Part shown: positions 1 through 64,000 of the stretch, one piece after another
Layout: every line of letters starts with the position of its first letter
How positions within the stretch are numbered: the first letter of the stretch is position 1
Assembly (NCBI RefSeq): GCF_011301715.1
Contig: NZ_CP049870.1
Coordinates: 1,240,001-1,304,000 of the forward strand
Origin: Sphingomonas sp. HDW15A
Lineage (GTDB): Bacteria > Pseudomonadota > Alphaproteobacteria > Sphingomonadales > Sphingomonadaceae
Direction: 5' to 3'
Length of the DNA stretch: 64,000 nt
Notes under the pieces: generated by a model
Told to the model about the DNA's origin: nothing
Database searches by the model: none
The model's input: the letters and a program-made list of their open reading frames with translations, nothing else
Translations under genes and position numbers: made by a program

Positions 1-403
1 CGGCGTAGACGAACCGGCCAACGTCAGCCTGCCGCGCCGCCTCCAGCATGTTGAGGAAGCCGGTGACGTTGGAATCATGGCTCGCAAGTGGCTCGGCGAT
101 CGAGCGCGGCACCGAGCCGAGCGCAGCCTGATGAAGCACCACATCGCATCCAGCGACGGCCTCGGCGCAGGCATCGCGATCGCAGATATCGCCCTCGATC
201 ATCCGAAAAGCGGGGCTGGACCCGGCCGCCGCGTCGACGTTGGCGCGATGCCCGGTGGCATAATTGTCGAGCCCCACCACTTCCTGGCCGGTCCCAAGCA
301 AGGCCTCTACTAGGTTCGAGCCGATGAATCCTGCCGCGCCAGTCACCAACCAGCGGCGGGGCCGTTCGACAAGGCGTTGCGCAAGCGTTTCCGGAACCAT
401 CAT
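1..403 (-). CDS. NAD-dependent sugar-nucleotide epimerase, N-terminal part (cut by window edge)
   Basis: Only the first 134 residues are inside the window; the gene continues past base 1. Near residues 21-28 there is a Rossmann nucleotide-binding motif ([10 protein letters not shown]), then the [13 protein letters not shown] segment and [10 protein letters not shown]. This combination is typical of the WbpP/TviC type of UDP-N-acetylglucosamine 4-epimerases within the extended SDR family, which feed polysaccharide synthesis. The catalytic YxxxK lies outside the window, so the exact sugar cannot be set. The ATG at 403 is followed by a second ATG; an ATG at 414 is out of frame. It is divergent from the nitronate monooxygenase gene, about 100 bp apart. 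The epimerase family is confident; the substrate is an inference. Confidence 0.8.
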
Positions 404-502
404 GCCGCCCTCATAGGGGGCCGGCGCGTCCGCGCAATGGCCTCTCGCCACAACCGTTTCGGTTCGCTACCAATCTCGTGCGAAAAGCGAAGGAGCGACA
501 AA

Positions 503-1447
503 TTGTCCCTGCCACCGATCCTGTCGAACCTCCGCATTCCGGTTATCGCCGCGCCCCTTTTCATCATCAGCCATCCCGCGTTGGTCATCGCCCAGTGCAA
601 GGCCGGTGTGGTCGGAAGCTTTCCGGCGCTCAACGCTCGCCCGGCTAGCCAGCTCGACGAATGGATCCACGAGATCACGGAGGCTCTCGCCGAGCATGAT
701 CGGTTAAATCCCGACCGCCCTTCCGCGCCTTTCGCGGTCAACCAGATTGTTCACGCGACTAATACGCGGTTCGAAGAGGACATGGCTATCTGCGAAAAGT
801 GGAAGGTCCCGATCGTGATCACATCGCTTGGCGCGCGGGTCGAACTTAACGAGGCCGTCCACCGCTGGGGTGGAATCACCCTTCACGACATCATCAACGA
901 CGTTTTTGCACACAAGGCGATCGACAAGGGTGCCGATGGCCTTATCGCCGTCGCAGCAGGAGCCGGCGGCCATGCGGGCAAATGGTCGCCATTCGCACTG
1001 GTCCAGGAGATCCGGGAATGGTTCGACGGGCCGCTTATCCTGTCTGGAGCCATCGCCCGGGGGCAGTCGATCCTGGCGGCCCAAGCCATGGGGGCCGACC
1101 TTGCGTATATCGGGTCTCCATTCATTGCCACACATGAGGCGCGGGCGACCGACGACTACAAGCAGGAAATCGTCAAGTCGGGCGCGGCGGATATCGTCGC
1201 GTCGTCACTGTTTACCGGAATCCACGGCAATTATCTCAAGGGCCCGATCGCCCGTGCCGGCATGGACCCAGACAACCTTCCTGAAGCCGATCCGAGCAAG
1301 ATGAATTTCGGCGGAGCGAAGGCGTGGAAGGACATTTGGGGGTCGGGCCAGGGAATCGGCGCGATCAAGGAGGTTGTGGCGGCGGGCGATCTGGTTGACC
1401 GGCTTGCGCGTGAATATGCCGAGGCCAAATCCGCTCTCTGCGGTTAG
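503..1447 (+). CDS. Nitronate monooxygenase (2-nitropropane dioxygenase family)
   Basis: A 314-residue FMN-dependent TIM-barrel enzyme that oxidises alkyl nitronates such as propionate-3-nitronate. Visible family motifs are GAGGHAG at residues 153-159 with the conserved His, SGAIARG at 181-187 and GADLAYIGSPF at 197-207, which form the FMN phosphate site, and GSGQGIGAI near 280. The chosen start is TTG at 503 because AGGAG lies seven bases upstream and the sequence beyond it (LSLPPILSNLRIPVIAAP) is the usual N-terminus; the open frame reaches back to 377, but those 42 residues look like noncoding leader. It ends convergently with the thioesterase gene, with the two stop codons overlapping. 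Many family members act on unknown substrates, so the exact substrate is uncertain. Confidence 0.85.
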   Translation: MSLPPILSNLRIPVIAAPLFIISHPALVIAQCKAGVVGSFPALNARPASQLDEWIHEITEALAEHDRLNPDRPSAPFAVNQIVHATNTRFEEDMAICEKWKVPIVITSLGARVELNEAVHRWGGITLHDIINDVFAHKAIDKGADGLIAVAAGAGGHAGKWSPFALVQEIREWFDGPLILSGAIARGQSILAAQAMGADLAYIGSPFIATHEARATDDYKQEIVKSGAADIVASSLFTGIHGNYLKGPIARAGMDPDNLPEADPSKMNFGGAKAWKDIWGSGQGIGAIKEVVAAGDLVDRLAREYAEAKSALCG

Positions 1448-1881
1448 GCAATTTGCTCGAGCTTCTGGCGCCACACTTGCGGTATCGCGGTCGGCCGACG
1501 ATTGCGGCGATCCACATAGACGTGCGTGAAATGCCCTTCCGCCGAGGCCGACTCAGCACCCGGCTCGAAAACTCCCAACACATATGTGACGCTGCTGCGT
1601 CCAAGGAGCTGGACTGCCAAAAGAAGCTCGACCTCGCCGGGATAGGATAAGGGCGAAAAATAACGGCAGCCGGTTTCGACGAGGAGCCCGATGGGGTCGC
1701 CACCCATGATGTCGAGAAGGCCATTTTCAACCAGCCATTGGTTCACGGCGGTGTCGAACCACGCATAATAGATCGTGTTGTTCACATGACCGTAGGCGTC
1801 GTTGTCGGCCCAGCGGAGAGTGATCCGCGAACAGTAGCGATACGACGAGCGCGGTCGCGGCCCCGGACGTTCCCTCACCAT
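1444..1881 (-). CDS. Acyl-CoA thioesterase, hotdog fold (4-hydroxybenzoyl-CoA thioesterase-like)
   Basis: A 145-residue single hotdog-domain protein. Residues 23-35 read RWADNDAYGHVNN, the 4HBT catalytic segment with its Asp and the following YGHVNN. LSYPGEVELLLAVQLLGRSSVTY further on is the second family block. It should hydrolyse an acyl-CoA, but this family does not reveal the acyl chain. The ATG at 1881 overlaps the stop of the upstream alcohol dehydrogenase by seven bases, so the two are probably translationally coupled. The frame is open for another 64 codons upstream, but that part lies inside the alcohol dehydrogenase gene in a different frame and is a shadow. Confidence 0.85.
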   Translation of the reverse strand: MVRERPGPRPRSSYRYCSRITLRWADNDAYGHVNNTIYYAWFDTAVNQWLVENGLLDIMGGDPIGLLVETGCRYFSPLSYPGEVELLLAVQLLGRSSVTYVLGVFEPGAESASAEGHFTHVYVDRRNRRPTAIPQVWRQKLEQIA

Positions 1882-3020
1882 GCCGCCTCGTATAGACGGC
1901 GCGCATCGTCCTCTTCGATTACACACGGATTGTTCACCAGAAGGCGCTGCTGCTTCATCGCTTCGCGAGCCAGAAGCGGTATGTCTTCTTGGCGAATACC
2001 GTGGTCGCGAAGGCGGAGCTTGAGGCCGCTGGCGGCCGATAGTTCGTCGAGCCGTTCGATCAGACGTGCACATCGCGCCTGGCTACCCTGTCCCACGCAG
2101 CTCGGATCAACGATTCCGGCGAGCTCGGCATACTTCTCCCGTGCCGCTTCGCTGTTGTGCTGGAGGACATGGCGCAGCATCAGCGCATTGCTGAGGCCGT
2201 GCGGCAGATGATGAAGCCCGCCCAGCGGATAGGCCAGCGCGTGGACCCCAGCGACTGGGGCGTTGGCGAAGGCGAGCCCCGCGAGGTGAGCGCCAAGAAG
2301 CATCGCCGAACGGGCGTCGATGTCGTCCGGCTGTTCGCAAGCCCGAACCAGGTTGGCGGAGAGCAAAGAGAGAGCCTCCCGCGCGTAGAGGTCGCTGATC
2401 GGGTTCTTTGCCTTTGCCGAAGTATAAGCTTCGACGGCATGGACCATTGCATCGATCCCGGTCGCAGCAGTCAGCTCGCGCGGCATCCCCACTGTGAGCG
2501 CTGGATCAAGGGCCGCCCAATCCGCAGTCAGCGCAGGCGAATTCACGCCGCGTTTTTCACCGCCTTCGCAGGTGATGACGGCAACAGGCGTCGCTTCGCT
2601 TCCCGTCCCCGCAGTCGTTGGCACCAGAGCCAGCGGCAAGCGCCCGCCCGTGGCCAGTCCAACGCCCCAAATGTCGTCGAGGTCGTCGCCCGAGCCGAGC
2701 AAATACGAAGCGAGCTTCGCCACGTCCATCGGGCTTCCGCCGCCGAAACCGACGACGTGGCTCACCGCAGTATCGCGGCCAACTTCGACTGCGGCCAGAA
2801 GGGTATCTTTCGACGGATCGGACTCGACTTCCTCAAAGATGACGACGTCGCGCCCCGACTGCTGGATCCCATTCAGGCAGTCGTCTGCCAGTCCGAAGCC
2901 AAGGATGTCGGTGTCGGTAACGAACAAGCAGGGCCCTGGCGGCATCTTTGCCGCCAACCAGCTTGCGGCGCCTGCGCCTGAGAGCACCGCCGGACCTGGC
3001 TGAAATGTGAAATCGCGCAT
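1875..3020 (-). CDS. Iron-containing alcohol dehydrogenase
   Basis: A 381-residue member of the Fe-dependent (group III) alcohol dehydrogenases, NAD(P)-linked. GGGSPMD at 93-99 and PTTAGTGSE at 134-142 bind the nucleotide. Metal ligands expected for the family are present: D190 and H194 in GIDAMVHAVEAYTS, H260 in AGVHALAYPLGG and H274 in HHLPHG. Length is normal. The gene is followed with overlap by a thioesterase, and it sits 19 bases after a DUF1465 gene on the same strand. Substrate range is broad in this family (ethanol, butanol, diols, phosphonoacetaldehyde relatives), so the pathway is not fixed by the sequence. Confidence 0.88.
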   Translation of the reverse strand: MRDFTFQPGPAVLSGAGAASWLAAKMPPGPCLFVTDTDILGFGLADDCLNGIQQSGRDVVIFEEVESDPSKDTLLAAVEVGRDTAVSHVVGFGGGSPMDVAKLASYLLGSGDDLDDIWGVGLATGGRLPLALVPTTAGTGSEATPVAVITCEGGEKRGVNSPALTADWAALDPALTVGMPRELTAATGIDAMVHAVEAYTSAKAKNPISDLYAREALSLLSANLVRACEQPDDIDARSAMLLGAHLAGLAFANAPVAGVHALAYPLGGLHHLPHGLSNALMLRHVLQHNSEAAREKYAELAGIVDPSCVGQGSQARCARLIERLDELSAASGLKLRLRDHGIRQEDIPLLAREAMKQQRLLVNNPCVIEEDDARRLYEAAW

Positions 3021-3039
3021 CGCGCGTCGATCTAGAGGA

Positions 3040-3540
3040 TCAGGCGTCGCGGTTCCAGATCAGGTCGCGTTCGAGCCGACCCATGAGTGCGCGCGCAGGA
3101 CTATGCGGTGCGTCCTCCGCCAGCTGGCCCTCATCGAGCCGCTTCACACGCGAATAGAGTTCCGTGGTCGATGCGATCAGCTTTCGCGCCGCTTCCGGGA
3201 GTTGGGCCACGACCTCTGGGTCGCTGTCGTTGGCGTGGCCAAGCCGGCGTTCCGGGCGCCGCCCTTCGGCGCCGTAGATCTCACCGGTCTCGATCGCCCG
3301 CTGCGTCAGCAGCCATGCGACAATGTGCATGATCCGGGTTGTTACCTTCAAAGACTCGCAGGCAAAGCCGACCCGTATGAAGGGTTCGAGCTGCTTCTGT
3401 TCGTCCCTGCCCGCGTCGTCGAAATAGGCGCGCGCCTCGTCGGCGAGTAACAGGGCCTCGGTATAGAGCGCATCGACCAGACGCGGCGTGATCCGCGACT
3501 CGGTCGGCGTCGTTTCGAATTCATCGTCCATGTCGCTCAT
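3040..3540 (-). CDS. DUF1465 family protein (SuhR-like)
   Basis: A 166-residue, acidic, mostly helical soluble protein without signal peptide. The core RLVDALYTEALLLADEARAYF and KVTTRIMHIVAWLLTQRA match the alphaproteobacterial DUF1465 family. One member, SuhR of Sinorhizobium, was found as a suppressor of an rpoH growth defect; whether that role applies here is unknown. ATG at 3540 is the only good start; a second in-frame ATG follows three codons later. It lies upstream of the alcohol dehydrogenase gene on the same strand and may share a transcript. Function is not established. Confidence 0.75.
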   Translation of the reverse strand: MSDMDDEFETTPTESRITPRLVDALYTEALLLADEARAYFDDAGRDEQKQLEPFIRVGFACESLKVTTRIMHIVAWLLTQRAIETGEIYGAEGRRPERRLGHANDSDPEVVAQLPEAARKLIASTTELYSRVKRLDEGQLAEDAPHSPARALMGRLERDLIWNRDA

Positions 3541-3629
3541 TCTGTCATTTTCCGTTCGAGCTGGAAACGCACAACAGCGTCCGGGCGCTTCCGAGGGCGT
3601 GCGGCCGAGTCCCGATTCGAAACAAATGC

Positions 3630-3827
3630 TCAGGCGATGATGTCGGGAACGATGCGGTCGCCGAGCAGCTTGATCTCGTCCTTAAGGTGCAGCTTGCGCT
3701 TCTTAAGACGCGCAATCTCCATCTGACTGCCGAGACCCTCCGCCTGGAGCGCGGAAATTTGTTCATCGAGGCGGCGATGCTCGGCCTTGAGCACTTCCAG
3801 GACTTGGCGCGGATCGTCATCATTCAT
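3630..3827 (-). CDS. YdcH-like small coiled-coil protein (DUF465)
   Basis: A 65-residue highly charged helical protein: LKAEHRRLDEQISALQAE followed by IARLKKRKLHLKDEIKLL. This is the standard DUF465/YdcH layout with an xLxxEHxxLD start and an RLKKxKLxLKDEI helix. Members are widespread and without a proved function. A second DUF465 gene lies divergently 156 bp away at 3984, so this is a local pair of paralogues. Confidence 0.8.
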   Translation of the reverse strand: MNDDDPRQVLEVLKAEHRRLDEQISALQAEGLGSQMEIARLKKRKLHLKDEIKLLGDRIVPDIIA

Positions 3828-3983
3828 CGTCGCCGCACACCCTATCGCATGGCCAGACGTGCGTCACGTTCATGCCGTCAACGACCGCCCGAGCGAAGGC
3901 GGCGACGGACCGAGTCAAGACACGAGACAAATGGCCGATTTCGTGGTTTACTTCTCATCGTCACTCCACAGCAAAGGAAAGGA

Positions 3984-4154
3984 ATGACTCCGATGGATCA
4001 GGCTCAGGTCGAGTCTCTCGAACAGAAGCACGCCGCGCTCGAAGCGCTAATCCACGAAGAAGAACACCGTCCACACCCAGATGACATCCGGCTCCACGAG
4101 TTGAAAAAAGAAAAGCTCAGGATCAGGGACGAGATGACCGGCCACTTCCACTAG
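3984..4154 (+). CDS. YdcH-like small coiled-coil protein (DUF465), second copy
   Basis: A 56-residue protein: VESLEQKHAALEALIHEEE then IRLHELKKEKLRIRDEM, the DUF465 pattern with a shorter, more acidic first helix than its neighbour. Two starts are possible: ATG at 3984 with AAAGGA five bases before it, or ATG at 3993 with a second AAAGGA nine bases before it. The final codons and stop are part of a rho-independent terminator hairpin (4137-4170), so the gene is a compact one-gene transcription unit. Function unknown. Confidence 0.75.
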   Translation: MTPMDQAQVESLEQKHAALEALIHEEEHRPHPDDIRLHELKKEKLRIRDEMTGHFH

Positions 4155-4170
4155 GGAAGGCCGGTTTTTT
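4137..4170 (+). terminator. Rho-independent terminator of the second ydcH-like gene
   Basis: ACCGGCC at 4137-4143 pairs with GGCCGGT at 4159-4165, followed by a run of six T (4165-4170). The left arm is coding sequence (last residues of the small protein) and the stop codon lies in the loop. Confidence 0.8.
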
Positions 4171-4180
4171 CATGCGCTTA

Positions 4181-4200
4181 GGGCGGGCCGAGGCCCGCCC
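4181..4200. repeat. Perfect GC-rich inverted repeat between convergent genes
   Basis: GGGCGGGCC at 4181-4189 and GGCCCGCCC at 4192-4200 form a nine-base perfect inverted repeat with a two-base centre. It lies between the converging ydcH-like and dksA genes, eight bases before the dksA stop. There is no adjacent T-run on either side, so it is either a barrier hairpin or a weak bidirectional terminator element. Confidence 0.5.
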
Positions 4201-4208
4201 GATTGCAT

Positions 4209-4673
4209 TCAATCGTCCCGTGAAACGCGCTCGATGCGCTCGTGGCGCTCTTGGGCTTCCAGCGTCATCGTAGCGATCGGCCGGGCCTCGAGGCGGGCCA
4301 GCGAGATCGGCTCGCCGGTCACTTCGCAATAGCCATATTCGCCTTCGTAAAGGCGGCGGATCGCCGAATCGATTTTGGCGATCAGCTTGCGCTGCCGATC
4401 GCGGGTCCGAAGCTCAATCGACCAGTCCGTCTCGCTCGAAGCGCGGTCGGCCATGTCCGGCTCACGAAGCGAATCGACCTGAAGCTGGGCCATGGTCGCC
4501 CGGGATTCGTCGACGATCGCTTCTTTCCACAGTTTCAGCTTGGCCAAGAAGTAGGCCTGCTGCACCGGGCTCATGAATTCTTCGCTGTCTGATGGGCGAT
4601 AGTCCGCCGGAAGCTCGATCTGGTCGAACCTCAGACCACCGGGTCCGTAAAGGTCTTTGAGTGCCGTCGCCAT
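4209..4673 (-). CDS. dksA: RNA polymerase-binding transcription factor DksA
   Basis: A 154-residue DksA. The protein enters the RNA polymerase secondary channel and works with ppGpp at rRNA and amino-acid promoters. The coiled-coil tip motif DMADRA (D73, D76, A78) and the LRTRDRQRKLIAKIDSAIRRL helix are intact. The C-terminal zinc-finger region YGYCEVTGEPISLARLEARP keeps only one cysteine (C116); the other three positions are T, T and A, as in other alphaproteobacterial DksA proteins, so zinc binding by four cysteines is not possible. ATG at 4673 is supported by GGGAGGGA upstream. Confidence 0.9.
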   Translation of the reverse strand: MATALKDLYGPGGLRFDQIELPADYRPSDSEEFMSPVQQAYFLAKLKLWKEAIVDESRATMAQLQVDSLREPDMADRASSETDWSIELRTRDRQRKLIAKIDSAIRRLYEGEYGYCEVTGEPISLARLEARPIATMTLEAQERHERIERVSRDD

Positions 4674-4932
4674 GTCTTCCCTCCCCGTAACAAGCGTCGC
4701 CCATCGCTGTCGCGACCGGGCCACCGGTCACGACCGGAAGGCGATTCCACTAGACTTTCCCGGGACTTGGCCTGGGTAAGTCGGCAATCCCCAAGGCGCC
4801 TATAGTTAAGCCACTTCTGCTTAACAAGGACTGACCGACAGGCCTGATGGCGAAAAGTGGTGATTGTTGCCCAATAAGCGCAATGACTTGTGCCGGATTG
4901 GCGCAGGGTCTCTATTCGCCCATAGCTTGGTC
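4674..4932. other. Intergenic region between divergent dksA and surE
   Basis: 259 bases holding the divergent promoters of dksA and surE. A GTTAAG...CTTAAC inverted repeat (about 4805-4825) is present. I see no tRNA fold and no convincing small gene. Confidence 0.5.
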
Positions 4933-5697
4933 ATGCGAATCCTTATTACCAATGACGACGGGATCGATGCGGCCGGACTTGCCGTCTTGGAGCGAGTCGC
5001 CGCCACGCTCTCGGACGATTTATGGGTGGTGGCACCCAGCGAAGAGCAATCGGGCACTGGGCATAGCCTGACGCTGACGCAGCCCATCCGGCTCCGCCGC
5101 CACGGCGACAAGCGCTTTTCCGTGACTGGCACACCGACCGATGCGGTGATGATGGCCCTCGCCCACATCATGAAGGATCATCGTCCTGACCTCATCCTCT
5201 CAGGGGTCAACCGGGGCGCCAATCTGGCGGAGGATGCGACGTATTCGGGAACGGTGTCGGCGGCGATGGAGGGGGCCCTGGCGGGCGTGCCGTCGATCGC
5301 GTTCAGCCAAGCCTATGCACGACAGGGAATGGGGGCGAGCGTGCCCTTCGCGGCCGCCGAAGTTTGGGCCGAGCGCGTGCTTGCAATACTGGCCAAGGCA
5401 GAGCTCGCGCCCGGCACGTTGGTCAACGTGAATTTTCCGGCGCTCGAAGCCGGTGCCGTCCGCGGCATCCGAGTTTGCCGCCAGGGCTTTCGCGACTACG
5501 GCCGGCTTCACGTCGTTGAACGCGAAGACCCGCGCGGCTTTCCTTATTACTGGTTCGGACTCGCCGCGACGATCGAAACCCCGGGTCACACGACAGATCT
5601 CGAAGCGATCGCCGACGGTTATGTCAGCGTCACGCCGCTCCATCTCGACCTAACGCACGACCCGTCGCTGGATCGGCTTCGTCCGCTGTTCGAATGA
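4933..5697 (+). CDS. surE: 5'/3'-nucleotidase SurE
   Basis: A 254-residue SurE, a divalent-metal phosphatase acting on nucleoside 5'- and 3'-monophosphates and short polyphosphate. N-terminal MRILITNDDG carries the metal-binding Asp pair (D8, D9); S40 in EEQSGTGHS and N93 in SGVNRGAN complete the metal site; ATYSGTVSAAMEG follows as in all SurE proteins. The start at 4933 is set by this motif; the frame is open for 23 codons upstream without homology. The stop overlaps the next gene's ATG (ATGA), suggesting translational coupling with the ABC exporter. Confidence 0.93.
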   Translation: MRILITNDDGIDAAGLAVLERVAATLSDDLWVVAPSEEQSGTGHSLTLTQPIRLRRHGDKRFSVTGTPTDAVMMALAHIMKDHRPDLILSGVNRGANLAEDATYSGTVSAAMEGALAGVPSIAFSQAYARQGMGASVPFAAAEVWAERVLAILAKAELAPGTLVNVNFPALEAGAVRGIRVCRQGFRDYGRLHVVEREDPRGFPYYWFGLAATIETPGHTTDLEAIADGYVSVTPLHLDLTHDPSLDRLRPLFE

Positions 5698-7409
5698 TGA
5701 CAGCTAAGTCCGGCACCTTGGGGCGGCTGCTGGCGATCGGTCGGCGCTCGGATCCCTCTTTCGACCGCCGCATCTTGTCCCTGGCCGCCCTGTCCCTCGT
5801 CTCTGCAATCGTCGAAGTCGCCGCGCTCGCAAGCCTCGTCCCGCTCCTTTCGCTTGTATCCAACGGGAATACGAAGGCTCCGTTCGCTGCCGACATCTTC
5901 CGCGATAACCCGCTTGGCCTGGTGCTGATATTCGCGACACTGGTTGGTGCGGCCGCGATGAGCAGGCTCGCGCTCGCGTCCTCGATCCAGCGCCGAGTGC
6001 TGCAGATCGGCCATTCTATCAATGTGGCCATCCAGCAGCGCCTGCTAGTGCAGCCTTATTTATTCCATGCGTCGCAGAACAGCAGCCGTTTTGTCGCGGC
6101 CCTTCAAAAAACCGATCTCCTGACTCTCGGCGTCATGGGGCCGCTCATCCAGGGGCTGGCCGGGCTCGCAATCGGATCCGCCATACTTGTGTTCCTGCTC
6201 TTCACGATCGACTGGCGGATCACATTGTCTGCCGCGGTCGTCCTGGGCGGCGCGTATCTGCTCCTCTCGCGTTTCGCAGCGCGGCGACTGAAGGCGCGAG
6301 GCGAAATGTCCGTCCAGGCTTACGAGGATCAGGTCCAGCTACTTTTGGAGAGCAGCGGGGCCATTCGGGATATCCTATTGGACCATCGCCAGCGGACCTT
6401 CGCCGAGGCGTTTGCGAGGGTCAGCGAGCAACTGACACGGGCGCGCGCCGGCACCGACTTCCTCAACCAGTCGCCGCGCTTCATTGTCGAAGCAATCGGC
6501 GCGATCGCGATCGCCGGCCTCGCCGCACTGATCGCCGCTCGTGACGGGAGCATAGCCGCTTCCTTGCCGCTTTTCGGCCTGCTAGCGCTGGCGATGGTGA
6601 GGATCGTGCCCTTGGCGCAGACCGCATACCGCGGCTGGGCGATGCTGTCGGCTCACAAACGAGCGATCGACGATGTCGGCGAACTGCTTCATCTGCCGCC
6701 GTCGATCGAAAACGGGGGGCAATTGAAGCCGTTACCGTTCGAACGATCAATCGAATTCCATGGCGTCTGCTTCGCTTATCCGAAAGTGTCGGTGCCGGTC
6801 CTGGAAGGCGCCAGCTTCACGATTAAGCGCGGCGAATGGCTGGGATTGAGCGGCGCTACAGGCGCCGGAAAGAGCACGATCGGTGATCTCGCCTTGGGCC
6901 TTCTCACGCCGGATGCAGGCGAAATCAGGATCGACGACCATCTCTTGCGCGGCGACGCCGTCCAGCGCTGGCAGCGCTCGGTCGCCCATGTCTCCCAGTC
7001 TGTCTACCTGCTCGACGACACGATTGCAGCAAACATCGCGCTCGCGCCTAGAGAGGCTGGGATCGATTTGGCTCGAATAGCCAATTGCGCCGCAATCGCT
7101 CAGCTCGAAGATTGGGTCGAGGGCCTACCGGACAGATGGCAGACGCTCGTTGGTGAACGGGGCGGTCGCTTGTCCGGTGGGCAACGCCAGCGGATCGGCA
7201 TCGCTCGCGCGCTCTACAAGAACGCGCCTTTCCTGATGCTCGACGAGGCTACCAACGCGCTCGATACCGACACCGAAGCCGCACTTCTCGATGCCATTCG
7301 CAAAAACCGGCCAGAAACAACGCTGTTGATGATCTCTCACCGAATCGCGGCGCTGAAGCGGTGCGATAGGATACTGGTAGTCGAAGGCGGGCGACTTGCG
7401 CCCGCCTGA
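5694..7409 (+). CDS. ABC exporter, fused membrane and ATP-binding domains
   Basis: A 571-residue half-transporter. Residues 27-320 form the transmembrane domain with about six hydrophobic helices (for example 27-56, 72-92, 149-192, 264-281). The ATPase follows: Walker A GATGAGKST at 387-395, Q-loop region HVSQSVYLLDDT, signature LSGGQRQ at 493-499, Walker B FLMLDE at 513-518, and switch His in ISHR. Its general look is like PglK/MsbA-type exporters of lipid-linked sugars or lipids, but the cargo is not readable from the sequence. It starts inside the surE stop and ends in a terminator hairpin shared with recA. Confidence 0.88.
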   Translation: MMTAKSGTLGRLLAIGRRSDPSFDRRILSLAALSLVSAIVEVAALASLVPLLSLVSNGNTKAPFAADIFRDNPLGLVLIFATLVGAAAMSRLALASSIQRRVLQIGHSINVAIQQRLLVQPYLFHASQNSSRFVAALQKTDLLTLGVMGPLIQGLAGLAIGSAILVFLLFTIDWRITLSAAVVLGGAYLLLSRFAARRLKARGEMSVQAYEDQVQLLLESSGAIRDILLDHRQRTFAEAFARVSEQLTRARAGTDFLNQSPRFIVEAIGAIAIAGLAALIAARDGSIAASLPLFGLLALAMVRIVPLAQTAYRGWAMLSAHKRAIDDVGELLHLPPSIENGGQLKPLPFERSIEFHGVCFAYPKVSVPVLEGASFTIKRGEWLGLSGATGAGKSTIGDLALGLLTPDAGEIRIDDHLLRGDAVQRWQRSVAHVSQSVYLLDDTIAANIALAPREAGIDLARIANCAAIAQLEDWVEGLPDRWQTLVGERGGRLSGGQRQRIGIARALYKNAPFLMLDEATNALDTDTEAALLDAIRKNRPETTLLMISHRIAALKRCDRILVVEGGRLAPA

Positions 7410-7416
7410 ACTTTTT
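7386..7416 (+). terminator. Terminator hairpin between convergent ABC exporter and recA
   Basis: GGCGGGCG at 7386-7393 pairs with CGCCCGCC at 7399-7406, followed after five bases by five T (7412-7416). The left arm lies in the last codons of the ABC gene. In the other direction an AAAAA run, then the same hairpin, follows the recA stop, so it may stop both transcripts. Confidence 0.6.
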
Positions 7417-8480
7417 ACTCGACGTCCATCTCAGGACCGACCATCAGCGCCTCGCCGACTTCGGCGGTCTTGCCACGGATGGCGTTCTCGATCCGCTGTG
7501 CAACCTCCGGATTCTCCTTGAGATAAACCTTCGCGTTCTCGCGCCCCTGACCGATGCGGATGGAGTCATAGCTAAACCAGGCCCCGGACTTCTCGACCAG
7601 CCCGGCCTTGACCCGAGATCCAGGATTTCGCCGACCTTGCTCACGCCTTCGCCGTACATGATGTCGAACTCGACCTGCTTGAACGGCGGCGCGACCTTGT
7701 TCTTGACGACCTTCACTCGGGTCGAATTGCCTACGATCTCGTCGCGATCCTTGATCTGCCCGGTCCGGCGAATGTCGAGACGGACCGAAGCATAAAACTT
7801 CAGCGCATTACCGCCGGTCGTCGTTTCCGGGTTGCCGTACATCACGCCGATCTTCATTCGCACCTGGTTGATGAAGATCACCGTGCAGCGCGACCGGCTG
7901 ATTGAGCCGGTGAGCTTGCGGAGCGCCTGGCTCATCAGGCGTGCCTGAAGGCCGACGTGGCTGTCGCCCATCTCGCCTTCGATCTCGGCCCTCGGTACAA
8001 GCGCCGCGACGGAATCAACGACCAGGACGTCGATCGCATTCGAGCGGACCAGCGTATCGACGATCTCTAGTGCCTGCTCGCCAGTATCCGGCTGGGAGAC
8101 GATCAGCTCGTCGATATTCACTCCGAGCTTGCGCGCGTAAACCGGGTCGAGGGCGTGCTCCGCGTCGACGAAAGCGGCGGTTCCGCCCTCCTTCTGCGCT
8201 TCGGCGATGGCATGCAAGGCAAGCGTCGTCTTGCCCGAGCTTTCCGGACCATAGATCTCGATGACCCGTCCGCGGGAAGACCTCCCACGCCGAGCGCGAT
8301 ATCCAGTCCCAGGCTGCCGGTCGAAACCGTTTCGATTTCAATCTGCTCGCGGCTACCGAGCTTCATCGCACTGCCTTTGCCGAACGCACGGTCGATCTGC
8401 GCGAGTGCGGCTTCCAATGCTTTCTGACGATCCGTGTTCACTGCATCCCCGCCTGCGACGACCTTGAGTTGCGTTGCCAT
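7415..8480 (-). CDS. recA: Recombinase RecA, two frameshifts in this sequence
   Basis: DNA strand-exchange protein and co-protease for LexA. Reading continuously needs two one-base corrections: one extra base in the GGG run at 8274-8276 (then [22 protein letters not shown], with the Walker A) and one in the CCC run at 7612-7614 (then [23 protein letters not shown]). With both corrected the protein is about 355 residues, the normal size, and ends in [11 protein letters not shown]-to-loop motifs such as [15 protein letters not shown] are intact. ATG at 8480 has GGAGGG upstream. An alphaproteobacterial SOS box lies at 8556-8570. Two breaks in a gene this important most likely reflect sequencing error. 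Confidence 0.9.
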
Positions 8481-8555
8481 GAGCCCTGTCCCTCCGTCAA
8501 ACGAGCGGCGCACTGCCGCTCGACAGAGGGTCTTCGTATCCTATTTGTTCTCATA

Positions 8556-8570
8556 GAACAAGTAGAGAAC
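8556..8570 (-). promoter_or_regulatory. LexA (SOS) box of recA
   Basis: Read on the recA strand this is GTTC-TCTACTT-GTTC, an exact match to the direct-repeat GTTC-N7-GTTC operator known for alphaproteobacterial LexA. It lies about 76 bases before the recA start. A further GTTC at 8547 makes GTTC-TCATA-GAAC with the first repeat. Confidence 0.85.
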
Positions 8571-8571
8571 G

Positions 8572-8955
8572 TCACTCCTTTTCCGGAGCGACCGCGGCGG
8601 CGCCCTCGATAACCGGTTTGATCCGGTCCAGGGTGTATGGCTTGTCGATCATCGGAACACCCGCGAACTCCTGCGGCGGCGGATCGACATGACCGCCGCT
8701 AGCAAGAATGAAGGGCACCGATCGCTCGCGCAGCGCCCGAGCGACGGGCCAGACGCTTTCACCCTTCAGGTTCACGTCAAGAATGGCGAGATCGAAAGGA
8801 TCGCCGTCAACAGCCTTAAGGGCTTCATCGACGCTTTCGCAGATCGCCGCGACCGAATGGCCGAGAGATTGCACGAAATCCTCGAGCATCATCGAAATGA
8901 GCGGCTCGTCCTCAACGATTAAAATGCATCGCGACACGGACATGACGCAACGCAT
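8572..8955 (-). CDS. Stand-alone response-regulator receiver protein
   Basis: About 124-127 residues, a single receiver domain and no output domain. ILIVEDEPLISMML holds the acidic pocket, LAILDVNL the phospho-acceptor Asp, ILASGG the conserved Ser/Thr position and DKPYTLDRI the conserved Lys. It resembles the CpdR/DivK-size single receivers and the FixJ-unlike LOV-associated receivers common in sphingomonads; the partner kinase is not shown. Start may be the ATG at 8955 or the one at 8943; neither has a clear ribosome site. It lies downstream of cckA, about 30 bases away, but nothing proves they work together. Confidence 0.8.
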   Translation of the reverse strand: MRCVMSVSRCILIVEDEPLISMMLEDFVQSLGHSVAAICESVDEALKAVDGDPFDLAILDVNLKGESVWPVARALRERSVPFILASGGHVDPPPQEFAGVPMIDKPYTLDRIKPVIEGAAAVAPEKE

Positions 8956-8984
8956 AGCAGCCGTTTCGGCGGTGAAAAGGCCTT

Positions 8985-11369
8985 TTATTCCGCGCCTTCC
9001 ACAATCAGCACGGCGCGAACCGCCTCTGCCAGTTCCTGCATCGAGAAAGGCTTTGGCAGGAAAGCGACGTGCTCGATGTCGATCGATTTGCGGAGTTGCT
9101 CTTCCGCGTAGCCCGACATGAACAGTATCGGCATGTCGGGATGGATCTTCCGTGCCTCGCGCACCATTGCCGGCCCATCCATCACTGGCATGACGACGTC
9201 ACTGATGAGAAGGTCAACTTGCTCTCCCCCACGAAGAATTTCGAGGGCATCTTCGCCGTTGCTGGCGGTCAATATGGTGTAGCCATGGCGGGCGAGCGCG
9301 CGTTCCGCCACGGTTCGCACCATCGGCTCGTCTTCGACCAGCAGAACCGTGCCAGTGCCCCACAACTCATTTTCCTGCGGCTTGGCGACAACTCGCGAAG
9401 CGGCGGCGCCCTGCTCGACCTCGTGCGCGGGAAGATAGATTGTAAAACGCGTGCCTTCGCCGACCCGTGAATCGGCGAAGATGAAACCGCCCGACTGTTT
9501 CACGATGCCGTAGACGGTCGACAGGCCGAGGCCCGTCCCCTTCCCGACTTCCTTGGTCGTGAAGAAAGGCTCAAACACCTTCCCCAGCACATTTGCCGGG
9601 ATCCCGGTCCCGGTGTCGGCGATCGAAAGCGCCACGTAATCGGCAATCGGCAGAATGTCCGAACCCAGGTCCGCGACCTGGTCGGCTCGCACCGAATAGG
9701 TCTGAATGGTTACCGTTCCGCCGCCCTTGGATTGCATGGCGTCGCGCGCATTGACGGCCAGGTTCACAATCACCTGTTCCAGCTGGCCCGGGTCGGCACG
9801 AACCGGGAAAAGGTCGCGGCCGTGCTTGACGACCAGCTGGACAGTTTCGCCGAGCAGTCGCTTCAGCAAGTGGGAGACCTCGCTCACCACGTCCGGAAGC
9901 TGCAGAAGCTGCGGGCGCAACGTCTGCTGGCGCGAGAATGCCAGGAGCTGACGCGTAAGCCCCGCCGCGCGGTTGGAATTGGACTTGATCTGCTGAAGAT
10001 CGTCGTAGTCGCTGTCGCCTGGCGCATGGCGCATCAGCATCAAGTCGCAATGGCCGATAATCGCCGTCAGGATGTTGTTGAAGTCGTGAGCGACACCTCC
10101 GGCAAGCTGGCCGACCGCCTGCATCTTTGTCGCCTGTGCGACCTGGCGCTTCAGCTTTGCCTCTTCGCTATTGTCCTTCAGAAGAAGGAGCACCGCGGCC
10201 TCGCCAAGCCCGCGAAGACCGGCAACCGTCAGGGCTACCGGTTCCTGCGGCTGGGCATTAAGCCGCACGGGAAGGTCGCGCGACATCGCCGGACCACGAG
10301 CTTGGCGGCGGACTGCGTCGGCCACCGCGGCCTTGTCTTCCTTGACGACCAGGTCGCCCGGATAAACCAGCGACTTGGCGTCAGCGATACCGCCGGCAGT
10401 CCGGAAAGCCTTGTTGGTCGTCAAGAACCGCCCGTCGCGGTCGACCAACGCCAGTCCCAGTGGAAGCAGGTCGAGCAGAGCCTGAACATTGGTGGAATCT
10501 GATTCAGGCAAAATTGCATTGTCGAACAGCAGCGCTAGTCCGGCCTTCCCGCCCTGAACTCGGTCCAATGGAACATGGACGAGCCTTAAAGGCATTCCGC
10601 CTTCGCCCTCCGCGATCAGCCGAAGCTGTTGCTCGTTGCCGGATATCAGTGTGTCGAGGGCGACAGCGCTTTCCGGCGATGTCCCTTTCAGCGCTCGATC
10701 TGCAAAAAGGCTGTTGCCGGCCAGAACGCGGCCTTCCGGGTCGATGGCCGCGGCGAGGATTCCGCTCCCCGCGAACATCGCGCCTTCGTCGCCGCGCACG
10801 CGTGAAATCAGGTCTTCAATCATCCCGCGGCGTCCGCGCCCGAACTGCCAGAGCAGCAGGTCACCCCCCGCCCCGACGCGTTCTATCCGCATCGGCAGGA
10901 CATCGTCGCTGAGATCGATTCCATCATCCTCGGCAACGCCATCCCGCCACGCCGCCGCGCGCAGGCTGGCCAGTGCGGCCCGACCCTCATCGTCCGAATT
11001 GATCCGGTCCGGGCGCTCGTCGCCAAATCGTTTGCGGTAGGCAGCGTTGGCACTGACGAGCCGCCCGCTCGCGTCGCTCAAGGCGACAGGATGGCTCGAC
11101 GTACCGAGCAGGGACGCGACTAGCGCATAGTCTGGCGCGGCAAGCGCCGGCGCGGCGAGCGGGGCGACCGTCGCTCGCCGCTCGATCACGAAGGCCGCGA
11201 CGAGCATTGCAACCATCCCAGCGACGAACAGCCCGGCGTAGATTGGTTCGCCCGCCCAGGTGAACAGCAGCGCACCGCTTGCCGCCGCTGCCGCCACCAA
11301 AGCCGGAACCAGCCAGGGCAAGCGGCCGGGCGCTTCGGATTCAAGCAGTGCGAGCTGCCGTTCGAGCAT
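8985..11369 (-). CDS. cckA: Hybrid histidine kinase CckA
   Basis: A 794-residue membrane kinase. Two transmembrane helices lie within residues 18-62, PAS-like regions follow (about 90-380), then the phospho-acceptor segment GGVAHDFNNIL with H428, the ATPase domain (NLAVNARDAM, DTGTGIP, GTGLGLSTVYG) and a C-terminal receiver with D724 in LLISDVVMPVMDGP. This order is that of CckA, the kinase/phosphatase that drives the ChpT-CtrA phosphorelay in alphaproteobacteria. In sphingomonads the relay mainly governs motility and development-like genes. Start ATG 11369; the M13 peptidase gene ends 17 bases upstream on the same strand. Confidence 0.9.
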   Translation of the reverse strand: MLERQLALLESEAPGRLPWLVPALVAAAAASGALLFTWAGEPIYAGLFVAGMVAMLVAAFVIERRATVAPLAAPALAAPDYALVASLLGTSSHPVALSDASGRLVSANAAYRKRFGDERPDRINSDDEGRAALASLRAAAWRDGVAEDDGIDLSDDVLPMRIERVGAGGDLLLWQFGRGRRGMIEDLISRVRGDEGAMFAGSGILAAAIDPEGRVLAGNSLFADRALKGTSPESAVALDTLISGNEQQLRLIAEGEGGMPLRLVHVPLDRVQGGKAGLALLFDNAILPESDSTNVQALLDLLPLGLALVDRDGRFLTTNKAFRTAGGIADAKSLVYPGDLVVKEDKAAVADAVRRQARGPAMSRDLPVRLNAQPQEPVALTVAGLRGLGEAAVLLLLKDNSEEAKLKRQVAQATKMQAVGQLAGGVAHDFNNILTAIIGHCDLMLMRHAPGDSDYDDLQQIKSNSNRAAGLTRQLLAFSRQQTLRPQLLQLPDVVSEVSHLLKRLLGETVQLVVKHGRDLFPVRADPGQLEQVIVNLAVNARDAMQSKGGGTVTIQTYSVRADQVADLGSDILPIADYVALSIADTGTGIPANVLGKVFEPFFTTKEVGKGTGLGLSTVYGIVKQSGGFIFADSRVGEGTRFTIYLPAHEVEQGAAASRVVAKPQENELWGTGTVLLVEDEPMVRTVAERALARHGYTILTASNGEDALEILRGGEQVDLLISDVVMPVMDGPAMVREARKIHPDMPILFMSGYAEEQLRKSIDIEHVAFLPKPFSMQELAEAVRAVLIVEGAE

Positions 11370-11386
11370 GGGCGTAGCGAGCCCTC

Positions 11387-13456
11387 CTACCAGATCCGAA
11401 CGCGTTGCTCCGGCGCCAGAAACAGTTTCTGGCCCGGCTGGACCTTGAAGGCATCATACCATTGGTCGAAGTTGCGCACGACCGCCACGCGCTGCTCGGA
11501 CGGCGAGTGCGGATCGGTGATCAGCCGCTGGCGCAAATTTGCCTCGCGATAATTGCGGCGCCACACCTGCGCCCAGCCGAGGTAGAAACGCTGATCGCCT
11601 GTCGTGCCGTCGATCACCGGCGGCTCGGCACCGTTGAGGGAGTGACGATAAGCGTCATAGGCGATGGTCACACCGGCAAGGTCACCGATGTTCTCGCCGA
11701 GCGTGAATGCGCCCTTCACCTTCATTCCGGGCAAGGGTTCATAGGCGTCATATTGCGCGACCAGCTCCTTCGTTAGGCGTTCAAAGGCCGCCACGTCCTC
11801 CTTCGTCCACCAATCGTTCAACCGGCCCTTTTCGTCATATTTGGCCCCCTGGTCGTCGAAATGATGGCTGATTTCATGACCGATTACTGCACCGATGCCG
11901 CCATAGTTGACCGCAGGATCGGCATGCGGATCGAAGAAGGGAGGCTGCAGGATGGCCGCGGGGAAAACGATCTCCTGCATGCCGAAGTTGGCGTATGCAT
12001 TGACCGTCATCGGGGTCATTCCCCACTCCCAACGGCGGATCGGCTGGCCAAGCTTCGAAACATTGTCGTTGTGCGCCCATTCCTGGGCGCGCCACGCATT
12101 GCCGAAGGCGTCGCCGGGGCGAATTTCGAGTGCCGAATAATCCTGCCAGCGCTCCGGATAGCCGATCTTCGTATTGAAGTTGGCGAGCTTGGCGCGAGCA
12201 CGGGCCTTGGTCTCCGGCTTCATCCAGGTAAGCCCGTCAATCCGCCGACCGAGTGCTGCGACGACGTTGCGGACGAGTTCGTCCATCGCGGCTTTGGTCT
12301 CGGGCGGATAGTGGCGCTCGACGTAGATCTTGCTGACATCGTCGGCCAAGGCGCTCGTGACGAAATTGACGCCGCGTTTCCAGCGCGCTTCCTGCTCGGG
12401 CGTTCCGGACAAGGCCGTGCCGTAGAACGCGAACACCTTCTCGTCGATCGTCTTTGGCAGCACCGCGCCGAAGCTGGAGATGCTTCGAACGGTCAGTTGA
12501 TCCTTAAGCACCTGAAGCGGGGTGGCTGCGATCAACTTGGCGATCCCCGTCACTGCGCTCGGCTGCGAGACGACCACCTCATTGAAGTCGACCCGGCTGT
12601 CGTTGAGATAGCGCTTGAAGTCGAAGCCCGGCGCTCGCGACTGCAATTGCGCAAGGGTCATGAGGTTGTAGGTCTTGGTCGAATCGCGGCTATCGACCTG
12701 GGTCCAGTGAACCCGTGCGACCTTGGTCTCGTAATCGAGGATTGCCTTTGCCCGGGCAGCCGCATTGGCGGTCCCCGCTTCCGTCAGGATGGATGTCAGC
12801 AGTTCCAGATACTGCGCCCGGGTGGCCGCGATCTTGGCGTCGTTGGACAGGTAGTAATCCCGATCGGGCATGCCGATGCCGCCCTGGAACATGATCGGCA
12901 CGTAGCGATCAGGCGACTTGTCGTCCTGGCCGACGAAGAAGGGAAATGGCGTGCCGATGCCGTAAATTCCCGCCTTGGCGAGAAGTGCGGGATAGCCGGC
13001 CTTCGACGTCAGGGCAGCAACCTCGTCGAGCCACGGCTTGATGGGCGAAAGGCCCTTGGCTTCGATCGATGCCGTGTCGAGAAAGGCCGTGTAGGCCGTC
13101 CCGATCTTGCTCGAGCTGTCCTTGGCAGCTTCCTCAACGATGACCTTGGTGCGCTCCTTCGACAGGTCGTCGAGCATCGTGAACATGCCATAGTTCGACT
13201 TGTCGGCTGGGATGGCGGTGTTCTTGGCCCAAGTGCCGTTCGCGAAGGCGTAGAAACTGTCGCCCGGAAGTACGGTGGTATCCATGCCGGCCTTGTCGAA
13301 CCCGTACGTCCCGATCTCGGGCTTCGGCGCGGGTGGGGGCGCGGCCTCTGCCGGCGCCGGGGGAGCCGCTTCGGCAACCGCGACCGGCGCGGTCTGAGAC
13401 GCGGAACAGGCCGCAAGTGCGCTTGCAAGCGCGAACAACGAAACCAACCTCTGCAT
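11387..13456 (-). CDS. M13 family metallopeptidase (neprilysin/PepO-like) lipoprotein
   Basis: A 689-residue zinc peptidase. A lipoprotein signal MQRLVSLFALASALAAC leads to a Pro/Ala-rich linker to residue 48, then the M13 N-terminal and catalytic domains. The zinc site is VIGHEISHHFDDQG with H527, E528 and H531; GENIGDLAGV supplies the third ligand, and NAYANFGMQEIVFPAAIL is the substrate-binding NAY motif. It should act in the periplasm, anchored to a membrane. Length and motifs are normal for bacterial members. Confidence 0.9.
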   Translation of the reverse strand: MQRLVSLFALASALAACSASQTAPVAVAEAAPPAPAEAAPPPAPKPEIGTYGFDKAGMDTTVLPGDSFYAFANGTWAKNTAIPADKSNYGMFTMLDDLSKERTKVIVEEAAKDSSSKIGTAYTAFLDTASIEAKGLSPIKPWLDEVAALTSKAGYPALLAKAGIYGIGTPFPFFVGQDDKSPDRYVPIMFQGGIGMPDRDYYLSNDAKIAATRAQYLELLTSILTEAGTANAAARAKAILDYETKVARVHWTQVDSRDSTKTYNLMTLAQLQSRAPGFDFKRYLNDSRVDFNEVVVSQPSAVTGIAKLIAATPLQVLKDQLTVRSISSFGAVLPKTIDEKVFAFYGTALSGTPEQEARWKRGVNFVTSALADDVSKIYVERHYPPETKAAMDELVRNVVAALGRRIDGLTWMKPETKARARAKLANFNTKIGYPERWQDYSALEIRPGDAFGNAWRAQEWAHNDNVSKLGQPIRRWEWGMTPMTVNAYANFGMQEIVFPAAILQPPFFDPHADPAVNYGGIGAVIGHEISHHFDDQGAKYDEKGRLNDWWTKEDVAAFERLTKELVAQYDAYEPLPGMKVKGAFTLGENIGDLAGVTIAYDAYRHSLNGAEPPVIDGTTGDQRFYLGWAQVWRRNYREANLRQRLITDPHSPSEQRVAVVRNFDQWYDAFKVQPGQKLFLAPEQRVRIW

Positions 13457-13559
13457 CGATTACTCTCCCATTCATCCCGAACGCCCGCCATCGGACAGAT
13501 GGCAGGGCGAACATCGCGGCTATCGATAGCCGGTCATGCGATTTCGGCAAACGGCAGAG

Positions 13560-14042
13560 TTACTTGTGGGCACGAAGGATGCGCTGCTGGTCGCGCTTCC
13601 AGTCCCGTTGTTTGATTGTCTCGCGCTTGTCGTGCGTTTTCTTGCCCCGGGCCAGTCCAAGCTCGACCTTCGCCTTGCCCTTGCCGTTGAAGTAAATGGA
13701 CAACGGGATGAGCGTCAGGCCCTGTCGCTGGATTGCACCGGTCAGCTTGTCGATCTGCCGCCGTTTCAACAGCAGGCGCCTGCGCCTGCGCGGGTCGTGG
13801 TTCATCCAGCTCCCTGACTTGTACTGGGGGATGGAGGCATTGATCAGATACACTTCCTCGCCGTCGACCGTCGCATAACTTTCCGCGATCGAGCCTTCGC
13901 CGATCCGAAGCGCTTTCACTTCCGTGCCCTGCAGCGAAATACCGGCCTCGAACCGTTCCTCGATGAAGTAATCGAAGCGCGCGCGCCGATTTTCGGCGAC
14001 CACTTTCGCCTTGTCGAATTCGTGAATGTCCGGGGATGCCAT
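13560..14042 (-). CDS. smpB: SsrA-binding protein SmpB
   Basis: A 160-residue partner of tmRNA in ribosome rescue. N-terminal [29 protein letters not shown], and the basic tail [14 protein letters not shown] are typical. It starts at ATG 14042, six bases after the dapA stop on the same strand, the common dapA-smpB order in alphaproteobacteria. No ssrA gene is seen nearby. Confidence 0.95.
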
Positions 14043-14048
14043 GACCGA

Positions 14049-14921
14049 TCAGATCAGTCCCGCATGGGCCAGCGCATCGTCGACAGCCTTCTTCGACGCC
14101 GAGGACGGCTCGGTCATCGGCGCCCGCAAGTCGACCGGGAAATCCGGCCGGACACAATTGAGCGCATATTTCGCCGGGCCGGGAGAAGCATCGCTGAACA
14201 GAGCTGCATGAAGCGGATAGAGGCGGTCCTGAAGCTCGAGTGCCTCACTCCAACGCCCCTCGCGAGTCGCCTCCTGAAACTGGCTGCACAGCTTCGGCGC
14301 TACGTTCGCGGTCACCGACACGCAACCGACCCCGCCCATGGCATTGAATCCCAGCGCCATGTCGTCGTTCCCGCTTAGCTGTAGGAATTGCTCGCCGCAC
14401 GCCAGACGCTGCGCCGAGATGCGCGCCAGATTTCCCGTGGCGTCCTTGACCCCAATCACGTTCGGAAGACGTGACAGCTTTGCCATGGTTTCGACGGCAA
14501 TGTCGGTAATCGTCCGTGCCGGCACATTGTACAGGACGATCGGGATCCCGACCTCCGCGACCGCTGAGAGGTGTCCGTAAATGCCGTCCTGATTAGGGCG
14601 ATTGTAATAGGGCGGTACGTGAAGCGCCGCGTCGGCGCCCACTTCCATCGCATTGCGCGTAAGCTCAACGGCATGAGCCGTATTGTTGGACCCGCATCCT
14701 GCAAGAACGGGGACTCGGCCCCGTGCCACCTCAACCGTGAGTGCGATCAATGCCTTGTGCTCGTCGGTCGTAAGGGTCGCGGATTCGCCTGTCGTTCCGC
14801 AGGGCACTAAGCCATTAGTGCCTTCGTCGATCTGCCATTCGACAAAATCACGGAATATCGCGTGATCGACTCGTCCTGCCGCAAATGGAGTCAGCAGGGC
14901 GGGAATCGAGCCGAAAAACAT
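14049..14921 (-). CDS. dapA: 4-hydroxy-tetrahydrodipicolinate synthase
   Basis: A 290-residue TIM-barrel aldolase that condenses pyruvate and aspartate semialdehyde, the first step to diaminopimelate and lysine. GTTGE at 42-46 gives the catalytic threonines, Y131 lies in VLYNVPART and the Schiff-base Lys is K159 in VIGVKDATGN. Length is normal and all catalytic residues are present. Confidence 0.95.
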   Translation of the reverse strand: MFFGSIPALLTPFAAGRVDHAIFRDFVEWQIDEGTNGLVPCGTTGESATLTTDEHKALIALTVEVARGRVPVLAGCGSNNTAHAVELTRNAMEVGADAALHVPPYYNRPNQDGIYGHLSAVAEVGIPIVLYNVPARTITDIAVETMAKLSRLPNVIGVKDATGNLARISAQRLACGEQFLQLSGNDDMALGFNAMGGVGCVSVTANVAPKLCSQFQEATREGRWSEALELQDRLYPLHAALFSDASPGPAKYALNCVRPDFPVDLRAPMTEPSSASKKAVDDALAHAGLI

Positions 14922-15006
14922 GCTTTTTCCTTCGCTTCAGGGTTCAACGCAAAATAATCGAGGGGAAATGGGGGTGCGTTCAGCGACTGATAAGAAGCAG
15001 GATAGC

Positions 15007-16967
15007 ATGATGTCCAGCATGCGAACCTCAGCGCTCCTGTTTCTAGCCTTCGCTTTTCCTTCCGTAACCGCGAGCGCGCAAACGGTCCCGCCGCCGGCAT
15101 CCTACCGCGCGGTCTCCGCTTCGGAAATCGGTTATGCGCTGAATGACTGGCGCCGGCTGCGCCAGAGCGATGGCTATGCCTTCGCGGATTTCGCCCGCTT
15201 TCTCAACGCCAATCCAGGCTGGCCGGAAGAGTCGCGGATGCGCCGCGCCGCCGAGAGGCAAATGCGCAGCGGCGAGCATGGCCCGACGGTAATCGCCTTC
15301 TTCCGTAGCCAGAAGCCGCGCACCGGCAATGGCTGGACCCGCTATGCCGAGGCGCTGTCCGCGGCCGGACGAACGAGCGAAGCGCTCACCGCCGCGCGGG
15401 AAGCCTGGGCATCGTCCGACCTCGCGGCAGCCGATGAAGCCGCGATCCGCGCGCGATTCCTTAGTAGTTTTACAATGGCGGACCATGACCGACGGGCCGA
15501 TTCCCTTCTGTTCGACAAGAACCCGGCTGGCGCCGCAGCCCTTCTAGGAAGCGTAAGTCCGGCGCGGCGGGCCGCGTTCCAGGCCCGTGTCGCCATGCAG
15601 ACCTCGGCCCCCAACTCCGACGCTCTTTACCGTGTCGTCGAGGGGCAGACCGCGACGGATGCGGGCCTGTTGATGGATCGCCTGCGCTTCCTGAAGGACA
15701 CGTACCGCAACGTCAGCGGAGCACGGGTCCTCGCCGCCCGTCCCCATCGTTTCGCAATTCGCCCGGCTGACGCGGAGCGCTGGTATGACATGCTGCTGGT
15801 GCTCGCCCGCGAAGCCTATAACGCCGGCGCCTGGCAGCAGGCCTACGCCATCGCCAGCCAGGCCGATGACGCCTTCGCGTCGGGCACGGACATCTCGGAC
15901 CAGAGTTACGCAATTCGCGACAATTACACCTCGCTCACATGGCTCGCCGGCCAGGCCGCGCTTACGGGGACCCGAAACTACAGCGCTGCCGCCAGCGAGT
16001 TCGCCAAATATGCCCGCGGCGGACGATCGTTGCAGGTAACCACCAAAGGCTATTACTGGGCCGGAAGAGCGATGGCGTATGCATCGCGCGGCGCCGACGC
16101 CAACCGCTACTTCCAGCAGGCTGCTGCCTATCCGGAGCTCTTCTACGGACAGCTCGCGCTTGAAAGGCTTGGACGACCGATTCCTCCCCCGGGGGACTTC
16201 CGACGATGCTGGTGACGCCCGCGCAGCGCGCAGCCTTCGCGGCAAACCGGCTTGCGAAAGCGCTAGAGGTGGTTTCGCAGCAAGGCCGGCGTGACGAGGC
16301 GACCTTGTTTACGAGGGCGCTGTCCGAGAGCTTGACAAATAACGCCGATCGAATCCTGGCAGTCGAACTTGGCCAGCGCCTGAATCGCCCCGATGTCGCC
16401 GTGTGGGTCGCGCGTTCTGCCCGCAACGACGGTTCGCCATTCTATTACCGGCCCGCATTCCCGACGCATTATGCGAGCGTCCCGTCGGGCCGCGTCTGGT
16501 CGCTTGTTCACGGGATAACGCGCCAGGAAAGCTCGTTCGACCGCTCGGTCGTCAGTCACGCCGGCGCTCGCGGAATGATGCAGCTGATGCCAGGAACGGC
16601 GGACGAGGAAGCGCGCAAGGCGGGCATGGGCTACAGCCTCGGCCGCCTGACCAGCGATCCCAATTACAATGTCGCGCTCGGGACCAACCATGCCCGCCGG
16701 CTCCTGGGCCGTTATGACGGCAATTATGTCCTCGCGGTCGCCGCCTACAACGCCGGGCCGGGCAACGTGAACAAGTGGATCGCGCGCTATGGCGATCCAC
16801 GCCGCGGCAATGTCGACGTGCTTCGCTGGATCGAGCAGATCCCCTTCATGGAGACGCGTGGCTACGTCCAGCGCGTGCTGGAGAACAGCGCCGTGTACGA
16901 CCAGATGAATTCGAGCACCCAGAATGCGAACCTCTCCCATTTCCTCGGCAAGTCGCGGCCGGGCTGA
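15007..16967 (+). CDS. slt: Soluble lytic murein transglycosylase, one frameshift in this sequence
   Basis: With one base restored this is a protein of about 653 residues. It begins with a signal peptide (MMSSMRTSALLFLAFAFPSVTASAQ), continues with a helical superhelix domain, and ends with a lysozyme-like SLT domain: RQESSFDRSVVSHAGARG with the catalytic Glu, MMQLMPGTA and VAAYNAGPGNVNKW. It cleaves peptidoglycan to 1,6-anhydro-muropeptides in the periplasm. The frame breaks between the CCCCCGGGGG run at 16187-16196 and 16201; one extra C or G joins both halves. Start ATG 15007 with AGCAGGA upstream; the stop overlaps the greB start. Confidence 0.88.
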
Positions 16968-17458
16968 TGACGGCACACAAGCCGGACCGGTTCATTACGC
17001 CCCAGGGCTTCGAGCGAATTCGCGCCGAATATGAGGAGCTTTTCGGGAATGAGCGGCCGAAACTGACCGAAACGATTTCCTGGGCCGCTGCCAATGGCGA
17101 CCGCTCGGAGAACGGCGACTACATTTACGGGCGCAAGCGGCTTCGGGAAATTGACCGCCGGCTTGGCTATTTGTCGAAGGTCATGAAACAGGCGAAGGTC
17201 GTCGATCCGGCAAGCCAGCCGGACCGGGACCAGGTGCGGTTCGGCGCGACCGTCGCGCTTGCCGACGAGGACGACAATGAGCGCGTTCTGACCATCGTCG
17301 GCGACGATGAGGCCGATGCGACCAACGGCCGGATCGGGTGGAGCGCTCCCATGGCTCGCGCACTTCGCGGCGCACGGATCGGGGATGAAAGGGTGGTCAC
17401 GCTCCCTTCCGGCGAGAAATCCTATGAAATCCGGGAAATTCGTTACCCCGAGGCTTGA
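16967..17458 (+). CDS. greB: Transcription elongation factor GreB
   Basis: A 163-residue GreA/GreB family factor that enters the RNA polymerase secondary channel and stimulates cleavage of backtracked RNA. N-terminal coiled coil has SWAAANGDRSENGDYIYGRK, where the acidic tip (D, E, D) sits, and RLREIDRRLGYL; the C-terminal FKBP-like domain contains GATVALADEDD and GWSAPMARALRGARIGDE. The YGRKRLREIDRRL form is GreB-like rather than GreA-like. The ATG at 16967 overlaps the slt stop. Confidence 0.88.
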   Translation: MTAHKPDRFITPQGFERIRAEYEELFGNERPKLTETISWAAANGDRSENGDYIYGRKRLREIDRRLGYLSKVMKQAKVVDPASQPDRDQVRFGATVALADEDDNERVLTIVGDDEADATNGRIGWSAPMARALRGARIGDERVVTLPSGEKSYEIREIRYPEA

Positions 17459-18241
17459 TCAGGCCGGCTTCATTCGCGCAGGGCGGCGGGCCGGCCGATC
17501 GGGGACGGATCCCGCTGTCGTCAATTCCTTGGGAAAGGCCTTGCCCATTGCGTCGGCGACGGCGGTTAGGGCGGAAATCATCGCCGGGGCTGGCTGGTCC
17601 GCGTCGACGACGGTCCATGGCGACCAGCGAAGATTGTTTTGTGCCAGCATCTGCGTAAGCGCGTCGTCGTAAGCAGCACGAAGTGCACTGGTTTTGAACT
17701 CTGCCGCGCTGTCCGTCACGATCGCTCGGTCGTCTTGCGCTCGCTCCGCAAGGCGACGGACACGGACCCCCTCTGTCACGTGGAAAAAGAGCTTGACGAT
17801 CAGTGTTCCGTAATCGCGTTGCTGAGCTTCGAACTCGTTGATTTCGTCATAAGCCCTGATCCACTCGCCCGGCTCCGCCAGGCCCAGCACCCGTTCTTCG
17901 AGCACGCGCCGGTACCAGCTATTGAAGTACAGCGCCGTACATCCCTTCGACGGCAGGTCTGTCCAGAAACGGGCGAGCCAATGGCCTTCGCTGGAGCGGC
18001 GCCGATCGGGCGTTACGGTCAGGGTTTTGAAGAAGCGAGGATCGAGCGCTGCTGCCAGTTGCCGGATGACCGCAGTCTTCAGGCTGCCTTCGAGCCCCTC
18101 GAGGACGATGATCGCCCGGCCGCCCCGTGAGACCTGTGAAACCTGGGCGACGCCGATCCTCTCGCGCAGCGCAGCCAGGGCTGCGTCTGTTTCCGGGGAA
18201 GTGCGGTCCCCCTGCCCAATTTCACCCGGATCAATCGACAC
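17459..18241 (-). CDS. PPK2-like protein with altered nucleotide-binding motifs
   Basis: A 260-residue protein whose layout follows polyphosphate kinase 2 (RAIIVLEGLEG..., then DPRFFKTLTVTP, EGHWLARFWTDLP, SWYRRVLEERVLG, YDEINEFEAQQRDYGTLIVKLFFHV). The P-loop is abnormal: residues 49-56 read GLEGSLKT where active PPK2 enzymes have a GxxxxGK form, so the last Gly is Leu. The Walker B-like FDRSWY is YFNSWY here, losing the Asp. It may bind nucleotide weakly, or have turned to another role. Start GTG 18241, with no strong ribosome site. It lies alone, convergent with greB. The family is likely; the activity is doubtful. Confidence 0.7.
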   Translation of the reverse strand: MSIDPGEIGQGDRTSPETDAALAALRERIGVAQVSQVSRGGRAIIVLEGLEGSLKTAVIRQLAAALDPRFFKTLTVTPDRRRSSEGHWLARFWTDLPSKGCTALYFNSWYRRVLEERVLGLAEPGEWIRAYDEINEFEAQQRDYGTLIVKLFFHVTEGVRVRRLAERAQDDRAIVTDSAAEFKTSALRAAYDDALTQMLAQNNLRWSPWTVVDADQPAPAMISALTAVADAMGKAFPKELTTAGSVPDRPARRPARMKPA

Positions 18242-18251
18242 GAGAGCTTGA

Positions 18252-18267
18252 CTAACGGAAAGTTAAC
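18252..18267 (-). promoter_or_regulatory. Possible CtrA-type site in front of the PPK2-like gene
   Basis: CTAA-CGGAAAG-TTAAC resembles the CtrA consensus TTAA-N7-TTAA with one mismatch and the right seven-base spacing. It lies 11-26 bases before the GTG start. A short motif like this can arise by chance. Confidence 0.25.
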
Positions 18268-18292
18268 CGCCTCACAATTGGCCGCTGCAGTA

Positions 18293-18309
18293 CCAAAATC
18301 CTGTTTTGG
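18293..18309 (-). terminator. Weak hairpin after aspS
   Basis: CCAAAA and TTTTGG with a five-base loop, about 20 bases after the aspS stop. The stem is short and there is no long T-run, so terminator function is only possible. Confidence 0.3.
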
Positions 18310-18329
18310 GCCAAGTCTGCGAGGATCAC

Positions 18330-20123
18330 TTATGGGCGCGTCTTCGGCTCCGAATCCGCGACCACCCGGATCGACAGTTCCTGAAGCTGCTTCGGCATCA
18401 CGAATGCCGGCGCATTCATCATAAGGTCTTCCGCCTTCTGATTCATCGGGAAGGTGATGACTTCGCGGATGTTCGGCTCGTCGGCCAAAAGCATGACGAT
18501 GCGGTCGATGCCCGGCGCAGACCCCCCGTGCGGCGGAGCGCCATATTTGAACGCACCGATCATTCCGGGGAAGCTCGTGTCGACTTCCTCACGGGTGTAG
18601 CCGGCGATGTCGAACGCCTTGTACATGATGTCCGGGCGGTGGTTACGGATCGCGCCGGAGCTCAGCTCAACGCCGTTGCAGACGATGTCATACTGCCAAG
18701 CCAGGATGTCGAGCGGGTCCTTGCTCTCAAGCGCTTCCATGCCGCCCTGCGGCATCGAGAATGGGTTGTGACTGAAGTCGATCTTCTTCTGGTCGTCATT
18801 ATATTCGAACATCGGGAAGTCGACGATCCAGCAAAAGCGGAACGCATCCTTCTCGATGAGGTCGAGCTGTTCGGCAACACGCGTCCGGGCCAGGCCGGCG
18901 AGCTTGGCCGCATCCTCTTCCTTGCCGGCCGCGAAGAAAATCCCGTCATCGGGGCCAATGCCGAGCTGTTCGGCAATTTTATCCATGCCCTCGGTGCCGT
19001 GGTTCTTGGCGATCGGCCCGCCCCATTCCCCGGCCTTGCGGGTGGCATAGCCCAAGCCTGCGAAGCCCTCGCCGCGGGCCCAATCGTTCATCTCGTCGAA
19101 GAACTTCCGGCTCTTCTCCGCGGTGTTCGGTGCTGCAACGGCACGAACGACCATGCCCTTCTCGACCATGCCGGCGAACAGGCCAAAGCCGGAGCCCTGA
19201 AAATGCTCGCCGACGTCATGGACGATCAGCGGGTTGCGAAGGTCCGGCTTGTCGCTGCCGTACTTCAGCATCGCCTCCTTGTACGGTATGCGCGGATATT
19301 TGCCCGCAGGAGTCACGAACTTGCCGTCGGCGAATTCTTCGAAAACGCCCGAGAGTACCGGCTCGATCGCGGCGAACACATCGTCCTGCGTGACGAAGCT
19401 CATCTCGAAGTCAAGCTGGTAGAACTCGCCCGGGCTGCGGTCGGCACGGGCGTCCTCGTCGCGGAAGCAGGGCGCGATCTGGAAATAACGATCGAATCCG
19501 GCGACCATCAGAAGCTGCTTGAACATCTGCGGTGCCTGCGGAAGCGCGTAGAATTTCCCCGGATGAACCCTGCTCGGCACGAGATAATCGCGAGCGCCCT
19601 CTGGCGAGGAGGCAGTCAGGATCGGTGTCTGGAACTCGGTGAAGCCCTGATCGATCATTCGCCGGCGGATCGAAGCGATCACCTGGCTGCGCAGAAGGAT
19701 GTTCGCGTGAAGACGCTCGCGACGAAGGTCGAGATAGCGATACTTCAGGCGGATATCTTCCGGATATTCCTGCTCGCCGGCTACCGGCATCGGCAGTTCG
19801 GCGGCACTCGACTGGACCTCGATCTCGCGGGCGACCACTTCGATTTCGCCGGTCGCGAGCTTCGGGTTGATTGCCCCGCCTTCGCGCATGACGACTTCCC
19901 CGGTGATCGTGACCACCGATTCCACGCGAAGCGAATCGAGCAGCTTCAGGGCATCGCTGCCCGCTGCGGCGACGACTTGGGTGAGGCCGTAATGGTCGCG
20001 AAGGTCGACGAACAACACGCCGCCATGGTCGCGCTTGCGGTGGATCCAGCCCGAGATTCGGACGGTCGAGCCGACATCGGAGGCGCGCAGTTGGGCGCAG
20101 GTATGAGTTCGATAGGAGTGCAT
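18330..20123 (-). CDS. aspS: Aspartate--tRNA ligase (AspRS)
   Basis: A 597-residue class IIb synthetase. An N-terminal OB-fold anticodon-binding domain ([28 protein letters not shown]...) is followed by the catalytic core with motif 2 [20 protein letters not shown], the bacterial insertion GAD domain and motif 3 GIDRIVMLL near the end. The length and insertion fit the bacterial AspRS; in alphaproteobacteria it is commonly non-discriminating and also charges tRNA-Asn, but this is not shown here. ATG at 20123. Confidence 0.95.
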
Positions 20124-20209
20124 GACAGGTCCTGCGGGAAGTTGGCGCGGCGAATTCCCGTCCCCTCCCCTTTTGTCAACCCGCGCGCGCCGCTATGGCC
20201 CCGCCCAAC

Positions 20210-21394
20210 ATGAAGATTCACAAGTTGATTTCAGACAGCGACAAGCTCGCCGAGCTCGTCGAGCGGTTGAGTTCCGCGCCTTTCGTAGCCGTCGATACGG
20301 AATTCATGCGCGAGAACAGCTACTGGCCAGATCTCTGCCTGATCCAGATCGCGAGCACAGAGGAAGCCGCGGCCATCGATCCGAAAGCCGAGGGGATCGA
20401 CCTCGGCCCGCTGATGGACCTGCTGGTGGGAAATACCGACGTAATGAAGGTCTTCCACGCTGGTGGCCAGGACCTCGAAATTATTCACAATCTGACGAGC
20501 AAGGTTCCCTTTCCCCTGTTCGATACGCAGATCGCGGCCATGGCGTTGGGGTTCGGTGAGCAGGTCGGCTACTCGAGCCTGATCGAATCCATGCTCGGGC
20601 ATAGCCTGGACAAGGGCGCACGGTTTACGGATTGGTCGCGGAGGCCGCTCGACAAGCGCCAGATCGATTACGCCATTGCCGACGTGACCCATCTGGCGAC
20701 GATCTTTCCGCGAATGGTCGAAAAGCTGCGCAAGAGTGGCCGCGGGGCTTGGCTCGACGAGGAAATGGAGCGGCTGGCCGATCCGTCGTCGTTCGCCTTC
20801 GCGCCGGAGGATGCCTGGAAAAGGCTGAAGCTGCCGAGCCGCAACCCCCAGTTGCTTGGCCGCCTTAAGGCGCTGGCCGCCTGGCGGGAGCGGGAAGCCC
20901 GGAACAAGAACCTTCCCCGGGGCCGGATCATCAAGGACGATACGCTAGGCGAACTCGCCAGCCATCCGCCCAAGACACAGGAAGACCTCGGTCGCGTTCG
21001 CGGGCTGTCCCAGGGTTGGCGAACCAACGACATCGGCAGCCGGCTCATGGAAGCCTTGCAAACGGCAGAGCCGCTGTCCGCCGACGACCTACCGGACCGC
21101 GGACCGAAGCGGCCAGGCCTCACGAAAGACGCTGCGCTCGTCAGCGATCTATTGAAGCTCCTTCTGAAAATCCGGGCGCGGGAAACCGGCGTTGCTCCCA
21201 AACTCATTGCCAGATCGGACGACCTCGAGGCGCTCGCCGCGGGAGTTCGCGAGGATCTTGCAATCCTCAGCGGATGGCGATTCGAACAGTTCGGCCGCGA
21301 CGCGCTCGACCTTGTCGAGGGGCGTCTGGCGTTCGCGACCGAGAATGGCCGCCTCAAGATGACGCGAACCGCCAGGGACGAGGCGGAAACCTAA
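20210..21394 (+). CDS. rnd: Ribonuclease D
   Basis: A 394-residue 3'-5' exonuclease for tRNA 3'-end maturation. DEDD-type catalytic motifs are visible: VAVDTEFMREN (D29, E31), FHAGGQDLEI, and DVTHLATIFPRM; an HRDC domain follows (RNKNLPRGRIIKDDTLGELA). ATG at 20210 gives the common MKIHKLISD start; an in-frame ATG five codons earlier (20195) is possible, and neither has a good ribosome site. It is divergent from aspS. Confidence 0.92.
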   Translation: MKIHKLISDSDKLAELVERLSSAPFVAVDTEFMRENSYWPDLCLIQIASTEEAAAIDPKAEGIDLGPLMDLLVGNTDVMKVFHAGGQDLEIIHNLTSKVPFPLFDTQIAAMALGFGEQVGYSSLIESMLGHSLDKGARFTDWSRRPLDKRQIDYAIADVTHLATIFPRMVEKLRKSGRGAWLDEEMERLADPSSFAFAPEDAWKRLKLPSRNPQLLGRLKALAAWREREARNKNLPRGRIIKDDTLGELASHPPKTQEDLGRVRGLSQGWRTNDIGSRLMEALQTAEPLSADDLPDRGPKRPGLTKDAALVSDLLKLLLKIRARETGVAPKLIARSDDLEALAAGVREDLAILSGWRFEQFGRDALDLVEGRLAFATENGRLKMTRTARDEAET

Positions 21395-21431
21395 CTGCAA
21401 TCAGGCGTTTGTGCCGCAAAGGAGATATGCG

Positions 21432-21755
21432 GTGCACAAGTCGAAATCACTCGGCGCCTATGCGGCGCTCGGGTTTGTCCCCTTGTCATTATTGGTATTC
21501 GCCTCGTGCAGCACGACCGCCCAACCCGTGCCGCCCTCTTCCCCCGGCGGCGCACTATGCACGGCGGATCAGCTGAACCGATTCAAAGGCCTGCCCGCTA
21601 CACCGGAGTTGGGCGCCGAAATTCGCAAGGCGTCGGGCGCCCGGATTTTTCGCTGGCTACCGAAGGGGACCATCATCACGATGGAATATAACGCCGACCG
21701 CGTGAACGTTCATCTGGACGAGGCAAATCGCGTCGAACGGGCGCGCTGCGGCTAG
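21432..21755 (+). CDS. I78-type peptidase-inhibitor-like lipoprotein
   Basis: A 107-residue protein with an N-terminal hydrophobic segment ending in VFASC, probably a lipoprotein signal though Phe at the lipobox start is unusual. The C-terminal stretch RWLPKGTIITMEYNADRVNV...CG matches the I78 (potato-inhibitor-like fold) family found in many Proteobacteria. GTG at 21432 is chosen because AAAGGAGA stands six bases before it; an upstream in-frame GTG at 21411 overlaps the ribosome site. Its target protease is unknown. It ends converging on ppx, with the two stops overlapping. Confidence 0.72.
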   Translation: MHKSKSLGAYAALGFVPLSLLVFASCSTTAQPVPPSSPGGALCTADQLNRFKGLPATPELGAEIRKASGARIFRWLPKGTIITMEYNADRVNVHLDEANRVERARCG

Positions 21756-23197
21756 TCCAGGAGGATACGTTCCTTGAGACCAAGCGCTTTAGCCAGTTGG
21801 GACAGGCGCCTTGCAGCGGTTTCACCGACGAATTCTTCCGGGCCGTTTACGCAAAGGACAAGTTCCTCGGCCGTAACCTGCAACGAGGTACGCATGAGTC
21901 CCTTTTCCGCGCCGCCGGAGAGGCGCTGAGCCAGACGAATTGCCCGTCCCCAGGCTGCCGCCCTGTCAGCTTCGTCAGGCTCTAGTAGGGACAATATTCC
22001 CGGCGGCAGGCGATAGTCGCTCCCGAAAGCATGGCTCAGCGCATGGCCCAGAAGCGCGCGCCCGTGCGCGTCGATTGCTACGAAGTTGCCGTGAAGCGCC
22101 ATGTCCACCGCCCGTTCAGCGCGGAAATCGGGGTGTGCGTTCCAGGCGACGTCGCTCATCAGGCACGCGGCGAGCCGAATCCGCTGGTGCGCCGAATCGT
22201 CGTTCGGAAAGAGCGGCGCGATCCACTGATCGATCAAGGCGCCGTGATCACCAAATCGGCCTAGAGTCTCCCCGATTTCGAGCGCCGCTTCGAGCAATGG
22301 ATCGCTTGCTCGCTTCGCGGCGTCGAGGTCGCGATAAATCAAGCCTTCGCGCAGGCCGAATGCAGAGACCACGATCTCGCGGGGTTCGAAAACAGCCACC
22401 AGTGCGTCGAGCACGGACATCGCCGGCAGCAATATCTCGATCCGATTGGCACTGAGCATCGTAATCCGCTTCAGCTCTTCCTCGCTGGTGGTTGCTACCA
22501 GATGCTCGAGAAGAGGGAGGCGCTCCTTGGCGATACGGTGATGATGGACGATGGGAAGCGGATGTTGCAGGTCCGATTGATCAAGGCGGGCGAGCGCCCG
22601 GAACGAACCGCCAACCAGGTAGAGCGCTTCTCGTTCGCCTAGCTCCAACCCCTCAATCGCCTTGCCAATTCGCCCCGCCAGCTTCTTCGTGCTGAGCGCA
22701 CCGATCCGGAAAACGCCGAGAGGAAGAGACAGACGACCGGCTACGGCGCCATTGGATACTCGCGTCAGCTCCAGGCTTCCTCCGCCGAGATCGGCAACCA
22801 CGCCTTCGGCTTGGGGGATTGCCGACAAAACGCCGAGAGCCCCGATCTCCGCTTCCTCCTCCCCTGAAAGGACCTTGGCCTTCAATCCGAGGCGTCGCAC
22901 CATCTTGAGGAAGTCGGCGCCGTTCTCAGCGTCGCGGACTGCGGCGGTCGCCACGACATGAAGCCGTTTCAATCGCATGTCGTCGGCAAGGCATGCAAAG
23001 CGGGAGAGGGCATCCAGCGCACGCTCCATGGCCACCGGATCGAGTCTGCCCTCGCGCTCGACGCCTCGGCCAAGTGCAGGCGAGATTTTCTCGTTGAACA
23101 AGGTCGATGGCACCCGTTCGCTGCCCGCAAAGACGACGAAGCGGACCGAGTTTGAACCGATGTCGATGATCCCGGTCGGCTCGAGCATTCGAACCAT
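21752..23197 (-). CDS. ppx: Exopolyphosphatase (Ppx/GppA family)
   Basis: A 481-residue ASKHA-fold phosphatase. GIIDIGSNSVRFVVF is the phosphate-1 loop and VVADLGGGSLEL the phosphate-2 loop; an HD-like helical C-terminal half follows. It releases phosphate from polyphosphate and possibly from pppGpp. The ATG at 23197 lies just after the ppk stop with GGAG upstream, and the gene is the last of the DUF2066-hda-ppk-ppx chain. The long open frame upstream of 23197 is inside ppk and not part of this protein. Confidence 0.9.
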   Translation of the reverse strand: MVRMLEPTGIIDIGSNSVRFVVFAGSERVPSTLFNEKISPALGRGVEREGRLDPVAMERALDALSRFACLADDMRLKRLHVVATAAVRDAENGADFLKMVRRLGLKAKVLSGEEEAEIGALGVLSAIPQAEGVVADLGGGSLELTRVSNGAVAGRLSLPLGVFRIGALSTKKLAGRIGKAIEGLELGEREALYLVGGSFRALARLDQSDLQHPLPIVHHHRIAKERLPLLEHLVATTSEEELKRITMLSANRIEILLPAMSVLDALVAVFEPREIVVSAFGLREGLIYRDLDAAKRASDPLLEAALEIGETLGRFGDHGALIDQWIAPLFPNDDSAHQRIRLAACLMSDVAWNAHPDFRAERAVDMALHGNFVAIDAHGRALLGHALSHAFGSDYRLPPGILSLLEPDEADRAAAWGRAIRLAQRLSGGAEKGLMRTSLQVTAEELVLCVNGPEEFVGETAARRLSQLAKALGLKERILLD

Positions 23198-23199
23198 GC

Positions 23200-25328
23200 T
23201 CAGGCTCCGCCGCGCTGGAAGAGCCGAAGCTTGGGGACGTCTTTCCCCGACAACGCTTGACCGCGTCCGGATAGGGATGGGTTCGTCATGAAATACTGAT
23301 GCAGGTTGAAACGCCGCTTGCCTGGCTTCAGCCGGCGATAGCTGCCGTCGGTAAGCAACTCCCAGCTTTGCTCGTTGTCGATGAGGTTTGCGATCATGAC
23401 TTGGTCGAGCACCTGGGCATGAACCGTCGGGTTCTCGATAGGCAGCATATATTCGACCCGCCGATCGAAGTTCCTTCCCATCCAGTCCGCAGAGCTGATG
23501 TAGACGCGGGCCTTCCGATGCGGCAGCGATGCGCCGTTGGCGAACACGAAAATCCGGCTGTGCTCCAGGAAGCGACCGACGATCGACTTCACCCGGATAT
23601 TCGATGACATGCCAGGAACACCGGGTCTCAGGCAGCATATTCCGCGTACGACCAGATCGATCGAGACCCCGCATGTGCTCGCCTCGTATAGCTTCTCGAT
23701 AATCGTTTTATCGACCAGGCTGTTCATCTTCGCCCAAATGGCCGCCGGCTTCCCCGCCTTGGCGTTATCGATCTCCGTTTGCATGAGGCTGAGCAGCTTG
23801 TCGCGAAGACCGTGCGGACTGAGTGTAAGCAACTCCAGCCCTTTCGGCTGCACGTAGCCGGACGTGAGATTGAACAGCTTGGCGGCATCACGGGCCGCTC
23901 TGCGCGAAGCCGTGAAGAAGCTCAGGTCCGTGTAGATGCGCGCGGTTGCGGGGTGATAATTGCCCGTTCCGAAATGGCAGTAAGTGCGAATCGCAGAGCC
24001 TTCGCGGCGGACCACCATTGAGACTTTGGCGTGGGTCTTCCAGTCGACGAACCCGTAAATAACCTGCACGCCAGCCCGCTCGAGCCGGCTTGCCCACAAC
24101 AGATTTTGTTCTTCCTCGAAACGGGCTTTTAGCTCGACCACCGCAGTGACCGACTTTCCTGCCTCTGCACCGGCAACCAGGGCATCGATGATGGCCGACT
24201 GCTTGCCCGCGCGGTACATCGTTTGCTTGATCGCAATGACGTCCGGATCGGCCGCAGCCTGGCGAAGGAAACCGACCACCGCCTCGAAACTCTCGTACGG
24301 ATGGTGAATGATGAAATCCTTCGTCCGGATCGCGGCGAAGAAATCCCCGTCATGTTCGGCGATACGCTCTGGAAAGCGCGGGCTGTAGGGCGCGAACTTC
24401 AGCACAGGCAGGTCGGTCTCGACGAGTTGGGCGAGATCTGCAACGCCGATGATACCCGCGCTTTCGGCAATGAGAGCGGAATCCGCCGCCAGACCCTCAC
24501 GCACCAATGCTTCCAGGCCGGGCGGCGTGCCGGCGTCGAATTCCAGCCGGATGACCCTGCCGCGGCGGCGGCGCTGGATCGCGGAACGGAAATATCTAAC
24601 CAGGTCTTCGGCTTCCTCGTCGACCTCGATATCGCTGTCCCGGAGTACGCGAAAAGCGCCGGACGCGATCATTCGAAAACCCGGAAAGACGAGTTCGAGG
24701 TGCGCCTCGATCGCCGCTTCGATGGCGATGAAGCGAATCTGCTGCCCTCGCCTCGGCAAAGCGACGAAGCGCGGAAGCATCGATGGAATCATCAGCAGCT
24801 CGGTCACTGAGTGTCGGCTTCGTCCACGCTGGAGCGTAAAGACGAGGCTGAAACCTCCGCTTGGGATGAACGGGAACGGGTGCGAGGGATCGATTGCCTG
24901 CGGCGTGAGAACCGGCAGGATCTGCTCTCGGACGTGATTCTCCAGCCACTCGGCTTCCGACTTGGTCAACGCATCGGCAGTGACCACCTGAAGCCGCTCG
25001 TCGGCCAGTTGCTCCCGAAGGATAAGCCATTCGGCTTGCTGGGCAACGACCAGGGCATCCGCCTCCTGGGCAATGGCATCGAGCTGCTGCGTCGGCGTTT
25101 GCCCATCCAGCGACAAATCTTCGATTCCGCGAAGTTGCTGGCCTTTCAATCCGGCGACACGGGTGATGAAAAACTCGTCGAGGTTGGATCCGCAGATCGA
25201 CAGGAAGCGAAGCCGCTCAAGCAAAGGATGGGCGGAGTTGGTCGCTTCCTCGAGAACCCGGCGGTTGAACGCGAGCCAGCTTAGCTCGCGGTTGAAGAAC
25301 CGCCGTTCGCCCGGGGGATTGCGTTCAT
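23200..25328 (-). CDS. ppk: Polyphosphate kinase 1, frameshift near the N-terminus in this sequence
   Basis: Catalyses reversible transfer of the ATP gamma-phosphate to polyphosphate. The main frame from 25224 covers most of the protein, including the histidine segment TYCHFGTGNYHPATARIYTD and the FLEHSRIFVF region with the second His. The universal N-terminal segment RRFFNRELSWLAFNRRVLEEA lies before any start codon in that frame. Adding one base to the five-G run at 25313-25317 (five C on the gene strand) joins it to the ATG at 25328, giving MNAIPPGERRFFNRELSW and about 709 residues. That ATG overlaps the hda stop (ATGA), which supports it. Confidence 0.9.
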
Positions 25329-25951
25329 GCCGCCCCGCGCGCGTCGATTAGTCCCGCGTCTGCCAGTGCCCTGCGAACGGTCGGAACGGTGACCCGCGCC
25401 CGGTCGGCGATTGCGAAGCGGTCGATGGCTTCGACGATGCGCTCGGCGGTCCAATAGTCGCGATGAACCCGCTGGACGACATAGCGAAGCGCGTCGGGCG
25501 GGATGACGAGTCCCCGATCAGCGAATCCAAGCACGATCAGTTGCTCGAACAATTCGTCGTCCGGATCCTGAATCCGGACGACCGGAGTCACGGCAATCCG
25601 CGTTCGAAGATCCGGCAAGGCAATTCTCCAGGGCTCGCGGTCGCCAGTGATCATGACTAGCGGCCGTCCGGTCTCCTGGGCCTGGTTCCAGGCGTGGAAG
25701 AGCTCTTCCTCGTCGTGGCGCTCGCAATCGTCGAACAGGCGACCGCCGACGCGGTCGACAAAGGCCCGGGCCAGCAAGGTCCTGCCGGAACGGCGCGGGC
25801 CGGCAAGGATCGTTGCCTTGACCGGCCACAGGCTCCATTTGCGGAAATGCTCGAAGGCTTCGCGATTGGCCTCCGACAGGATGAAGCGGCTTGAGTCTTC
25901 CGCCCTGGGCCAGTCGAGCGGAAGCGCGAACTGGTCGGGCTTGGCATTCAT
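25325..25951 (-). CDS. hdaA: DnaA-related regulatory protein Hda/HdaA
   Basis: A 208-residue protein with the DnaA AAA+ fold: it begins MNAKPDQFALPLDWPR, which carries the clamp-binding QFALPL motif near the N-terminus, then ILAGPRRSGRTLLARAFVD, a Walker A relative, and LRTRIAVTPVV (sensor region). Hda works with the sliding clamp to hydrolyse DnaA-ATP and stop over-initiation. ATG 25951 overlaps the upstream DUF2066 stop; its own stop overlaps the ppk ATG. The frame is open further upstream but without homology. Confidence 0.88.
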   Translation of the reverse strand: MNAKPDQFALPLDWPRAEDSSRFILSEANREAFEHFRKWSLWPVKATILAGPRRSGRTLLARAFVDRVGGRLFDDCERHDEEELFHAWNQAQETGRPLVMITGDREPWRIALPDLRTRIAVTPVVRIQDPDDELFEQLIVLGFADRGLVIPPDALRYVVQRVHRDYWTAERIVEAIDRFAIADRARVTVPTVRRALADAGLIDARGAA

Positions 25952-27221
25952 TGCGAATTGCCCGGGGGTTGCGCCGCGCCTTGCGGCTGGGGCTGCTGTT
26001 GCTGCGGCGGGGATGGCTGTTGCTGGCTCGGCGGCGGCGGCGGCACGGCCGGCGTCAGTCGCAATGTGCCGCCGACATTCGTGACCGCCCATCCTCGCGA
26101 CTGAATTGCTCCGCCGAGGCCGCCGATGTTGCCGCGATAATTGACCAGAAGTAGCGACCACCCGCCAATAGCAGTGCTTCGCGGCGCAACCGAAACCACG
26201 CCTGGAATGCCGCGCAATTCGCCCATCGCCGAAGCGAAAGTCTGCTCGTTGGGCGTGATGACCTGGATCTGGATGAGGCGCGCGGGCACCTCGACCGGAG
26301 CAATCTCTTCTTCCACTGGAGGCGGAGGCTCGACCGTGACCAGGCTTGTGTCGCGAACCAGCAGCCCCGCGGCAAGCGCGTCGGAGAACAACTGATCCAT
26401 TCGTTCCACGCCCTCGGCCATCATTCGCGGCAGATCGGCGCTATCTTTGGCGCGGAGCGTGAAGCCACCGAGAATCGTCCCGTCGGCGCCGTGTCGCCCG
26501 ACGAACCGGGCGACTGCCGGCCCCCCGGATAAGCGCGGTGAAGCGTCACTTCGGCCATCAGGATGTCCGCAGCGCCGTAATAATCGAGCACGTTGCGCCA
26601 CCATGCGCGTCCCGGGCGGCGAGTCTGCGCAGCGTTGATCAGCAATGGATCGGGGCCTAGGCCGCTCACGCGCACGTAATCGATCGGGCTTTGCGACGTG
26701 CGGAATTGCGCCCAGGCGCGCTGCCAGGGGTTCCGACGCTCGACTGTGGTCAAGGTCCCCGCAGTCTGGAAGACAGGGATCAGCATCATCGCGGCGGACC
26801 GGCGCTGCAGCCCCGAAAAGCCCAGCATTTCACCTGCCCTCGCCCTGTCGAACAGGATTCCCAGCTGCGCGATATACCGATTGGGGCCGATCTGTTCATT
26901 CTCGACGATGATCGAGCTGACAAGGGTATCGAGCACGCTGTCGCTAAGGGTCGGTGCTTCGCTCATCGGCCGTTTGTGCTGCTTTGCCCAAAGCGCCTTG
27001 AAGCCTTCGCGCTGAGCGATCCGCCAACCATTAAAGCGCGCTTCGGCAGCGGTCTTGCCGCCGACATCGACCTTGATTCCCGTTATCTCGAGCGTGCCGG
27101 AGCTGTCGATCGGCAGGATTCCGCGGTCGCCGGATTCCAGCTGCGCGTAAAGCCCTCCGGCGGCGAGGCCGCTGATGGCGATGCAAAGGGCGATAATCGT
27201 AAGGCGCCGGGACAGGACCAT
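25948..27221 (-). CDS. DUF2066 envelope protein, one frameshift in this sequence
   Basis: Joined, about 424 residues. An N-terminal signal or anchor (SRRLTIIALCIAISGLAAGGLYAQ) precedes a DUF2066 domain with EITGIKVDVGGKTAAEARFNGWRIAQ; later comes a domain with LIQIQVITPNEQTFASAMGE and a Gln/Pro-rich tail. The reading frame changes at the six-C run 26521-26526 (six G on the gene strand); one more G fuses LHRAYPGG to PAVARFVGRHG. DUF2066 proteins regularly precede hda in alphaproteobacteria and sphingomonads, but their function is unknown. ATG 27221; divergent from purM. Confidence 0.78.
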
Positions 27222-27282
27222 TGGCGGCTTTTGGCGACAATGACGTGGAAATCCAAGCGCGATCTGGCTAGGCGCAGCCGCA

Positions 27283-28374
27283 ATGTCTGAAAAGCCACTG
27301 ACTTACGCCGACGCCGGCGTATCCATCGAAGCGGGCAACGCGCTCGTCAGGGCGATCGCGCCGCTGGCCAAAGCCACCGCCCGCCCGGGCGCCAATGCCG
27401 AGCTCGGCGGTTTCGGCGGCTTCTTCGACCTGAGGGCGGCGGGGTATGACGACCCGTTGCTCGTTGCTGCGAACGACGGCGTAGGGACCAAGCTGAAGCT
27501 CGCTATCGACACCGGAAAGCACGACGGTGTCGGGATTGACCTCGTGGCGATGTGCGCCAACGACCTCGTGGTCCAGGGCGCGGAGCCGCTGTTCTTCCTC
27601 GATTATTATGCAACTGGAAAACTGGATAATGCGGTCGCAGCGTCGGTTGTCGCGAGCATTGCCGAAGGCTGCCGAATCGCGGGCTGCGCATTGATCGGCG
27701 GCGAGACTGCCGAAATGCCGGGAATGTATTCGGACGGTGACTATGACCTCGCCGGCTTCTGCGTCGGCGCCGTCGACCGCGCAAAGGCCCTGACTGGCAC
27801 GTCGGTCAAGGCCGGCGACGTCATTCTCGGCCTTACAAGTTCGGGCGTGCATTCGAACGGCTTCAGCCTGGTTCGCAAGCTGATCGACGCCAACGGCTGG
27901 AAGCTCGACCGCCCTGCCCTGTTCGATCACGAGATGCTGCTCGGCGACGCGCTGCTGAAGCCCACGCGCATCTACGTGAAGAGCCTTCTCCCCCTCGTTC
28001 GCGATGGGCATATCCAGGCCCTGGCACACATTACCGGCGGCGGACTTCTGGAAAATATTCCGCGTGTCCTTCCCGAGGGCTGTCATGCAATGGTCGATGT
28101 GAACAGCTGGGATTTGCCGCGCCTCTTCGCGTTCCTTCAGGCTGGCGGTGCGATTGAGCCCGCGGAAATGGTGCGGACGTTCAATTGCGGGATCGGCATG
28201 GTCGCCATCGTCCGGCAGGAAGACTCGCAAGCGGTCACAGACGCCCTGACCGCTGCCGGCGAAACGGTACTTTCCATCGGCCACGTCGAGACGGGTGAGA
28301 AAGGCTGCACGGTCTCGGGGGCAGCCGGAAGCTGGAGCGCACGCGCCGACTGGGCCGCCACACACCGTGGATAG
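27283..28374 (+). CDS. purM: Phosphoribosylformylglycinamidine cyclo-ligase (AIR synthetase)
   Basis: A 363-residue enzyme, step five of purine synthesis: FGAM plus ATP to [16 protein letters not shown] is the conserved start, [40 protein letters not shown] and [11 protein letters not shown] follow in the expected order. Normal length. It overlaps purN by eight bases. Confidence 0.96.
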
Positions 28375-29326
28375 GGCCCGGGTCGCGATCCTGGTCTCGG
28401 GCCGCGGGTCGAACATGGCGGCATTGCTCTACGCTGCCCGCGCCACGGATTGCCCCTACGAAGTCGCTCTGGTGACCGGGGACAAGCCCGATGCAGCGGG
28501 ACTTGCCGTCGCGGAGGCCGAGAAGGTGCCGGTGAAACGACTCGATTCGAAAGCCCTCGGCAAAGGCTATTGGGAGGCGCTCCAATCCGCCCTTGAAGCG
28601 GCTGCCGTCGATTTCATCGCCCTGGCCGGCTTCATGAAGATTCTTCCGGCGGACTTCGTCGCGCGGTGGTCCGGGCAGATCGTCAATATCCACCCATCGC
28701 TCCTGCCCAAGTACAAGGGTCTTCATACCCACCAGACCGCAATCGACAACGGGGACGCAAAGACCGGCGCGACGGTCCATGTCGTCACTCCGGAAGTCGA
28801 TTCGGGCGAGATACTTGGCCAGGTCGAGGTTGCGATCATGCCCGGCGACAATGCGGAATCGCTCGAAGCGCGCGTGCTGATCGCGGAGCACCAGCTCTAT
28901 CCCAAGATCCTCGCCGAATATGTTTCGCGCCCGTTCGATGCCAGATGGATCGAAGCGAAGATCGACAGCCTCGCGGGCGGCTTCGCGGAAGTCGGCCGCA
29001 AGACCTCGCACGGATCGCCGGGTTGGTCGGTCGGCGCCGAGAAATCCGGCAAGCTTTTCGCGATTATCGCTGACCGTCATCACGGCGAGGACGCTGTTGG
29101 GTTGCTGGTCAAGGCCAGCGGCCCGGACGAAATGGCCGGCCTGATCGAAGCTCAGCCCGACGTTTACTACTGGCCGAAATATTATGGTGCGAGCGGCTGG
29201 CTTGGGATCAAGCTCAACCGCCGCGATGTCGATTGGGACCAGGTCGCTGATTGGCTCGAAAGAAGCTGGCGGGCCTGCGCGCCGAAACGGCTGGCCCGCA
29301 TGATGGACATCGCCGACGAATTCTAG
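28367..29326 (+). CDS. purN: Phosphoribosylglycinamide formyltransferase with C-terminal YjbR/MmcQ-like domain
   Basis: A 319-residue protein. Residues 1-186 are a complete PurN (10-formyl-THF dependent): [13 protein letters not shown]107 and H109 in [10 protein letters not shown]145 in TPEVDSGE. After a short linker, residues about 200-315 look like the YjbR/MmcQ family ([45 protein letters not shown]). PurN alone is about 200 residues, so this is a fusion. I see no internal stop and no homopolymer break at the junction (about 28922). GTG 28367 is inside the purM end, as usual in this operon. Confidence 0.88.
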
Positions 29327-29340
29327 GATTTGTCCACAGG

Positions 29341-29856
29341 ATGACCGAACCAATCAAACCCGAGGGCCCAAGGCGGCGCACCATAAACATCGGCGAGATC
29401 GTCGCTGTCGGCGGCCTCGCGATTTCCGGCCTCGCCCTATGGAACAGTTGGCGGAGCGGCGACGAAAAAATTGCCGAGATCGTCGGCGAGAAGGTTCCGC
29501 GGGTGCCCCTCGCGCTGCGCGGCACGGTCGAGGACAAAGGCAAGACGATCCGCCTGTCGCCAGTCGAAGAAGACCATGCGCTCGAGGAACTGACGATCAC
29601 CGCTTCGACCCCGGCGAATGGAAGCGCGCAGTTCGGCAACGACCCCATGGTATCAGCCGCGTTGATCGAAAGCTGGCTGCCGAAAGACGTGGCAAGGGAA
29701 GGTGCAGGGTCGCTGACGATGACCGTCAAGGCGCGTTATATAGAGCATGGGGAAAGCCGTACGGCCTCCCAGCGTTACCGGTTGAGTTACGGCTGGGTCG
29801 ATGGCGGCCTTTTCAGCGGCAGATCGCTTCGGATAACGGGAATAGCGAGAGCATGA
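29341..29856 (+). CDS. Unknown protein with one N-terminal membrane helix
   Basis: 171 residues. INIGEIVAVGGLAISGLALWNSW (about residues 16-38) is a membrane helix after a basic start, so most of the protein probably lies outside the cytoplasm. No domain is recognised in the soluble part. ATG at 29341 is 14 bases after the purN stop; the stop overlaps the start of the following lipoprotein (ATGA), so both are likely co-expressed and perhaps partners. Confidence 0.65.
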   Translation: MTEPIKPEGPRRRTINIGEIVAVGGLAISGLALWNSWRSGDEKIAEIVGEKVPRVPLALRGTVEDKGKTIRLSPVEEDHALEELTITASTPANGSAQFGNDPMVSAALIESWLPKDVAREGAGSLTMTVKARYIEHGESRTASQRYRLSYGWVDGGLFSGRSLRITGIARA

Positions 29857-30455
29857 CATCCGGCCGGCATATGATGCTGGCACTTCTCCTGCCGGCGCTC
29901 GGCGCCTGCAATATGCTGATCTCCGAAACGCCGATCTATACCGAAGCGGACCGGGCATCGCTGGCTCCGCGCAACGGCCTCTGGCTCTCCTCGAACCGCG
30001 GATGTGAATTCGACACCCAAGAGGCGGAGGCAGTCTGGCCGGACTGCGCGATGTGGATGGTCGTCCGCGATCAGGGCGCGGAGATGCTCCTGAGCGACGG
30101 GAAGAAGCAGGTGGAAGTCCTCGGCGGCTTCTTTGCTGCCGGCAAGCCGATCATCGCGCAGGCGCGATGGGTCGACACGGCGAAAGAGCCGCAAAGAGCT
30201 TATTACGGCTTTTTCGGCGTCGAACCCCACCAGATCGGGCCGGACGGGCTGTTCTCGGCGGCATCGATCTGGGTGGTCGAATGCGGAACCCAGGCGAACC
30301 AGAACGCCGATATCGTTCCCTATCCGGGAATCGGGCCGGAATGTCGCGCGACGTCGAAAGATGCGATCCGCATCGCAGCAGAAAAAAGCCGCCGCACCGA
30401 CACCATGGAAGAATGGCGGTGGCTTCGCGCGGAAGCCACCGCGAAAGGCAATTAG
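29853..30455 (+). CDS. Unknown lipoprotein
   Basis: 200 residues, starting with a lipoprotein signal (MTSGRHMMLALLLPALGAC). The mature part has four further Cys and a WLSSNRGCEFD...WPDCAMWMVV region; I recognise no family. It is coupled to the preceding membrane protein by an ATGA overlap. Near its end (30416-30442) an 11-base-pair perfect hairpin lies in the coding sequence. Confidence 0.65.
   Translation: MTSGRHMMLALLLPALGACNMLISETPIYTEADRASLAPRNGLWLSSNRGCEFDTQEAEAVWPDCAMWMVVRDQGAEMLLSDGKKQVEVLGGFFAAGKPIIAQARWVDTAKEPQRAYYGFFGVEPHQIGPDGLFSAASIWVVECGTQANQNADIVPYPGIGPECRATSKDAIRIAAEKSRRTDTMEEWRWLRAEATAKGN
30416..30442. repeat. Long perfect inverted repeat inside the lipoprotein gene
   Basis: GCGGTGGCTTC at 30416-30426 and GAAGCCACCGC at 30432-30442, a five-base loop between them. 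No T-run follows, so it is not a classic terminator. Confidence 0.5.
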
Positions 30456-30473
30456 CCTACGATCGCCAACGTA

Positions 30474-30493
30474 AAATCGTCCCCGGACGATTT
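30474..30493. terminator. Hairpin between convergent lipoprotein gene and ndk
   Basis: AAATCGTCC at 30474-30482 pairs with GGACGATTT at 30485-30493. The A/T-rich outer bases mean it reads as a short stem with a T-run in both directions, fitting a bidirectional terminator for the two genes meeting here. The right arm overlaps the ndk stop. Confidence 0.55.
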
Positions 30494-30914
30494 AGCCGAC
30501 GATCTCTTCCGGCTTGAAGAAATAGTCGATCTCGATCTTCGCATTCTCGTCGCTGTCGGAGCCATGGACCGAGTTGGCCTCGATCGATTCCGCATAGGTC
30601 TTGCGGATCGTACCCTCATCGGCGTTCTCGGGGTTGGTTGCACCCATGATGTCCCGGTTCCGCTTCACGGCGTCTTCGCCTTCCAAAACCTGCACGACGA
30701 CCGGACCCGAGGTCATGAATGTGACGAGGTCGTTGAAGAAGGGGCGCTCGCGGTGAACGGCGTAAAAGCCCTCGGCCTGGTCCTTCGTCATGTGGATGCG
30801 CTTGGACGCGACGACGCGAAGGCCCGCCTCCTCCAGCATCTTGGTGACCGCGCCGGTCAGGTTGCGGCGGGTTGCGTCCGGCTTGATGATCGAGAAGGTG
30901 CGGCTGACGGCCAT
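30492..30914 (-). CDS. ndk: Nucleoside diphosphate kinase
   Basis: A 140-residue enzyme that transfers gamma-phosphate between nucleotides through a phospho-His. The active-site His is in the [12 protein letters not shown] motif; [15 protein letters not shown] is the conserved start. ATG 30914. It sits downstream of holC and pepA on the same strand with a 74-base gap. Confidence 0.96.
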
Positions 30915-30988
30915 TGTTCGCTCCGTTGAAATTGGGGTGTGTAGGGATTGGCCGCGCCCCTAGCGGTCCGTTCGGGGCGACGCAAGGA

Positions 30989-31429
30989 TCAGGCCTTTTC
31001 GACCCATTTCCCGTCCACGTTGGCCCAATAGTGACGCTCGCTCTCCGATTTTCCGGCCAACGATCGCCAGGCGGCCCGCGCCTCCTCGATGCTGTCATCG
31101 TCGAACAAGTAAAATGTCCGGTCGAAATGCTGGGCGGCCTCGCGCCAGCGGCCGTCGGCGAGAAGCAGGTTGCGCGCCGCGTTCGGAGCGTCGACCCCGG
31201 TCGATAGCAATATCGGCTGCCGGCTGTCGTCAGCCCCACCCGAAAGCGCATGCGGAAGGAAGCTCGACGGGGAATGCGACCACAATTGCCGGTCGAGGCG
31301 CGCCAGCATAGATTCTTCCCCGGCAACGATCAGCAGCCGCTCGCCATCGGCGATAAGCTTGGAGCACAAGGCCGCGATGACCCCGTACGGGCTGACTTCC
31401 GAACCCAGCTGGTAGAAGTCGATCCGCAC
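30989..31429 (-). CDS. holC: DNA polymerase III subunit chi
   Basis: A 146-residue protein: VRIDFYQLGSEVSPYGVIAALCSKLIADGERLLI matches HolC, the clamp-loader accessory that links the polymerase to SSB. DRQLWSHSPSSFLPH and RQPILLS also fit. GTG 31429 is selected; the gene starts 11 bases after the pepA stop. The pepA-holC-ndk order is frequent in sphingomonads. Confidence 0.88.
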   Translation of the reverse strand: MRIDFYQLGSEVSPYGVIAALCSKLIADGERLLIVAGEESMLARLDRQLWSHSPSSFLPHALSGGADDSRQPILLSTGVDAPNAARNLLLADGRWREAAQHFDRTFYLFDDDSIEEARAAWRSLAGKSESERHYWANVDGKWVEKA

Positions 31430-31440
31430 GGCGGCGACGA

Positions 31441-32906
31441 TCAGCCTTCCGCGACGTCCGCGACGAACTGGTCGAGCAGGCGCACCCCATAGCCGGTCGC
31501 GCCCTTGCCGTACGTCGTCTTGTCCTTGTCCGACCAAGCCATTCCGGCAATGTCGAGGTGCGCCCAGGGCGTGTCGTTCTCGACGAAGCGTTGCAGGAAC
31601 TGGGCGGCGGTGATCGATCCGGCCTCGCGCGGCCCGACGTTCTTCATGTCGGCGATGTGGGAATCGATCAGGCGGTCGTAGGCTTCGCCGAGCGGCTGGC
31701 GCCATAGCTGGTCGCCGGTGTCACGCCCCGCCTTTAGCAATTGGTCGGCAAGCTCGTCATTGTTCGAGAAGATGCCCGCATATTCATGACCCAGGGTGAT
31801 GACCATGGCACCGGTCAGTGTCGCGAGATCGACCATCAATCGCGGCTTCGCCGTGCGTTGCACCCACGTCATCACGTCGCAAAGTACCAGGCGGCCTTCC
31901 GCGTCCGTGTTGATCACTTCGATGGTCTGTCCGCTCATAGACGTCACGACGTCACCGGGGCGCTGGGCGTTTCCGTCCGGCATGTTCTCGACGAGGCCGC
32001 ACACGCCGATGACGTTCGCCTTCGCCTTGCGTGCGGCCAGCGCCATCATCGCGCCGGCGACGGCGCCCGCTCCGCCCATGTCCCACTTCATCGATTCCAT
32101 GCCGGCGGCCGGCTTGATGGAAATCCCGCCGGTATCGAACGTCACGCCCTTGCCGAGAAGCGCAACCGGGGCCTCATCCTTGGCACCACCGTTCCAGCGC
32201 ATCACGAGCAGGCGGGGCTCACGGACCGAGCCTTGCGCAACGCCGAGAAGCGCGCCCATGCCAAGCTTGGCCATCGCCGGCCCATTCAAGACCTCGATCT
32301 CCAGACCCAGGCCTTCCGTATTCGCCTTGACGCGCGACACGAAGCTTTCGGGATAGATGATGTTGGGCGGCTCCGCGACCAGTTCGCGGGTCAGCGCGGC
32401 GCCCTGCGCGACAGCCGCATAACGGTCCTTCCAGCGCTTGCCGGCGTCGGCGCCGGCACCGACGATGGTCACTCTGGCCAGGGTCGGCTTCTGCTTGTCT
32501 TTCAGGCGCGTGCGATAGCGGTCGTAGCGCCAGCTGCGCAGTTCTGCTGCAAGCGCAACGCGGGCCGCAGCGTCGGCGTCGAAATCGAAGCCGCCAAGGT
32601 CGATGACGGCATGGGTTTCACCTGAAGCGAACAAACGCGCGGCCGTTGTTCCGCCGAGCTTTTCCGCGGCCTTCGCGTCAAGTGAATCGCCGATCCCGAC
32701 TACCAAGATTCTGCGGCCGCCATCTTCCGACAGATAGGCTTCACCGACGCTGCCGCTTTCGCCGTCGAAGCGCTGGCGCTTGAGCGCGGCCTCGACCGAG
32801 GCGCGATCGCCCGACAGGCCCTCGATCCCTGGCCGCGTCTTGGCGGAGGCGGGAATGACCAAGGCATAATCCCGGACGGTCGGCTGTCGGCGAAATGGAT
32901 CTGCAT
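31441..32906 (-). CDS. pepA: Leucyl aminopeptidase, frameshift near the N-terminus in this sequence
   Basis: An M17 dinuclear metal aminopeptidase of about 488 residues. Key motifs: GKGVTFDTGGISIKP, KWDMGGAGAV, NTDAEGRLVL (metal ligands and catalytic Lys/Arg). In this sequence the main frame has no good start before VRDYALVIPASA. The ATG at 32906 starts MQIHFADS in another frame, and one extra base at 32882-32883 joins it as MQIHFADSPTVRDYALVIP. A weak AGGAA is upstream of that ATG. The gene is divergent from lptD. Confidence 0.9.
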
Positions 32907-33077
32907 TGCGAATAGGTTCCTGATGATCGGGAGGATGCGTTGAGCGTGCCTTTAAGGACGGCGGCCCCGATATGCAAAGGCGGTTATCCCTCACCTTGCC
33001 GCAATCCGGATTGCCGAGATTCGGCAAGGGTGCAATAGGCACCACTGGATTGAATTTCCGGGGCGGGTTGCAAGGAC
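32907..33077. other. Divergent intergenic region pepA / lptD
   Basis: 171 bases that must hold the promoters of both genes. I see no small gene and no strong motif. Confidence 0.4.
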
Positions 33078-35323
33078 GTGCGTTCAGCGCTGAAGATCAT
33101 GTGTTGCACGGCGCTGCCACTCTTCGCAGCGCCCGCTTATTCGGCCACCGCGCAGGCCGAGGTCACCCCGATGCCGGTCCTACGACCGAGTCTCCTGTGC
33201 AAGTGGCGGACGGCCGGAATGTGAATTTCTCCGCCGATCGCGTGACATACGACAGCGAGGCGGACGTGATCTTCGCCGAAGGCCGCGTCCGGATGGACAG
33301 CGATGGCAACTATCTCGCCGCTGACCGGGTTACCTGGACCCGCAAGACCGGTGAAGTCGTCGCCGAAAGCAACGTCGTCGTCGTCAGCCCCGCAGGCGAC
33401 AAACTAGTCGGCGACAAGGTAACCCTGACGGACGACCTTCGCGACGGGACCATCGACAATCTCCTCGTCGTCCTCGAAAGCGGCGGCCGCATCGCGGCAG
33501 CGAGCGCTAGCCGGCAAGGTGGCCGGACGGTCCTTGAGAACGCCGTTTACTCGCCCTGCCCGATCACGACCGCGGATGGCTGCCCGCGCAATCCAAGCTG
33601 GAAGATCAATGCCGCTCGGGTCATCCAGGATCCGGAAAGCGGCCGGATCCGCTTTCAGGGCGGAAGGCTCAGCCTTTTCGGGGTCGCAATCCCCCTGCTC
33701 CCGATTTTCAGCATCGGCTCGCGAAGCGACGACGGCGGTATCACCGGGGCCCTCATTCCGAACATCGCCGTTTCGAACTCGAACGGGCTCGAGCTTGCGT
33801 TGCCCTATTATTTTCGGCTCGCGCCCAATCGCGACCTGACGGTCACGCCGCACATTTATTCAAAGACCGCTCCGGCTATCGAGGGCAAGTACCGACATCT
33901 CACCGCCAACGGGGCCTACCAGCTCGGCGGCTTCCTGACTTACGGTGAGGTCGACGACCCCGATCCCAATGACCCTACTCCCACGGACCGCGAGGACATC
34001 CGGGCCTATTTCGAAGGCAACGGGAAATTTCAGTTCGATCCCTCTTGGAGTTTGACGGGCTCGCTCAGGGTCGCAAGCGACAAGACCGTCCTTCGCCGTT
34101 ATGACATCAGCCGGGACGACGTGCTGCGGAATTTCCTCGATCTCGAACGGATCGACACCGACAGCTACATTTCCATCGCGGCCTGGGCTTTTCAGGGTCT
34201 TCGCGTCGACGATGTGCAAAAGCAGATCCCGATCGCGCTTCCGGCAATCGATGCGCGCTTTCTTTTCGACGATCCATGGCTTGGCGGACGGTTCGAGGTT
34301 CAAGGCAACAGCCTGGCGATCATGCGGATCGACGGTCAGGACACACAGCGCGCCTTTGCCAGCGCACGATGGGACATCAGCCGCCTGACACGATTCGGCC
34401 AGGAATTGACGCTGACCGCGTTCGGTCGCGGTGACGTCTATCACACCGGCGAAGCCGAAGAGACGGCGGTTGATGCCTATGCCGGGGAGAATGGCTGGCA
34501 TTTCCGGGGGATTGGGGCGCTCGCGGCCGACGCCAAATGGCCGTTCATCGGCCCGGCGTTCGGCGGAACCCAGAGGCTGACTCCCAGGGTCCAGGTCGTG
34601 CTCACCCCGCCAACACCGAACCTCGATATCCCGAACGAGGACGCACGGTCCGTGGACCTCGAAGACTCGAACCTATTCGCATTGAACCGCTTCCCAGGGT
34701 ACGACCGCTGGGAAGACGGTTCGCGCATCACCTATGGCGCGGAGTGGACGCTCGACCTTCCGAACTTCTCGCTACAGTCTGTCATCGGTCAGAGCTATCG
34801 CCTGACTCGAAAGCCCAGCATCTTCCCGGACGGCACGGGACTGACCGACCGCTGGTCGGACATCGTTGGCCGCACACGATTGCGCTTCGGTAGCTTCATC
34901 GACCTCACCCACCGGTATCGCTTCGACAAGGACAATCTCGCGCCACGCAGGAACGAGCTCGACCTGACGATTGGCAGCTACGAAACCTATGCGCAGATCG
35001 GCTATCTCAAGCTCAACCGCGACATCGGTTCGACGATCGAGGATTTGCGCGACAAGGAAGAGGTGCGGCTTGCCGCCCGGGTCAAGTTCGCGCGCTACTG
35101 GTCGGTCTTCGGTTCGACGGTCATCGACCTTACCGGCGCTGACGAAGATCCGCTGAGCCTTGCGGACGGCTATGAACCGGTCCGCCACCGCCTGAGCTTG
35201 ACCTACGAAGACGAATGCTTGGAGGTTGGAGTCTCATGGAAGCGCGACTATGAGCGCATCGGCGAGTTCCGGAAAGGCAATACCTTTGCCTTGAGGTTCT
35301 CTCTCAAGGGGATGGGCCGCTAA
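33078..35323 (+). CDS. lptD: LPS-assembly protein LptD, frameshift after the signal peptide in this sequence
   Basis: About 748 residues after repair. The signal peptide RSALKIMCCTALPLFAAPAYSATAQA is encoded in a frame starting at GTG 33078 (alternatively ATG 33099); an in-frame stop lies just before. The rest (VQVADGRNVNFSADRVTYDSEADVIFAEG, OstA domain; a beta-barrel after about residue 230) is in the next frame. One extra C at 33179-33180 joins both as AEVTPMPVPTTESPVQV. The pair of Cys in SPCPITTADGCP is the expected LptD disulfide region. It inserts LPS in the outer membrane with LptE. First gene of lptD-surA-pdxA-rsmA. Confidence 0.9.
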
Positions 35324-35399
35324 GCTTGCGTTCAGCGGGCGATGACCAAGGCAAGTCTTCCAAAACATTGACGAGCAAGGAATTTCGAGGGTGGGATCG

Positions 35400-36731
35400 A
35401 TGATGAGCAAGAGCCGGGCAACGTTGCTGGCCGCGGGAATTACGGCCTGTGTCGCTGGCGTCGCGATCGCCCAGACCACCCCGGCCAACAGCACAAGTCC
35501 ATTGAACCTCCCGTCCGAGGTTACGGTGTTCGGCACGCGGATGCCCGATGTCGTCAAGGCGACGGCCATCGTCAACGGCGAGGTCATCACCCAAACCGAC
35601 ATCAACCAGCGCCTGGCGTTCCTGCTGATCGCCAGCCAGCGCCCGCCGCAGGGCGAAGAGCTTGAGCGCCTCCGCCAGCAGGTTTTCAGCAACCTGATCG
35701 ACGAAACGCTTCAGATCCAAGCCGCGAAGACAGCCGAGATCGAGATTACCGACGCGGAAATCGACCGCACGGTTGCGCGGGTTGCCGGCAACGTCAAGCA
35801 AACGCCCGAGCAGATGGCCGAGTATCTCAAGGCTCGTGGATCCTCCATCCGCACGGTCCGCCGCCAGATCGAGGGCGAAATCGCGTGGCGGCGTCTCCAA
35901 AGCGCGAAAATCGAAAGCGGATCGAGCGTCGGTGAGGACGAGGTCAAGGCCGTCCTCGATCGGCTCGAAGCGTCCAAGGGCACCCAGGAATATCGCGTCG
36001 GCGAGATTTTCCTTCCCGCGACATCGGCGACCATGCAGCAGGCGCAGGCCAATGCCGCCCAGCTCGTGCAGCAGATCCGCCAGGGCGGCTCGTTCGTTGC
36101 CTATGCCCGGCAATATTCCGAGGCTTCTACCGCAGCCGTCGGCGGCGACCTCGGCTGGGTGCGTCCAGAACAGCTTCCGGAGCCTATCGCCAATGCGATG
36201 CGGCAAATGAACCCGGGCCAGATTTCCTCGCCAATCCCGGTTCCGGGTGGCGTTTCGATCATCGCCGTACAGGATGTCCGCAAGATCCTGACAGCAGATC
36301 CGCGCAACGCTGTACTGACGCTGAAGCAGGTGTCGATCAACTTCCCAGCCGGAACGAGCCGGCAGACGGCCGAACCGATCGTCGCGCGCTTCGCGCAGGC
36401 CGCCCGCAACATCGGCGGCTGCGGCGGCGCGGAAAAAATGGCTGCGGAGTTCAAGGCCGAGGTGGTCGAGGCCGACGACGTCAAGCTCCGCGAGCTTCCG
36501 CCCGTTCTCCAGCAGATGATGATTGGCATGCAAATTGGCCAGGCGACCCAGCCGATCGGCTCGCTTGATGAAGGCGTTCGGGTGCTCGTCCTTTGCGGAC
36601 GCGATGAGGCGGACCCGAGCATGCCGACCTACGACCAGGTGTTCGCACAGATGAACGAGGAGCGGGTCAATCTCCGCGCCCGCCGCTACCTGCGCGACCT
36701 TCGCCGGGACGCGGTCATCGACTTCCGCTAA
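35400..36731 (+). CDS. surA: Periplasmic peptidyl-prolyl isomerase / chaperone SurA
   Basis: 443 residues. A signal peptide (MMSKSRATLLAAGITACVAGVAIAQ) leads to the SurA N-terminal helical domain (VNGEVITQTDINQRLAFL), a parvulin domain (EYRVGEIFLPA ... YSEASTAAVGGDLGWV ... ISSPIPVPGGVSIIAV) and a C-terminal helix. It helps outer-membrane proteins such as LptD fold. ATG at 35400 has GAGG about nine bases before it; a GTG at 35391 is an alternative. Confidence 0.92.
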   Translation: MMSKSRATLLAAGITACVAGVAIAQTTPANSTSPLNLPSEVTVFGTRMPDVVKATAIVNGEVITQTDINQRLAFLLIASQRPPQGEELERLRQQVFSNLIDETLQIQAAKTAEIEITDAEIDRTVARVAGNVKQTPEQMAEYLKARGSSIRTVRRQIEGEIAWRRLQSAKIESGSSVGEDEVKAVLDRLEASKGTQEYRVGEIFLPATSATMQQAQANAAQLVQQIRQGGSFVAYARQYSEASTAAVGGDLGWVRPEQLPEPIANAMRQMNPGQISSPIPVPGGVSIIAVQDVRKILTADPRNAVLTLKQVSINFPAGTSRQTAEPIVARFAQAARNIGGCGGAEKMAAEFKAEVVEADDVKLRELPPVLQQMMIGMQIGQATQPIGSLDEGVRVLVLCGRDEADPSMPTYDQVFAQMNEERVNLRARRYLRDLRRDAVIDFR

Positions 36732-36752
36732 GGCCCGGGAGTAAACGGGGCT

Positions 36753-37763
36753 ATGGCTGGCGCTGCGACCCGTCCCCTGGCGATTGCGCTTGGCGACCCT
36801 TCCGGGATCGGGCCGGAAGTTGTCGCGAAATGCTGGGACAATCGCGACTCCTTTGGTCTCCCTCCGTTCGTCGCTGTGGGCGACGCGCGCTCCGTAGGTC
36901 AGGTCTGGGACGGCCCAATTGAGGTGATCGACGACATTCGCGATGCGGATTCCGCGTTCGACATCGGCCTTCCCGTCCTGCATGTCGCGGCCGCCGATCC
37001 GACATTTCCGGGGCAGCCCAGCGGTTCTGGAGCGCATTGCTCGCTCGACTCCCTGGAGCTTGCTGTCGGCCTTGCTCGCTCGGGCATGGCCGAAGCCGTC
37101 GTCACCGGCCCCGTAAGCAAGGTGCAGCTGTACGGAATCGGCTTTTCTCACCCCGGCCAGACCGAGTTCGTCGCCGAGCGATGCGGAATTTCCGCGTCCA
37201 ACGTCGCCATGATGTTGGCCGGACCCACGCTCCGGACCGTTCCGGTCACGACGCACGTGCCGTTTGCCGAAGTTCCGGCGCAGCTCAGCACGGCCTTGAT
37301 CGCCGCTCGCGGGCGCGCCACCCTTCGCGGATTGCAACGCAATTTCGGGATTGCCGAACCGAAGCTCGCGGTTGCCGGATTGAATCCCCACGCCGGTGAG
37401 GGTGGCGCCCTGGGGCGGGAGGAGATCGATATCATCCTTCCCGCAATCGACATGCTGAGGAGTGATGGGTGGGACGTCGTCGGGCCGCTTCCGGCGGACA
37501 CCATGTTCCACGCTGCAGCCCGATCCCGCTATGACGCGGCGCTTTGCATGTATCATGATCAGGCACTCATTCCGCTCAAGGCGCTGCATTTCGAGGACGG
37601 TGTGAACATCACGCTCGGCCTGCCCATCGTGCGAACCTCCCCCGATCACGGAACCGCGTTCGACATTGCGGGGCAGGATCGCGCCGATCCGCGGGCGATG
37701 GCAGCCGCGATCCTGATGGCCCACGCGTGCGTCGGCAGTCGCCTCGATTCGGCGGATGCATGA
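36753..37763 (+). CDS. pdxA: 4-hydroxythreonine-4-phosphate dehydrogenase
   Basis: A 336-residue NAD-dependent enzyme of pyridoxal-phosphate synthesis. [31 protein letters not shown]-like FSHPGQTEF and [13 protein letters not shown] (metal-binding His and substrate contacts) are visible. It is in the usual place between surA and rsmA and overlaps rsmA by ATGA. Confidence 0.94.
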
Positions 37764-38584
37764 GTGAAACCGAACCGCTCCGTTCGGTCATTGCGCGCTA
37801 CGGGCTGAGTGCGAGCAAGGCGCTAGGCCAGAATTTCATACTCGACAGGCAATTGCTGGCGCGGATCGCGGCCATTCCCGGCGATATCGCCGGCCGGGCT
37901 GTCTATGAGGTCGGTCCGGGCCCGGGTGGCCTGACGAGGGCCTTGCTGGACACCGGCGCACAGGTCGTCGCCGTGGAGAGAGACCGGCGCTGCCTCGCGC
38001 CACTTGCCGAGCTTGAGGCCGAGTATTCCGGCAAGCTTACGATCGTCGAAGCCGACGCATTGGAAATCGACGAGCAGGGACTTGTCGGAACCGGCGCTCA
38101 TGTCGTTGCCAATCTCCCCTACAACGTCGGGACCGCGCTGCTCCTGCGCTGGCTCGGCGGCGATCGATGGCCGCCTTGGTGGGCTTCTCTCACTCTGATG
38201 TTCCAGCGAGAGGTTGCGGAGCGGATCGTCGCCAGGCCGGACAGCGAGCATTACGGCCGGCTGTCGGTCGCCGCGCAATGGCGCAGCCAGGCGCGCATCG
38301 CACAACTCGTTCATCGATCCGCCTTCGTACCACCTCCGAAGGTGATGAGCGCAGTCGTACACATTGTGCCCACCGAGGTTCCCGCCGGCGTAAGGTCCGC
38401 GACAATCGAGCGCCTGACGGCCGCCGCATTCGGCCAGCGCCGAAAGATGCTGCGTCAAAGCCTGAAGGGTTTGCCGGGAGCGCTGGACGCGCTTGAGGCG
38501 GAAGGGATCGATCCGCAGAGGCGCGCGGAAACCCTCAGCGTTGCGGAATTCGTCGCAGTCGCGCGGCGCCTTGATGCGGGCTGA
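37760..38584 (+). CDS. rsmA: 16S rRNA dimethyladenosine transferase RsmA (KsgA)
   Basis: A 274-residue SAM-dependent enzyme that dimethylates two adenosines at the 3' end of 16S r[26 protein letters not shown] (SAM motif I) and [14 protein letters not shown] (motif IV NLPY) are present. Start MSETEPLRS at 37760. The stop abuts the convergent TPR gene. Confidence 0.95.
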
Positions 38585-39079
38585 CTAGTTCTTCTTGGTC
38601 TTTGACGGGGTCTTGGCGGCAGCCAGGGTCGGCCCGCGTGTAATCGCCGCGCTCAGCGCCGCCGCCTCGGGGCAGCCGGATGTGCACAGCTTTTGAAGCT
38701 TGGCGAGGGTCTCCTTCGCGCGAGCAGTGGCGCCGGCCTCGACCATCGCCTGTCCCTGGAGCGCGAGTGCGGCGCGATCCGTCGGCTCGAGCTGCAAGGC
38801 CCGGTTGGTGAAGCGGATCGCCTGGCCGTAAAGATTCTGCTTCATCGCGACATTGGCCATGGCGACGAATACGGCCCGGTTCTTCGGATCGAGGACCAGC
38901 GCCGTTTCCAGAGCGTCATCCGCCTCGACGAACCTGCCCTGGGCCGCAAGCGCTTCGCCTTTCTTCAACAGCTCAACCGACTGCGGATTGATCTGGTCGT
39001 CGGCGCGCTGCCCGGAAACGGGCACCGCCATCGAGGAGGCAGCAAGACCGCAGAGCAAGACAAGAGGCGACAGGCGCAT
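38585..39079 (-). CDS. Secreted TPR protein
   Basis: 164 residues: a signal peptide (MRLSPLVLLCGLAASSMAVPVSGQ), then two to three tetratricopeptide repeats (LLKKGEALAAQGRFVEADDALETALVLDP; AIRFTNRALQLEPTDRAALALQGQAMVEAG) and a Lys-rich tail. ATG at 39079 has GGAGAA five bases before; another ATG four codons earlier is possible. It follows rsmB and guaB on the same strand. No catalytic domain; a protein-protein adaptor in the periplasm is an inference. Confidence 0.78.
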   Translation of the reverse strand: MRLSPLVLLCGLAASSMAVPVSGQRADDQINPQSVELLKKGEALAAQGRFVEADDALETALVLDPKNRAVFVAMANVAMKQNLYGQAIRFTNRALQLEPTDRAALALQGQAMVEAGATARAKETLAKLQKLCTSGCPEAAALSAAITRGPTLAAAKTPSKTKKN

Positions 39080-39110
39080 CAAATTCTCCATACCATCGCG
39101 CCGAAACGTA

Positions 39111-40285
39111 TCACGGCGCGGTCATAGTGGCGACGAAAAAGCCGTCAGTCGAGTCGTAAGCCGGTGTTAGCAAACGGCCTTTTCCATCCGAACGTCCGAT
39201 CGTCGTCAAAGTATCCTGCGCGATCCAAGATGAATGGCGCCCTAAGAATGCTTCGACCTGACCCGCACCTTCCCTCGCAAGCATCGAGCACACGGCATAG
39301 ACCAACGATCCGCCAGGCCTGACCAGCGGGGCGGCAATGTCGAGCAGCCGGGACTGGATGCCTAGTACCCGGTCCAGGCGATCTGGAGTCAGCCGCCATC
39401 GCCCCTCCGGATTGCGCCGCCACGTCCCCGAGCCGCTGCATGGCGCATCGACGAGCACGACGTTGAAGCTTTTCTCAAATTCTGCGAGTTGCGCGGCTTC
39501 GCGGCCTCCGTCGAGAAGGCGCGTTTCGATATTCGTGCCAGCACGCTCGGCCCGAGCCGGAAGTCTCGACAGCCGCGCGCGATTAGTGTCGGTGGCCAGG
39601 ATCGTGGCCCCAGGCGCTGCGGCAGCAAGCGCCAGCGCCTTGCCACCCGCACCCGCACACAGATCCAGGACTCGCATGCCGTCCACCGGTCCACAGGCGA
39701 GCGCAATCAGCTGGCTTCCCTCGTCCTGGACCTCGATCTCGCCCGCGAGGTACGCCGGATGCTGGTCGATACGCGTCTCGGCCTGCAACCTCAGGCCCCA
39801 CGGGCTCAGCGGCGTTGGCGATGCGTCGTCGAACTTGGCCTGTGCTTCCTTGCGGGACAGCCTGGCGACATTCACCCGGAGATCGAGGGGCGCCCGTTCC
39901 AACAGGGCCGGATATTCATCGGGGTTACCAGCGGCGAAAGCTCGGCCTCGACCCATTTGGGAACCAGCCCTTTCTCGGCGGCCTCCTCACCAGCCGAAAT
40001 TGTCGCTGGTCCGTGCGCCGAACCGTCGAACATCGCCGCCAGTTCATTGTCACCGCTGGCGAGGGCGAGCATCGCCGCCCGCCCGCTCATCGGCCGTTCC
40101 GCGACCTTTCGGATCGCGGCGAACGCTAGCTCGCGCACCGCTCGCCGGTCCTTCGACCCGGCATAGCGCCGCGTCTTGAAGTAACTGCTGACAATGGCGT
40201 CCGCCGGCGGCCCGTCGTCAAGGGCCGAAGCGATGACGGCGTCGAGAATCTCGATCGCGGCCTGGACCCGCGCTGCGGGAGTCAT
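39111..40285 (-). CDS. rsmB: 16S rRNA m5C methyltransferase RsmB-like, one frameshift in this sequence
   Basis: About 391 residues after repair: an N-terminal NusB-like RNA-binding domain (AAIEILDAVIASALDDGPPADAIVSSYFKTRRY), then the RsmB/Sun core with VLDLCAGAGGKALALA (SAM), VLVDAPCSGSGTWRRNP and YAVCSMLAREG (the two catalytic Cys). One extra C in the four-G run 39921-39924 (C on the gene strand) joins LSPLVTP to DEYPALLERAPLDLRVN. It directly follows guaB. Exact target base is inferred from the family. Confidence 0.87.
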
Positions 40286-40288
40286 GGC

Positions 40289-41809
<1,521 letters not shown>

Positions 41810-42856
41810 TCAGTTGGCCTTCGGCTGGAAGCTACGCGACGCGGCCCGACGTACGAGCTCGATATGTAGATTGGCATCCTCGACGGCCCCGCCAAGGTCG
41901 GTGTGAACTGTCAGTTCGTCGTTTTGCCCGTGATAGTCCTTGCCCAAAAAGGCCTGTAAGCGTTTCATATCGCTGAAGCTTCCGCCGGCCATGACCATTG
42001 GCACCTTCTTCTGGGTAAGCGGCCAGCCGTCTTGCCGTTCAATGAATGGCGCAGCTTCGTCATCGCCGTCCCAGCTACGACCGACTGCGATAGCGGCGTC
42101 CTTCACTAGTGGAACGAGCGGCGAATTCTTCTCCGCCACCATGGCGACGGGCATCCCCGCAGACACGACCGCGATCGTGTCGAGGTTAAAACCGGCAACA
42201 ATCGCACCGAGCGGAAGCGGCGGCTTTTCGGCGAATGCTTTCGCTCCAAGCAGGCCCCATTCCTCTGCTCCGGTGAAAACAAACCATACATCCCGGTCGA
42301 GCCTCATCCTGGAGACGCGCGCAGCGACCGCCAGAAGCGCCGCCGTGCCGCTGGCATTGTCCACTGCGCCGTTGCAGATGCGATCGGGCTCGCCGGCCGG
42401 ACGGCAAAGGCCAAGATGGTCCCAATGCGCCATCAGCACCACAGCCTTGCCGTCGGGATTTCGGCCGGCGACCCTGCCGACGACGTTGTTGCTGCCGGTG
42501 GCGCCCATTGCGTTCATGACCCGATGGAATTCCACCTGTCCGCCTGGGTAGCCCGGGGCGTCCTTCGGGACTGCTTTCTTCTGGGCCGGGATGGCGAAGG
42601 GCATAAAATAGGAGCCATCCGGCATCCCTGCCGAAACGCCATAGGCGCTCAGCTGGCCGGCGATATAGGCGATCGTCTTCTTTTCCCCTTCCGTGCCCGA
42701 CATCCTGCCCAGGAAGGTATCGCTGGCCAGGGTCGCGATGAGGCCCCGCATCTCGGAGTCGGCGATCGCGGTGATCACCGGCTCCGGTTCAGGGGCCGGA
42801 GCGACGGGGGTGCAGGCCGCGGCAAAAAGCGCGCCCGCAATGTACGCGCGCTTCAG
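41810..42856 (-). CDS. M28 family metallopeptidase, probable lipoprotein
   Basis: About 348 residues. A short hydrophobic signal ending AGALFAAACTP suggests a lipoprotein. The M28 zinc sites are in VVLMAHWDHLGLC, NGAVDNASGTAALL, FTGAEEWGLLGAKAF and FNLDTIAV. The start is unusual: in this frame the codon overlapping the upstream stop is CTG (CTGA) at 42856; no ATG, GTG or TTG precedes the signal peptide within the coupled region. Longer versions up to 43003 lie inside the upstream gene. The substrate is unknown. Confidence 0.8.
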   Translation of the reverse strand: MKRAYIAGALFAAACTPVAPAPEPEPVITAIADSEMRGLIATLASDTFLGRMSGTEGEKKTIAYIAGQLSAYGVSAGMPDGSYFMPFAIPAQKKAVPKDAPGYPGGQVEFHRVMNAMGATGSNNVVGRVAGRNPDGKAVVLMAHWDHLGLCRPAGEPDRICNGAVDNASGTAALLAVAARVSRMRLDRDVWFVFTGAEEWGLLGAKAFAEKPPLPLGAIVAGFNLDTIAVVSAGMPVAMVAEKNSPLVPLVKDAAIAVGRSWDGDDEAAPFIERQDGWPLTQKKVPMVMAGGSFSDMKRLQAFLGKDYHGQNDELTVHTDLGGAVEDANLHIELVRRAASRSFQPKAN

Positions 42857-43659
42857 CGCCGCGCCAGCAACCGCCGCGCAGCGTCCACGTGCATCTGCTC
42901 GATCATCTGTCCTTCGAATCGCTCGGCTCCACCGGTCGCCGCCGCGACCAGCCGCTCGGCGCGGGCAACTTCGTCCGGAGTCGGCGCGAAGGCAAGACGG
43001 CACGGTGCAATCTGATCGGGGTGAATGAGGCTTTTGCCGTCGAAGCCGAACGACCTCCCCTCCCGCGCCTCAGCCGCGAACCCTTCGGCATCGTCGAGCC
43101 GGTTGAAAACGCCGTCGAACACCGGCTTTCCCGCCGCCCGAGCGGCAAGGACCACGGTCTGCAACGCAGTGATTAGTGCGCCCCGTCCCGCCGCCGCCGG
43201 GAGCCGCAGTTCGGCCGAAAGATCGTTGGTGCCGACGACCAGCGCAGAGGCTTCATGCGCGATCTCGCGGATGTTCATGACCGCTTCGGCGGTCTCGATC
43301 ATCGCCGCAACCGGCTGGCCGACAATCCTGGCGACCCCATGCAATTCGGCCGCCTTGCCAACCGACGGCACGAGAACCCGGCGGACCGGCGAATGCAGCA
43401 CCGCCGCAAGGTCCGGGCCGTGATGCACGGTTCCAACTCCGTTGATTCGGATGAATAGCGGAATCGGCCACGGCTCGGCTTCGCCTGCAACCGCAGCCAT
43501 GGCGGCGTCACGCGCGGCTTCCTTGTCCTCGTCGCGGACCGCATCCTCAAGGTCGAGGACAACAATATCGGCGGCGGACTGGCGCGCCCGGACGATCGCC
43601 CCTGCCCTGCTCGCCGGCAGGAACAACATCGCCGGACGGTCGAAAAGATCAGACGTCAC
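42853..43659 (-). CDS. HpcH/HpaI aldolase / citrate lyase beta-like (CitE family)
   Basis: 268 residues, TIM-barrel CoA-ester lyase family: RPAMLFLPASRAG, IVVLDLEDAVRDEDKEAAR, FIRINGVGT, VLVPSVGKAAEL, AAMIETAEAV, VGTNDLSAEL, and SFGFDGKSLIHPDQIAPC. These match CitE and (S)-citramalyl/L-malyl-CoA lyases. No CitD/CitF genes are near, so citrate lyase itself is unlikely. It is coupled to the M28 peptidase and divergent from the SPFH gene. Confidence 0.85.
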   Translation of the reverse strand: MTSDLFDRPAMLFLPASRAGAIVRARQSAADIVVLDLEDAVRDEDKEAARDAAMAAVAGEAEPWPIPLFIRINGVGTVHHGPDLAAVLHSPVRRVLVPSVGKAAELHGVARIVGQPVAAMIETAEAVMNIREIAHEASALVVGTNDLSAELRLPAAAGRGALITALQTVVLAARAAGKPVFDGVFNRLDDAEGFAAEAREGRSFGFDGKSLIHPDQIAPCRLAFAPTPDEVARAERLVAAATGGAERFEGQMIEQMHVDAARRLLARR

Positions 43660-43724
43660 GCCGATTTTCCTTCCCCGAGGCGTTCCGGTTTTGCATCATG
43701 CCGCAATTCAGCGGGGAAATAACC

Positions 43725-44687
43725 ATGACCACCTTTCTGGCAGTGCTCGTCGTCCTGGCTCTGCTCATCGTGATGATGAGCGTCAAGATCGTTCACCAGG
43801 GCCATCGCTACACCATCGAACGCTTCGGCAAGTTCGTTCGCGTCGCGGAGCCCGGCCTGAACCTCGTCACGCCCTTCGTCTACCGGGTCGGCCGGAAGAT
43901 CAACGTGATGGAGCAGGTGGTCGACATTCCGGGCCAGGAAATCATCACCAAGGACAACGCCATGGTCGCGGTCGATGGCGTGGTCTTCTTCCAGGTCCTC
44001 GATGCCGCCAAGGCCGCGTATGAAGTGAGTGACCTCTATTCGGCGATCATGGCGCTCTCGACCACCAACCTGCGCACGGTCATGGGCTCTATGGACCTCG
44101 ACGAAACTCTTTCGAAGCGCGACGAGATCAACGCCCGTCTGCTCGCCGTCGTCGACCATGCCACCGAGGCGTGGGGCGTGAAGATCACCCGCGTCGAGCT
44201 GAAGGACATTCGTCCGCCGCAGGATATTTCCAACGCCATGGCACGCCAGATGAAGGCCGAACGCGAGAAGCGTGCCGCCATCCTGGAGGCGGAGGGCCTT
44301 CGCCAGGCCGCGATTCTCGAAGCGGAGGGTGAGAAGCAATCGAAGATCCTGGCGGCCGAGGGCATGAAGGAGGCTGCCTTTCGCGAGGCCGAGGCCCGCG
44401 AGCGCGCCGCTCAGGCTGAAGCCAATGCGACCAAGTCGGTCAGCGACGCGATCGAGAACGGCAGCACCCAGGCGATCAATTACTTCATCGCCCAGAAGTA
44501 TGTCGAAGCGCTCGGCAAGTTCGCCACCTCGCCCAATGCCAAGACCATCCTCTTCCCTGTCGAGGCGACACAGCTGATCGGAACGCTCGGCGGAATCGGC
44601 GAGCTCGCCAGGGACGTGCTCGGCAAGGACGCCCAGTCGTCGCCCGGAATCACCACGACCGTCTCGTCGTCCAAGGACAATCGCTAG
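43725..44687 (+). CDS. SPFH/band-7 membrane protein (QmcA/stomatin-like)
   Basis: 320 residues: an N-terminal hairpin or single helix (TFLAVLVVLALLIVMMSVKIV), then a band-7 domain (GHRYTIERFGKFVRVAEPGLN, ALSTTNLRTVMGSMDLDETLSKRDEIN) and a long Ala/Glu/Lys-rich coiled coil ending in PNAKTILFPVE. Such proteins form oligomers in membrane microdomains. It abuts an NfeD gene, the universal partner. ATG 43725 has GGGGA upstream. Confidence 0.9.
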   Translation: MTTFLAVLVVLALLIVMMSVKIVHQGHRYTIERFGKFVRVAEPGLNLVTPFVYRVGRKINVMEQVVDIPGQEIITKDNAMVAVDGVVFFQVLDAAKAAYEVSDLYSAIMALSTTNLRTVMGSMDLDETLSKRDEINARLLAVVDHATEAWGVKITRVELKDIRPPQDISNAMARQMKAEREKRAAILEAEGLRQAAILEAEGEKQSKILAAEGMKEAAFREAEARERAAQAEANATKSVSDAIENGSTQAINYFIAQKYVEALGKFATSPNAKTILFPVEATQLIGTLGGIGELARDVLGKDAQSSPGITTTVSSSKDNR

Positions 44688-45158
44688 ATGTTCGGCCTCA
44701 GCGACGGCTGGCTGTGGGCGATCGCCGGGCTCGTCCTGCTGATCGCCGAAGTCGTCGCGCCTGGCTTCTTCCTTGTCTTCCTCGGCGTCGCGGCGATCGC
44801 GACCGGATTGTTCACCTTGCTGTTCGACCTCTCGCTTGCGCCGCAGCTCGCCCTGTTCGTCATCTACACCGCCCTCGCAGTGATGATCGGTAAGCGTTGG
44901 TATGCCGAACCAGATACGGCCGACCAGGCGATTTCACTCAACGATCCCGCGCGGCGCCTCGTGGGCCGGACGGCGACCGTCGTCGACCCGATCGACGAGC
45001 ATGGCGGCCGGGTGCGGCTAGGTGACAGCGAATGGACCGCGCGGGGCGGCCCGGCGGCCACCGGCGACCGCGTCGAAATCATTTCCGTCGAGGGCAATTG
45101 CCTTCGTGTCGGTGGAGCGCGGACAATGGCCGCGCCAGTGGGAGAGCGTGATGCGTGA
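44688..45158 (+). CDS. NfeD-like membrane protein
   Basis: 156 residues: three to four transmembrane helices in residues 8-67, then a soluble OB-fold domain (LVGRTATVVDPIDEHGGRVRLGDSEWTARG). This is the short NfeD form without a protease domain. It starts one base after the SPFH stop, and the following DUF885 gene starts inside its end. Confidence 0.9.
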   Translation: MFGLSDGWLWAIAGLVLLIAEVVAPGFFLVFLGVAAIATGLFTLLFDLSLAPQLALFVIYTALAVMIGKRWYAEPDTADQAISLNDPARRLVGRTATVVDPIDEHGGRVRLGDSEWTARGGPAATGDRVEIISVEGNCLRVGGARTMAAPVGERDA

Positions 45159-46980
45159 ACTTAGCCGGCGGGAATTGCTCGCCGGGACTGGAGCCTTTGC
45201 AGGCGCAACCCTGCTTTCGGGCTGCACTTCGACACTTGCCACTCCTTCGCGGGCAATCGGCCCGACCAGCGCCCAGGCGCTTCTCGACTCCATCGCCGAG
45301 AATCTCCTGTGGACCGACCCGGAGCAGGCGACTTCGCTCGGTATCGACAAGGGCAGCCGCGCGCCGCTTCGCTCACGCCTCAAGGACCGCTCGGCGGCGG
45401 GACAGGACAAGATCGCGTCGATCCTTCGCGCCGACCTTGCTCGTGCCGAGACGCTCGACACCCGCGCCCTCGATGCCTCCACCCGCACGAGCATCGAAGT
45501 CATCAAGTCGGCCTATCGCACCTCGCTCGAAGGTTTTGCCCAACCGTACGGCGATGTCGCGGTCGGAAGCTGGCGTAACACGCCCTACGTCGTCATCCAG
45601 AACGTCGGCGCCTATCTCGATACGCCGCGTTTCCTCGATGCCGACCACCAGATTGCCAATGCCGCCGATGCCGAGGCCTATGTCGCCCGGCTCGACTCCA
45701 TGGCGCTCCAGCTCGACGGGGAACTTGCGCGAATTCGCGACGCACGGGGCAAGGGGCTCGTCCCTCCTGCCTTCCTGCTCGACAAGGCGATCGGACAGCT
45801 TGGCCAGAGCCTCGACAACGCGAGGAAAGGCGGCGGGTTGGTGGATAGCCTCGTCAACCGCACCCGCGACATTCCGGGCAGCTGGGAAACGCGTTCCCGC
45901 GCCATCGTCACCGGTAAAATCGCCCCTGCCCTCGCACTCCAGCTCGAAGAACTGAAGCTGCAGCGGGCCCGAGCGACGATGGACCCCGGCATGTGGGCGC
46001 GTCCTGGCGGCGACGCTTATTACGTTTGGGCGCTCAAGGCTTCGACAACGACCGCCATGAGCCCGGAGGAAATCCACCAGATGGGCCGCCGCGAGCTTGC
46101 CGAGCTCCAGGCGCGCATGGACGCGATCCTGAAACGCAACGGCTATAACAGTGGCTCGGTGGGGCAGCGGATGGTCGCGCTCGCCAAGGACCCCAAGTAC
46201 AAGTTCAAGGAAGGCGATCCCGGACGCGCCGAAATTCTCGCCTACATCGGCGAATGGATTTCGAAGTTCCGCGGTTTGACCCCGCGCGGTTTCAACACGC
46301 TCGTCCGTGCCAATCTGGAAGTGAAGCGCTTGCCGCCCGAGGAAGAGCCGGGAGCGCCCGGTGCCTATGGCGGCGCGGGCTCGATCGACGGCAGCATTCC
46401 CGGCAAGTTCTGGATCAACCTCCACACGACCGATCTGCACCGCCGCTACGACTTGCCGAGCCTCGCCGCGCACGAGGCCATTCCCGGTCACGTGTGGCAG
46501 GGCGAATATGCCAACCAGTTGCCGCTCATCCGTACCTTGCTGTCTTTCAACGCTTATTCCGAAGGCTGGGCGCTCTATGCCGAGCAACTGATGGACGAGC
46601 TTGGCGCCTATGATGATTTCGAGGTCGGCAAGCTCGGCTACCTGCAGAGCCTGGCCTTCCGCGCCTGCCGGCTGGTGGTCGATACCGGCCTCCACGCCAA
46701 GCGCTGGTCACGTCAGCAGGCCGTCCAGTTCTTTGTCGACGAAATCGGCTCAGGCGCGGAAGACGTTGCGCGCGAGGTCGATCGCTACTGCAGCTGGCCG
46801 GGCCAGGCCTGCGGCTACAAGGTCGGCCATAGCGAGATCCTTCGCCAGCGGGCGAAGGCGCAGTCGGCGCTTGGCTCGCGCTTCGACCTCAGGGCGTTCA
46901 ACGATGCGGTGGTCAAGGGCGGCAATGTGCCGATGGACGTGCTCGCAAGGAACGTCGACGGCTACGCCATGATCGGCTGA
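45151..46980 (+). CDS. DUF885 metallopeptidase-like lipoprotein with Tat-type signal
   Basis: 609 residues. The N-terminus MRELSRRELLAGTGAFAGATLLSGC has a twin-Arg motif (SRRELL) and a lipobox (LLSGC), so it may be exported folded and lipidated. The DUF885 core has AAHEAIPGHVWQ, an HExxGH-like zinc motif, then AYSEGWALYAEQLM with the downstream Glu and GQACGYKVGHSEI. These are presumed zinc carboxy- or aminopeptidases. ATG 45151 overlaps the NfeD stop by eight bases. Confidence 0.83.
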   Translation: MRELSRRELLAGTGAFAGATLLSGCTSTLATPSRAIGPTSAQALLDSIAENLLWTDPEQATSLGIDKGSRAPLRSRLKDRSAAGQDKIASILRADLARAETLDTRALDASTRTSIEVIKSAYRTSLEGFAQPYGDVAVGSWRNTPYVVIQNVGAYLDTPRFLDADHQIANAADAEAYVARLDSMALQLDGELARIRDARGKGLVPPAFLLDKAIGQLGQSLDNARKGGGLVDSLVNRTRDIPGSWETRSRAIVTGKIAPALALQLEELKLQRARATMDPGMWARPGGDAYYVWALKASTTTAMSPEEIHQMGRRELAELQARMDAILKRNGYNSGSVGQRMVALAKDPKYKFKEGDPGRAEILAYIGEWISKFRGLTPRGFNTLVRANLEVKRLPPEEEPGAPGAYGGAGSIDGSIPGKFWINLHTTDLHRRYDLPSLAAHEAIPGHVWQGEYANQLPLIRTLLSFNAYSEGWALYAEQLMDELGAYDDFEVGKLGYLQSLAFRACRLVVDTGLHAKRWSRQQAVQFFVDEIGSGAEDVAREVDRYCSWPGQACGYKVGHSEILRQRAKAQSALGSRFDLRAFNDAVVKGGNVPMDVLARNVDGYAMIG

Positions 46981-47331
46981 CCGGGATAATAACCTTACGG
47001 CCTGCCACGGGTCCCCTTACCACTCGGCTCCACCGGTTTACCAATCCTGGGACCGAGCTTCCCTGTCGAGCTCGCAGGCAAGCCCGCGCTCGATTAAGGC
47101 ATGGCCTCCGCTACCGCTCCTAGAGTCAGCTTTCCATCCAAAACTGACGCAAAAATCTGTCCTACAGCAGGCAAGACAAGCAATGGAGATCGCCGCTCAT
47201 TCTCGCCGCGGATCGCTTCCGCAGTCTTAAAATGCCGTACCAAAGTTGCGGCAGGCATTATACCGGAACGTGTCGCAAACTTTGCGAACTTCCGCGCTAG
47301 GGCCGCCTCATACCAAGCTTGCCTTCGCCGT
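46981..47331. other. 351-base gene-poor stretch between DUF885 and ptsH
   Basis: Two converging genes end here. The base composition is more AT-rich than around it. On the minus strand a TATAAT (47262-47257) and a 15-base palindrome (47273-47287) stand just before a possible 54-codon frame (about 47094-47258), which I cannot assign. No tRNA fold or known RNA recognised; ptsI/ptsP, which often follows ptsH, is absent. Confidence 0.45.
47273..47287. repeat. 15-base palindrome, operator-like
   Basis: TCGCAAA-C-TTTGCGA, seven-base perfect arms around one base, ten bases upstream of a minus-strand TATAAT. It lies about 45 bases past the ptsH stop, so it could be either an operator or a small hairpin. 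Confidence 0.4.
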
Positions 47332-47604
47332 TCATTCCTCGCCGAATTTGCCTTCGACAAGCGCGGTGAGCTGCTGCAACGCGTCTTCGCAACTCTCGCC
47401 CGAGCAGTAGATGGTGATTTCGTCGCCCATTGCCGCGCCCAGCATCATCAGGCCCATGATCGAGGTGCCGGTCACGCGATTGCCGTCCTTCTCGACCTCG
47501 ACCGACGCCGGAAGCCCATGCACCAGATTGACGAATTTCGCGCTGGCGCGGGCATGAAGGCCGCGCCGGTTGCTGACGGTGATGGTCCGGTGGCAGCCGC
47601 TCAA
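47332..47604 (-). CDS. ptsH: Phosphocarrier protein HPr
   Basis: 90 residues. RGLHARASAKFVNL holds the His that accepts phosphate from enzyme I; TGTSIMGLMMLGA holds the regulatory Ser used by HPr kinase. TTG 47604 is taken as start because it overlaps the EIIA stop (TTGA) and no ATG/GTG lies near. It belongs to the regulatory PTS of alphaproteobacteria, together with EIIA and HprK upstream. Confidence 0.88.
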   Translation of the reverse strand: MSGCHRTITVSNRRGLHARASAKFVNLVHGLPASVEVEKDGNRVTGTSIMGLMMLGAAMGDEITIYCSGESCEDALQQLTALVEGKFGEE

Positions 47605-48007
47605 GCAGCGGCCTCGCCGAGAATCTCGGATGCTACCGAGATATATTTGCGCCCTGCTTCGCGGGCCGCGGCAACTGCGGCGCGAACGCCCATCACCTTT
47701 CGCGCGCCTTCGAGGCGGATCAGCATCGGCAAGTTGACCCCGGCAATCACCTCGATGTCGGTCGATTTCATCAGGCTGATGGCCAGGTTGGACGGTGTGC
47801 CGCCGAAAAGGTCGGTGAGGATGATCACCCCATCGCCTTCGTTCACTTTCTCGATCGCTTCGGCAATGTCGCCGCGGCGCTTTTCCATGTCGTCGTCGGC
47901 ATCGATGCAAATGCCCTCGATCCCCTTCTGGGGCCGACCACATGTTCCAGTGCCGTGATGAACTCGACCGCAAGGCGGCCGTGGGTCACCAATACCAATC
48001 CGATCAT
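47601..48007 (-). CDS. PTS EIIA component (mannose/fructose type), one frameshift in this sequence
   Basis: About 135 residues after repair. MIGLVLVTHGRLAVEF contains the phospho-accepting His (H9), and GVIILTDLFGGTPSNLA is the second family block. The frame breaks in the GGGG run 47930-47933 (CCCC on the gene strand); one more C gives ALEHVVGPQKGIEGICIDADDD. The ATG at 48007 follows directly after the rapZ stop. No EIIB/EIIC permease genes are nearby, so it is probably regulatory. Confidence 0.85.
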
Positions 48008-48939
48008 TCACTCACCCGAATTATCCCCCGCCGAATCCGGGCGGGTATCCTCGACGCTGTCACTCGGCCTGGAGGATAGGTCACGATGGCGGATATTCGC
48101 TGTAATTCCCGCCGCGTGCAACCGCTCCGCCATTTCGACCGCGGCAGCCACCGAACGGTGGCGCCCCCCAGTACAGCCGAAACCTACCGTCAGGTAGGTT
48201 TTGCCAGCGGCCCAATAGCGGGGAATCAGTTCCGCGAGAAGCGCTTCCGTCGAATCCATCATTTGGGCCCATCCCGGGTCGCCCGCGCAATAGTCGCGCA
48301 CCGCCTGGTCGAGGCCGGTGAGCGGCCGAAGCTCGTCCACCCAATGCGGGTTCGCCACAAAGCGCATGTCGAAAACCAGGTCCGCGGTGCGCGAAATGCC
48401 GCGCGCGAATCCGAACGACGCGATGGTGACGATCGGTCGGTCGCGGTCCTCGCCGTAGCGACGGCGAAGCTCTTCGCGCAGCTCGGACGGGGTCAGTTCG
48501 GTCGTGTCCAGCACCGAGTCGGCAGCCTGGCGGAGCGCGGCGGTCATCCCCGCTCTCGCGCGATCCCATCTTCGGCCGGCCGGTCCGGGGCCAGCGGATG
48601 GCGGCGGCGAGTCTCGTCATATCGGCGAATGAGTTCGGCGCCGGCGCAATCGAGATAGAGGATTTCCGGCCGGACGCCCTCAACCGAGCGAATGATGTCC
48701 GGAAGCTTCTCGGCATCGAAGCCGCGGCTTCTGGCGTCCATCCCGACTGCGACTGGGACATTGTGCCCGGATTGCCGCTCCCCGTGAACGAAGTCCGCGA
48801 GCAGTGCGACTGGCAGGTTGTCGACGCAGTCCCAGCCCATATCCTCGAGCGCATCGAGCACGGTCGACTTGCCGGCCCCGGACATCCCCGTAACGAGAAG
48901 CAGACGAGGGAGGCCCTTTCGGGAAGTCTTGTCCATCAC
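48008..48939 (-). CDS. rapZ: RNase adapter RapZ (YvcJ-type nucleotide-binding protein), one frameshift in this sequence
   Basis: About 310 residues when joined. The N-terminal part has a Walker A (LLLVTGMSGAGKST) and DCVDNLPVAL; the C-terminal part has SFGFARGISRTADLVFDMRFVANPHW and VGFGCTGGRHRSVA. One extra base in the CCCC run 48548-48551 (GGGG on the gene strand) joins GIARERG to MTAALRQAADSVLDT. In gammaproteobacteria RapZ controls glmZ RNA; the role in alphaproteobacteria is less clear. The start GTG 48939 overlaps the hprK stop. Confidence 0.87.
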
Positions 48940-49373
48940 GTCCTGATCCCGAAATGTTCGATCGCCAGCCGCACTTTCGCGGCGGCTGATGCAGTCGTCG
49001 GATCGATGCTTACCAGCGGAACCGGAACGGACAGGAACGATCGTTCACGGCTTTCGTCGGGCATGCGATGGACTTCGCTGACCAGCTCGACGGCGAGCGC
49101 TACCGGAACGTCGTCCACCCACGGCATGTCGACGATCCCCAGCCCGCGGACTTCCATCTTTCCCTTTATGGTCGCCGGGGCCGACGCGACCAACCGGTCG
49201 CCGTCGCGGCGAAGAAGCGTTCGATCGTCGCTGACCAGTGCGAACCCATGGTCGAGCAGCCGCAGCGCGAGGTCCGACTTTCCGGAGCCCGACGGTCCCA
49301 GCAGCATCACCGCGCGCCCGTCCTTTGCGACGGTCGTGGCATGAACGTTCTCGGAGGAAAGCCGCGCGGTCAC
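48936..49373 (-). CDS. hprK: HPr kinase/phosphorylase, short alphaproteobacterial form
   Basis: 145 residues, only the catalytic domain (Firmicute proteins are about 310). MLLGPSGSGKSDLALRLLDHG is the P-loop with its Asp; KGKMEVRGLGIVDMP is the second signature. It phosphorylates Ser of HPr. GTG 49373 overlaps the chvG stop (GTGA). Confidence 0.92.
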   Translation of the reverse strand: MTARLSSENVHATTVAKDGRAVMLLGPSGSGKSDLALRLLDHGFALVSDDRTLLRRDGDRLVASAPATIKGKMEVRGLGIVDMPWVDDVPVALAVELVSEVHRMPDESRERSFLSVPVPLVSIDPTTASAAAKVRLAIEHFGIRT

Positions 49374-50896
49374 GTCAGGTCTGCCGCCGGCAAGACGATG
49401 GTGAAGCGCGCCCCGCTCGGCGCATCCGTACGATCCTCGACATCGATGGTCCCGTCGTGACCTTCGACGATGGCGCGCGCGATGGCCAGACCGAGTCCGC
49501 TGTGCCGGCCGAAAAGCTCGCTGTCCGGCCGTACCGAGTGGAAGCGGTTGAAGATGGCTTCCTTTAACTCGTCGGGAACTCCGGGACCCTCGTCGTCGAC
49601 TCGAATCAGGATGTTGTCGCCAACATGGATTGCGGCAATTTCGACCAACCCGCCGGACGGCGAGAAGCTGATGGCATTGTCGACGATATTGTCGATCGCC
49701 CGGGCCAGCCGTGCCGGTTCGCCCATCACCACCGCTGTGGCCTTGCGCGGACGTGCGAAGGCGATCCGAACGTTGCCCGTTTCCCGGCGTTGCTCCCAGA
49801 CCCCGACCAGTTGTTCAATCAACTGGCCGAGGTCGACTTCCTCGAAACTGGCGCGGGCAAGTTCGGCATCTGTCCTCGCCGCCTCCCCAACGTCGCCGAT
49901 CAACCGGTCGAGCCGGTTGACGTCCTGGCGAATGACGTCGGTCAGCTGCCGCTTCAGTTCCGGATCGTCGACACGCTCCAGGCTGTCGACTGCGCTTCGA
50001 AGCGATGCCAGCGGATTCTTCAGTTCGTGGGTCACGTCGGCCGCGAACGCCTCGATATTGTCGATTCGCATGCGTAGCGATTGGCTCATGTCGCTGACCG
50101 CCCGAGCCAGTGTGCCGATCTCGTCGCGGCGCGAGGGTAGTCGGGGCACCCGCACCTCTCGCGCCCGGCCGAGACGCACGCGGTGAGCGGCCAGCGCGAT
50201 CCTTCGCAGCGGGCGAACGATCGTCCGGGCGAGGAACAGCGACAGCAGGACCGACAGGATCGTCGCGAGAGCGAGGGCGATTCCCAGCGCGCCGCGCTGG
50301 CTGCGAACGGTTCGCGTCAGGTCACGATCGTTCTTGGTGACTAGAAGGCGGGAGCCGTCGGCAAGCAGCGACGTACTCACGAACACAGGGGTGAGGTCCG
50401 GCGCGTTGCGAATGGTTACAACCGGTTTCGGCCCGGCCGAAGCAAGGATCGGCCAGGCGCCGGCACTGTCTTGAGCGGGTTCCGCGAAATCCGGCGGCGT
50501 TTTCGCGCCAACCAGGAAATTGAAACCGCGATCGAGCGCCCGGGCAACATCCTTGCGCCATTTTTCCGTCGCCGGGTCGCGCAAGCGATACGCCGGTTCG
50601 CCAATATCGAAACTGTCGGCGGTTTTCTTCCCCGCGGCATCGTAAAGCCGCAGCCGAGCACCATTCGCCGTGCCGATTTCACTCAAAAGCGCCTCGCGCT
50701 CGCCGCTCGCCGTCCGGTTGATGGCTTCGGCGGAAATCGCGGTTTCGCTATCCAGCCGATCAAGCCGTTCTTCCGTAATGCGGTTGCGGTAAGAATCGAG
50801 GTAGAGAATCGACAGTGCGAAAATCACGAGTGTCAGCACGTTCACCGCCAGTATGCGGTGCGTGAGCGTCCACCGCCCCGACCAGGTCAGGGCCAA
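49370..50896 (-). CDS. chvG: Sensor histidine kinase ChvG
   Basis: About 508 residues: transmembrane helix 1 (ILAVNVLTLVIFALSILYL), periplasmic sensor region of about 200 residues, helix 2 (GALGIALALATILSVLLSLFLA), HAMP, the H-box FAADVTHELKNPLASLRSA and ATPase motifs (NIVDNAISFSPSGG, DEGPGVP, GRHSGLGLAIARAI). ChvG (ExoS) senses envelope or acid stress and phosphorylates ChvI. TTG 50896 is the best start because the protein begins just before the first helix and just after the chvI stop. Confidence 0.9.
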   Translation of the reverse strand: MALTWSGRWTLTHRILAVNVLTLVIFALSILYLDSYRNRITEERLDRLDSETAISAEAINRTASGEREALLSEIGTANGARLRLYDAAGKKTADSFDIGEPAYRLRDPATEKWRKDVARALDRGFNFLVGAKTPPDFAEPAQDSAGAWPILASAGPKPVVTIRNAPDLTPVFVSTSLLADGSRLLVTKNDRDLTRTVRSQRGALGIALALATILSVLLSLFLARTIVRPLRRIALAAHRVRLGRAREVRVPRLPSRRDEIGTLARAVSDMSQSLRMRIDNIEAFAADVTHELKNPLASLRSAVDSLERVDDPELKRQLTDVIRQDVNRLDRLIGDVGEAARTDAELARASFEEVDLGQLIEQLVGVWEQRRETGNVRIAFARPRKATAVVMGEPARLARAIDNIVDNAISFSPSGGLVEIAAIHVGDNILIRVDDEGPGVPDELKEAIFNRFHSVRPDSELFGRHSGLGLAIARAIVEGHDGTIDVEDRTDAPSGARFTIVLPAADLT

Positions 50897-50906
50897 GTCG
50901 CTCTCG

Positions 50907-51629
50907 TCATTCCTCGCTGAATTTGTAACCGACGCCATAAAGGGTCTCGATGCCGTCGAACTTGTCGTCGACGGCGCGGAACTTGCGGCGAATCCGCTTG
51001 ATGTGGCTGTCAATCGTGCGATCATCGACGTAGACGTCGTCCTGATAGGCGACGTCAAGAAGCTGGTTACGCGACTTTACTACTCCAGGCCTTTGCGCGA
51101 GCGCCTCGAGGATGAGGAATTCCGTCACGGTCAGGGTGACGTCCTTGCCGTCCCACAGGATCTTGTGGCGTGCAGGGTCCATCACGAGACGCCCACGCTC
51201 CAGCAATTCCTCGGCAGCGCCTTCGCTTTCCTTCGCCACCTGCCCGCGTTCGAGATCGCGGCGACGCAGGATCGCGCGGATACGGGCAACGAGAAGGCGC
51301 TGCGAAAACGGCTTGGCGATATAATCGTCGGCGCCCATCGCGAGGCCGAGTGCCTCATCCAGTTCATCATCCTTCGACGTTAGGAAAATGACCGGCATTG
51401 CACCAACGGTGCCGCCCATCTCGCGGACCCGGCGGAGGAGTTCCATGCCGTCCATCTGTGGCATCTTGATATCGAAGACGGCCAAATCGGGTGGATTTTC
51501 GGCGAATGCCTTCAATGCGGTTGCACCATCGGAATAGACGCGCGTCACGAAACCTTCCGCCTGGAGCGCGATGGAAACCGAAGTAAGGATGTTGCGGTCG
51601 TCGTCGACGAGCGCGATGGCGTGACTCAT
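50907..51629 (-). CDS. chvI: Response regulator ChvI
   Basis: 240 residues: receiver ([22 protein letters not shown] with the Asp, LTSKDDE, AKPF) and OmpR-type winged helix ([47 protein letters not shown]). First gene of chvI-chvG-hprK-rapZ-EIIA-ptsH and divergent from pckA, the arrangement seen in Rhizobiales and Sphingomonadales. Confidence 0.93.
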
Positions 51630-51811
51630 GCCCTACCCTTCACGAGCGAGACCAGCCGATACCGAGCCGCTGCGAGGGTGACAAGCGACGAGGCGTTTTG
51701 ACCGAACCAGCAATCGTCGGTATAGCGAGCAAAGGGAGTGGCGGCGGTCCGATTGGGGCGCCGCCCTCATGCTATTTACACGCCTATGGCCAAATGAAGG
51801 GGAGTCACGAC

Positions 51812-53425
<1,614 letters not shown>

Positions 53426-53475
53426 CTCGCCCGGTCATCTCTGGATCGGGCTCTTCGACAAGAAGGTCCGATCCA

Positions 53476-53934
53476 ATGACCGATGCCGTTAAATCCTGGC
53501 CAGTACGCCATTTCGACAGTGAGGAAGCCGTCGCCCGCGTGGGCGAAGGCCTGTTGTCGCGCACCCTGCCCCGCTCCGAATGGACTCACGAGGCTCACCT
53601 CGCGGCAACCACCTATCTGCTCTTGAAGCGCCCGGAGATCGACCTCGATACCGAACTCCCTGGGCTGATCCGCCGCTACAATGAAAGCGTCGGCGGCGTG
53701 AATAGCGACACCGAGGGCTATCACGACACAATCACGCGTGCTTACCTCTACGGAATTCGCCTTTTTCTCAATGAAGCCGACCCAAGCGCGCCGATTCACG
53801 AACTGGTCAACGAACTGCTTCACTCTCCGATGGGAAAGCGCGACTGGCCCCTGCGGTTCTGGTCGCGCGAGCGCCTGTTCAGCGTCGACGCGAGGCGCAG
53901 TTTCGTCCACCCGGATCTGGCGGCACTTCCCTAA
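53476..53934 (+). CDS. Conserved protein of unknown function
   Basis: 152 residues, soluble and helical with SEWTHEAHLAATTYLLL, GYHDTITRAYLYGIRLF and a KRDWPLRFWSRERLF segment. The His-containing WTHEAH and GYHDT patterns are typical of a small conserved proteobacterial family without known function. ATG 53476 is about 50 bases after pckA; its stop lies 45 bases before the methyltransferase gene. Confidence 0.7.
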   Translation: MTDAVKSWPVRHFDSEEAVARVGEGLLSRTLPRSEWTHEAHLAATTYLLLKRPEIDLDTELPGLIRRYNESVGGVNSDTEGYHDTITRAYLYGIRLFLNEADPSAPIHELVNELLHSPMGKRDWPLRFWSRERLFSVDARRSFVHPDLAALP

Positions 53935-53978
53935 GCAAAGGCTTGCCCTGCGCGGCCCTCACGACGCAAGGATCAGCG

Positions 53979-54785
53979 ATGCCACGCGAGGTCACCAGTT
54001 TTTCGAACGAAACCGTCAAACGGATACGCGCGCTTCGGGACAAGAAGGCGCGCAAGTCCCAGGGACTGTTCCTAGCCGAGGGCTTGCGGATCATTGCCGA
54101 AGCCCGAGACTGCGGCTTCCTGCCCGAGATCGTGGTCTTCGCCAGGGGCCAACCGCTTCACCCGCTCGCAGCCTCGATCGTCGCGGATGCTGAAGCGAAG
54201 GGCGCTGACGTCATCGAAACGACACCCGCGATCCTTTCAAAAATGAGCGGCAAGGACAATCCGCAAGCGATCCTGGGGGCCTTTCGGCAACCCGACACTT
54301 CATTGGCCTCTATCAACCGTGACGCGTCGCCGCTGTGGATCGTGGCGCAATCACTTCGCGACCCGGGCAATATCGGCACCATCCTTCGCACTAGCGATGC
54401 GGTGGCGGCCGGAGGTCTGATCCTCATCGACGATCACGCCGACCCTTATTCGGTCGAGGCGGTGCGGGCCTCGATGGGTGCTATCTTCACCCAAGCAGTC
54501 GCCACTACGCGGTGGGAGGAATTCATCGCCTGGCTCCGTTCAGGAAAGGGCCAGCTCGTCGGGACCAGTCTGAAGACCGATACCGATTATCTGGATGCGG
54601 AGTACGAACAACCCTGCTTCCTGCTGATTGGCAACGAAAGTCAGGGCCTGCCGCCCGCATACGAGGATGAATGCGACCTGCTTGTGAAGATGCCAATGCT
54701 TGGCAAGGCCGACAGCCTCAACGCGGCGATCGCGGCGGCCGTTATGTCTTTTCACATCCGCAGCGCATGGCGGAACGCCCCATGA
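53979..54785 (+). CDS. TrmH/SpoU-family RNA methyltransferase
   Basis: 268 residues: an N-terminal L30e-like substrate domain (SNETVKRIRALRDKKARKSQGLFLAEG) and a SPOUT catalytic domain with SLRDPGNIGTILRTSDA, FLLIGNESQGLP and MPMLGKADSLNAAIAAAV, the three SpoU motifs. It should 2'-O-methylate an rRNA or tRNA ribose; which one is unclear. ATG 53979 has AAGGA upstream. Confidence 0.9.
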   Translation: MPREVTSFSNETVKRIRALRDKKARKSQGLFLAEGLRIIAEARDCGFLPEIVVFARGQPLHPLAASIVADAEAKGADVIETTPAILSKMSGKDNPQAILGAFRQPDTSLASINRDASPLWIVAQSLRDPGNIGTILRTSDAVAAGGLILIDDHADPYSVEAVRASMGAIFTQAVATTRWEEFIAWLRSGKGQLVGTSLKTDTDYLDAEYEQPCFLLIGNESQGLPPAYEDECDLLVKMPMLGKADSLNAAIAAAVMSFHIRSAWRNAP

Positions 54786-54805
54786 AAAGGAAAGGGAAGT
54801 CGGGA

Positions 54806-55651
54806 ATGAAACGGATCTCGTTGCTTTTGCCGCTGGCGCTCGCCGCCGCCTGCGCCCCGATTGACGATCCTTATTACGGAGGCGGCTATCCGCCTGAGCC
54901 TTATCCGCCTTCGTCGCCCTACCCGCCGGAACCTTACCCGCCCTATCCGCAGCCGGGCTATCCGACGCCGCCGCCCCCGTCCTATCCGACGGCGGAGCGC
55001 TATCGGGCCATCGGGACCGAGCCCTTCTGGGATCTCCGCATCGGCCGCGAGCTCGTGTTCACCGACCGCGGCACAAATTTCACGGTTACACAGCCCGCGC
55101 CGCAACCGATCATCGGTTTCGCCGGTGAAATCTACCGGACACCGCGGATCGAGGTGAACATCACCCACACCAATTGCTCCGACGGAATGAGCGACCGAAC
55201 CTATCCCGACACCGTCCGCGTCCGGGTCGACGGCCGCGACTATCGCGGCTGCGGAGCGGCGTCTTCATTCTTCTCGTCGTTCGACGAGCGTGGCGAGCCC
55301 GTGCCGCCGATGACCGATCCCGGCGATGCCGTTCCACTCGACCGGACGCGCTGGCGAGTGGTTTCCGTCAATGGGCGCCCGACTCCGCGCACAGACGATT
55401 TTTCGATGCAGTTCGAAGATGGTCGGCTGAGCGCGAAGTTCGGCTGCAACGGGATGGGTGCTAGCTACACGCAGTCCGGCGCAACGCTGGATGCCGGTCC
55501 GGTGATGGGCACGAAGATGGCCTGTCCCGACATGAGCTGGGAGACTCAAGGCGGAGCAATCCTCGGCCAAGTGATGACCGTGCGGATGATTGACCGCAAT
55601 CGAGTCACGCTGGACAGCAGCGCGGGAACGATCGAACTGGTGCGCAGCTAG
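54806..55651 (+). CDS. META/HslJ-domain lipoprotein with COG3650-like domain
   Basis: About 281 residues: a lipoprotein signal (MKRISLLLPLALAAAC), a Pro/Tyr-rich linker (YPPEPYPPSSPYPPEPYPPY), a COG3650-type domain (RAIGTEPFWDLRIGRELVF) and a META domain (TRWRVVSVNGRP, FGCNGMGASYTQSGATL, MACPDMSWETQ). META lipoproteins are linked to stress and novobiocin resistance in E. coli (HslJ). An alternative start is ATG 54782, which overlaps the methyltransferase stop. The gene overlaps rmuC end to end by four bases. Confidence 0.83.
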   Translation: MKRISLLLPLALAAACAPIDDPYYGGGYPPEPYPPSSPYPPEPYPPYPQPGYPTPPPPSYPTAERYRAIGTEPFWDLRIGRELVFTDRGTNFTVTQPAPQPIIGFAGEIYRTPRIEVNITHTNCSDGMSDRTYPDTVRVRVDGRDYRGCGAASSFFSSFDERGEPVPPMTDPGDAVPLDRTRWRVVSVNGRPTPRTDDFSMQFEDGRLSAKFGCNGMGASYTQSGATLDAGPVMGTKMACPDMSWETQGGAILGQVMTVRMIDRNRVTLDSSAGTIELVRS

Positions 55652-57012
55652 GCCGCCGCGTCGTCCTCATTCGCACTTGGCTTCGGCCCGGCGAGCTTGG
55701 TCATCGTACGGGGCACCGCCTGCACTGGAGAAAGGTCGGGCAGTTCCTTGGCGCTTCCGGCGCCATATTCCTCGAACCTCTTGGCCTGCGTCAGCACCTG
55801 GCTCTCAAGGCTACCGACCATCTTGTTGTACGCATTGTTCGCGCGTTCGAGGTTGAGCCCGACAGACGCGACATGATCAGCCATCGTCGCCAGCCGGCTG
55901 TGAAGCTCGCGTCCCAACGCAGCGATCTTGCCGGCTTCCTTGGCCAGCGTTTCCTGCCGCCACACGCTGGCCACCGTCCGCGCGATGGCGACGAGGTTGG
56001 TCGGGGTCGCGAGAAGCACCTTTTTCTCGAAGGCCCATTCCCAAAGTCCATGATCCTGCTCCAGCGCGGCAGTGAGGAAATGCTCACCGGGGATGAACAT
56101 CACGACATAGTCGGCCGAATCTTCGAACTGCGCCCAGTAGGACTTCGACCCAAGCTGCTGAGCATGATTGCGCATCGATGCGACGTGCGCGCGCAAGTGG
56201 CCGGCACGGCGCTCATCGTCCGCTTCTTCCGACGCGTCGAGGAAAGCGTTCAGGGAGCATTTGGCGTCGATTACAAGCTTGCGGCCGCCCGGCAGGTTGA
56301 CGATCACGTCCGGGCGAAGCCGTCCATCATTGGTGTCCACGCTGACTTCCGTCTGGAAATCGGCATGCTCGACGAGCCCGGCCTGCTCCAGCACATTGCG
56401 AAGGCTCTGCTCGCCCCAGCGGCCGCGCGCCTTGGGGGATGAGCGCAGCGCGTTGACGAGATTGCGGGTCTCATCGCGCACCCGTCCCTGCCCTTCGCGG
56501 ACCTGCTCCACCACCGCCTTCAGGCCCGCATAATGGTCGACCCGCTCTTTCTCGACTCGCTGAAGGCCCTCTTCGTAGCGCTTGAGAGTCGTCTCGACCG
56601 GCTGAAGCAATGCCTTCAACTTGGCCTCGCTCTGCTCGTCAGCCTTGGTGAATCGCTCGCCGGCCTTTTCCAGGAAATCCTTTTGTGCCTTCTGGAGCAG
56701 CTGATCGCCAACCTCGCGCATCTGGCGGATCAGGGCGTCCTTGGATTCCTGCAGGTCCTTCATCCGCGCGTCGAAGTTCCGGGCGTCAGCCTGAAGCGCC
56801 GCCAATTCACGCGCAGTGAGCTCGTTCGCGGACCGGATCCGCTCAACCTCCTCGCGCGCGGCATCGCGCTCCTCGCGAATGCCGTCGAGCTGCAGACGAA
56901 GGGCCTCAGCGGTCGCCTTGCCCTGCTCGCCGCCACGGCTTCCAAGCAGCCAGCCGATGACTCCGCCTGCGAGGAGCGCGAGAATTACAAAGCCGATCGT
57001 CAACTCGTCCAA
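55648..57012 (-). CDS. rmuC: DNA recombination protein RmuC
   Basis: 454 residues: an N-terminal membrane anchor (IGFVILALLAGGVIGWLLGS), a long coiled coil (about 30-185), and the RmuC nuclease-like domain (RGRWGEQSLRNVLEQAGL, RPDVIVNLPGGRKLVIDAKCSL, VMFIPGEHFLTAAL, VLLATPTNLVAIARTVA). RmuC limits inverted-repeat recombination. ATG 57012. Confidence 0.9.
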   Translation of the reverse strand: MDELTIGFVILALLAGGVIGWLLGSRGGEQGKATAEALRLQLDGIREERDAAREEVERIRSANELTARELAALQADARNFDARMKDLQESKDALIRQMREVGDQLLQKAQKDFLEKAGERFTKADEQSEAKLKALLQPVETTLKRYEEGLQRVEKERVDHYAGLKAVVEQVREGQGRVRDETRNLVNALRSSPKARGRWGEQSLRNVLEQAGLVEHADFQTEVSVDTNDGRLRPDVIVNLPGGRKLVIDAKCSLNAFLDASEEADDERRAGHLRAHVASMRNHAQQLGSKSYWAQFEDSADYVVMFIPGEHFLTAALEQDHGLWEWAFEKKVLLATPTNLVAIARTVASVWRQETLAKEAGKIAALGRELHSRLATMADHVASVGLNLERANNAYNKMVGSLESQVLTQAKRFEEYGAGSAKELPDLSPVQAVPRTMTKLAGPKPSANEDDAAA

Positions 57013-57118
57013 GCGAGCCTCCCCAAAGCGGAACGAAATGCGAACCTACGCGCGCTGCCGCCCCGGCTCAAGCGGAACATCGCCGCCTTCCCCGGGTTGG
57101 CCAGAAAAGGAGAGCGTC

Positions 57119-57523
57119 ATGTCCATACGCAAGATGATTTCGCTTCACCCTGACGTGGTGAAGTCCGGCCACGTCAATCAGGCTCTGGGCGATGCCGTTC
57201 ACCACGCCATGTATTGCGCGAAAATGTGCCTGTCCTGCGCTGACGCCTGCGCAGCGGAGGGCATGGACATGAGCCAGTGCATTCGCGTGTGCTCGGACTG
57301 CGCGGACATTTGCGAAACGACGACCCGGCTCGGTCTTCGCAGGACCGGTTCGAACGACCATTTGCTCGTCGAGATGCTCGAACTTTGCGCGCGTGCTTGC
57401 GAGGAATGCGCGGCCGAGTGCGAAACGCACGACCATGAGCATTGCCGGCTCTGCGCGACTATGTGCCGGGAATGCGCCGCCGACTGCCGCCGCGCGGCGG
57501 AGTCGATCACGCCCGCAAGCTAG
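57119..57523 (+). CDS. Four-helix-bundle copper-binding protein (DUF326, Csp-like)
   Basis: 134 residues with 17 Cys, almost all in helical CxxxCxxC-type spacing ([51 protein letters not shown]). This is the Csp copper-storage/DUF326 pattern, where Cys line the inside of a helix bundle and hold Cu(I). There is no Tat or Sec signal, so it would be cytosolic, like Csp3. ATG 57119 has AGGAGA upstream. Confidence 0.85.
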
Positions 57524-58068
57524 GCTGCGTGGAGCGCGCGCTCTTTCCGGGTCTTCGCGAGCTTCTTCAGCACCATATCGCGCTTAAGCTTCGACAAATG
57601 GTCGATGAACAGCACACCTTCCAGGTGATCCATTTCGTGCTGAAGGCATACGGCGAGTAGACCATCGAGTTCTTCCTCGTGGCGCTCGCCATTCTCGTCG
57701 AGCCAGCGGGCCTTGACGCGATCGGGACGCATGACGTCGGCGTATTGGTCGGGCACCGAAAGGCAGCCCTCCAGATATGGCACCTCATGATCCGATGTCT
57801 CAAAAATCTCCGGATTGATGAAGACTCGCGGCTCCTTGATCACCGGGCTCTTGGGATCGTCGGGATTTTCAGGCTCCTGGAGATCCATCACCAGCAGGCG
57901 TATGGGAACGCCGACCTGGACTGCGGCGAGACCGATGCCCGGCGCGTCGTACATCGTTTCGAACATGTCGGCGATCAGCGCCCGAGTTTCGTCGGTCACC
58001 GCCTCGACCGGTTTCGAGATCTGGCGGAGCATCGGATCGGGCGTTTCGTAAATCTTCAGGATTGCCAT
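57520..58068 (-). CDS. def: Peptide deformylase
   Basis: 182 residues. The three PDF motifs are intact: [17 protein letters not shown] with the Cys ligand and QHEMDHLEG with both His and Glu. It removes the N-formyl group from nascent proteins. Its converging stop overlaps the copper-binding gene. fmt and recR lie near, the usual cluster. Confidence 0.96.
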
Positions 58069-58099
58069 GCGGGCGATTTAGTCTTTCGAAGCAATGGGT

Positions 58100-58696
58100 T
58101 CAAGCGACTGGGCGGCGGGCACGAAGGGCTTGGGCAAGCGTTCCCTCGTCGAGGTAGTCGAGTTCTCCGCCAACCGGAAGACCGTGGGCCAACTGCGTGA
58201 TTCGGATAGGGAAGTTCTCTAGACGCTCCGCCAGGTAATGGGCCGTCGTCTGACCCTCCAGCGTGGCATTCATCGCCAGGACGACCTCATCGATGCCGCC
58301 AGCCGAAAGCCTCCGAATCAGCCTATCGATGGTCAAATCCTCGGGTCGAACGCCCTCGAGCGCGCTCAGCCGCCCGCCGAGCACATGATAGCGGCCGGGA
58401 AATAGGCGCGAGCGGTCGAGCGCCCACAGGTCGGCCACCTCTTCGACCACGCACAGCATCTTGTCCTCGCGGCGCGGGTCGCGGCAGATCGTGCACGGAT
58501 CGGACGTGTCGACGTTGCCGCAGGTCGTGCAGGTTGAAAGCGTCTCCGACACCGCCTGAAGCGCAGCCAGCAGCGGTTCAAGCGCCGCCTCGCGCTTCTT
58601 CATCAAGTGGAGAACCGCCCGGCGCGCCGATCGAGGGCCGAGGCCGGGAAGCCGGGCCAGCGCCTGGGTCAGCACTTCGATCTGGTGGGACGCCAT
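58100..58696 (-). CDS. recR: Recombination protein RecR
   Basis: 198 residues: helix-hairpin-helix ([20 protein letters not shown]), a four-Cys zinc finger ([16 protein letters not shown]), and the TOPRIM domain ([17 protein letters not shown]). Works in the RecFOR gap-repair pathway. ATG 58696; divergent from fmt, 57 bases apart. Confidence 0.95.
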
Positions 58697-58753
58697 GCAA
58701 GCGACTGATAGGGGGATATGCGGGGCGCGCAAGCTTGGGCTAGACGCCAGGCG

Positions 58754-59659
58754 ATGCGCATCATCTTCATGGGATCGCCCGAATTCGCCGTGCCTTCGCT
58801 CGACGCCCTGGTCATGGCCGGTCACGAGATCGCTGCGGTTTACACCCAGCCGCCTCGCCCGGCCGGACGCGGCAAGGCCCTCCAGCCAACGGCGGTGGAG
58901 AAGCGCGCAAGAGAAGTTGGATTGGACGTCCGCTCACCGCGCTCGCTCAGGAGCGACGAGGAGCAGGCCGCCTTCGCCGCCTTGAAGGCCGACGTCGGGG
59001 TTGTCGCGGCCTATGGCCTGATCCTGCCGCAGGCGATCCTCGATGCGCCACGGCTCGGCTGCCTCAACGTCCATGCTTCGCTCCTTCCGCGCTGGCGCGG
59101 GGCAGCCCCGGTGCAGCGCGCAATCATGGCCGGCGACGAGGAGACAGGAGTCACCATCATGCAGATGGAAGCGGGGTTGGATACCGGTCCGATGCGCCAC
59201 GTCGAGAAGCTCGAAATCGGCGAGAGCAATGCAGCGGAACTCACGGAAAGATTGTCGCTTTTGGGTGCGAAGATGATGGTTGACGTGCTCGCCGACCTGG
59301 ACAGCTATCCCCCTGTTTCGCAACCCGAAGAGGGCGTGACCTACGCCGCGAAAATCACGAAGGACGAGGCACGGCTTGATTGGTCGCGTACGGCGACAAA
59401 ACTCCAGCGTCACGTCCAGGGTTTGGCGCCCTTCCCCGGCGCCTGGTTCGAGGCAAGCGGCGAACGCATCAAGCTGCTCGACGCCGAAAGCGTCGATGGC
59501 GCGGGCAAGCCTGGGGAAGTGGTCGGCGAACCATTGGTGGTCGCTTGCGGCGAGGACGCGCTTCACTGCCGCACGCTCCAGCGCGCAGGCAAAGGCGCCA
59601 TGCCCGTCGACGATTTCCTTCGTGGCTTCCCTATCCCCCAGGGCGCGATTCTAAAGTGA
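58754..59659 (+). CDS. fmt: Methionyl-tRNA formyltransferase
   Basis: 301 residues. [17 protein letters not shown] start, [20 protein letters not shown] with the catalytic Asn/His, and [16 protein letters not shown] with the Asp; a C-terminal OB-fold follows ([13 protein letters not shown]). It makes the initiator fMet-tRNA. GTGA overlap with truA. Confidence 0.96.
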
Positions 59660-60396
59660 CGCGCTGGCGGCTCACCATCGAATATGACGGCGGACCATTC
59701 ATGGGCTGGCAGCGCCAGGACCACGGCCCAAGCGTCCAGCAGGCCCTCGAGGAATCCATTGCGAAGATGACCGGCGAAGAGGTCCGGCTGCATTGCGCTG
59801 GCCGCACCGATGCGGGGGTTCATGCGCTGGCGATGACAGCCCATGTCGACCTTGATCGGCACGTTACGGCGTATCGCTTGCGCGAAGGGATCAATGCACT
59901 CGTTCGCCCTTACCCGGTCAGCGTTTTAGAAACAGTCGAAGCCGATACCGGCTTCCACGCTCGATTCTCCTGCGTTGGCCGTCGCTATCTCTACCGGATC
60001 CTTAACCGCCGTGCGCCACCGGCACTGGACAAAGGCAAGGTTTGGCACATCGGCAAGCCGCTCGACCTGGATAAGATGGTCGAAGGCGCCGCGCACCTCG
60101 TCGGGCATCACGATTTCACCACCTTTCGCTCTGTCCACTGCCAGTCCGACAGTCCAGTTAAGACGCTCGATTCGCTCGCCGTAGAGCGCGTTGGCGAGGA
60201 AATTCACATTCGGGCCGCCGCGCGAAGCTTCCTCCATCATCAGGTCCGATCGATGACCGGCTGCCTTGCATTGGTTGGGCTCGGTCGCTGGTCGCCGGAT
60301 GACGTTAAGTACGCCCGGGAAGCAAAGGATCGGGCCGCCCTCGGCCTCAACGCGCCTCCGGAAGGCCTCTATTTCGTCGAAGCCGTTTACCCCTAG
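59656..60396 (+). CDS. truA: tRNA pseudouridine(38-40) synthase TruA
   Basis: 246 residues. [16 protein letters not shown] start and [14 protein letters not shown] with the catalytic Asp; [15 protein letters not shown] and [13 protein letters not shown] complete the family pattern. GTG 59656 overlaps the fmt stop. Confidence 0.95.
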
Positions 60397-61622
60397 ACGA
60401 GCAGTTCCCGCGCGTCAGGCTGGCTGAGGAATCCAGCCGGGCTCGCGGACTTGCCATAGGCACCGGCACAAAAGATCGCGATAAGATCGCCAACGCGCGT
60501 TCCGGGCATCATCACTTCGTCGCCAAGCAAGTCCAAAGGCGTACAAAGACAGCCGGTTACGGTCACTACTTGTGATGATCGAAGGGCAAACCGGGAGGCG
60601 TTGGCAATGGGGTAATTTCGCCGCAGCGTCTGGCCGAAATTCCCGCTTGCGGCGAGCACGTGATGCAGACCGCCATCGGTGATCGCGAAGGTCCGGCCGC
60701 CGCTTTGCTTCACGTCGACGACTCGGGCCAGATAGACCCCCGCCTCTCCGACCAGCCATCGGCCGAGCTCGATGGCATATCGCGTTTCATTAAGCACATC
60801 GGGAGCGTCGAGCAGTGTGTCGCGAAGTGCCGAACCTACCCTGTCCAGGTCCAGCGGCTCGTCCCCTGAAGCGTAAGGGATGCCGAACCCGCCCCCGAGG
60901 TTCAGGTGCGGGATCGGGAGGCCGCTGCTTCCGGCGATCTCGGCCGCGAGCGCGACGGTGGCTCTCTGCATCTCGATAATCGCGTCGGCACGAAGGACTT
61001 GGCTTCCGGCATAGACGTGAAGCCCCCGCCATTCCGCGCCGGCATCGGCGATTCGCCGCGCGAGCGTCGGGACTCGCTCGGAATCGACCCCGAAGGGGCT
61101 AGCGAGCCCGCCCATCTTCATCCCCGCGCCCTTGAGGGCAAAGGGCGGGTTTACACGGATCGCAAGCTTCGGCTGAACGCCCAGGCGGTCCGCGATCGCG
61201 ATCGCGCGCGCCGCTTCCGCCTCGCTTTCGAGGTTGATCGTCACGCCGCGCTCGATGGCGAGTTCCAGCTCCCAATCGCCCTTGCCCGGCCCTGCAAAGC
61301 TGACCGGACAGGCGAGCCCGCCGGCCTCCTCAAGCGTCAAGAGCTCACCGCCGCTGGCAAGGTCGAAGCCGTCGACGTGGCTCGCAAGCCAGGTCAACAG
61401 TGAAGGGTAAGGATTTGCTTTCACAGCATAATGAAGCGCGACATTGTCGGGCATGGCGGCCCTGAAGCGCGCGACCTTTTCGCCGATCCGCTGCCGGTCG
61501 TAAACGAACAAGGGCGTACCGCCAGCCAGTTCCACCAGCGCTTCGGCAGCCGTACCGGCAATTGCCAGGCTCCCGTCGGCACCTGCCTCGAACCCGCCGG
61601 GTATTGGTCCCATCGCCTTCAT
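60393..61622 (-). CDS. PLP-dependent decarboxylase, exosortase A system-associated
   Basis: 409 residues, fold type III (alanine racemase/ODC fold) as in DapDC and ornithine decarboxylase: [13 protein letters not shown] with the PLP Lys, [12 protein letters not shown] for PLP phosphate, [11 protein letters not shown] and [12 protein letters not shown]. It fits the group that co-occurs with exosortase A polysaccharide clusters, and its coupling (ATGA) to the matching acyl-CoA ligase strongly supports this. The substrate is unknown. Confidence 0.85.
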
Positions 61623-63097
61623 TGAAACATCGCTTTCAGTGCCGAGCGATCCACCTTGCCGGTCGCGCCGGTCGGCAAAGCGTCGAGCCAGATGATCTTC
61701 TTGGGCATCATGTAGGCCGGCGCCTCGGCGGCGAACCGGCGGCGAAGGCGCTCTTCCGCATCCTCGCCGAGCGCAACCGCGGCCAGTGCGACCACCTGGC
61801 CCAGTACTTCATCATTTATCCCGAAGGCCGCGGCGTCCCGAACCGCGCCGCTGGCCAAAGCCAATTCCTCAACCTCGTTCGGCGACAGCCGGTTTCCGCT
61901 GACCTTGATCATCGCATCGTCCCGGCCACGGAATCGCAACAATCCGTCTTCACCCCGAACAAACCGATCGCCGGACCATACTTCACCGTCGCGGAACCGG
62001 GCAGTCGTTCGCTCGGGATCGTTCCAATAGCCCTTGGCCACCAGCGGACCGGAATGGACAAGCTCGCCCTCTTCGCCAGCGTCGGCTTCGGTTCCATCGC
62101 CGCGAACGATCCGGAGCTCCGCGAAAGGGATTGCCTTGCCGACGCTGTCAGGATGCGTGTCGGCCAGCGCCGGCTCGAGGCTCGAGGAGCGGAAGGCCTC
62201 CGTGAGCCCATACATCAAGTGCAGGCGCGCCTCAGGAAAAAGCCGCCGCAGCTGCCGCACAACAGTCTCGGGCAAATGCCCGCCGCTATTGGTGAGCGTC
62301 CGCAAGCTCTCGCCTGAACCGTCGAGCCAGTCGAGCGCGGCCAATTGGCTCCACAGCGGCGGCACCCCGGCCAGTACGGTGACGTCATGACGCCGCACTG
62401 CTTTCCGCACGTCGCCGGGCAGCAGATAGTCGAACCCAATCGCTTGCCCCCCAGCAGCCCAGGTCGAAAGCAGCTGGCTTTGCCCATAATCGAAGGCCAG
62501 CGGCAGCAGGCACAACGTGCGATCGTCCGGAGCCAGTCTGAGGTAATGCGCGACGCTGATCGCCCCCAGCCACAAGTTCGCATGGCTCAGCATCACGCCC
62601 TTGGGCCTGCCGGTCGACCCGGATGTGTAGAGCAAAGCGGCGAGCAAATTCGGGTCATGGCCCGAGGGCGGAAGCGCTTCGCTGTGCGGCGACCATTCCT
62701 CGAGCGCCAAAAGTTCTGCATCGGCGCCATCGCCAGCGTCTAGCGATTCTAGCCGCGCCGCATTGGCGATCAGCAGCTTCGCTCCGCTGTCGGCAAGGAT
62801 ATGCGCCGCCTGCGCTCGTTTCAGCACGGGATTGACCGGCACGTGGACCAGCCCCGCCCGCGCCGCGGCGAGCGGCATGACGCAAGCCGTGATCGTCTTG
62901 CCCATCCACGTCGCGACTCGGTCGCCGGGCTTGAGCCCTCTCGCGAGCAACGCTGCTGCCGTCTCCCCGGTCAGTCGTTCCAGGCCTCGATACGTAAGGC
63001 GCTCCTCGCGTATGGCGAGGGCCACGTCGTCACCCGCTCCGCGCGATGCGATATGGTCGAGCGGATATGGCGTCGGGTCGGGCTGGCTCACCCGCAC
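61619..63097 (-). CDS. AMP-forming acyl-CoA ligase, exosortase A system-associated
   Basis: 492 residues of the ANL superfamily: LLYTSGSTGRPKGVMLSH (P-loop), MYGLTEAFRSS, RFRGRDDAMIKVSGNRLSP and PTGATGKVDRSALK with the C-terminal Lys. It probably activates an acyl or amino acid for the divergent acyl carrier protein (63151). Start GTG 63097 or 63091. Confidence 0.85.
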   Translation of the reverse strand: MRVSQPDPTPYPLDHIASRGAGDDVALAIREERLTYRGLERLTGETAAALLARGLKPGDRVATWMGKTITACVMPLAAARAGLVHVPVNPVLKRAQAAHILADSGAKLLIANAARLESLDAGDGADAELLALEEWSPHSEALPPSGHDPNLLAALLYTSGSTGRPKGVMLSHANLWLGAISVAHYLRLAPDDRTLCLLPLAFDYGQSQLLSTWAAGGQAIGFDYLLPGDVRKAVRRHDVTVLAGVPPLWSQLAALDWLDGSGESLRTLTNSGGHLPETVVRQLRRLFPEARLHLMYGLTEAFRSSSLEPALADTHPDSVGKAIPFAELRIVRGDGTEADAGEEGELVHSGPLVAKGYWNDPERTTARFRDGEVWSGDRFVRGEDGLLRFRGRDDAMIKVSGNRLSPNEVEELALASGAVRDAAAFGINDEVLGQVVALAAVALGEDAEERLRRRFAAEAPAYMMPKKIIWLDALPTGATGKVDRSALKAMFQ

Positions 63098-63150
63098 CGA
63101 CTAGGCGCGCGCTTGCCACATGGGCAAGCCTCCACTACGGCGCACGCGCC

Positions 63151-63441
63151 ATGAGCACGGGACTGAAAGCCATGCCGCGCGATGCCGATGACGAGATCGA
63201 CGCCAGGCTTCGTGCCTTGCTCGCCGAGACTCTTGGCCTTTCCATCGTTCGTGTGGCAGCTTTCGGACCGGAGACAGCGCTTTTCGGCGCACTGCCGGAA
63301 CTTGACAGCATGGCCGTTGCCAATCTGCTTACCGGCATCGAGGAACGCTTCGACCTCCTGATCGAAGACGACGATGTCGAGGCCGAGGATTTCGAGACCT
63401 ACGGCCGTCTCCTCGCTTTCGTCGAGCGGTTGGGAAACTGA
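63151..63441 (+). CDS. Acyl carrier protein, exosortase A-associated type
   Basis: 96 residues. The phosphopantetheine site is PELDSMAVANLL (DSM instead of the DSL of fatty-acid ACP); a helical ACP core surrounds it, with an acidic helix (LIEDDDVEAEDFE). It is divergent from the ligase, 53 bases apart. ATG 63151; ATG 63172 is also possible. Confidence 0.82.
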   Translation: MSTGLKAMPRDADDEIDARLRALLAETLGLSIVRVAAFGPETALFGALPELDSMAVANLLTGIEERFDLLIEDDDVEAEDFETYGRLLAFVERLGN

Positions 63442-63490
63442 CCATCAATCCACTTGCCGTCCTTGCGGGGACTGCCCAAATGGCTCAATA

Positions 63491-63886
63491 ATGATCACTC
63501 GCGAACAGTGGCGGCGTTTTATCGACCATGCTTTCGTCGAGTGGACGATTTTCGCCATTGGTGTGATCCTGATCGCCGTCTCGCCCGTACTCGGCGCACT
63601 TCCCGGCCCCGGCGGGATTTTTGTGTTCGCCCTCGGCCTGGCGATGGTCCTGAAGACCAGCCGCTGGGCCCGTCGCCATTACGTTAAGTTCAAGCGCTGG
63701 CAGCCCAAGGCCGGGCGCTGGACCGATTGGGGCCTCAGGCGCAAAAGCGCGGCTCGCCGGGAGGCCTTGCGCAAGCAGCGCGAGGAAATGGGGTGCGAAA
63801 ACCCGCCGGGCGTCGAAGCCGCTGGCGACGACGTATCGACCGAGCCTTCGCTAATTCCCTCTCCGCCTGCCAAGGCCAGCGATTGA
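63491..63886 (+). CDS. PGPGW-like small membrane protein
   Basis: 131 residues: two membrane segments (VEWTIFAIGVILIAVSPVLGALPGP and IFVFALGLAMVLKTS) around a PGPGG turn, as in the PGPGW putative transmembrane family, then a very basic region (RRHYVKFKRWQPKAGRWTDWGLRRKSAARR) and a Pro/Ser tail. Function unknown. A terminator follows it. Confidence 0.7.
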   Translation: MITREQWRRFIDHAFVEWTIFAIGVILIAVSPVLGALPGPGGIFVFALGLAMVLKTSRWARRHYVKFKRWQPKAGRWTDWGLRRKSAARREALRKQREEMGCENPPGVEAAGDDVSTEPSLIPSPPAKASD

Positions 63887-63924
63887 CTTTGCCAGTCCTA
63901 CCGACTATCGGCCCCGTCAACCGC

Positions 63925-63949
63925 AGCCGCCCCTTGGCGGCTCTTTTTT
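63925..63949 (+). terminator. Rho-independent terminator before rpmH
   Basis: AGCCGCC at 63925-63931 and GGCGGCT at 63936-63942 around CCTT, followed by C and six T (63944-63949). It ends the PGPGW gene transcript. Confidence 0.85.
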
Positions 63950-63970
63950 CTTTAGTTCAAGGCATGAGCG

Positions 63971-64000
63971 ATGAAGCGCACTTTTCAGCCCAGCAACCTG
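63971..64000 (+). CDS. rpmH: 50S ribosomal protein L34, first ten codons (cut by window edge)
   Basis: ATG AAG CGC ACT... encodes MKRTFQPSNL, the invariant start of L34. The rest, usually followed by rnpA, lies beyond the window. Confidence 0.9.
   Translation, partial: MKRTFQPSNL

Follow-up and report, generated by a model that had tools for sequence, protein, structure and literature searches.

Residual homopolymer insertions and deletions in long-read consensus sequences have been reported to cut genes (PMC8011154, PMC12007338, and PMC9262707). In an example given in PMC12007338, deletions mostly come after runs of four or five bases, and A/T runs are affected roughly twice as frequently as those of G/C. 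For PacBio CCS data, homopolymer indels account for 92% of read errors, a figure cited in PMC12007338.

The genome of Sphingomonas sp. HDW15A is a single contig of 2,340,126 bases with a completeness score of 99.05%. A stretch of 64,000 nucleotides from this contig (positions 1,240,001 to 1,304,000), referred to here as the window, was the starting point of the present analysis. An initial annotation, made from the sequence of the window alone, had proposed ten single-base deletions at C/G runs in nine core genes and ascribed them to under-calling of homopolymers in the assembly. Here, these junctions were compared with the corresponding genes of same-genus genomes, and the comparison was extended to other parts of the HDW15A genome and to pairs of relatives that do not include HDW15A.

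Materials and Methods

Matching stretches from six genomes, all of the same genus and none of the same species, served as the reference set. Among the matches listed, with short stray pieces excluded, the window was matched in pieces at 64 to 86% DNA identity. A search of named genomes with the 689-residue protein encoded at 11387-13456 gave its best matches in Sphingomonas cremea, S. caseinilyticus, and related species. Open frames of the relatives were aligned to the window by frame-tolerant protein-to-DNA alignment with a fixed cost per frame change, identical for one missing and one extra base, and a single relative gene was retained at each place by greedy selection. For counts at individual sites, the best-matching open frame of each genome was chosen regardless of breaks, and frame-change costs of 22 (strict) and 14 (mild) were applied. 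The intervals reported for the EIIA and rapZ breaks were derived from five and four hand-picked references, respectively, that showed the break, while the 6/6 counts for these genes were obtained free of such a choice.

Tabulating frame changes from tblastn pieces was abandoned, since in GC-rich DNA open antisense frames match as well and made the result too noisy. A long open frame of this type (584 amino acids) lies antisense to a likely gene at positions 11861 to 13615 of the window, and similar frames occur at other places. Such frames are expected in GC-rich DNA, match the relatives as well, and mislead frame scans.

Beyond the window, 400 kb from elsewhere in the HDW15A genome, taken as 20 stretches, were compared with 880 kb of one relative (G014). 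This sample represents about a fifth of the genome, and the comparable part is smaller. To be counted, a break had to be flanked on each side by 20 or more residues with an identity of 45% or higher. After 51 of the 261 alignments, those of the window included, were set aside for containing stops or for identity below 55%, 210 genes spanning 211.3 kb remained (termed clean genes below). Outside the window, 195 of the 203 alignments and all 28 events were located in 12 of the 20 stretches (L115 to L126, at 1.10 to 1.24 and 1.30 to 1.40 Mb). Because the outside events were confined in this way, the other eight stretches, together with a stretch containing mutS, were compared with a further 800 kb from other contigs of G014, yielding 61 alignments and 41 clean genes (43.3 kb). 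The mutS stretch was selected for its seemingly short frame.

Results

At all ten junctions, every break that was found consisted of one base too few in HDW15A, in agreement with the initial annotation, which had described one base missing and never one extra. The located intervals overlap the runs originally named at nine of the ten sites. The exception is pepA, for which positions 32882-32883 had been proposed, about 10 bases away from the interval of 32869-32873 that was obtained with four of the six references; the other two references place the break within 32866-32879. As judged from the aligned sequences, the frame breaks hold firmly at eight sites and weakly at two, ppk and lptD; the original observation of ten breaks in nine genes is partly confirmed (Table 1).

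Table 1. Frame breaks in nine genes of the window. Relatives are counted at the strict frame-change cost or, where marked, at the mild cost.
Gene	Position	Strand	Break	Longest G/C run	Relatives with break	Family or domain
recA (two breaks)	7426-8498	-	7610-7614; 8272-8276	3; 3	6/6 strict at each	RecA family in intact relative
slt, lytic transglycosylase (SLT) gene	14971-16962	+	within 16183-16199	5 (runs of 5 C and 5 G)	6/6 strict	SLT domain in a relative
ppk, polyphosphate kinase 1	23211-25347	-	probable, near start, about 25309-25340	5	2/6 strict, 4/6 mild	ppk family
Genus-conserved gene	26019-27223	-	within 26518-26528	6	6/6 strict	
pepA, leucyl aminopeptidase	31449-32909	-	32869-32873, about 12 residues past start	3	5/6 strict, 6/6 mild	family match
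lptD	33099-35318	+	possible, N-terminal region, about 33174-33181	2	2/6 strict, 4/6 mild	LptD domain
rsmB-type rRNA methyltransferase gene	39119-40288	-	within 39918-39928	4	6/6 strict	Methyltr_RsmB-F
PTS EIIA	47601-48011	-	within 47928-47935	4	6/6 strict	EIIA-man
rapZ	48028-48912	-	within 48545-48552	4	6/6 strict	RapZ family

For recA, the mean identity on either side of the breaks was 0.85 to 0.96, and a search of the whole HDW15A genome for RecA recovered two pieces. The gene at 26.5 kb had originally been labeled DUF2066, a label that was not borne out. The gene is 57 to 64% identical to two relatives and has no Pfam or NCBIfam match above the cut-off; its counterparts in relatives match no DUF2066 model, and a second relative examined gave only an unrelated match below threshold. 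The intervals obtained for ppk were scattered. A further argument for a break in ppk is that no ATG, GTG, or TTG precedes its conserved N-terminus, FFNRELSWLAFN, in the same frame, and that the first listed start (TTG, 25224) is located downstream of this N-terminus. At lptD, two of the four gains observed at a cost of 14 amounted to just 2 and 5 score units; the piece upstream of the break resembles a signal peptide. No sequence motif common to the junctions, beyond the runs themselves, was seen when their contexts were inspected by eye. Two events supported by multiple references elsewhere in the window, at 14042 and 50908, were judged to be gene overlaps and rejected; at 50908 the alignment with G014 runs through unbroken.

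The sign of the breaks was then set against that observed among the relatives. In 25 pairs that did not include HDW15A, the same filter yielded 30 one-missing and 30 one-extra breaks over 955 kb. With HDW15A as the subject and six references, there were 38 and 4, respectively, with repeated sites recounted. When HDW15A instead served as the reference for six relatives, the sign was mirrored (4 one-missing versus 23 one-extra), and in the larger reverse comparison G014 displayed 4 and 16. A relative with a genome of similar size (G018, same genus, 2,339,771 bases) was balanced, at 5:7 in five comparisons with other relatives. In single pairs of relatives, as many as 5 events shared one sign, and single events are thus not proof. 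Clusters backed by at least three references numbered 11 in HDW15A versus between 1 and 6 in each of the five relatives that were fully tested (G002 was used as a subject against one reference only); the clusters of the relatives were of both signs and lay mostly at lower identities or had short left sides.

Breaks of the same kind were found beyond the window. Across the window and its surroundings, 30 of the 210 clean genes contained a total of 37 one-missing breaks versus 1 one-extra break; with all alignments retained, these numbers were 42 and 8. The rate in the window (9 breaks in 54.0 kb) was similar to that in the surroundings (28 in 157.3 kb). Two of the nine clean events in the window, at 27227 and 58702, are probably alignment noise: they lie near gene starts or overlaps, contain no G/C run of at least 3, and were judged false, though they are still counted among the 37. 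In the distant stretches, 9 one-missing and no one-extra breaks were detected, 3 of the 9 being supplied by the mutS stretch; when this stretch was omitted, the counts were 6 and 0, at about 0.1, 0.3, 1.8, and 2.1 Mb.

Genes broken in the window and its surroundings include dnaE (two breaks), gyrA, alaS, dnaX (two), yidC (two, of which one, at the start, is weak), and gcvPB. Further broken genes are pth (three), a GidA-type gene, lipA, rseP, plsY, an Hsp33 gene, ligD, cysN/C, the glutamate-cysteine ligase gene, lysS (break near the start), and egtD. The three apparent breaks in pth (L125:6893-7275) fall within 400 bases, and one of them adjoins a T run; possible A/T cases such as this one are few.

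The frequency of breaks rose with the length of the G/C run, from 0.02% of runs of 2 to 0.26% of runs of 3 (11/4303), 1.2% of runs of 4 (9/767), 5.3% of runs of 5 (7/133), and 12.5% of runs of 6 (2/16). For this calculation each break was credited to whichever run in the located interval was longest, an approximation that somewhat favors long runs. Among runs of at least 3, 29 of 5220 G/C runs were broken versus 2 of 2492 A/T runs (odds ratio, 7; P = 0.0009). A run of at least 4 was contained in 20 of the 37 located intervals, versus a mean of 3.2 and a maximum of 9 in 1000 random draws, which were equally favored by the assignment. At the ten junctions of the window, G/C runs of at least 4 were present at six sites, versus 0.6 expected at random coding places, a number matched in none of 5000 draws; the other four sites have runs of only 2 or 3. 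Likewise, the longest run was only 3 in 11 of the 37 events and only 2 in six. Runs of 2 to 3 are short for homopolymer error, and some of these events are probably alignment noise. G/C runs of at least 7 occurred at 0.2 per 100 kb in the 400 kb of HDW15A, with none in the window, versus 2.0 in G014; this deficit fits under-calling, although the counts are tiny.

The broken genes were as well conserved as the others, with a mean identity to the relative of 0.74 in the 30 broken genes versus 0.75 in the 180 intact genes (P = 0.78). Interior stop codons were not in excess, numbering 10 in the 261 HDW15A alignments versus 24 in the 277 alignments of the reverse comparison. Family and DNA searches found no 16S or 23S rRNA genes in the genomes of HDW15A, G014, or G017, which probably reflects missed stretches rather than true absence.

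Discussion

These comparisons argue, with a probability that we place at about 96%, that the breaks are errors in the assembly consensus, caused by under-calling of G/C homopolymers, rather than products of biology. This explanation is favored because the sign of the breaks is one-sided, they are spread within and outside the window, their frequency rises with run length, genes held to be indispensable are among those broken, and the same analysis is symmetric among relatives; it is favored also because the broken genes exhibit neither relaxed conservation nor an excess of stop codons. The proposal of homopolymer under-calling made in the initial annotation is thereby supported. Under this explanation, a small fraction of G or C runs would emerge from base calling or consensus building one base shorter than in the DNA itself, so that intact genes look cut in their reading frame, while the real genes of the cell would be continuous. 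The source of the errors would be long-read sequencing, as the single 2.34-Mb contig suggests, and the scarcity of A/T cases might, as a guess, reflect a bias of the base caller in GC-rich DNA.

Were the deletions real, HDW15A could be a mutator strain that lacks mismatch repair, with slippage at G/C runs and genes that are truly broken. Defects in repair increase slippage at runs, and mutS (L190:762-3481, about 2,064,262-2,066,981 of the genome contig) is broken at two G runs against both relatives used, with a third, weak break near the start against one relative only. On their face the mutS breaks suggest a mutator. However, mutL is continuous, and dnaE, gyrA, alaS, and dnaX are held to be indispensable, so that the loss of all four is hardly possible in a living cell. 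A mutator should also yield insertions and substitutions, whereas one-missing breaks outnumber one-extra breaks 37:1 and no excess of stop codons is seen. We regard a mutator as very unlikely, and the breaks in mutS most likely belong to the same class of errors. Continuous proteins could instead be made from shortened G/C runs, which are slippery in principle, by programmed ribosomal frameshifting or transcriptional slippage, and the downstream frames are indeed well conserved. Yet the open frames of the relatives pass unbroken through the eight firm sites, and the sites are scattered over many unrelated genes, frequently at runs of 3, making frameshifting of this kind so improbable as to be nearly negligible. 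Vanishingly little probability likewise attaches to a reading in which the short runs are real, the lineage lost mutS by such deletions, and slippage in transcription or translation yields continuous RecA, DnaE, GyrA, and other core proteins.

The breaks could also be ordinary pseudogenes or signs of decay in a small genome; the HDW15A genome is small (2.34 Mb), and most bacterial genomes carry some true pseudogenes (PMC8011154). This too is highly improbable, since the broken genes are conserved like the intact ones, core genes are affected, one kind of lesion dominates, and the similar-sized G018 has a balanced 5:7. Finally, frame breaks could be mimicked by alignment noise, which in GC-rich DNA arises where genes overlap or antisense frames stay open. 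Unfiltered scans do give many spurious frame changes, those of relatives included, two of the nine clean events in the window have this appearance, and ppk and lptD could be of the same nature. Noise between relatives is symmetric, however (30:30), and seven sites recur in 6/6 and one in 5/6 references at the same place and with the same sign. Alignment noise is thus ruled out at eight of the ten junctions, and as an account of the breaks as a whole it is scarcely credible.

If under-calling is the correct reading, about one in seven of the compared genes (30/210) would be falsely cut in this assembly. Pseudogene counts, inferences of gene loss (recA, mutS, and ppk), and newly described split genes from HDW15A would then be unreliable unless supported by reads, and a completeness score of 99% fails to reveal the cut genes. 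The finding is not a biological novelty.

In its relation to known systems, HDW15A resembles mismatch-repair mutator genomes in that mutS seems broken and the lesions lie at runs, where mutators undergo slippage. It differs from them in that core genes are broken, nearly all lesions are deletions, the runs are very short, and stop codons show no excess. A density of about one break in every 6 kb of coding sequence would be high if deep CCS data were involved; if the data are CCS, low depth could account for it. There is likewise a resemblance to the residual indels of nanopore consensus sequences, which are systematic single-base indels at homopolymers; they disrupt reading frames and give rise to false pseudogenes, with thousands per genome at the upper end (PMC8011154, PMC12007338, and PMC9262707). 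Unlike the nanopore example in PMC12007338, in which A/T runs were the more affected, the errors of HDW15A are nearly all deletions and lie mostly in G/C runs.
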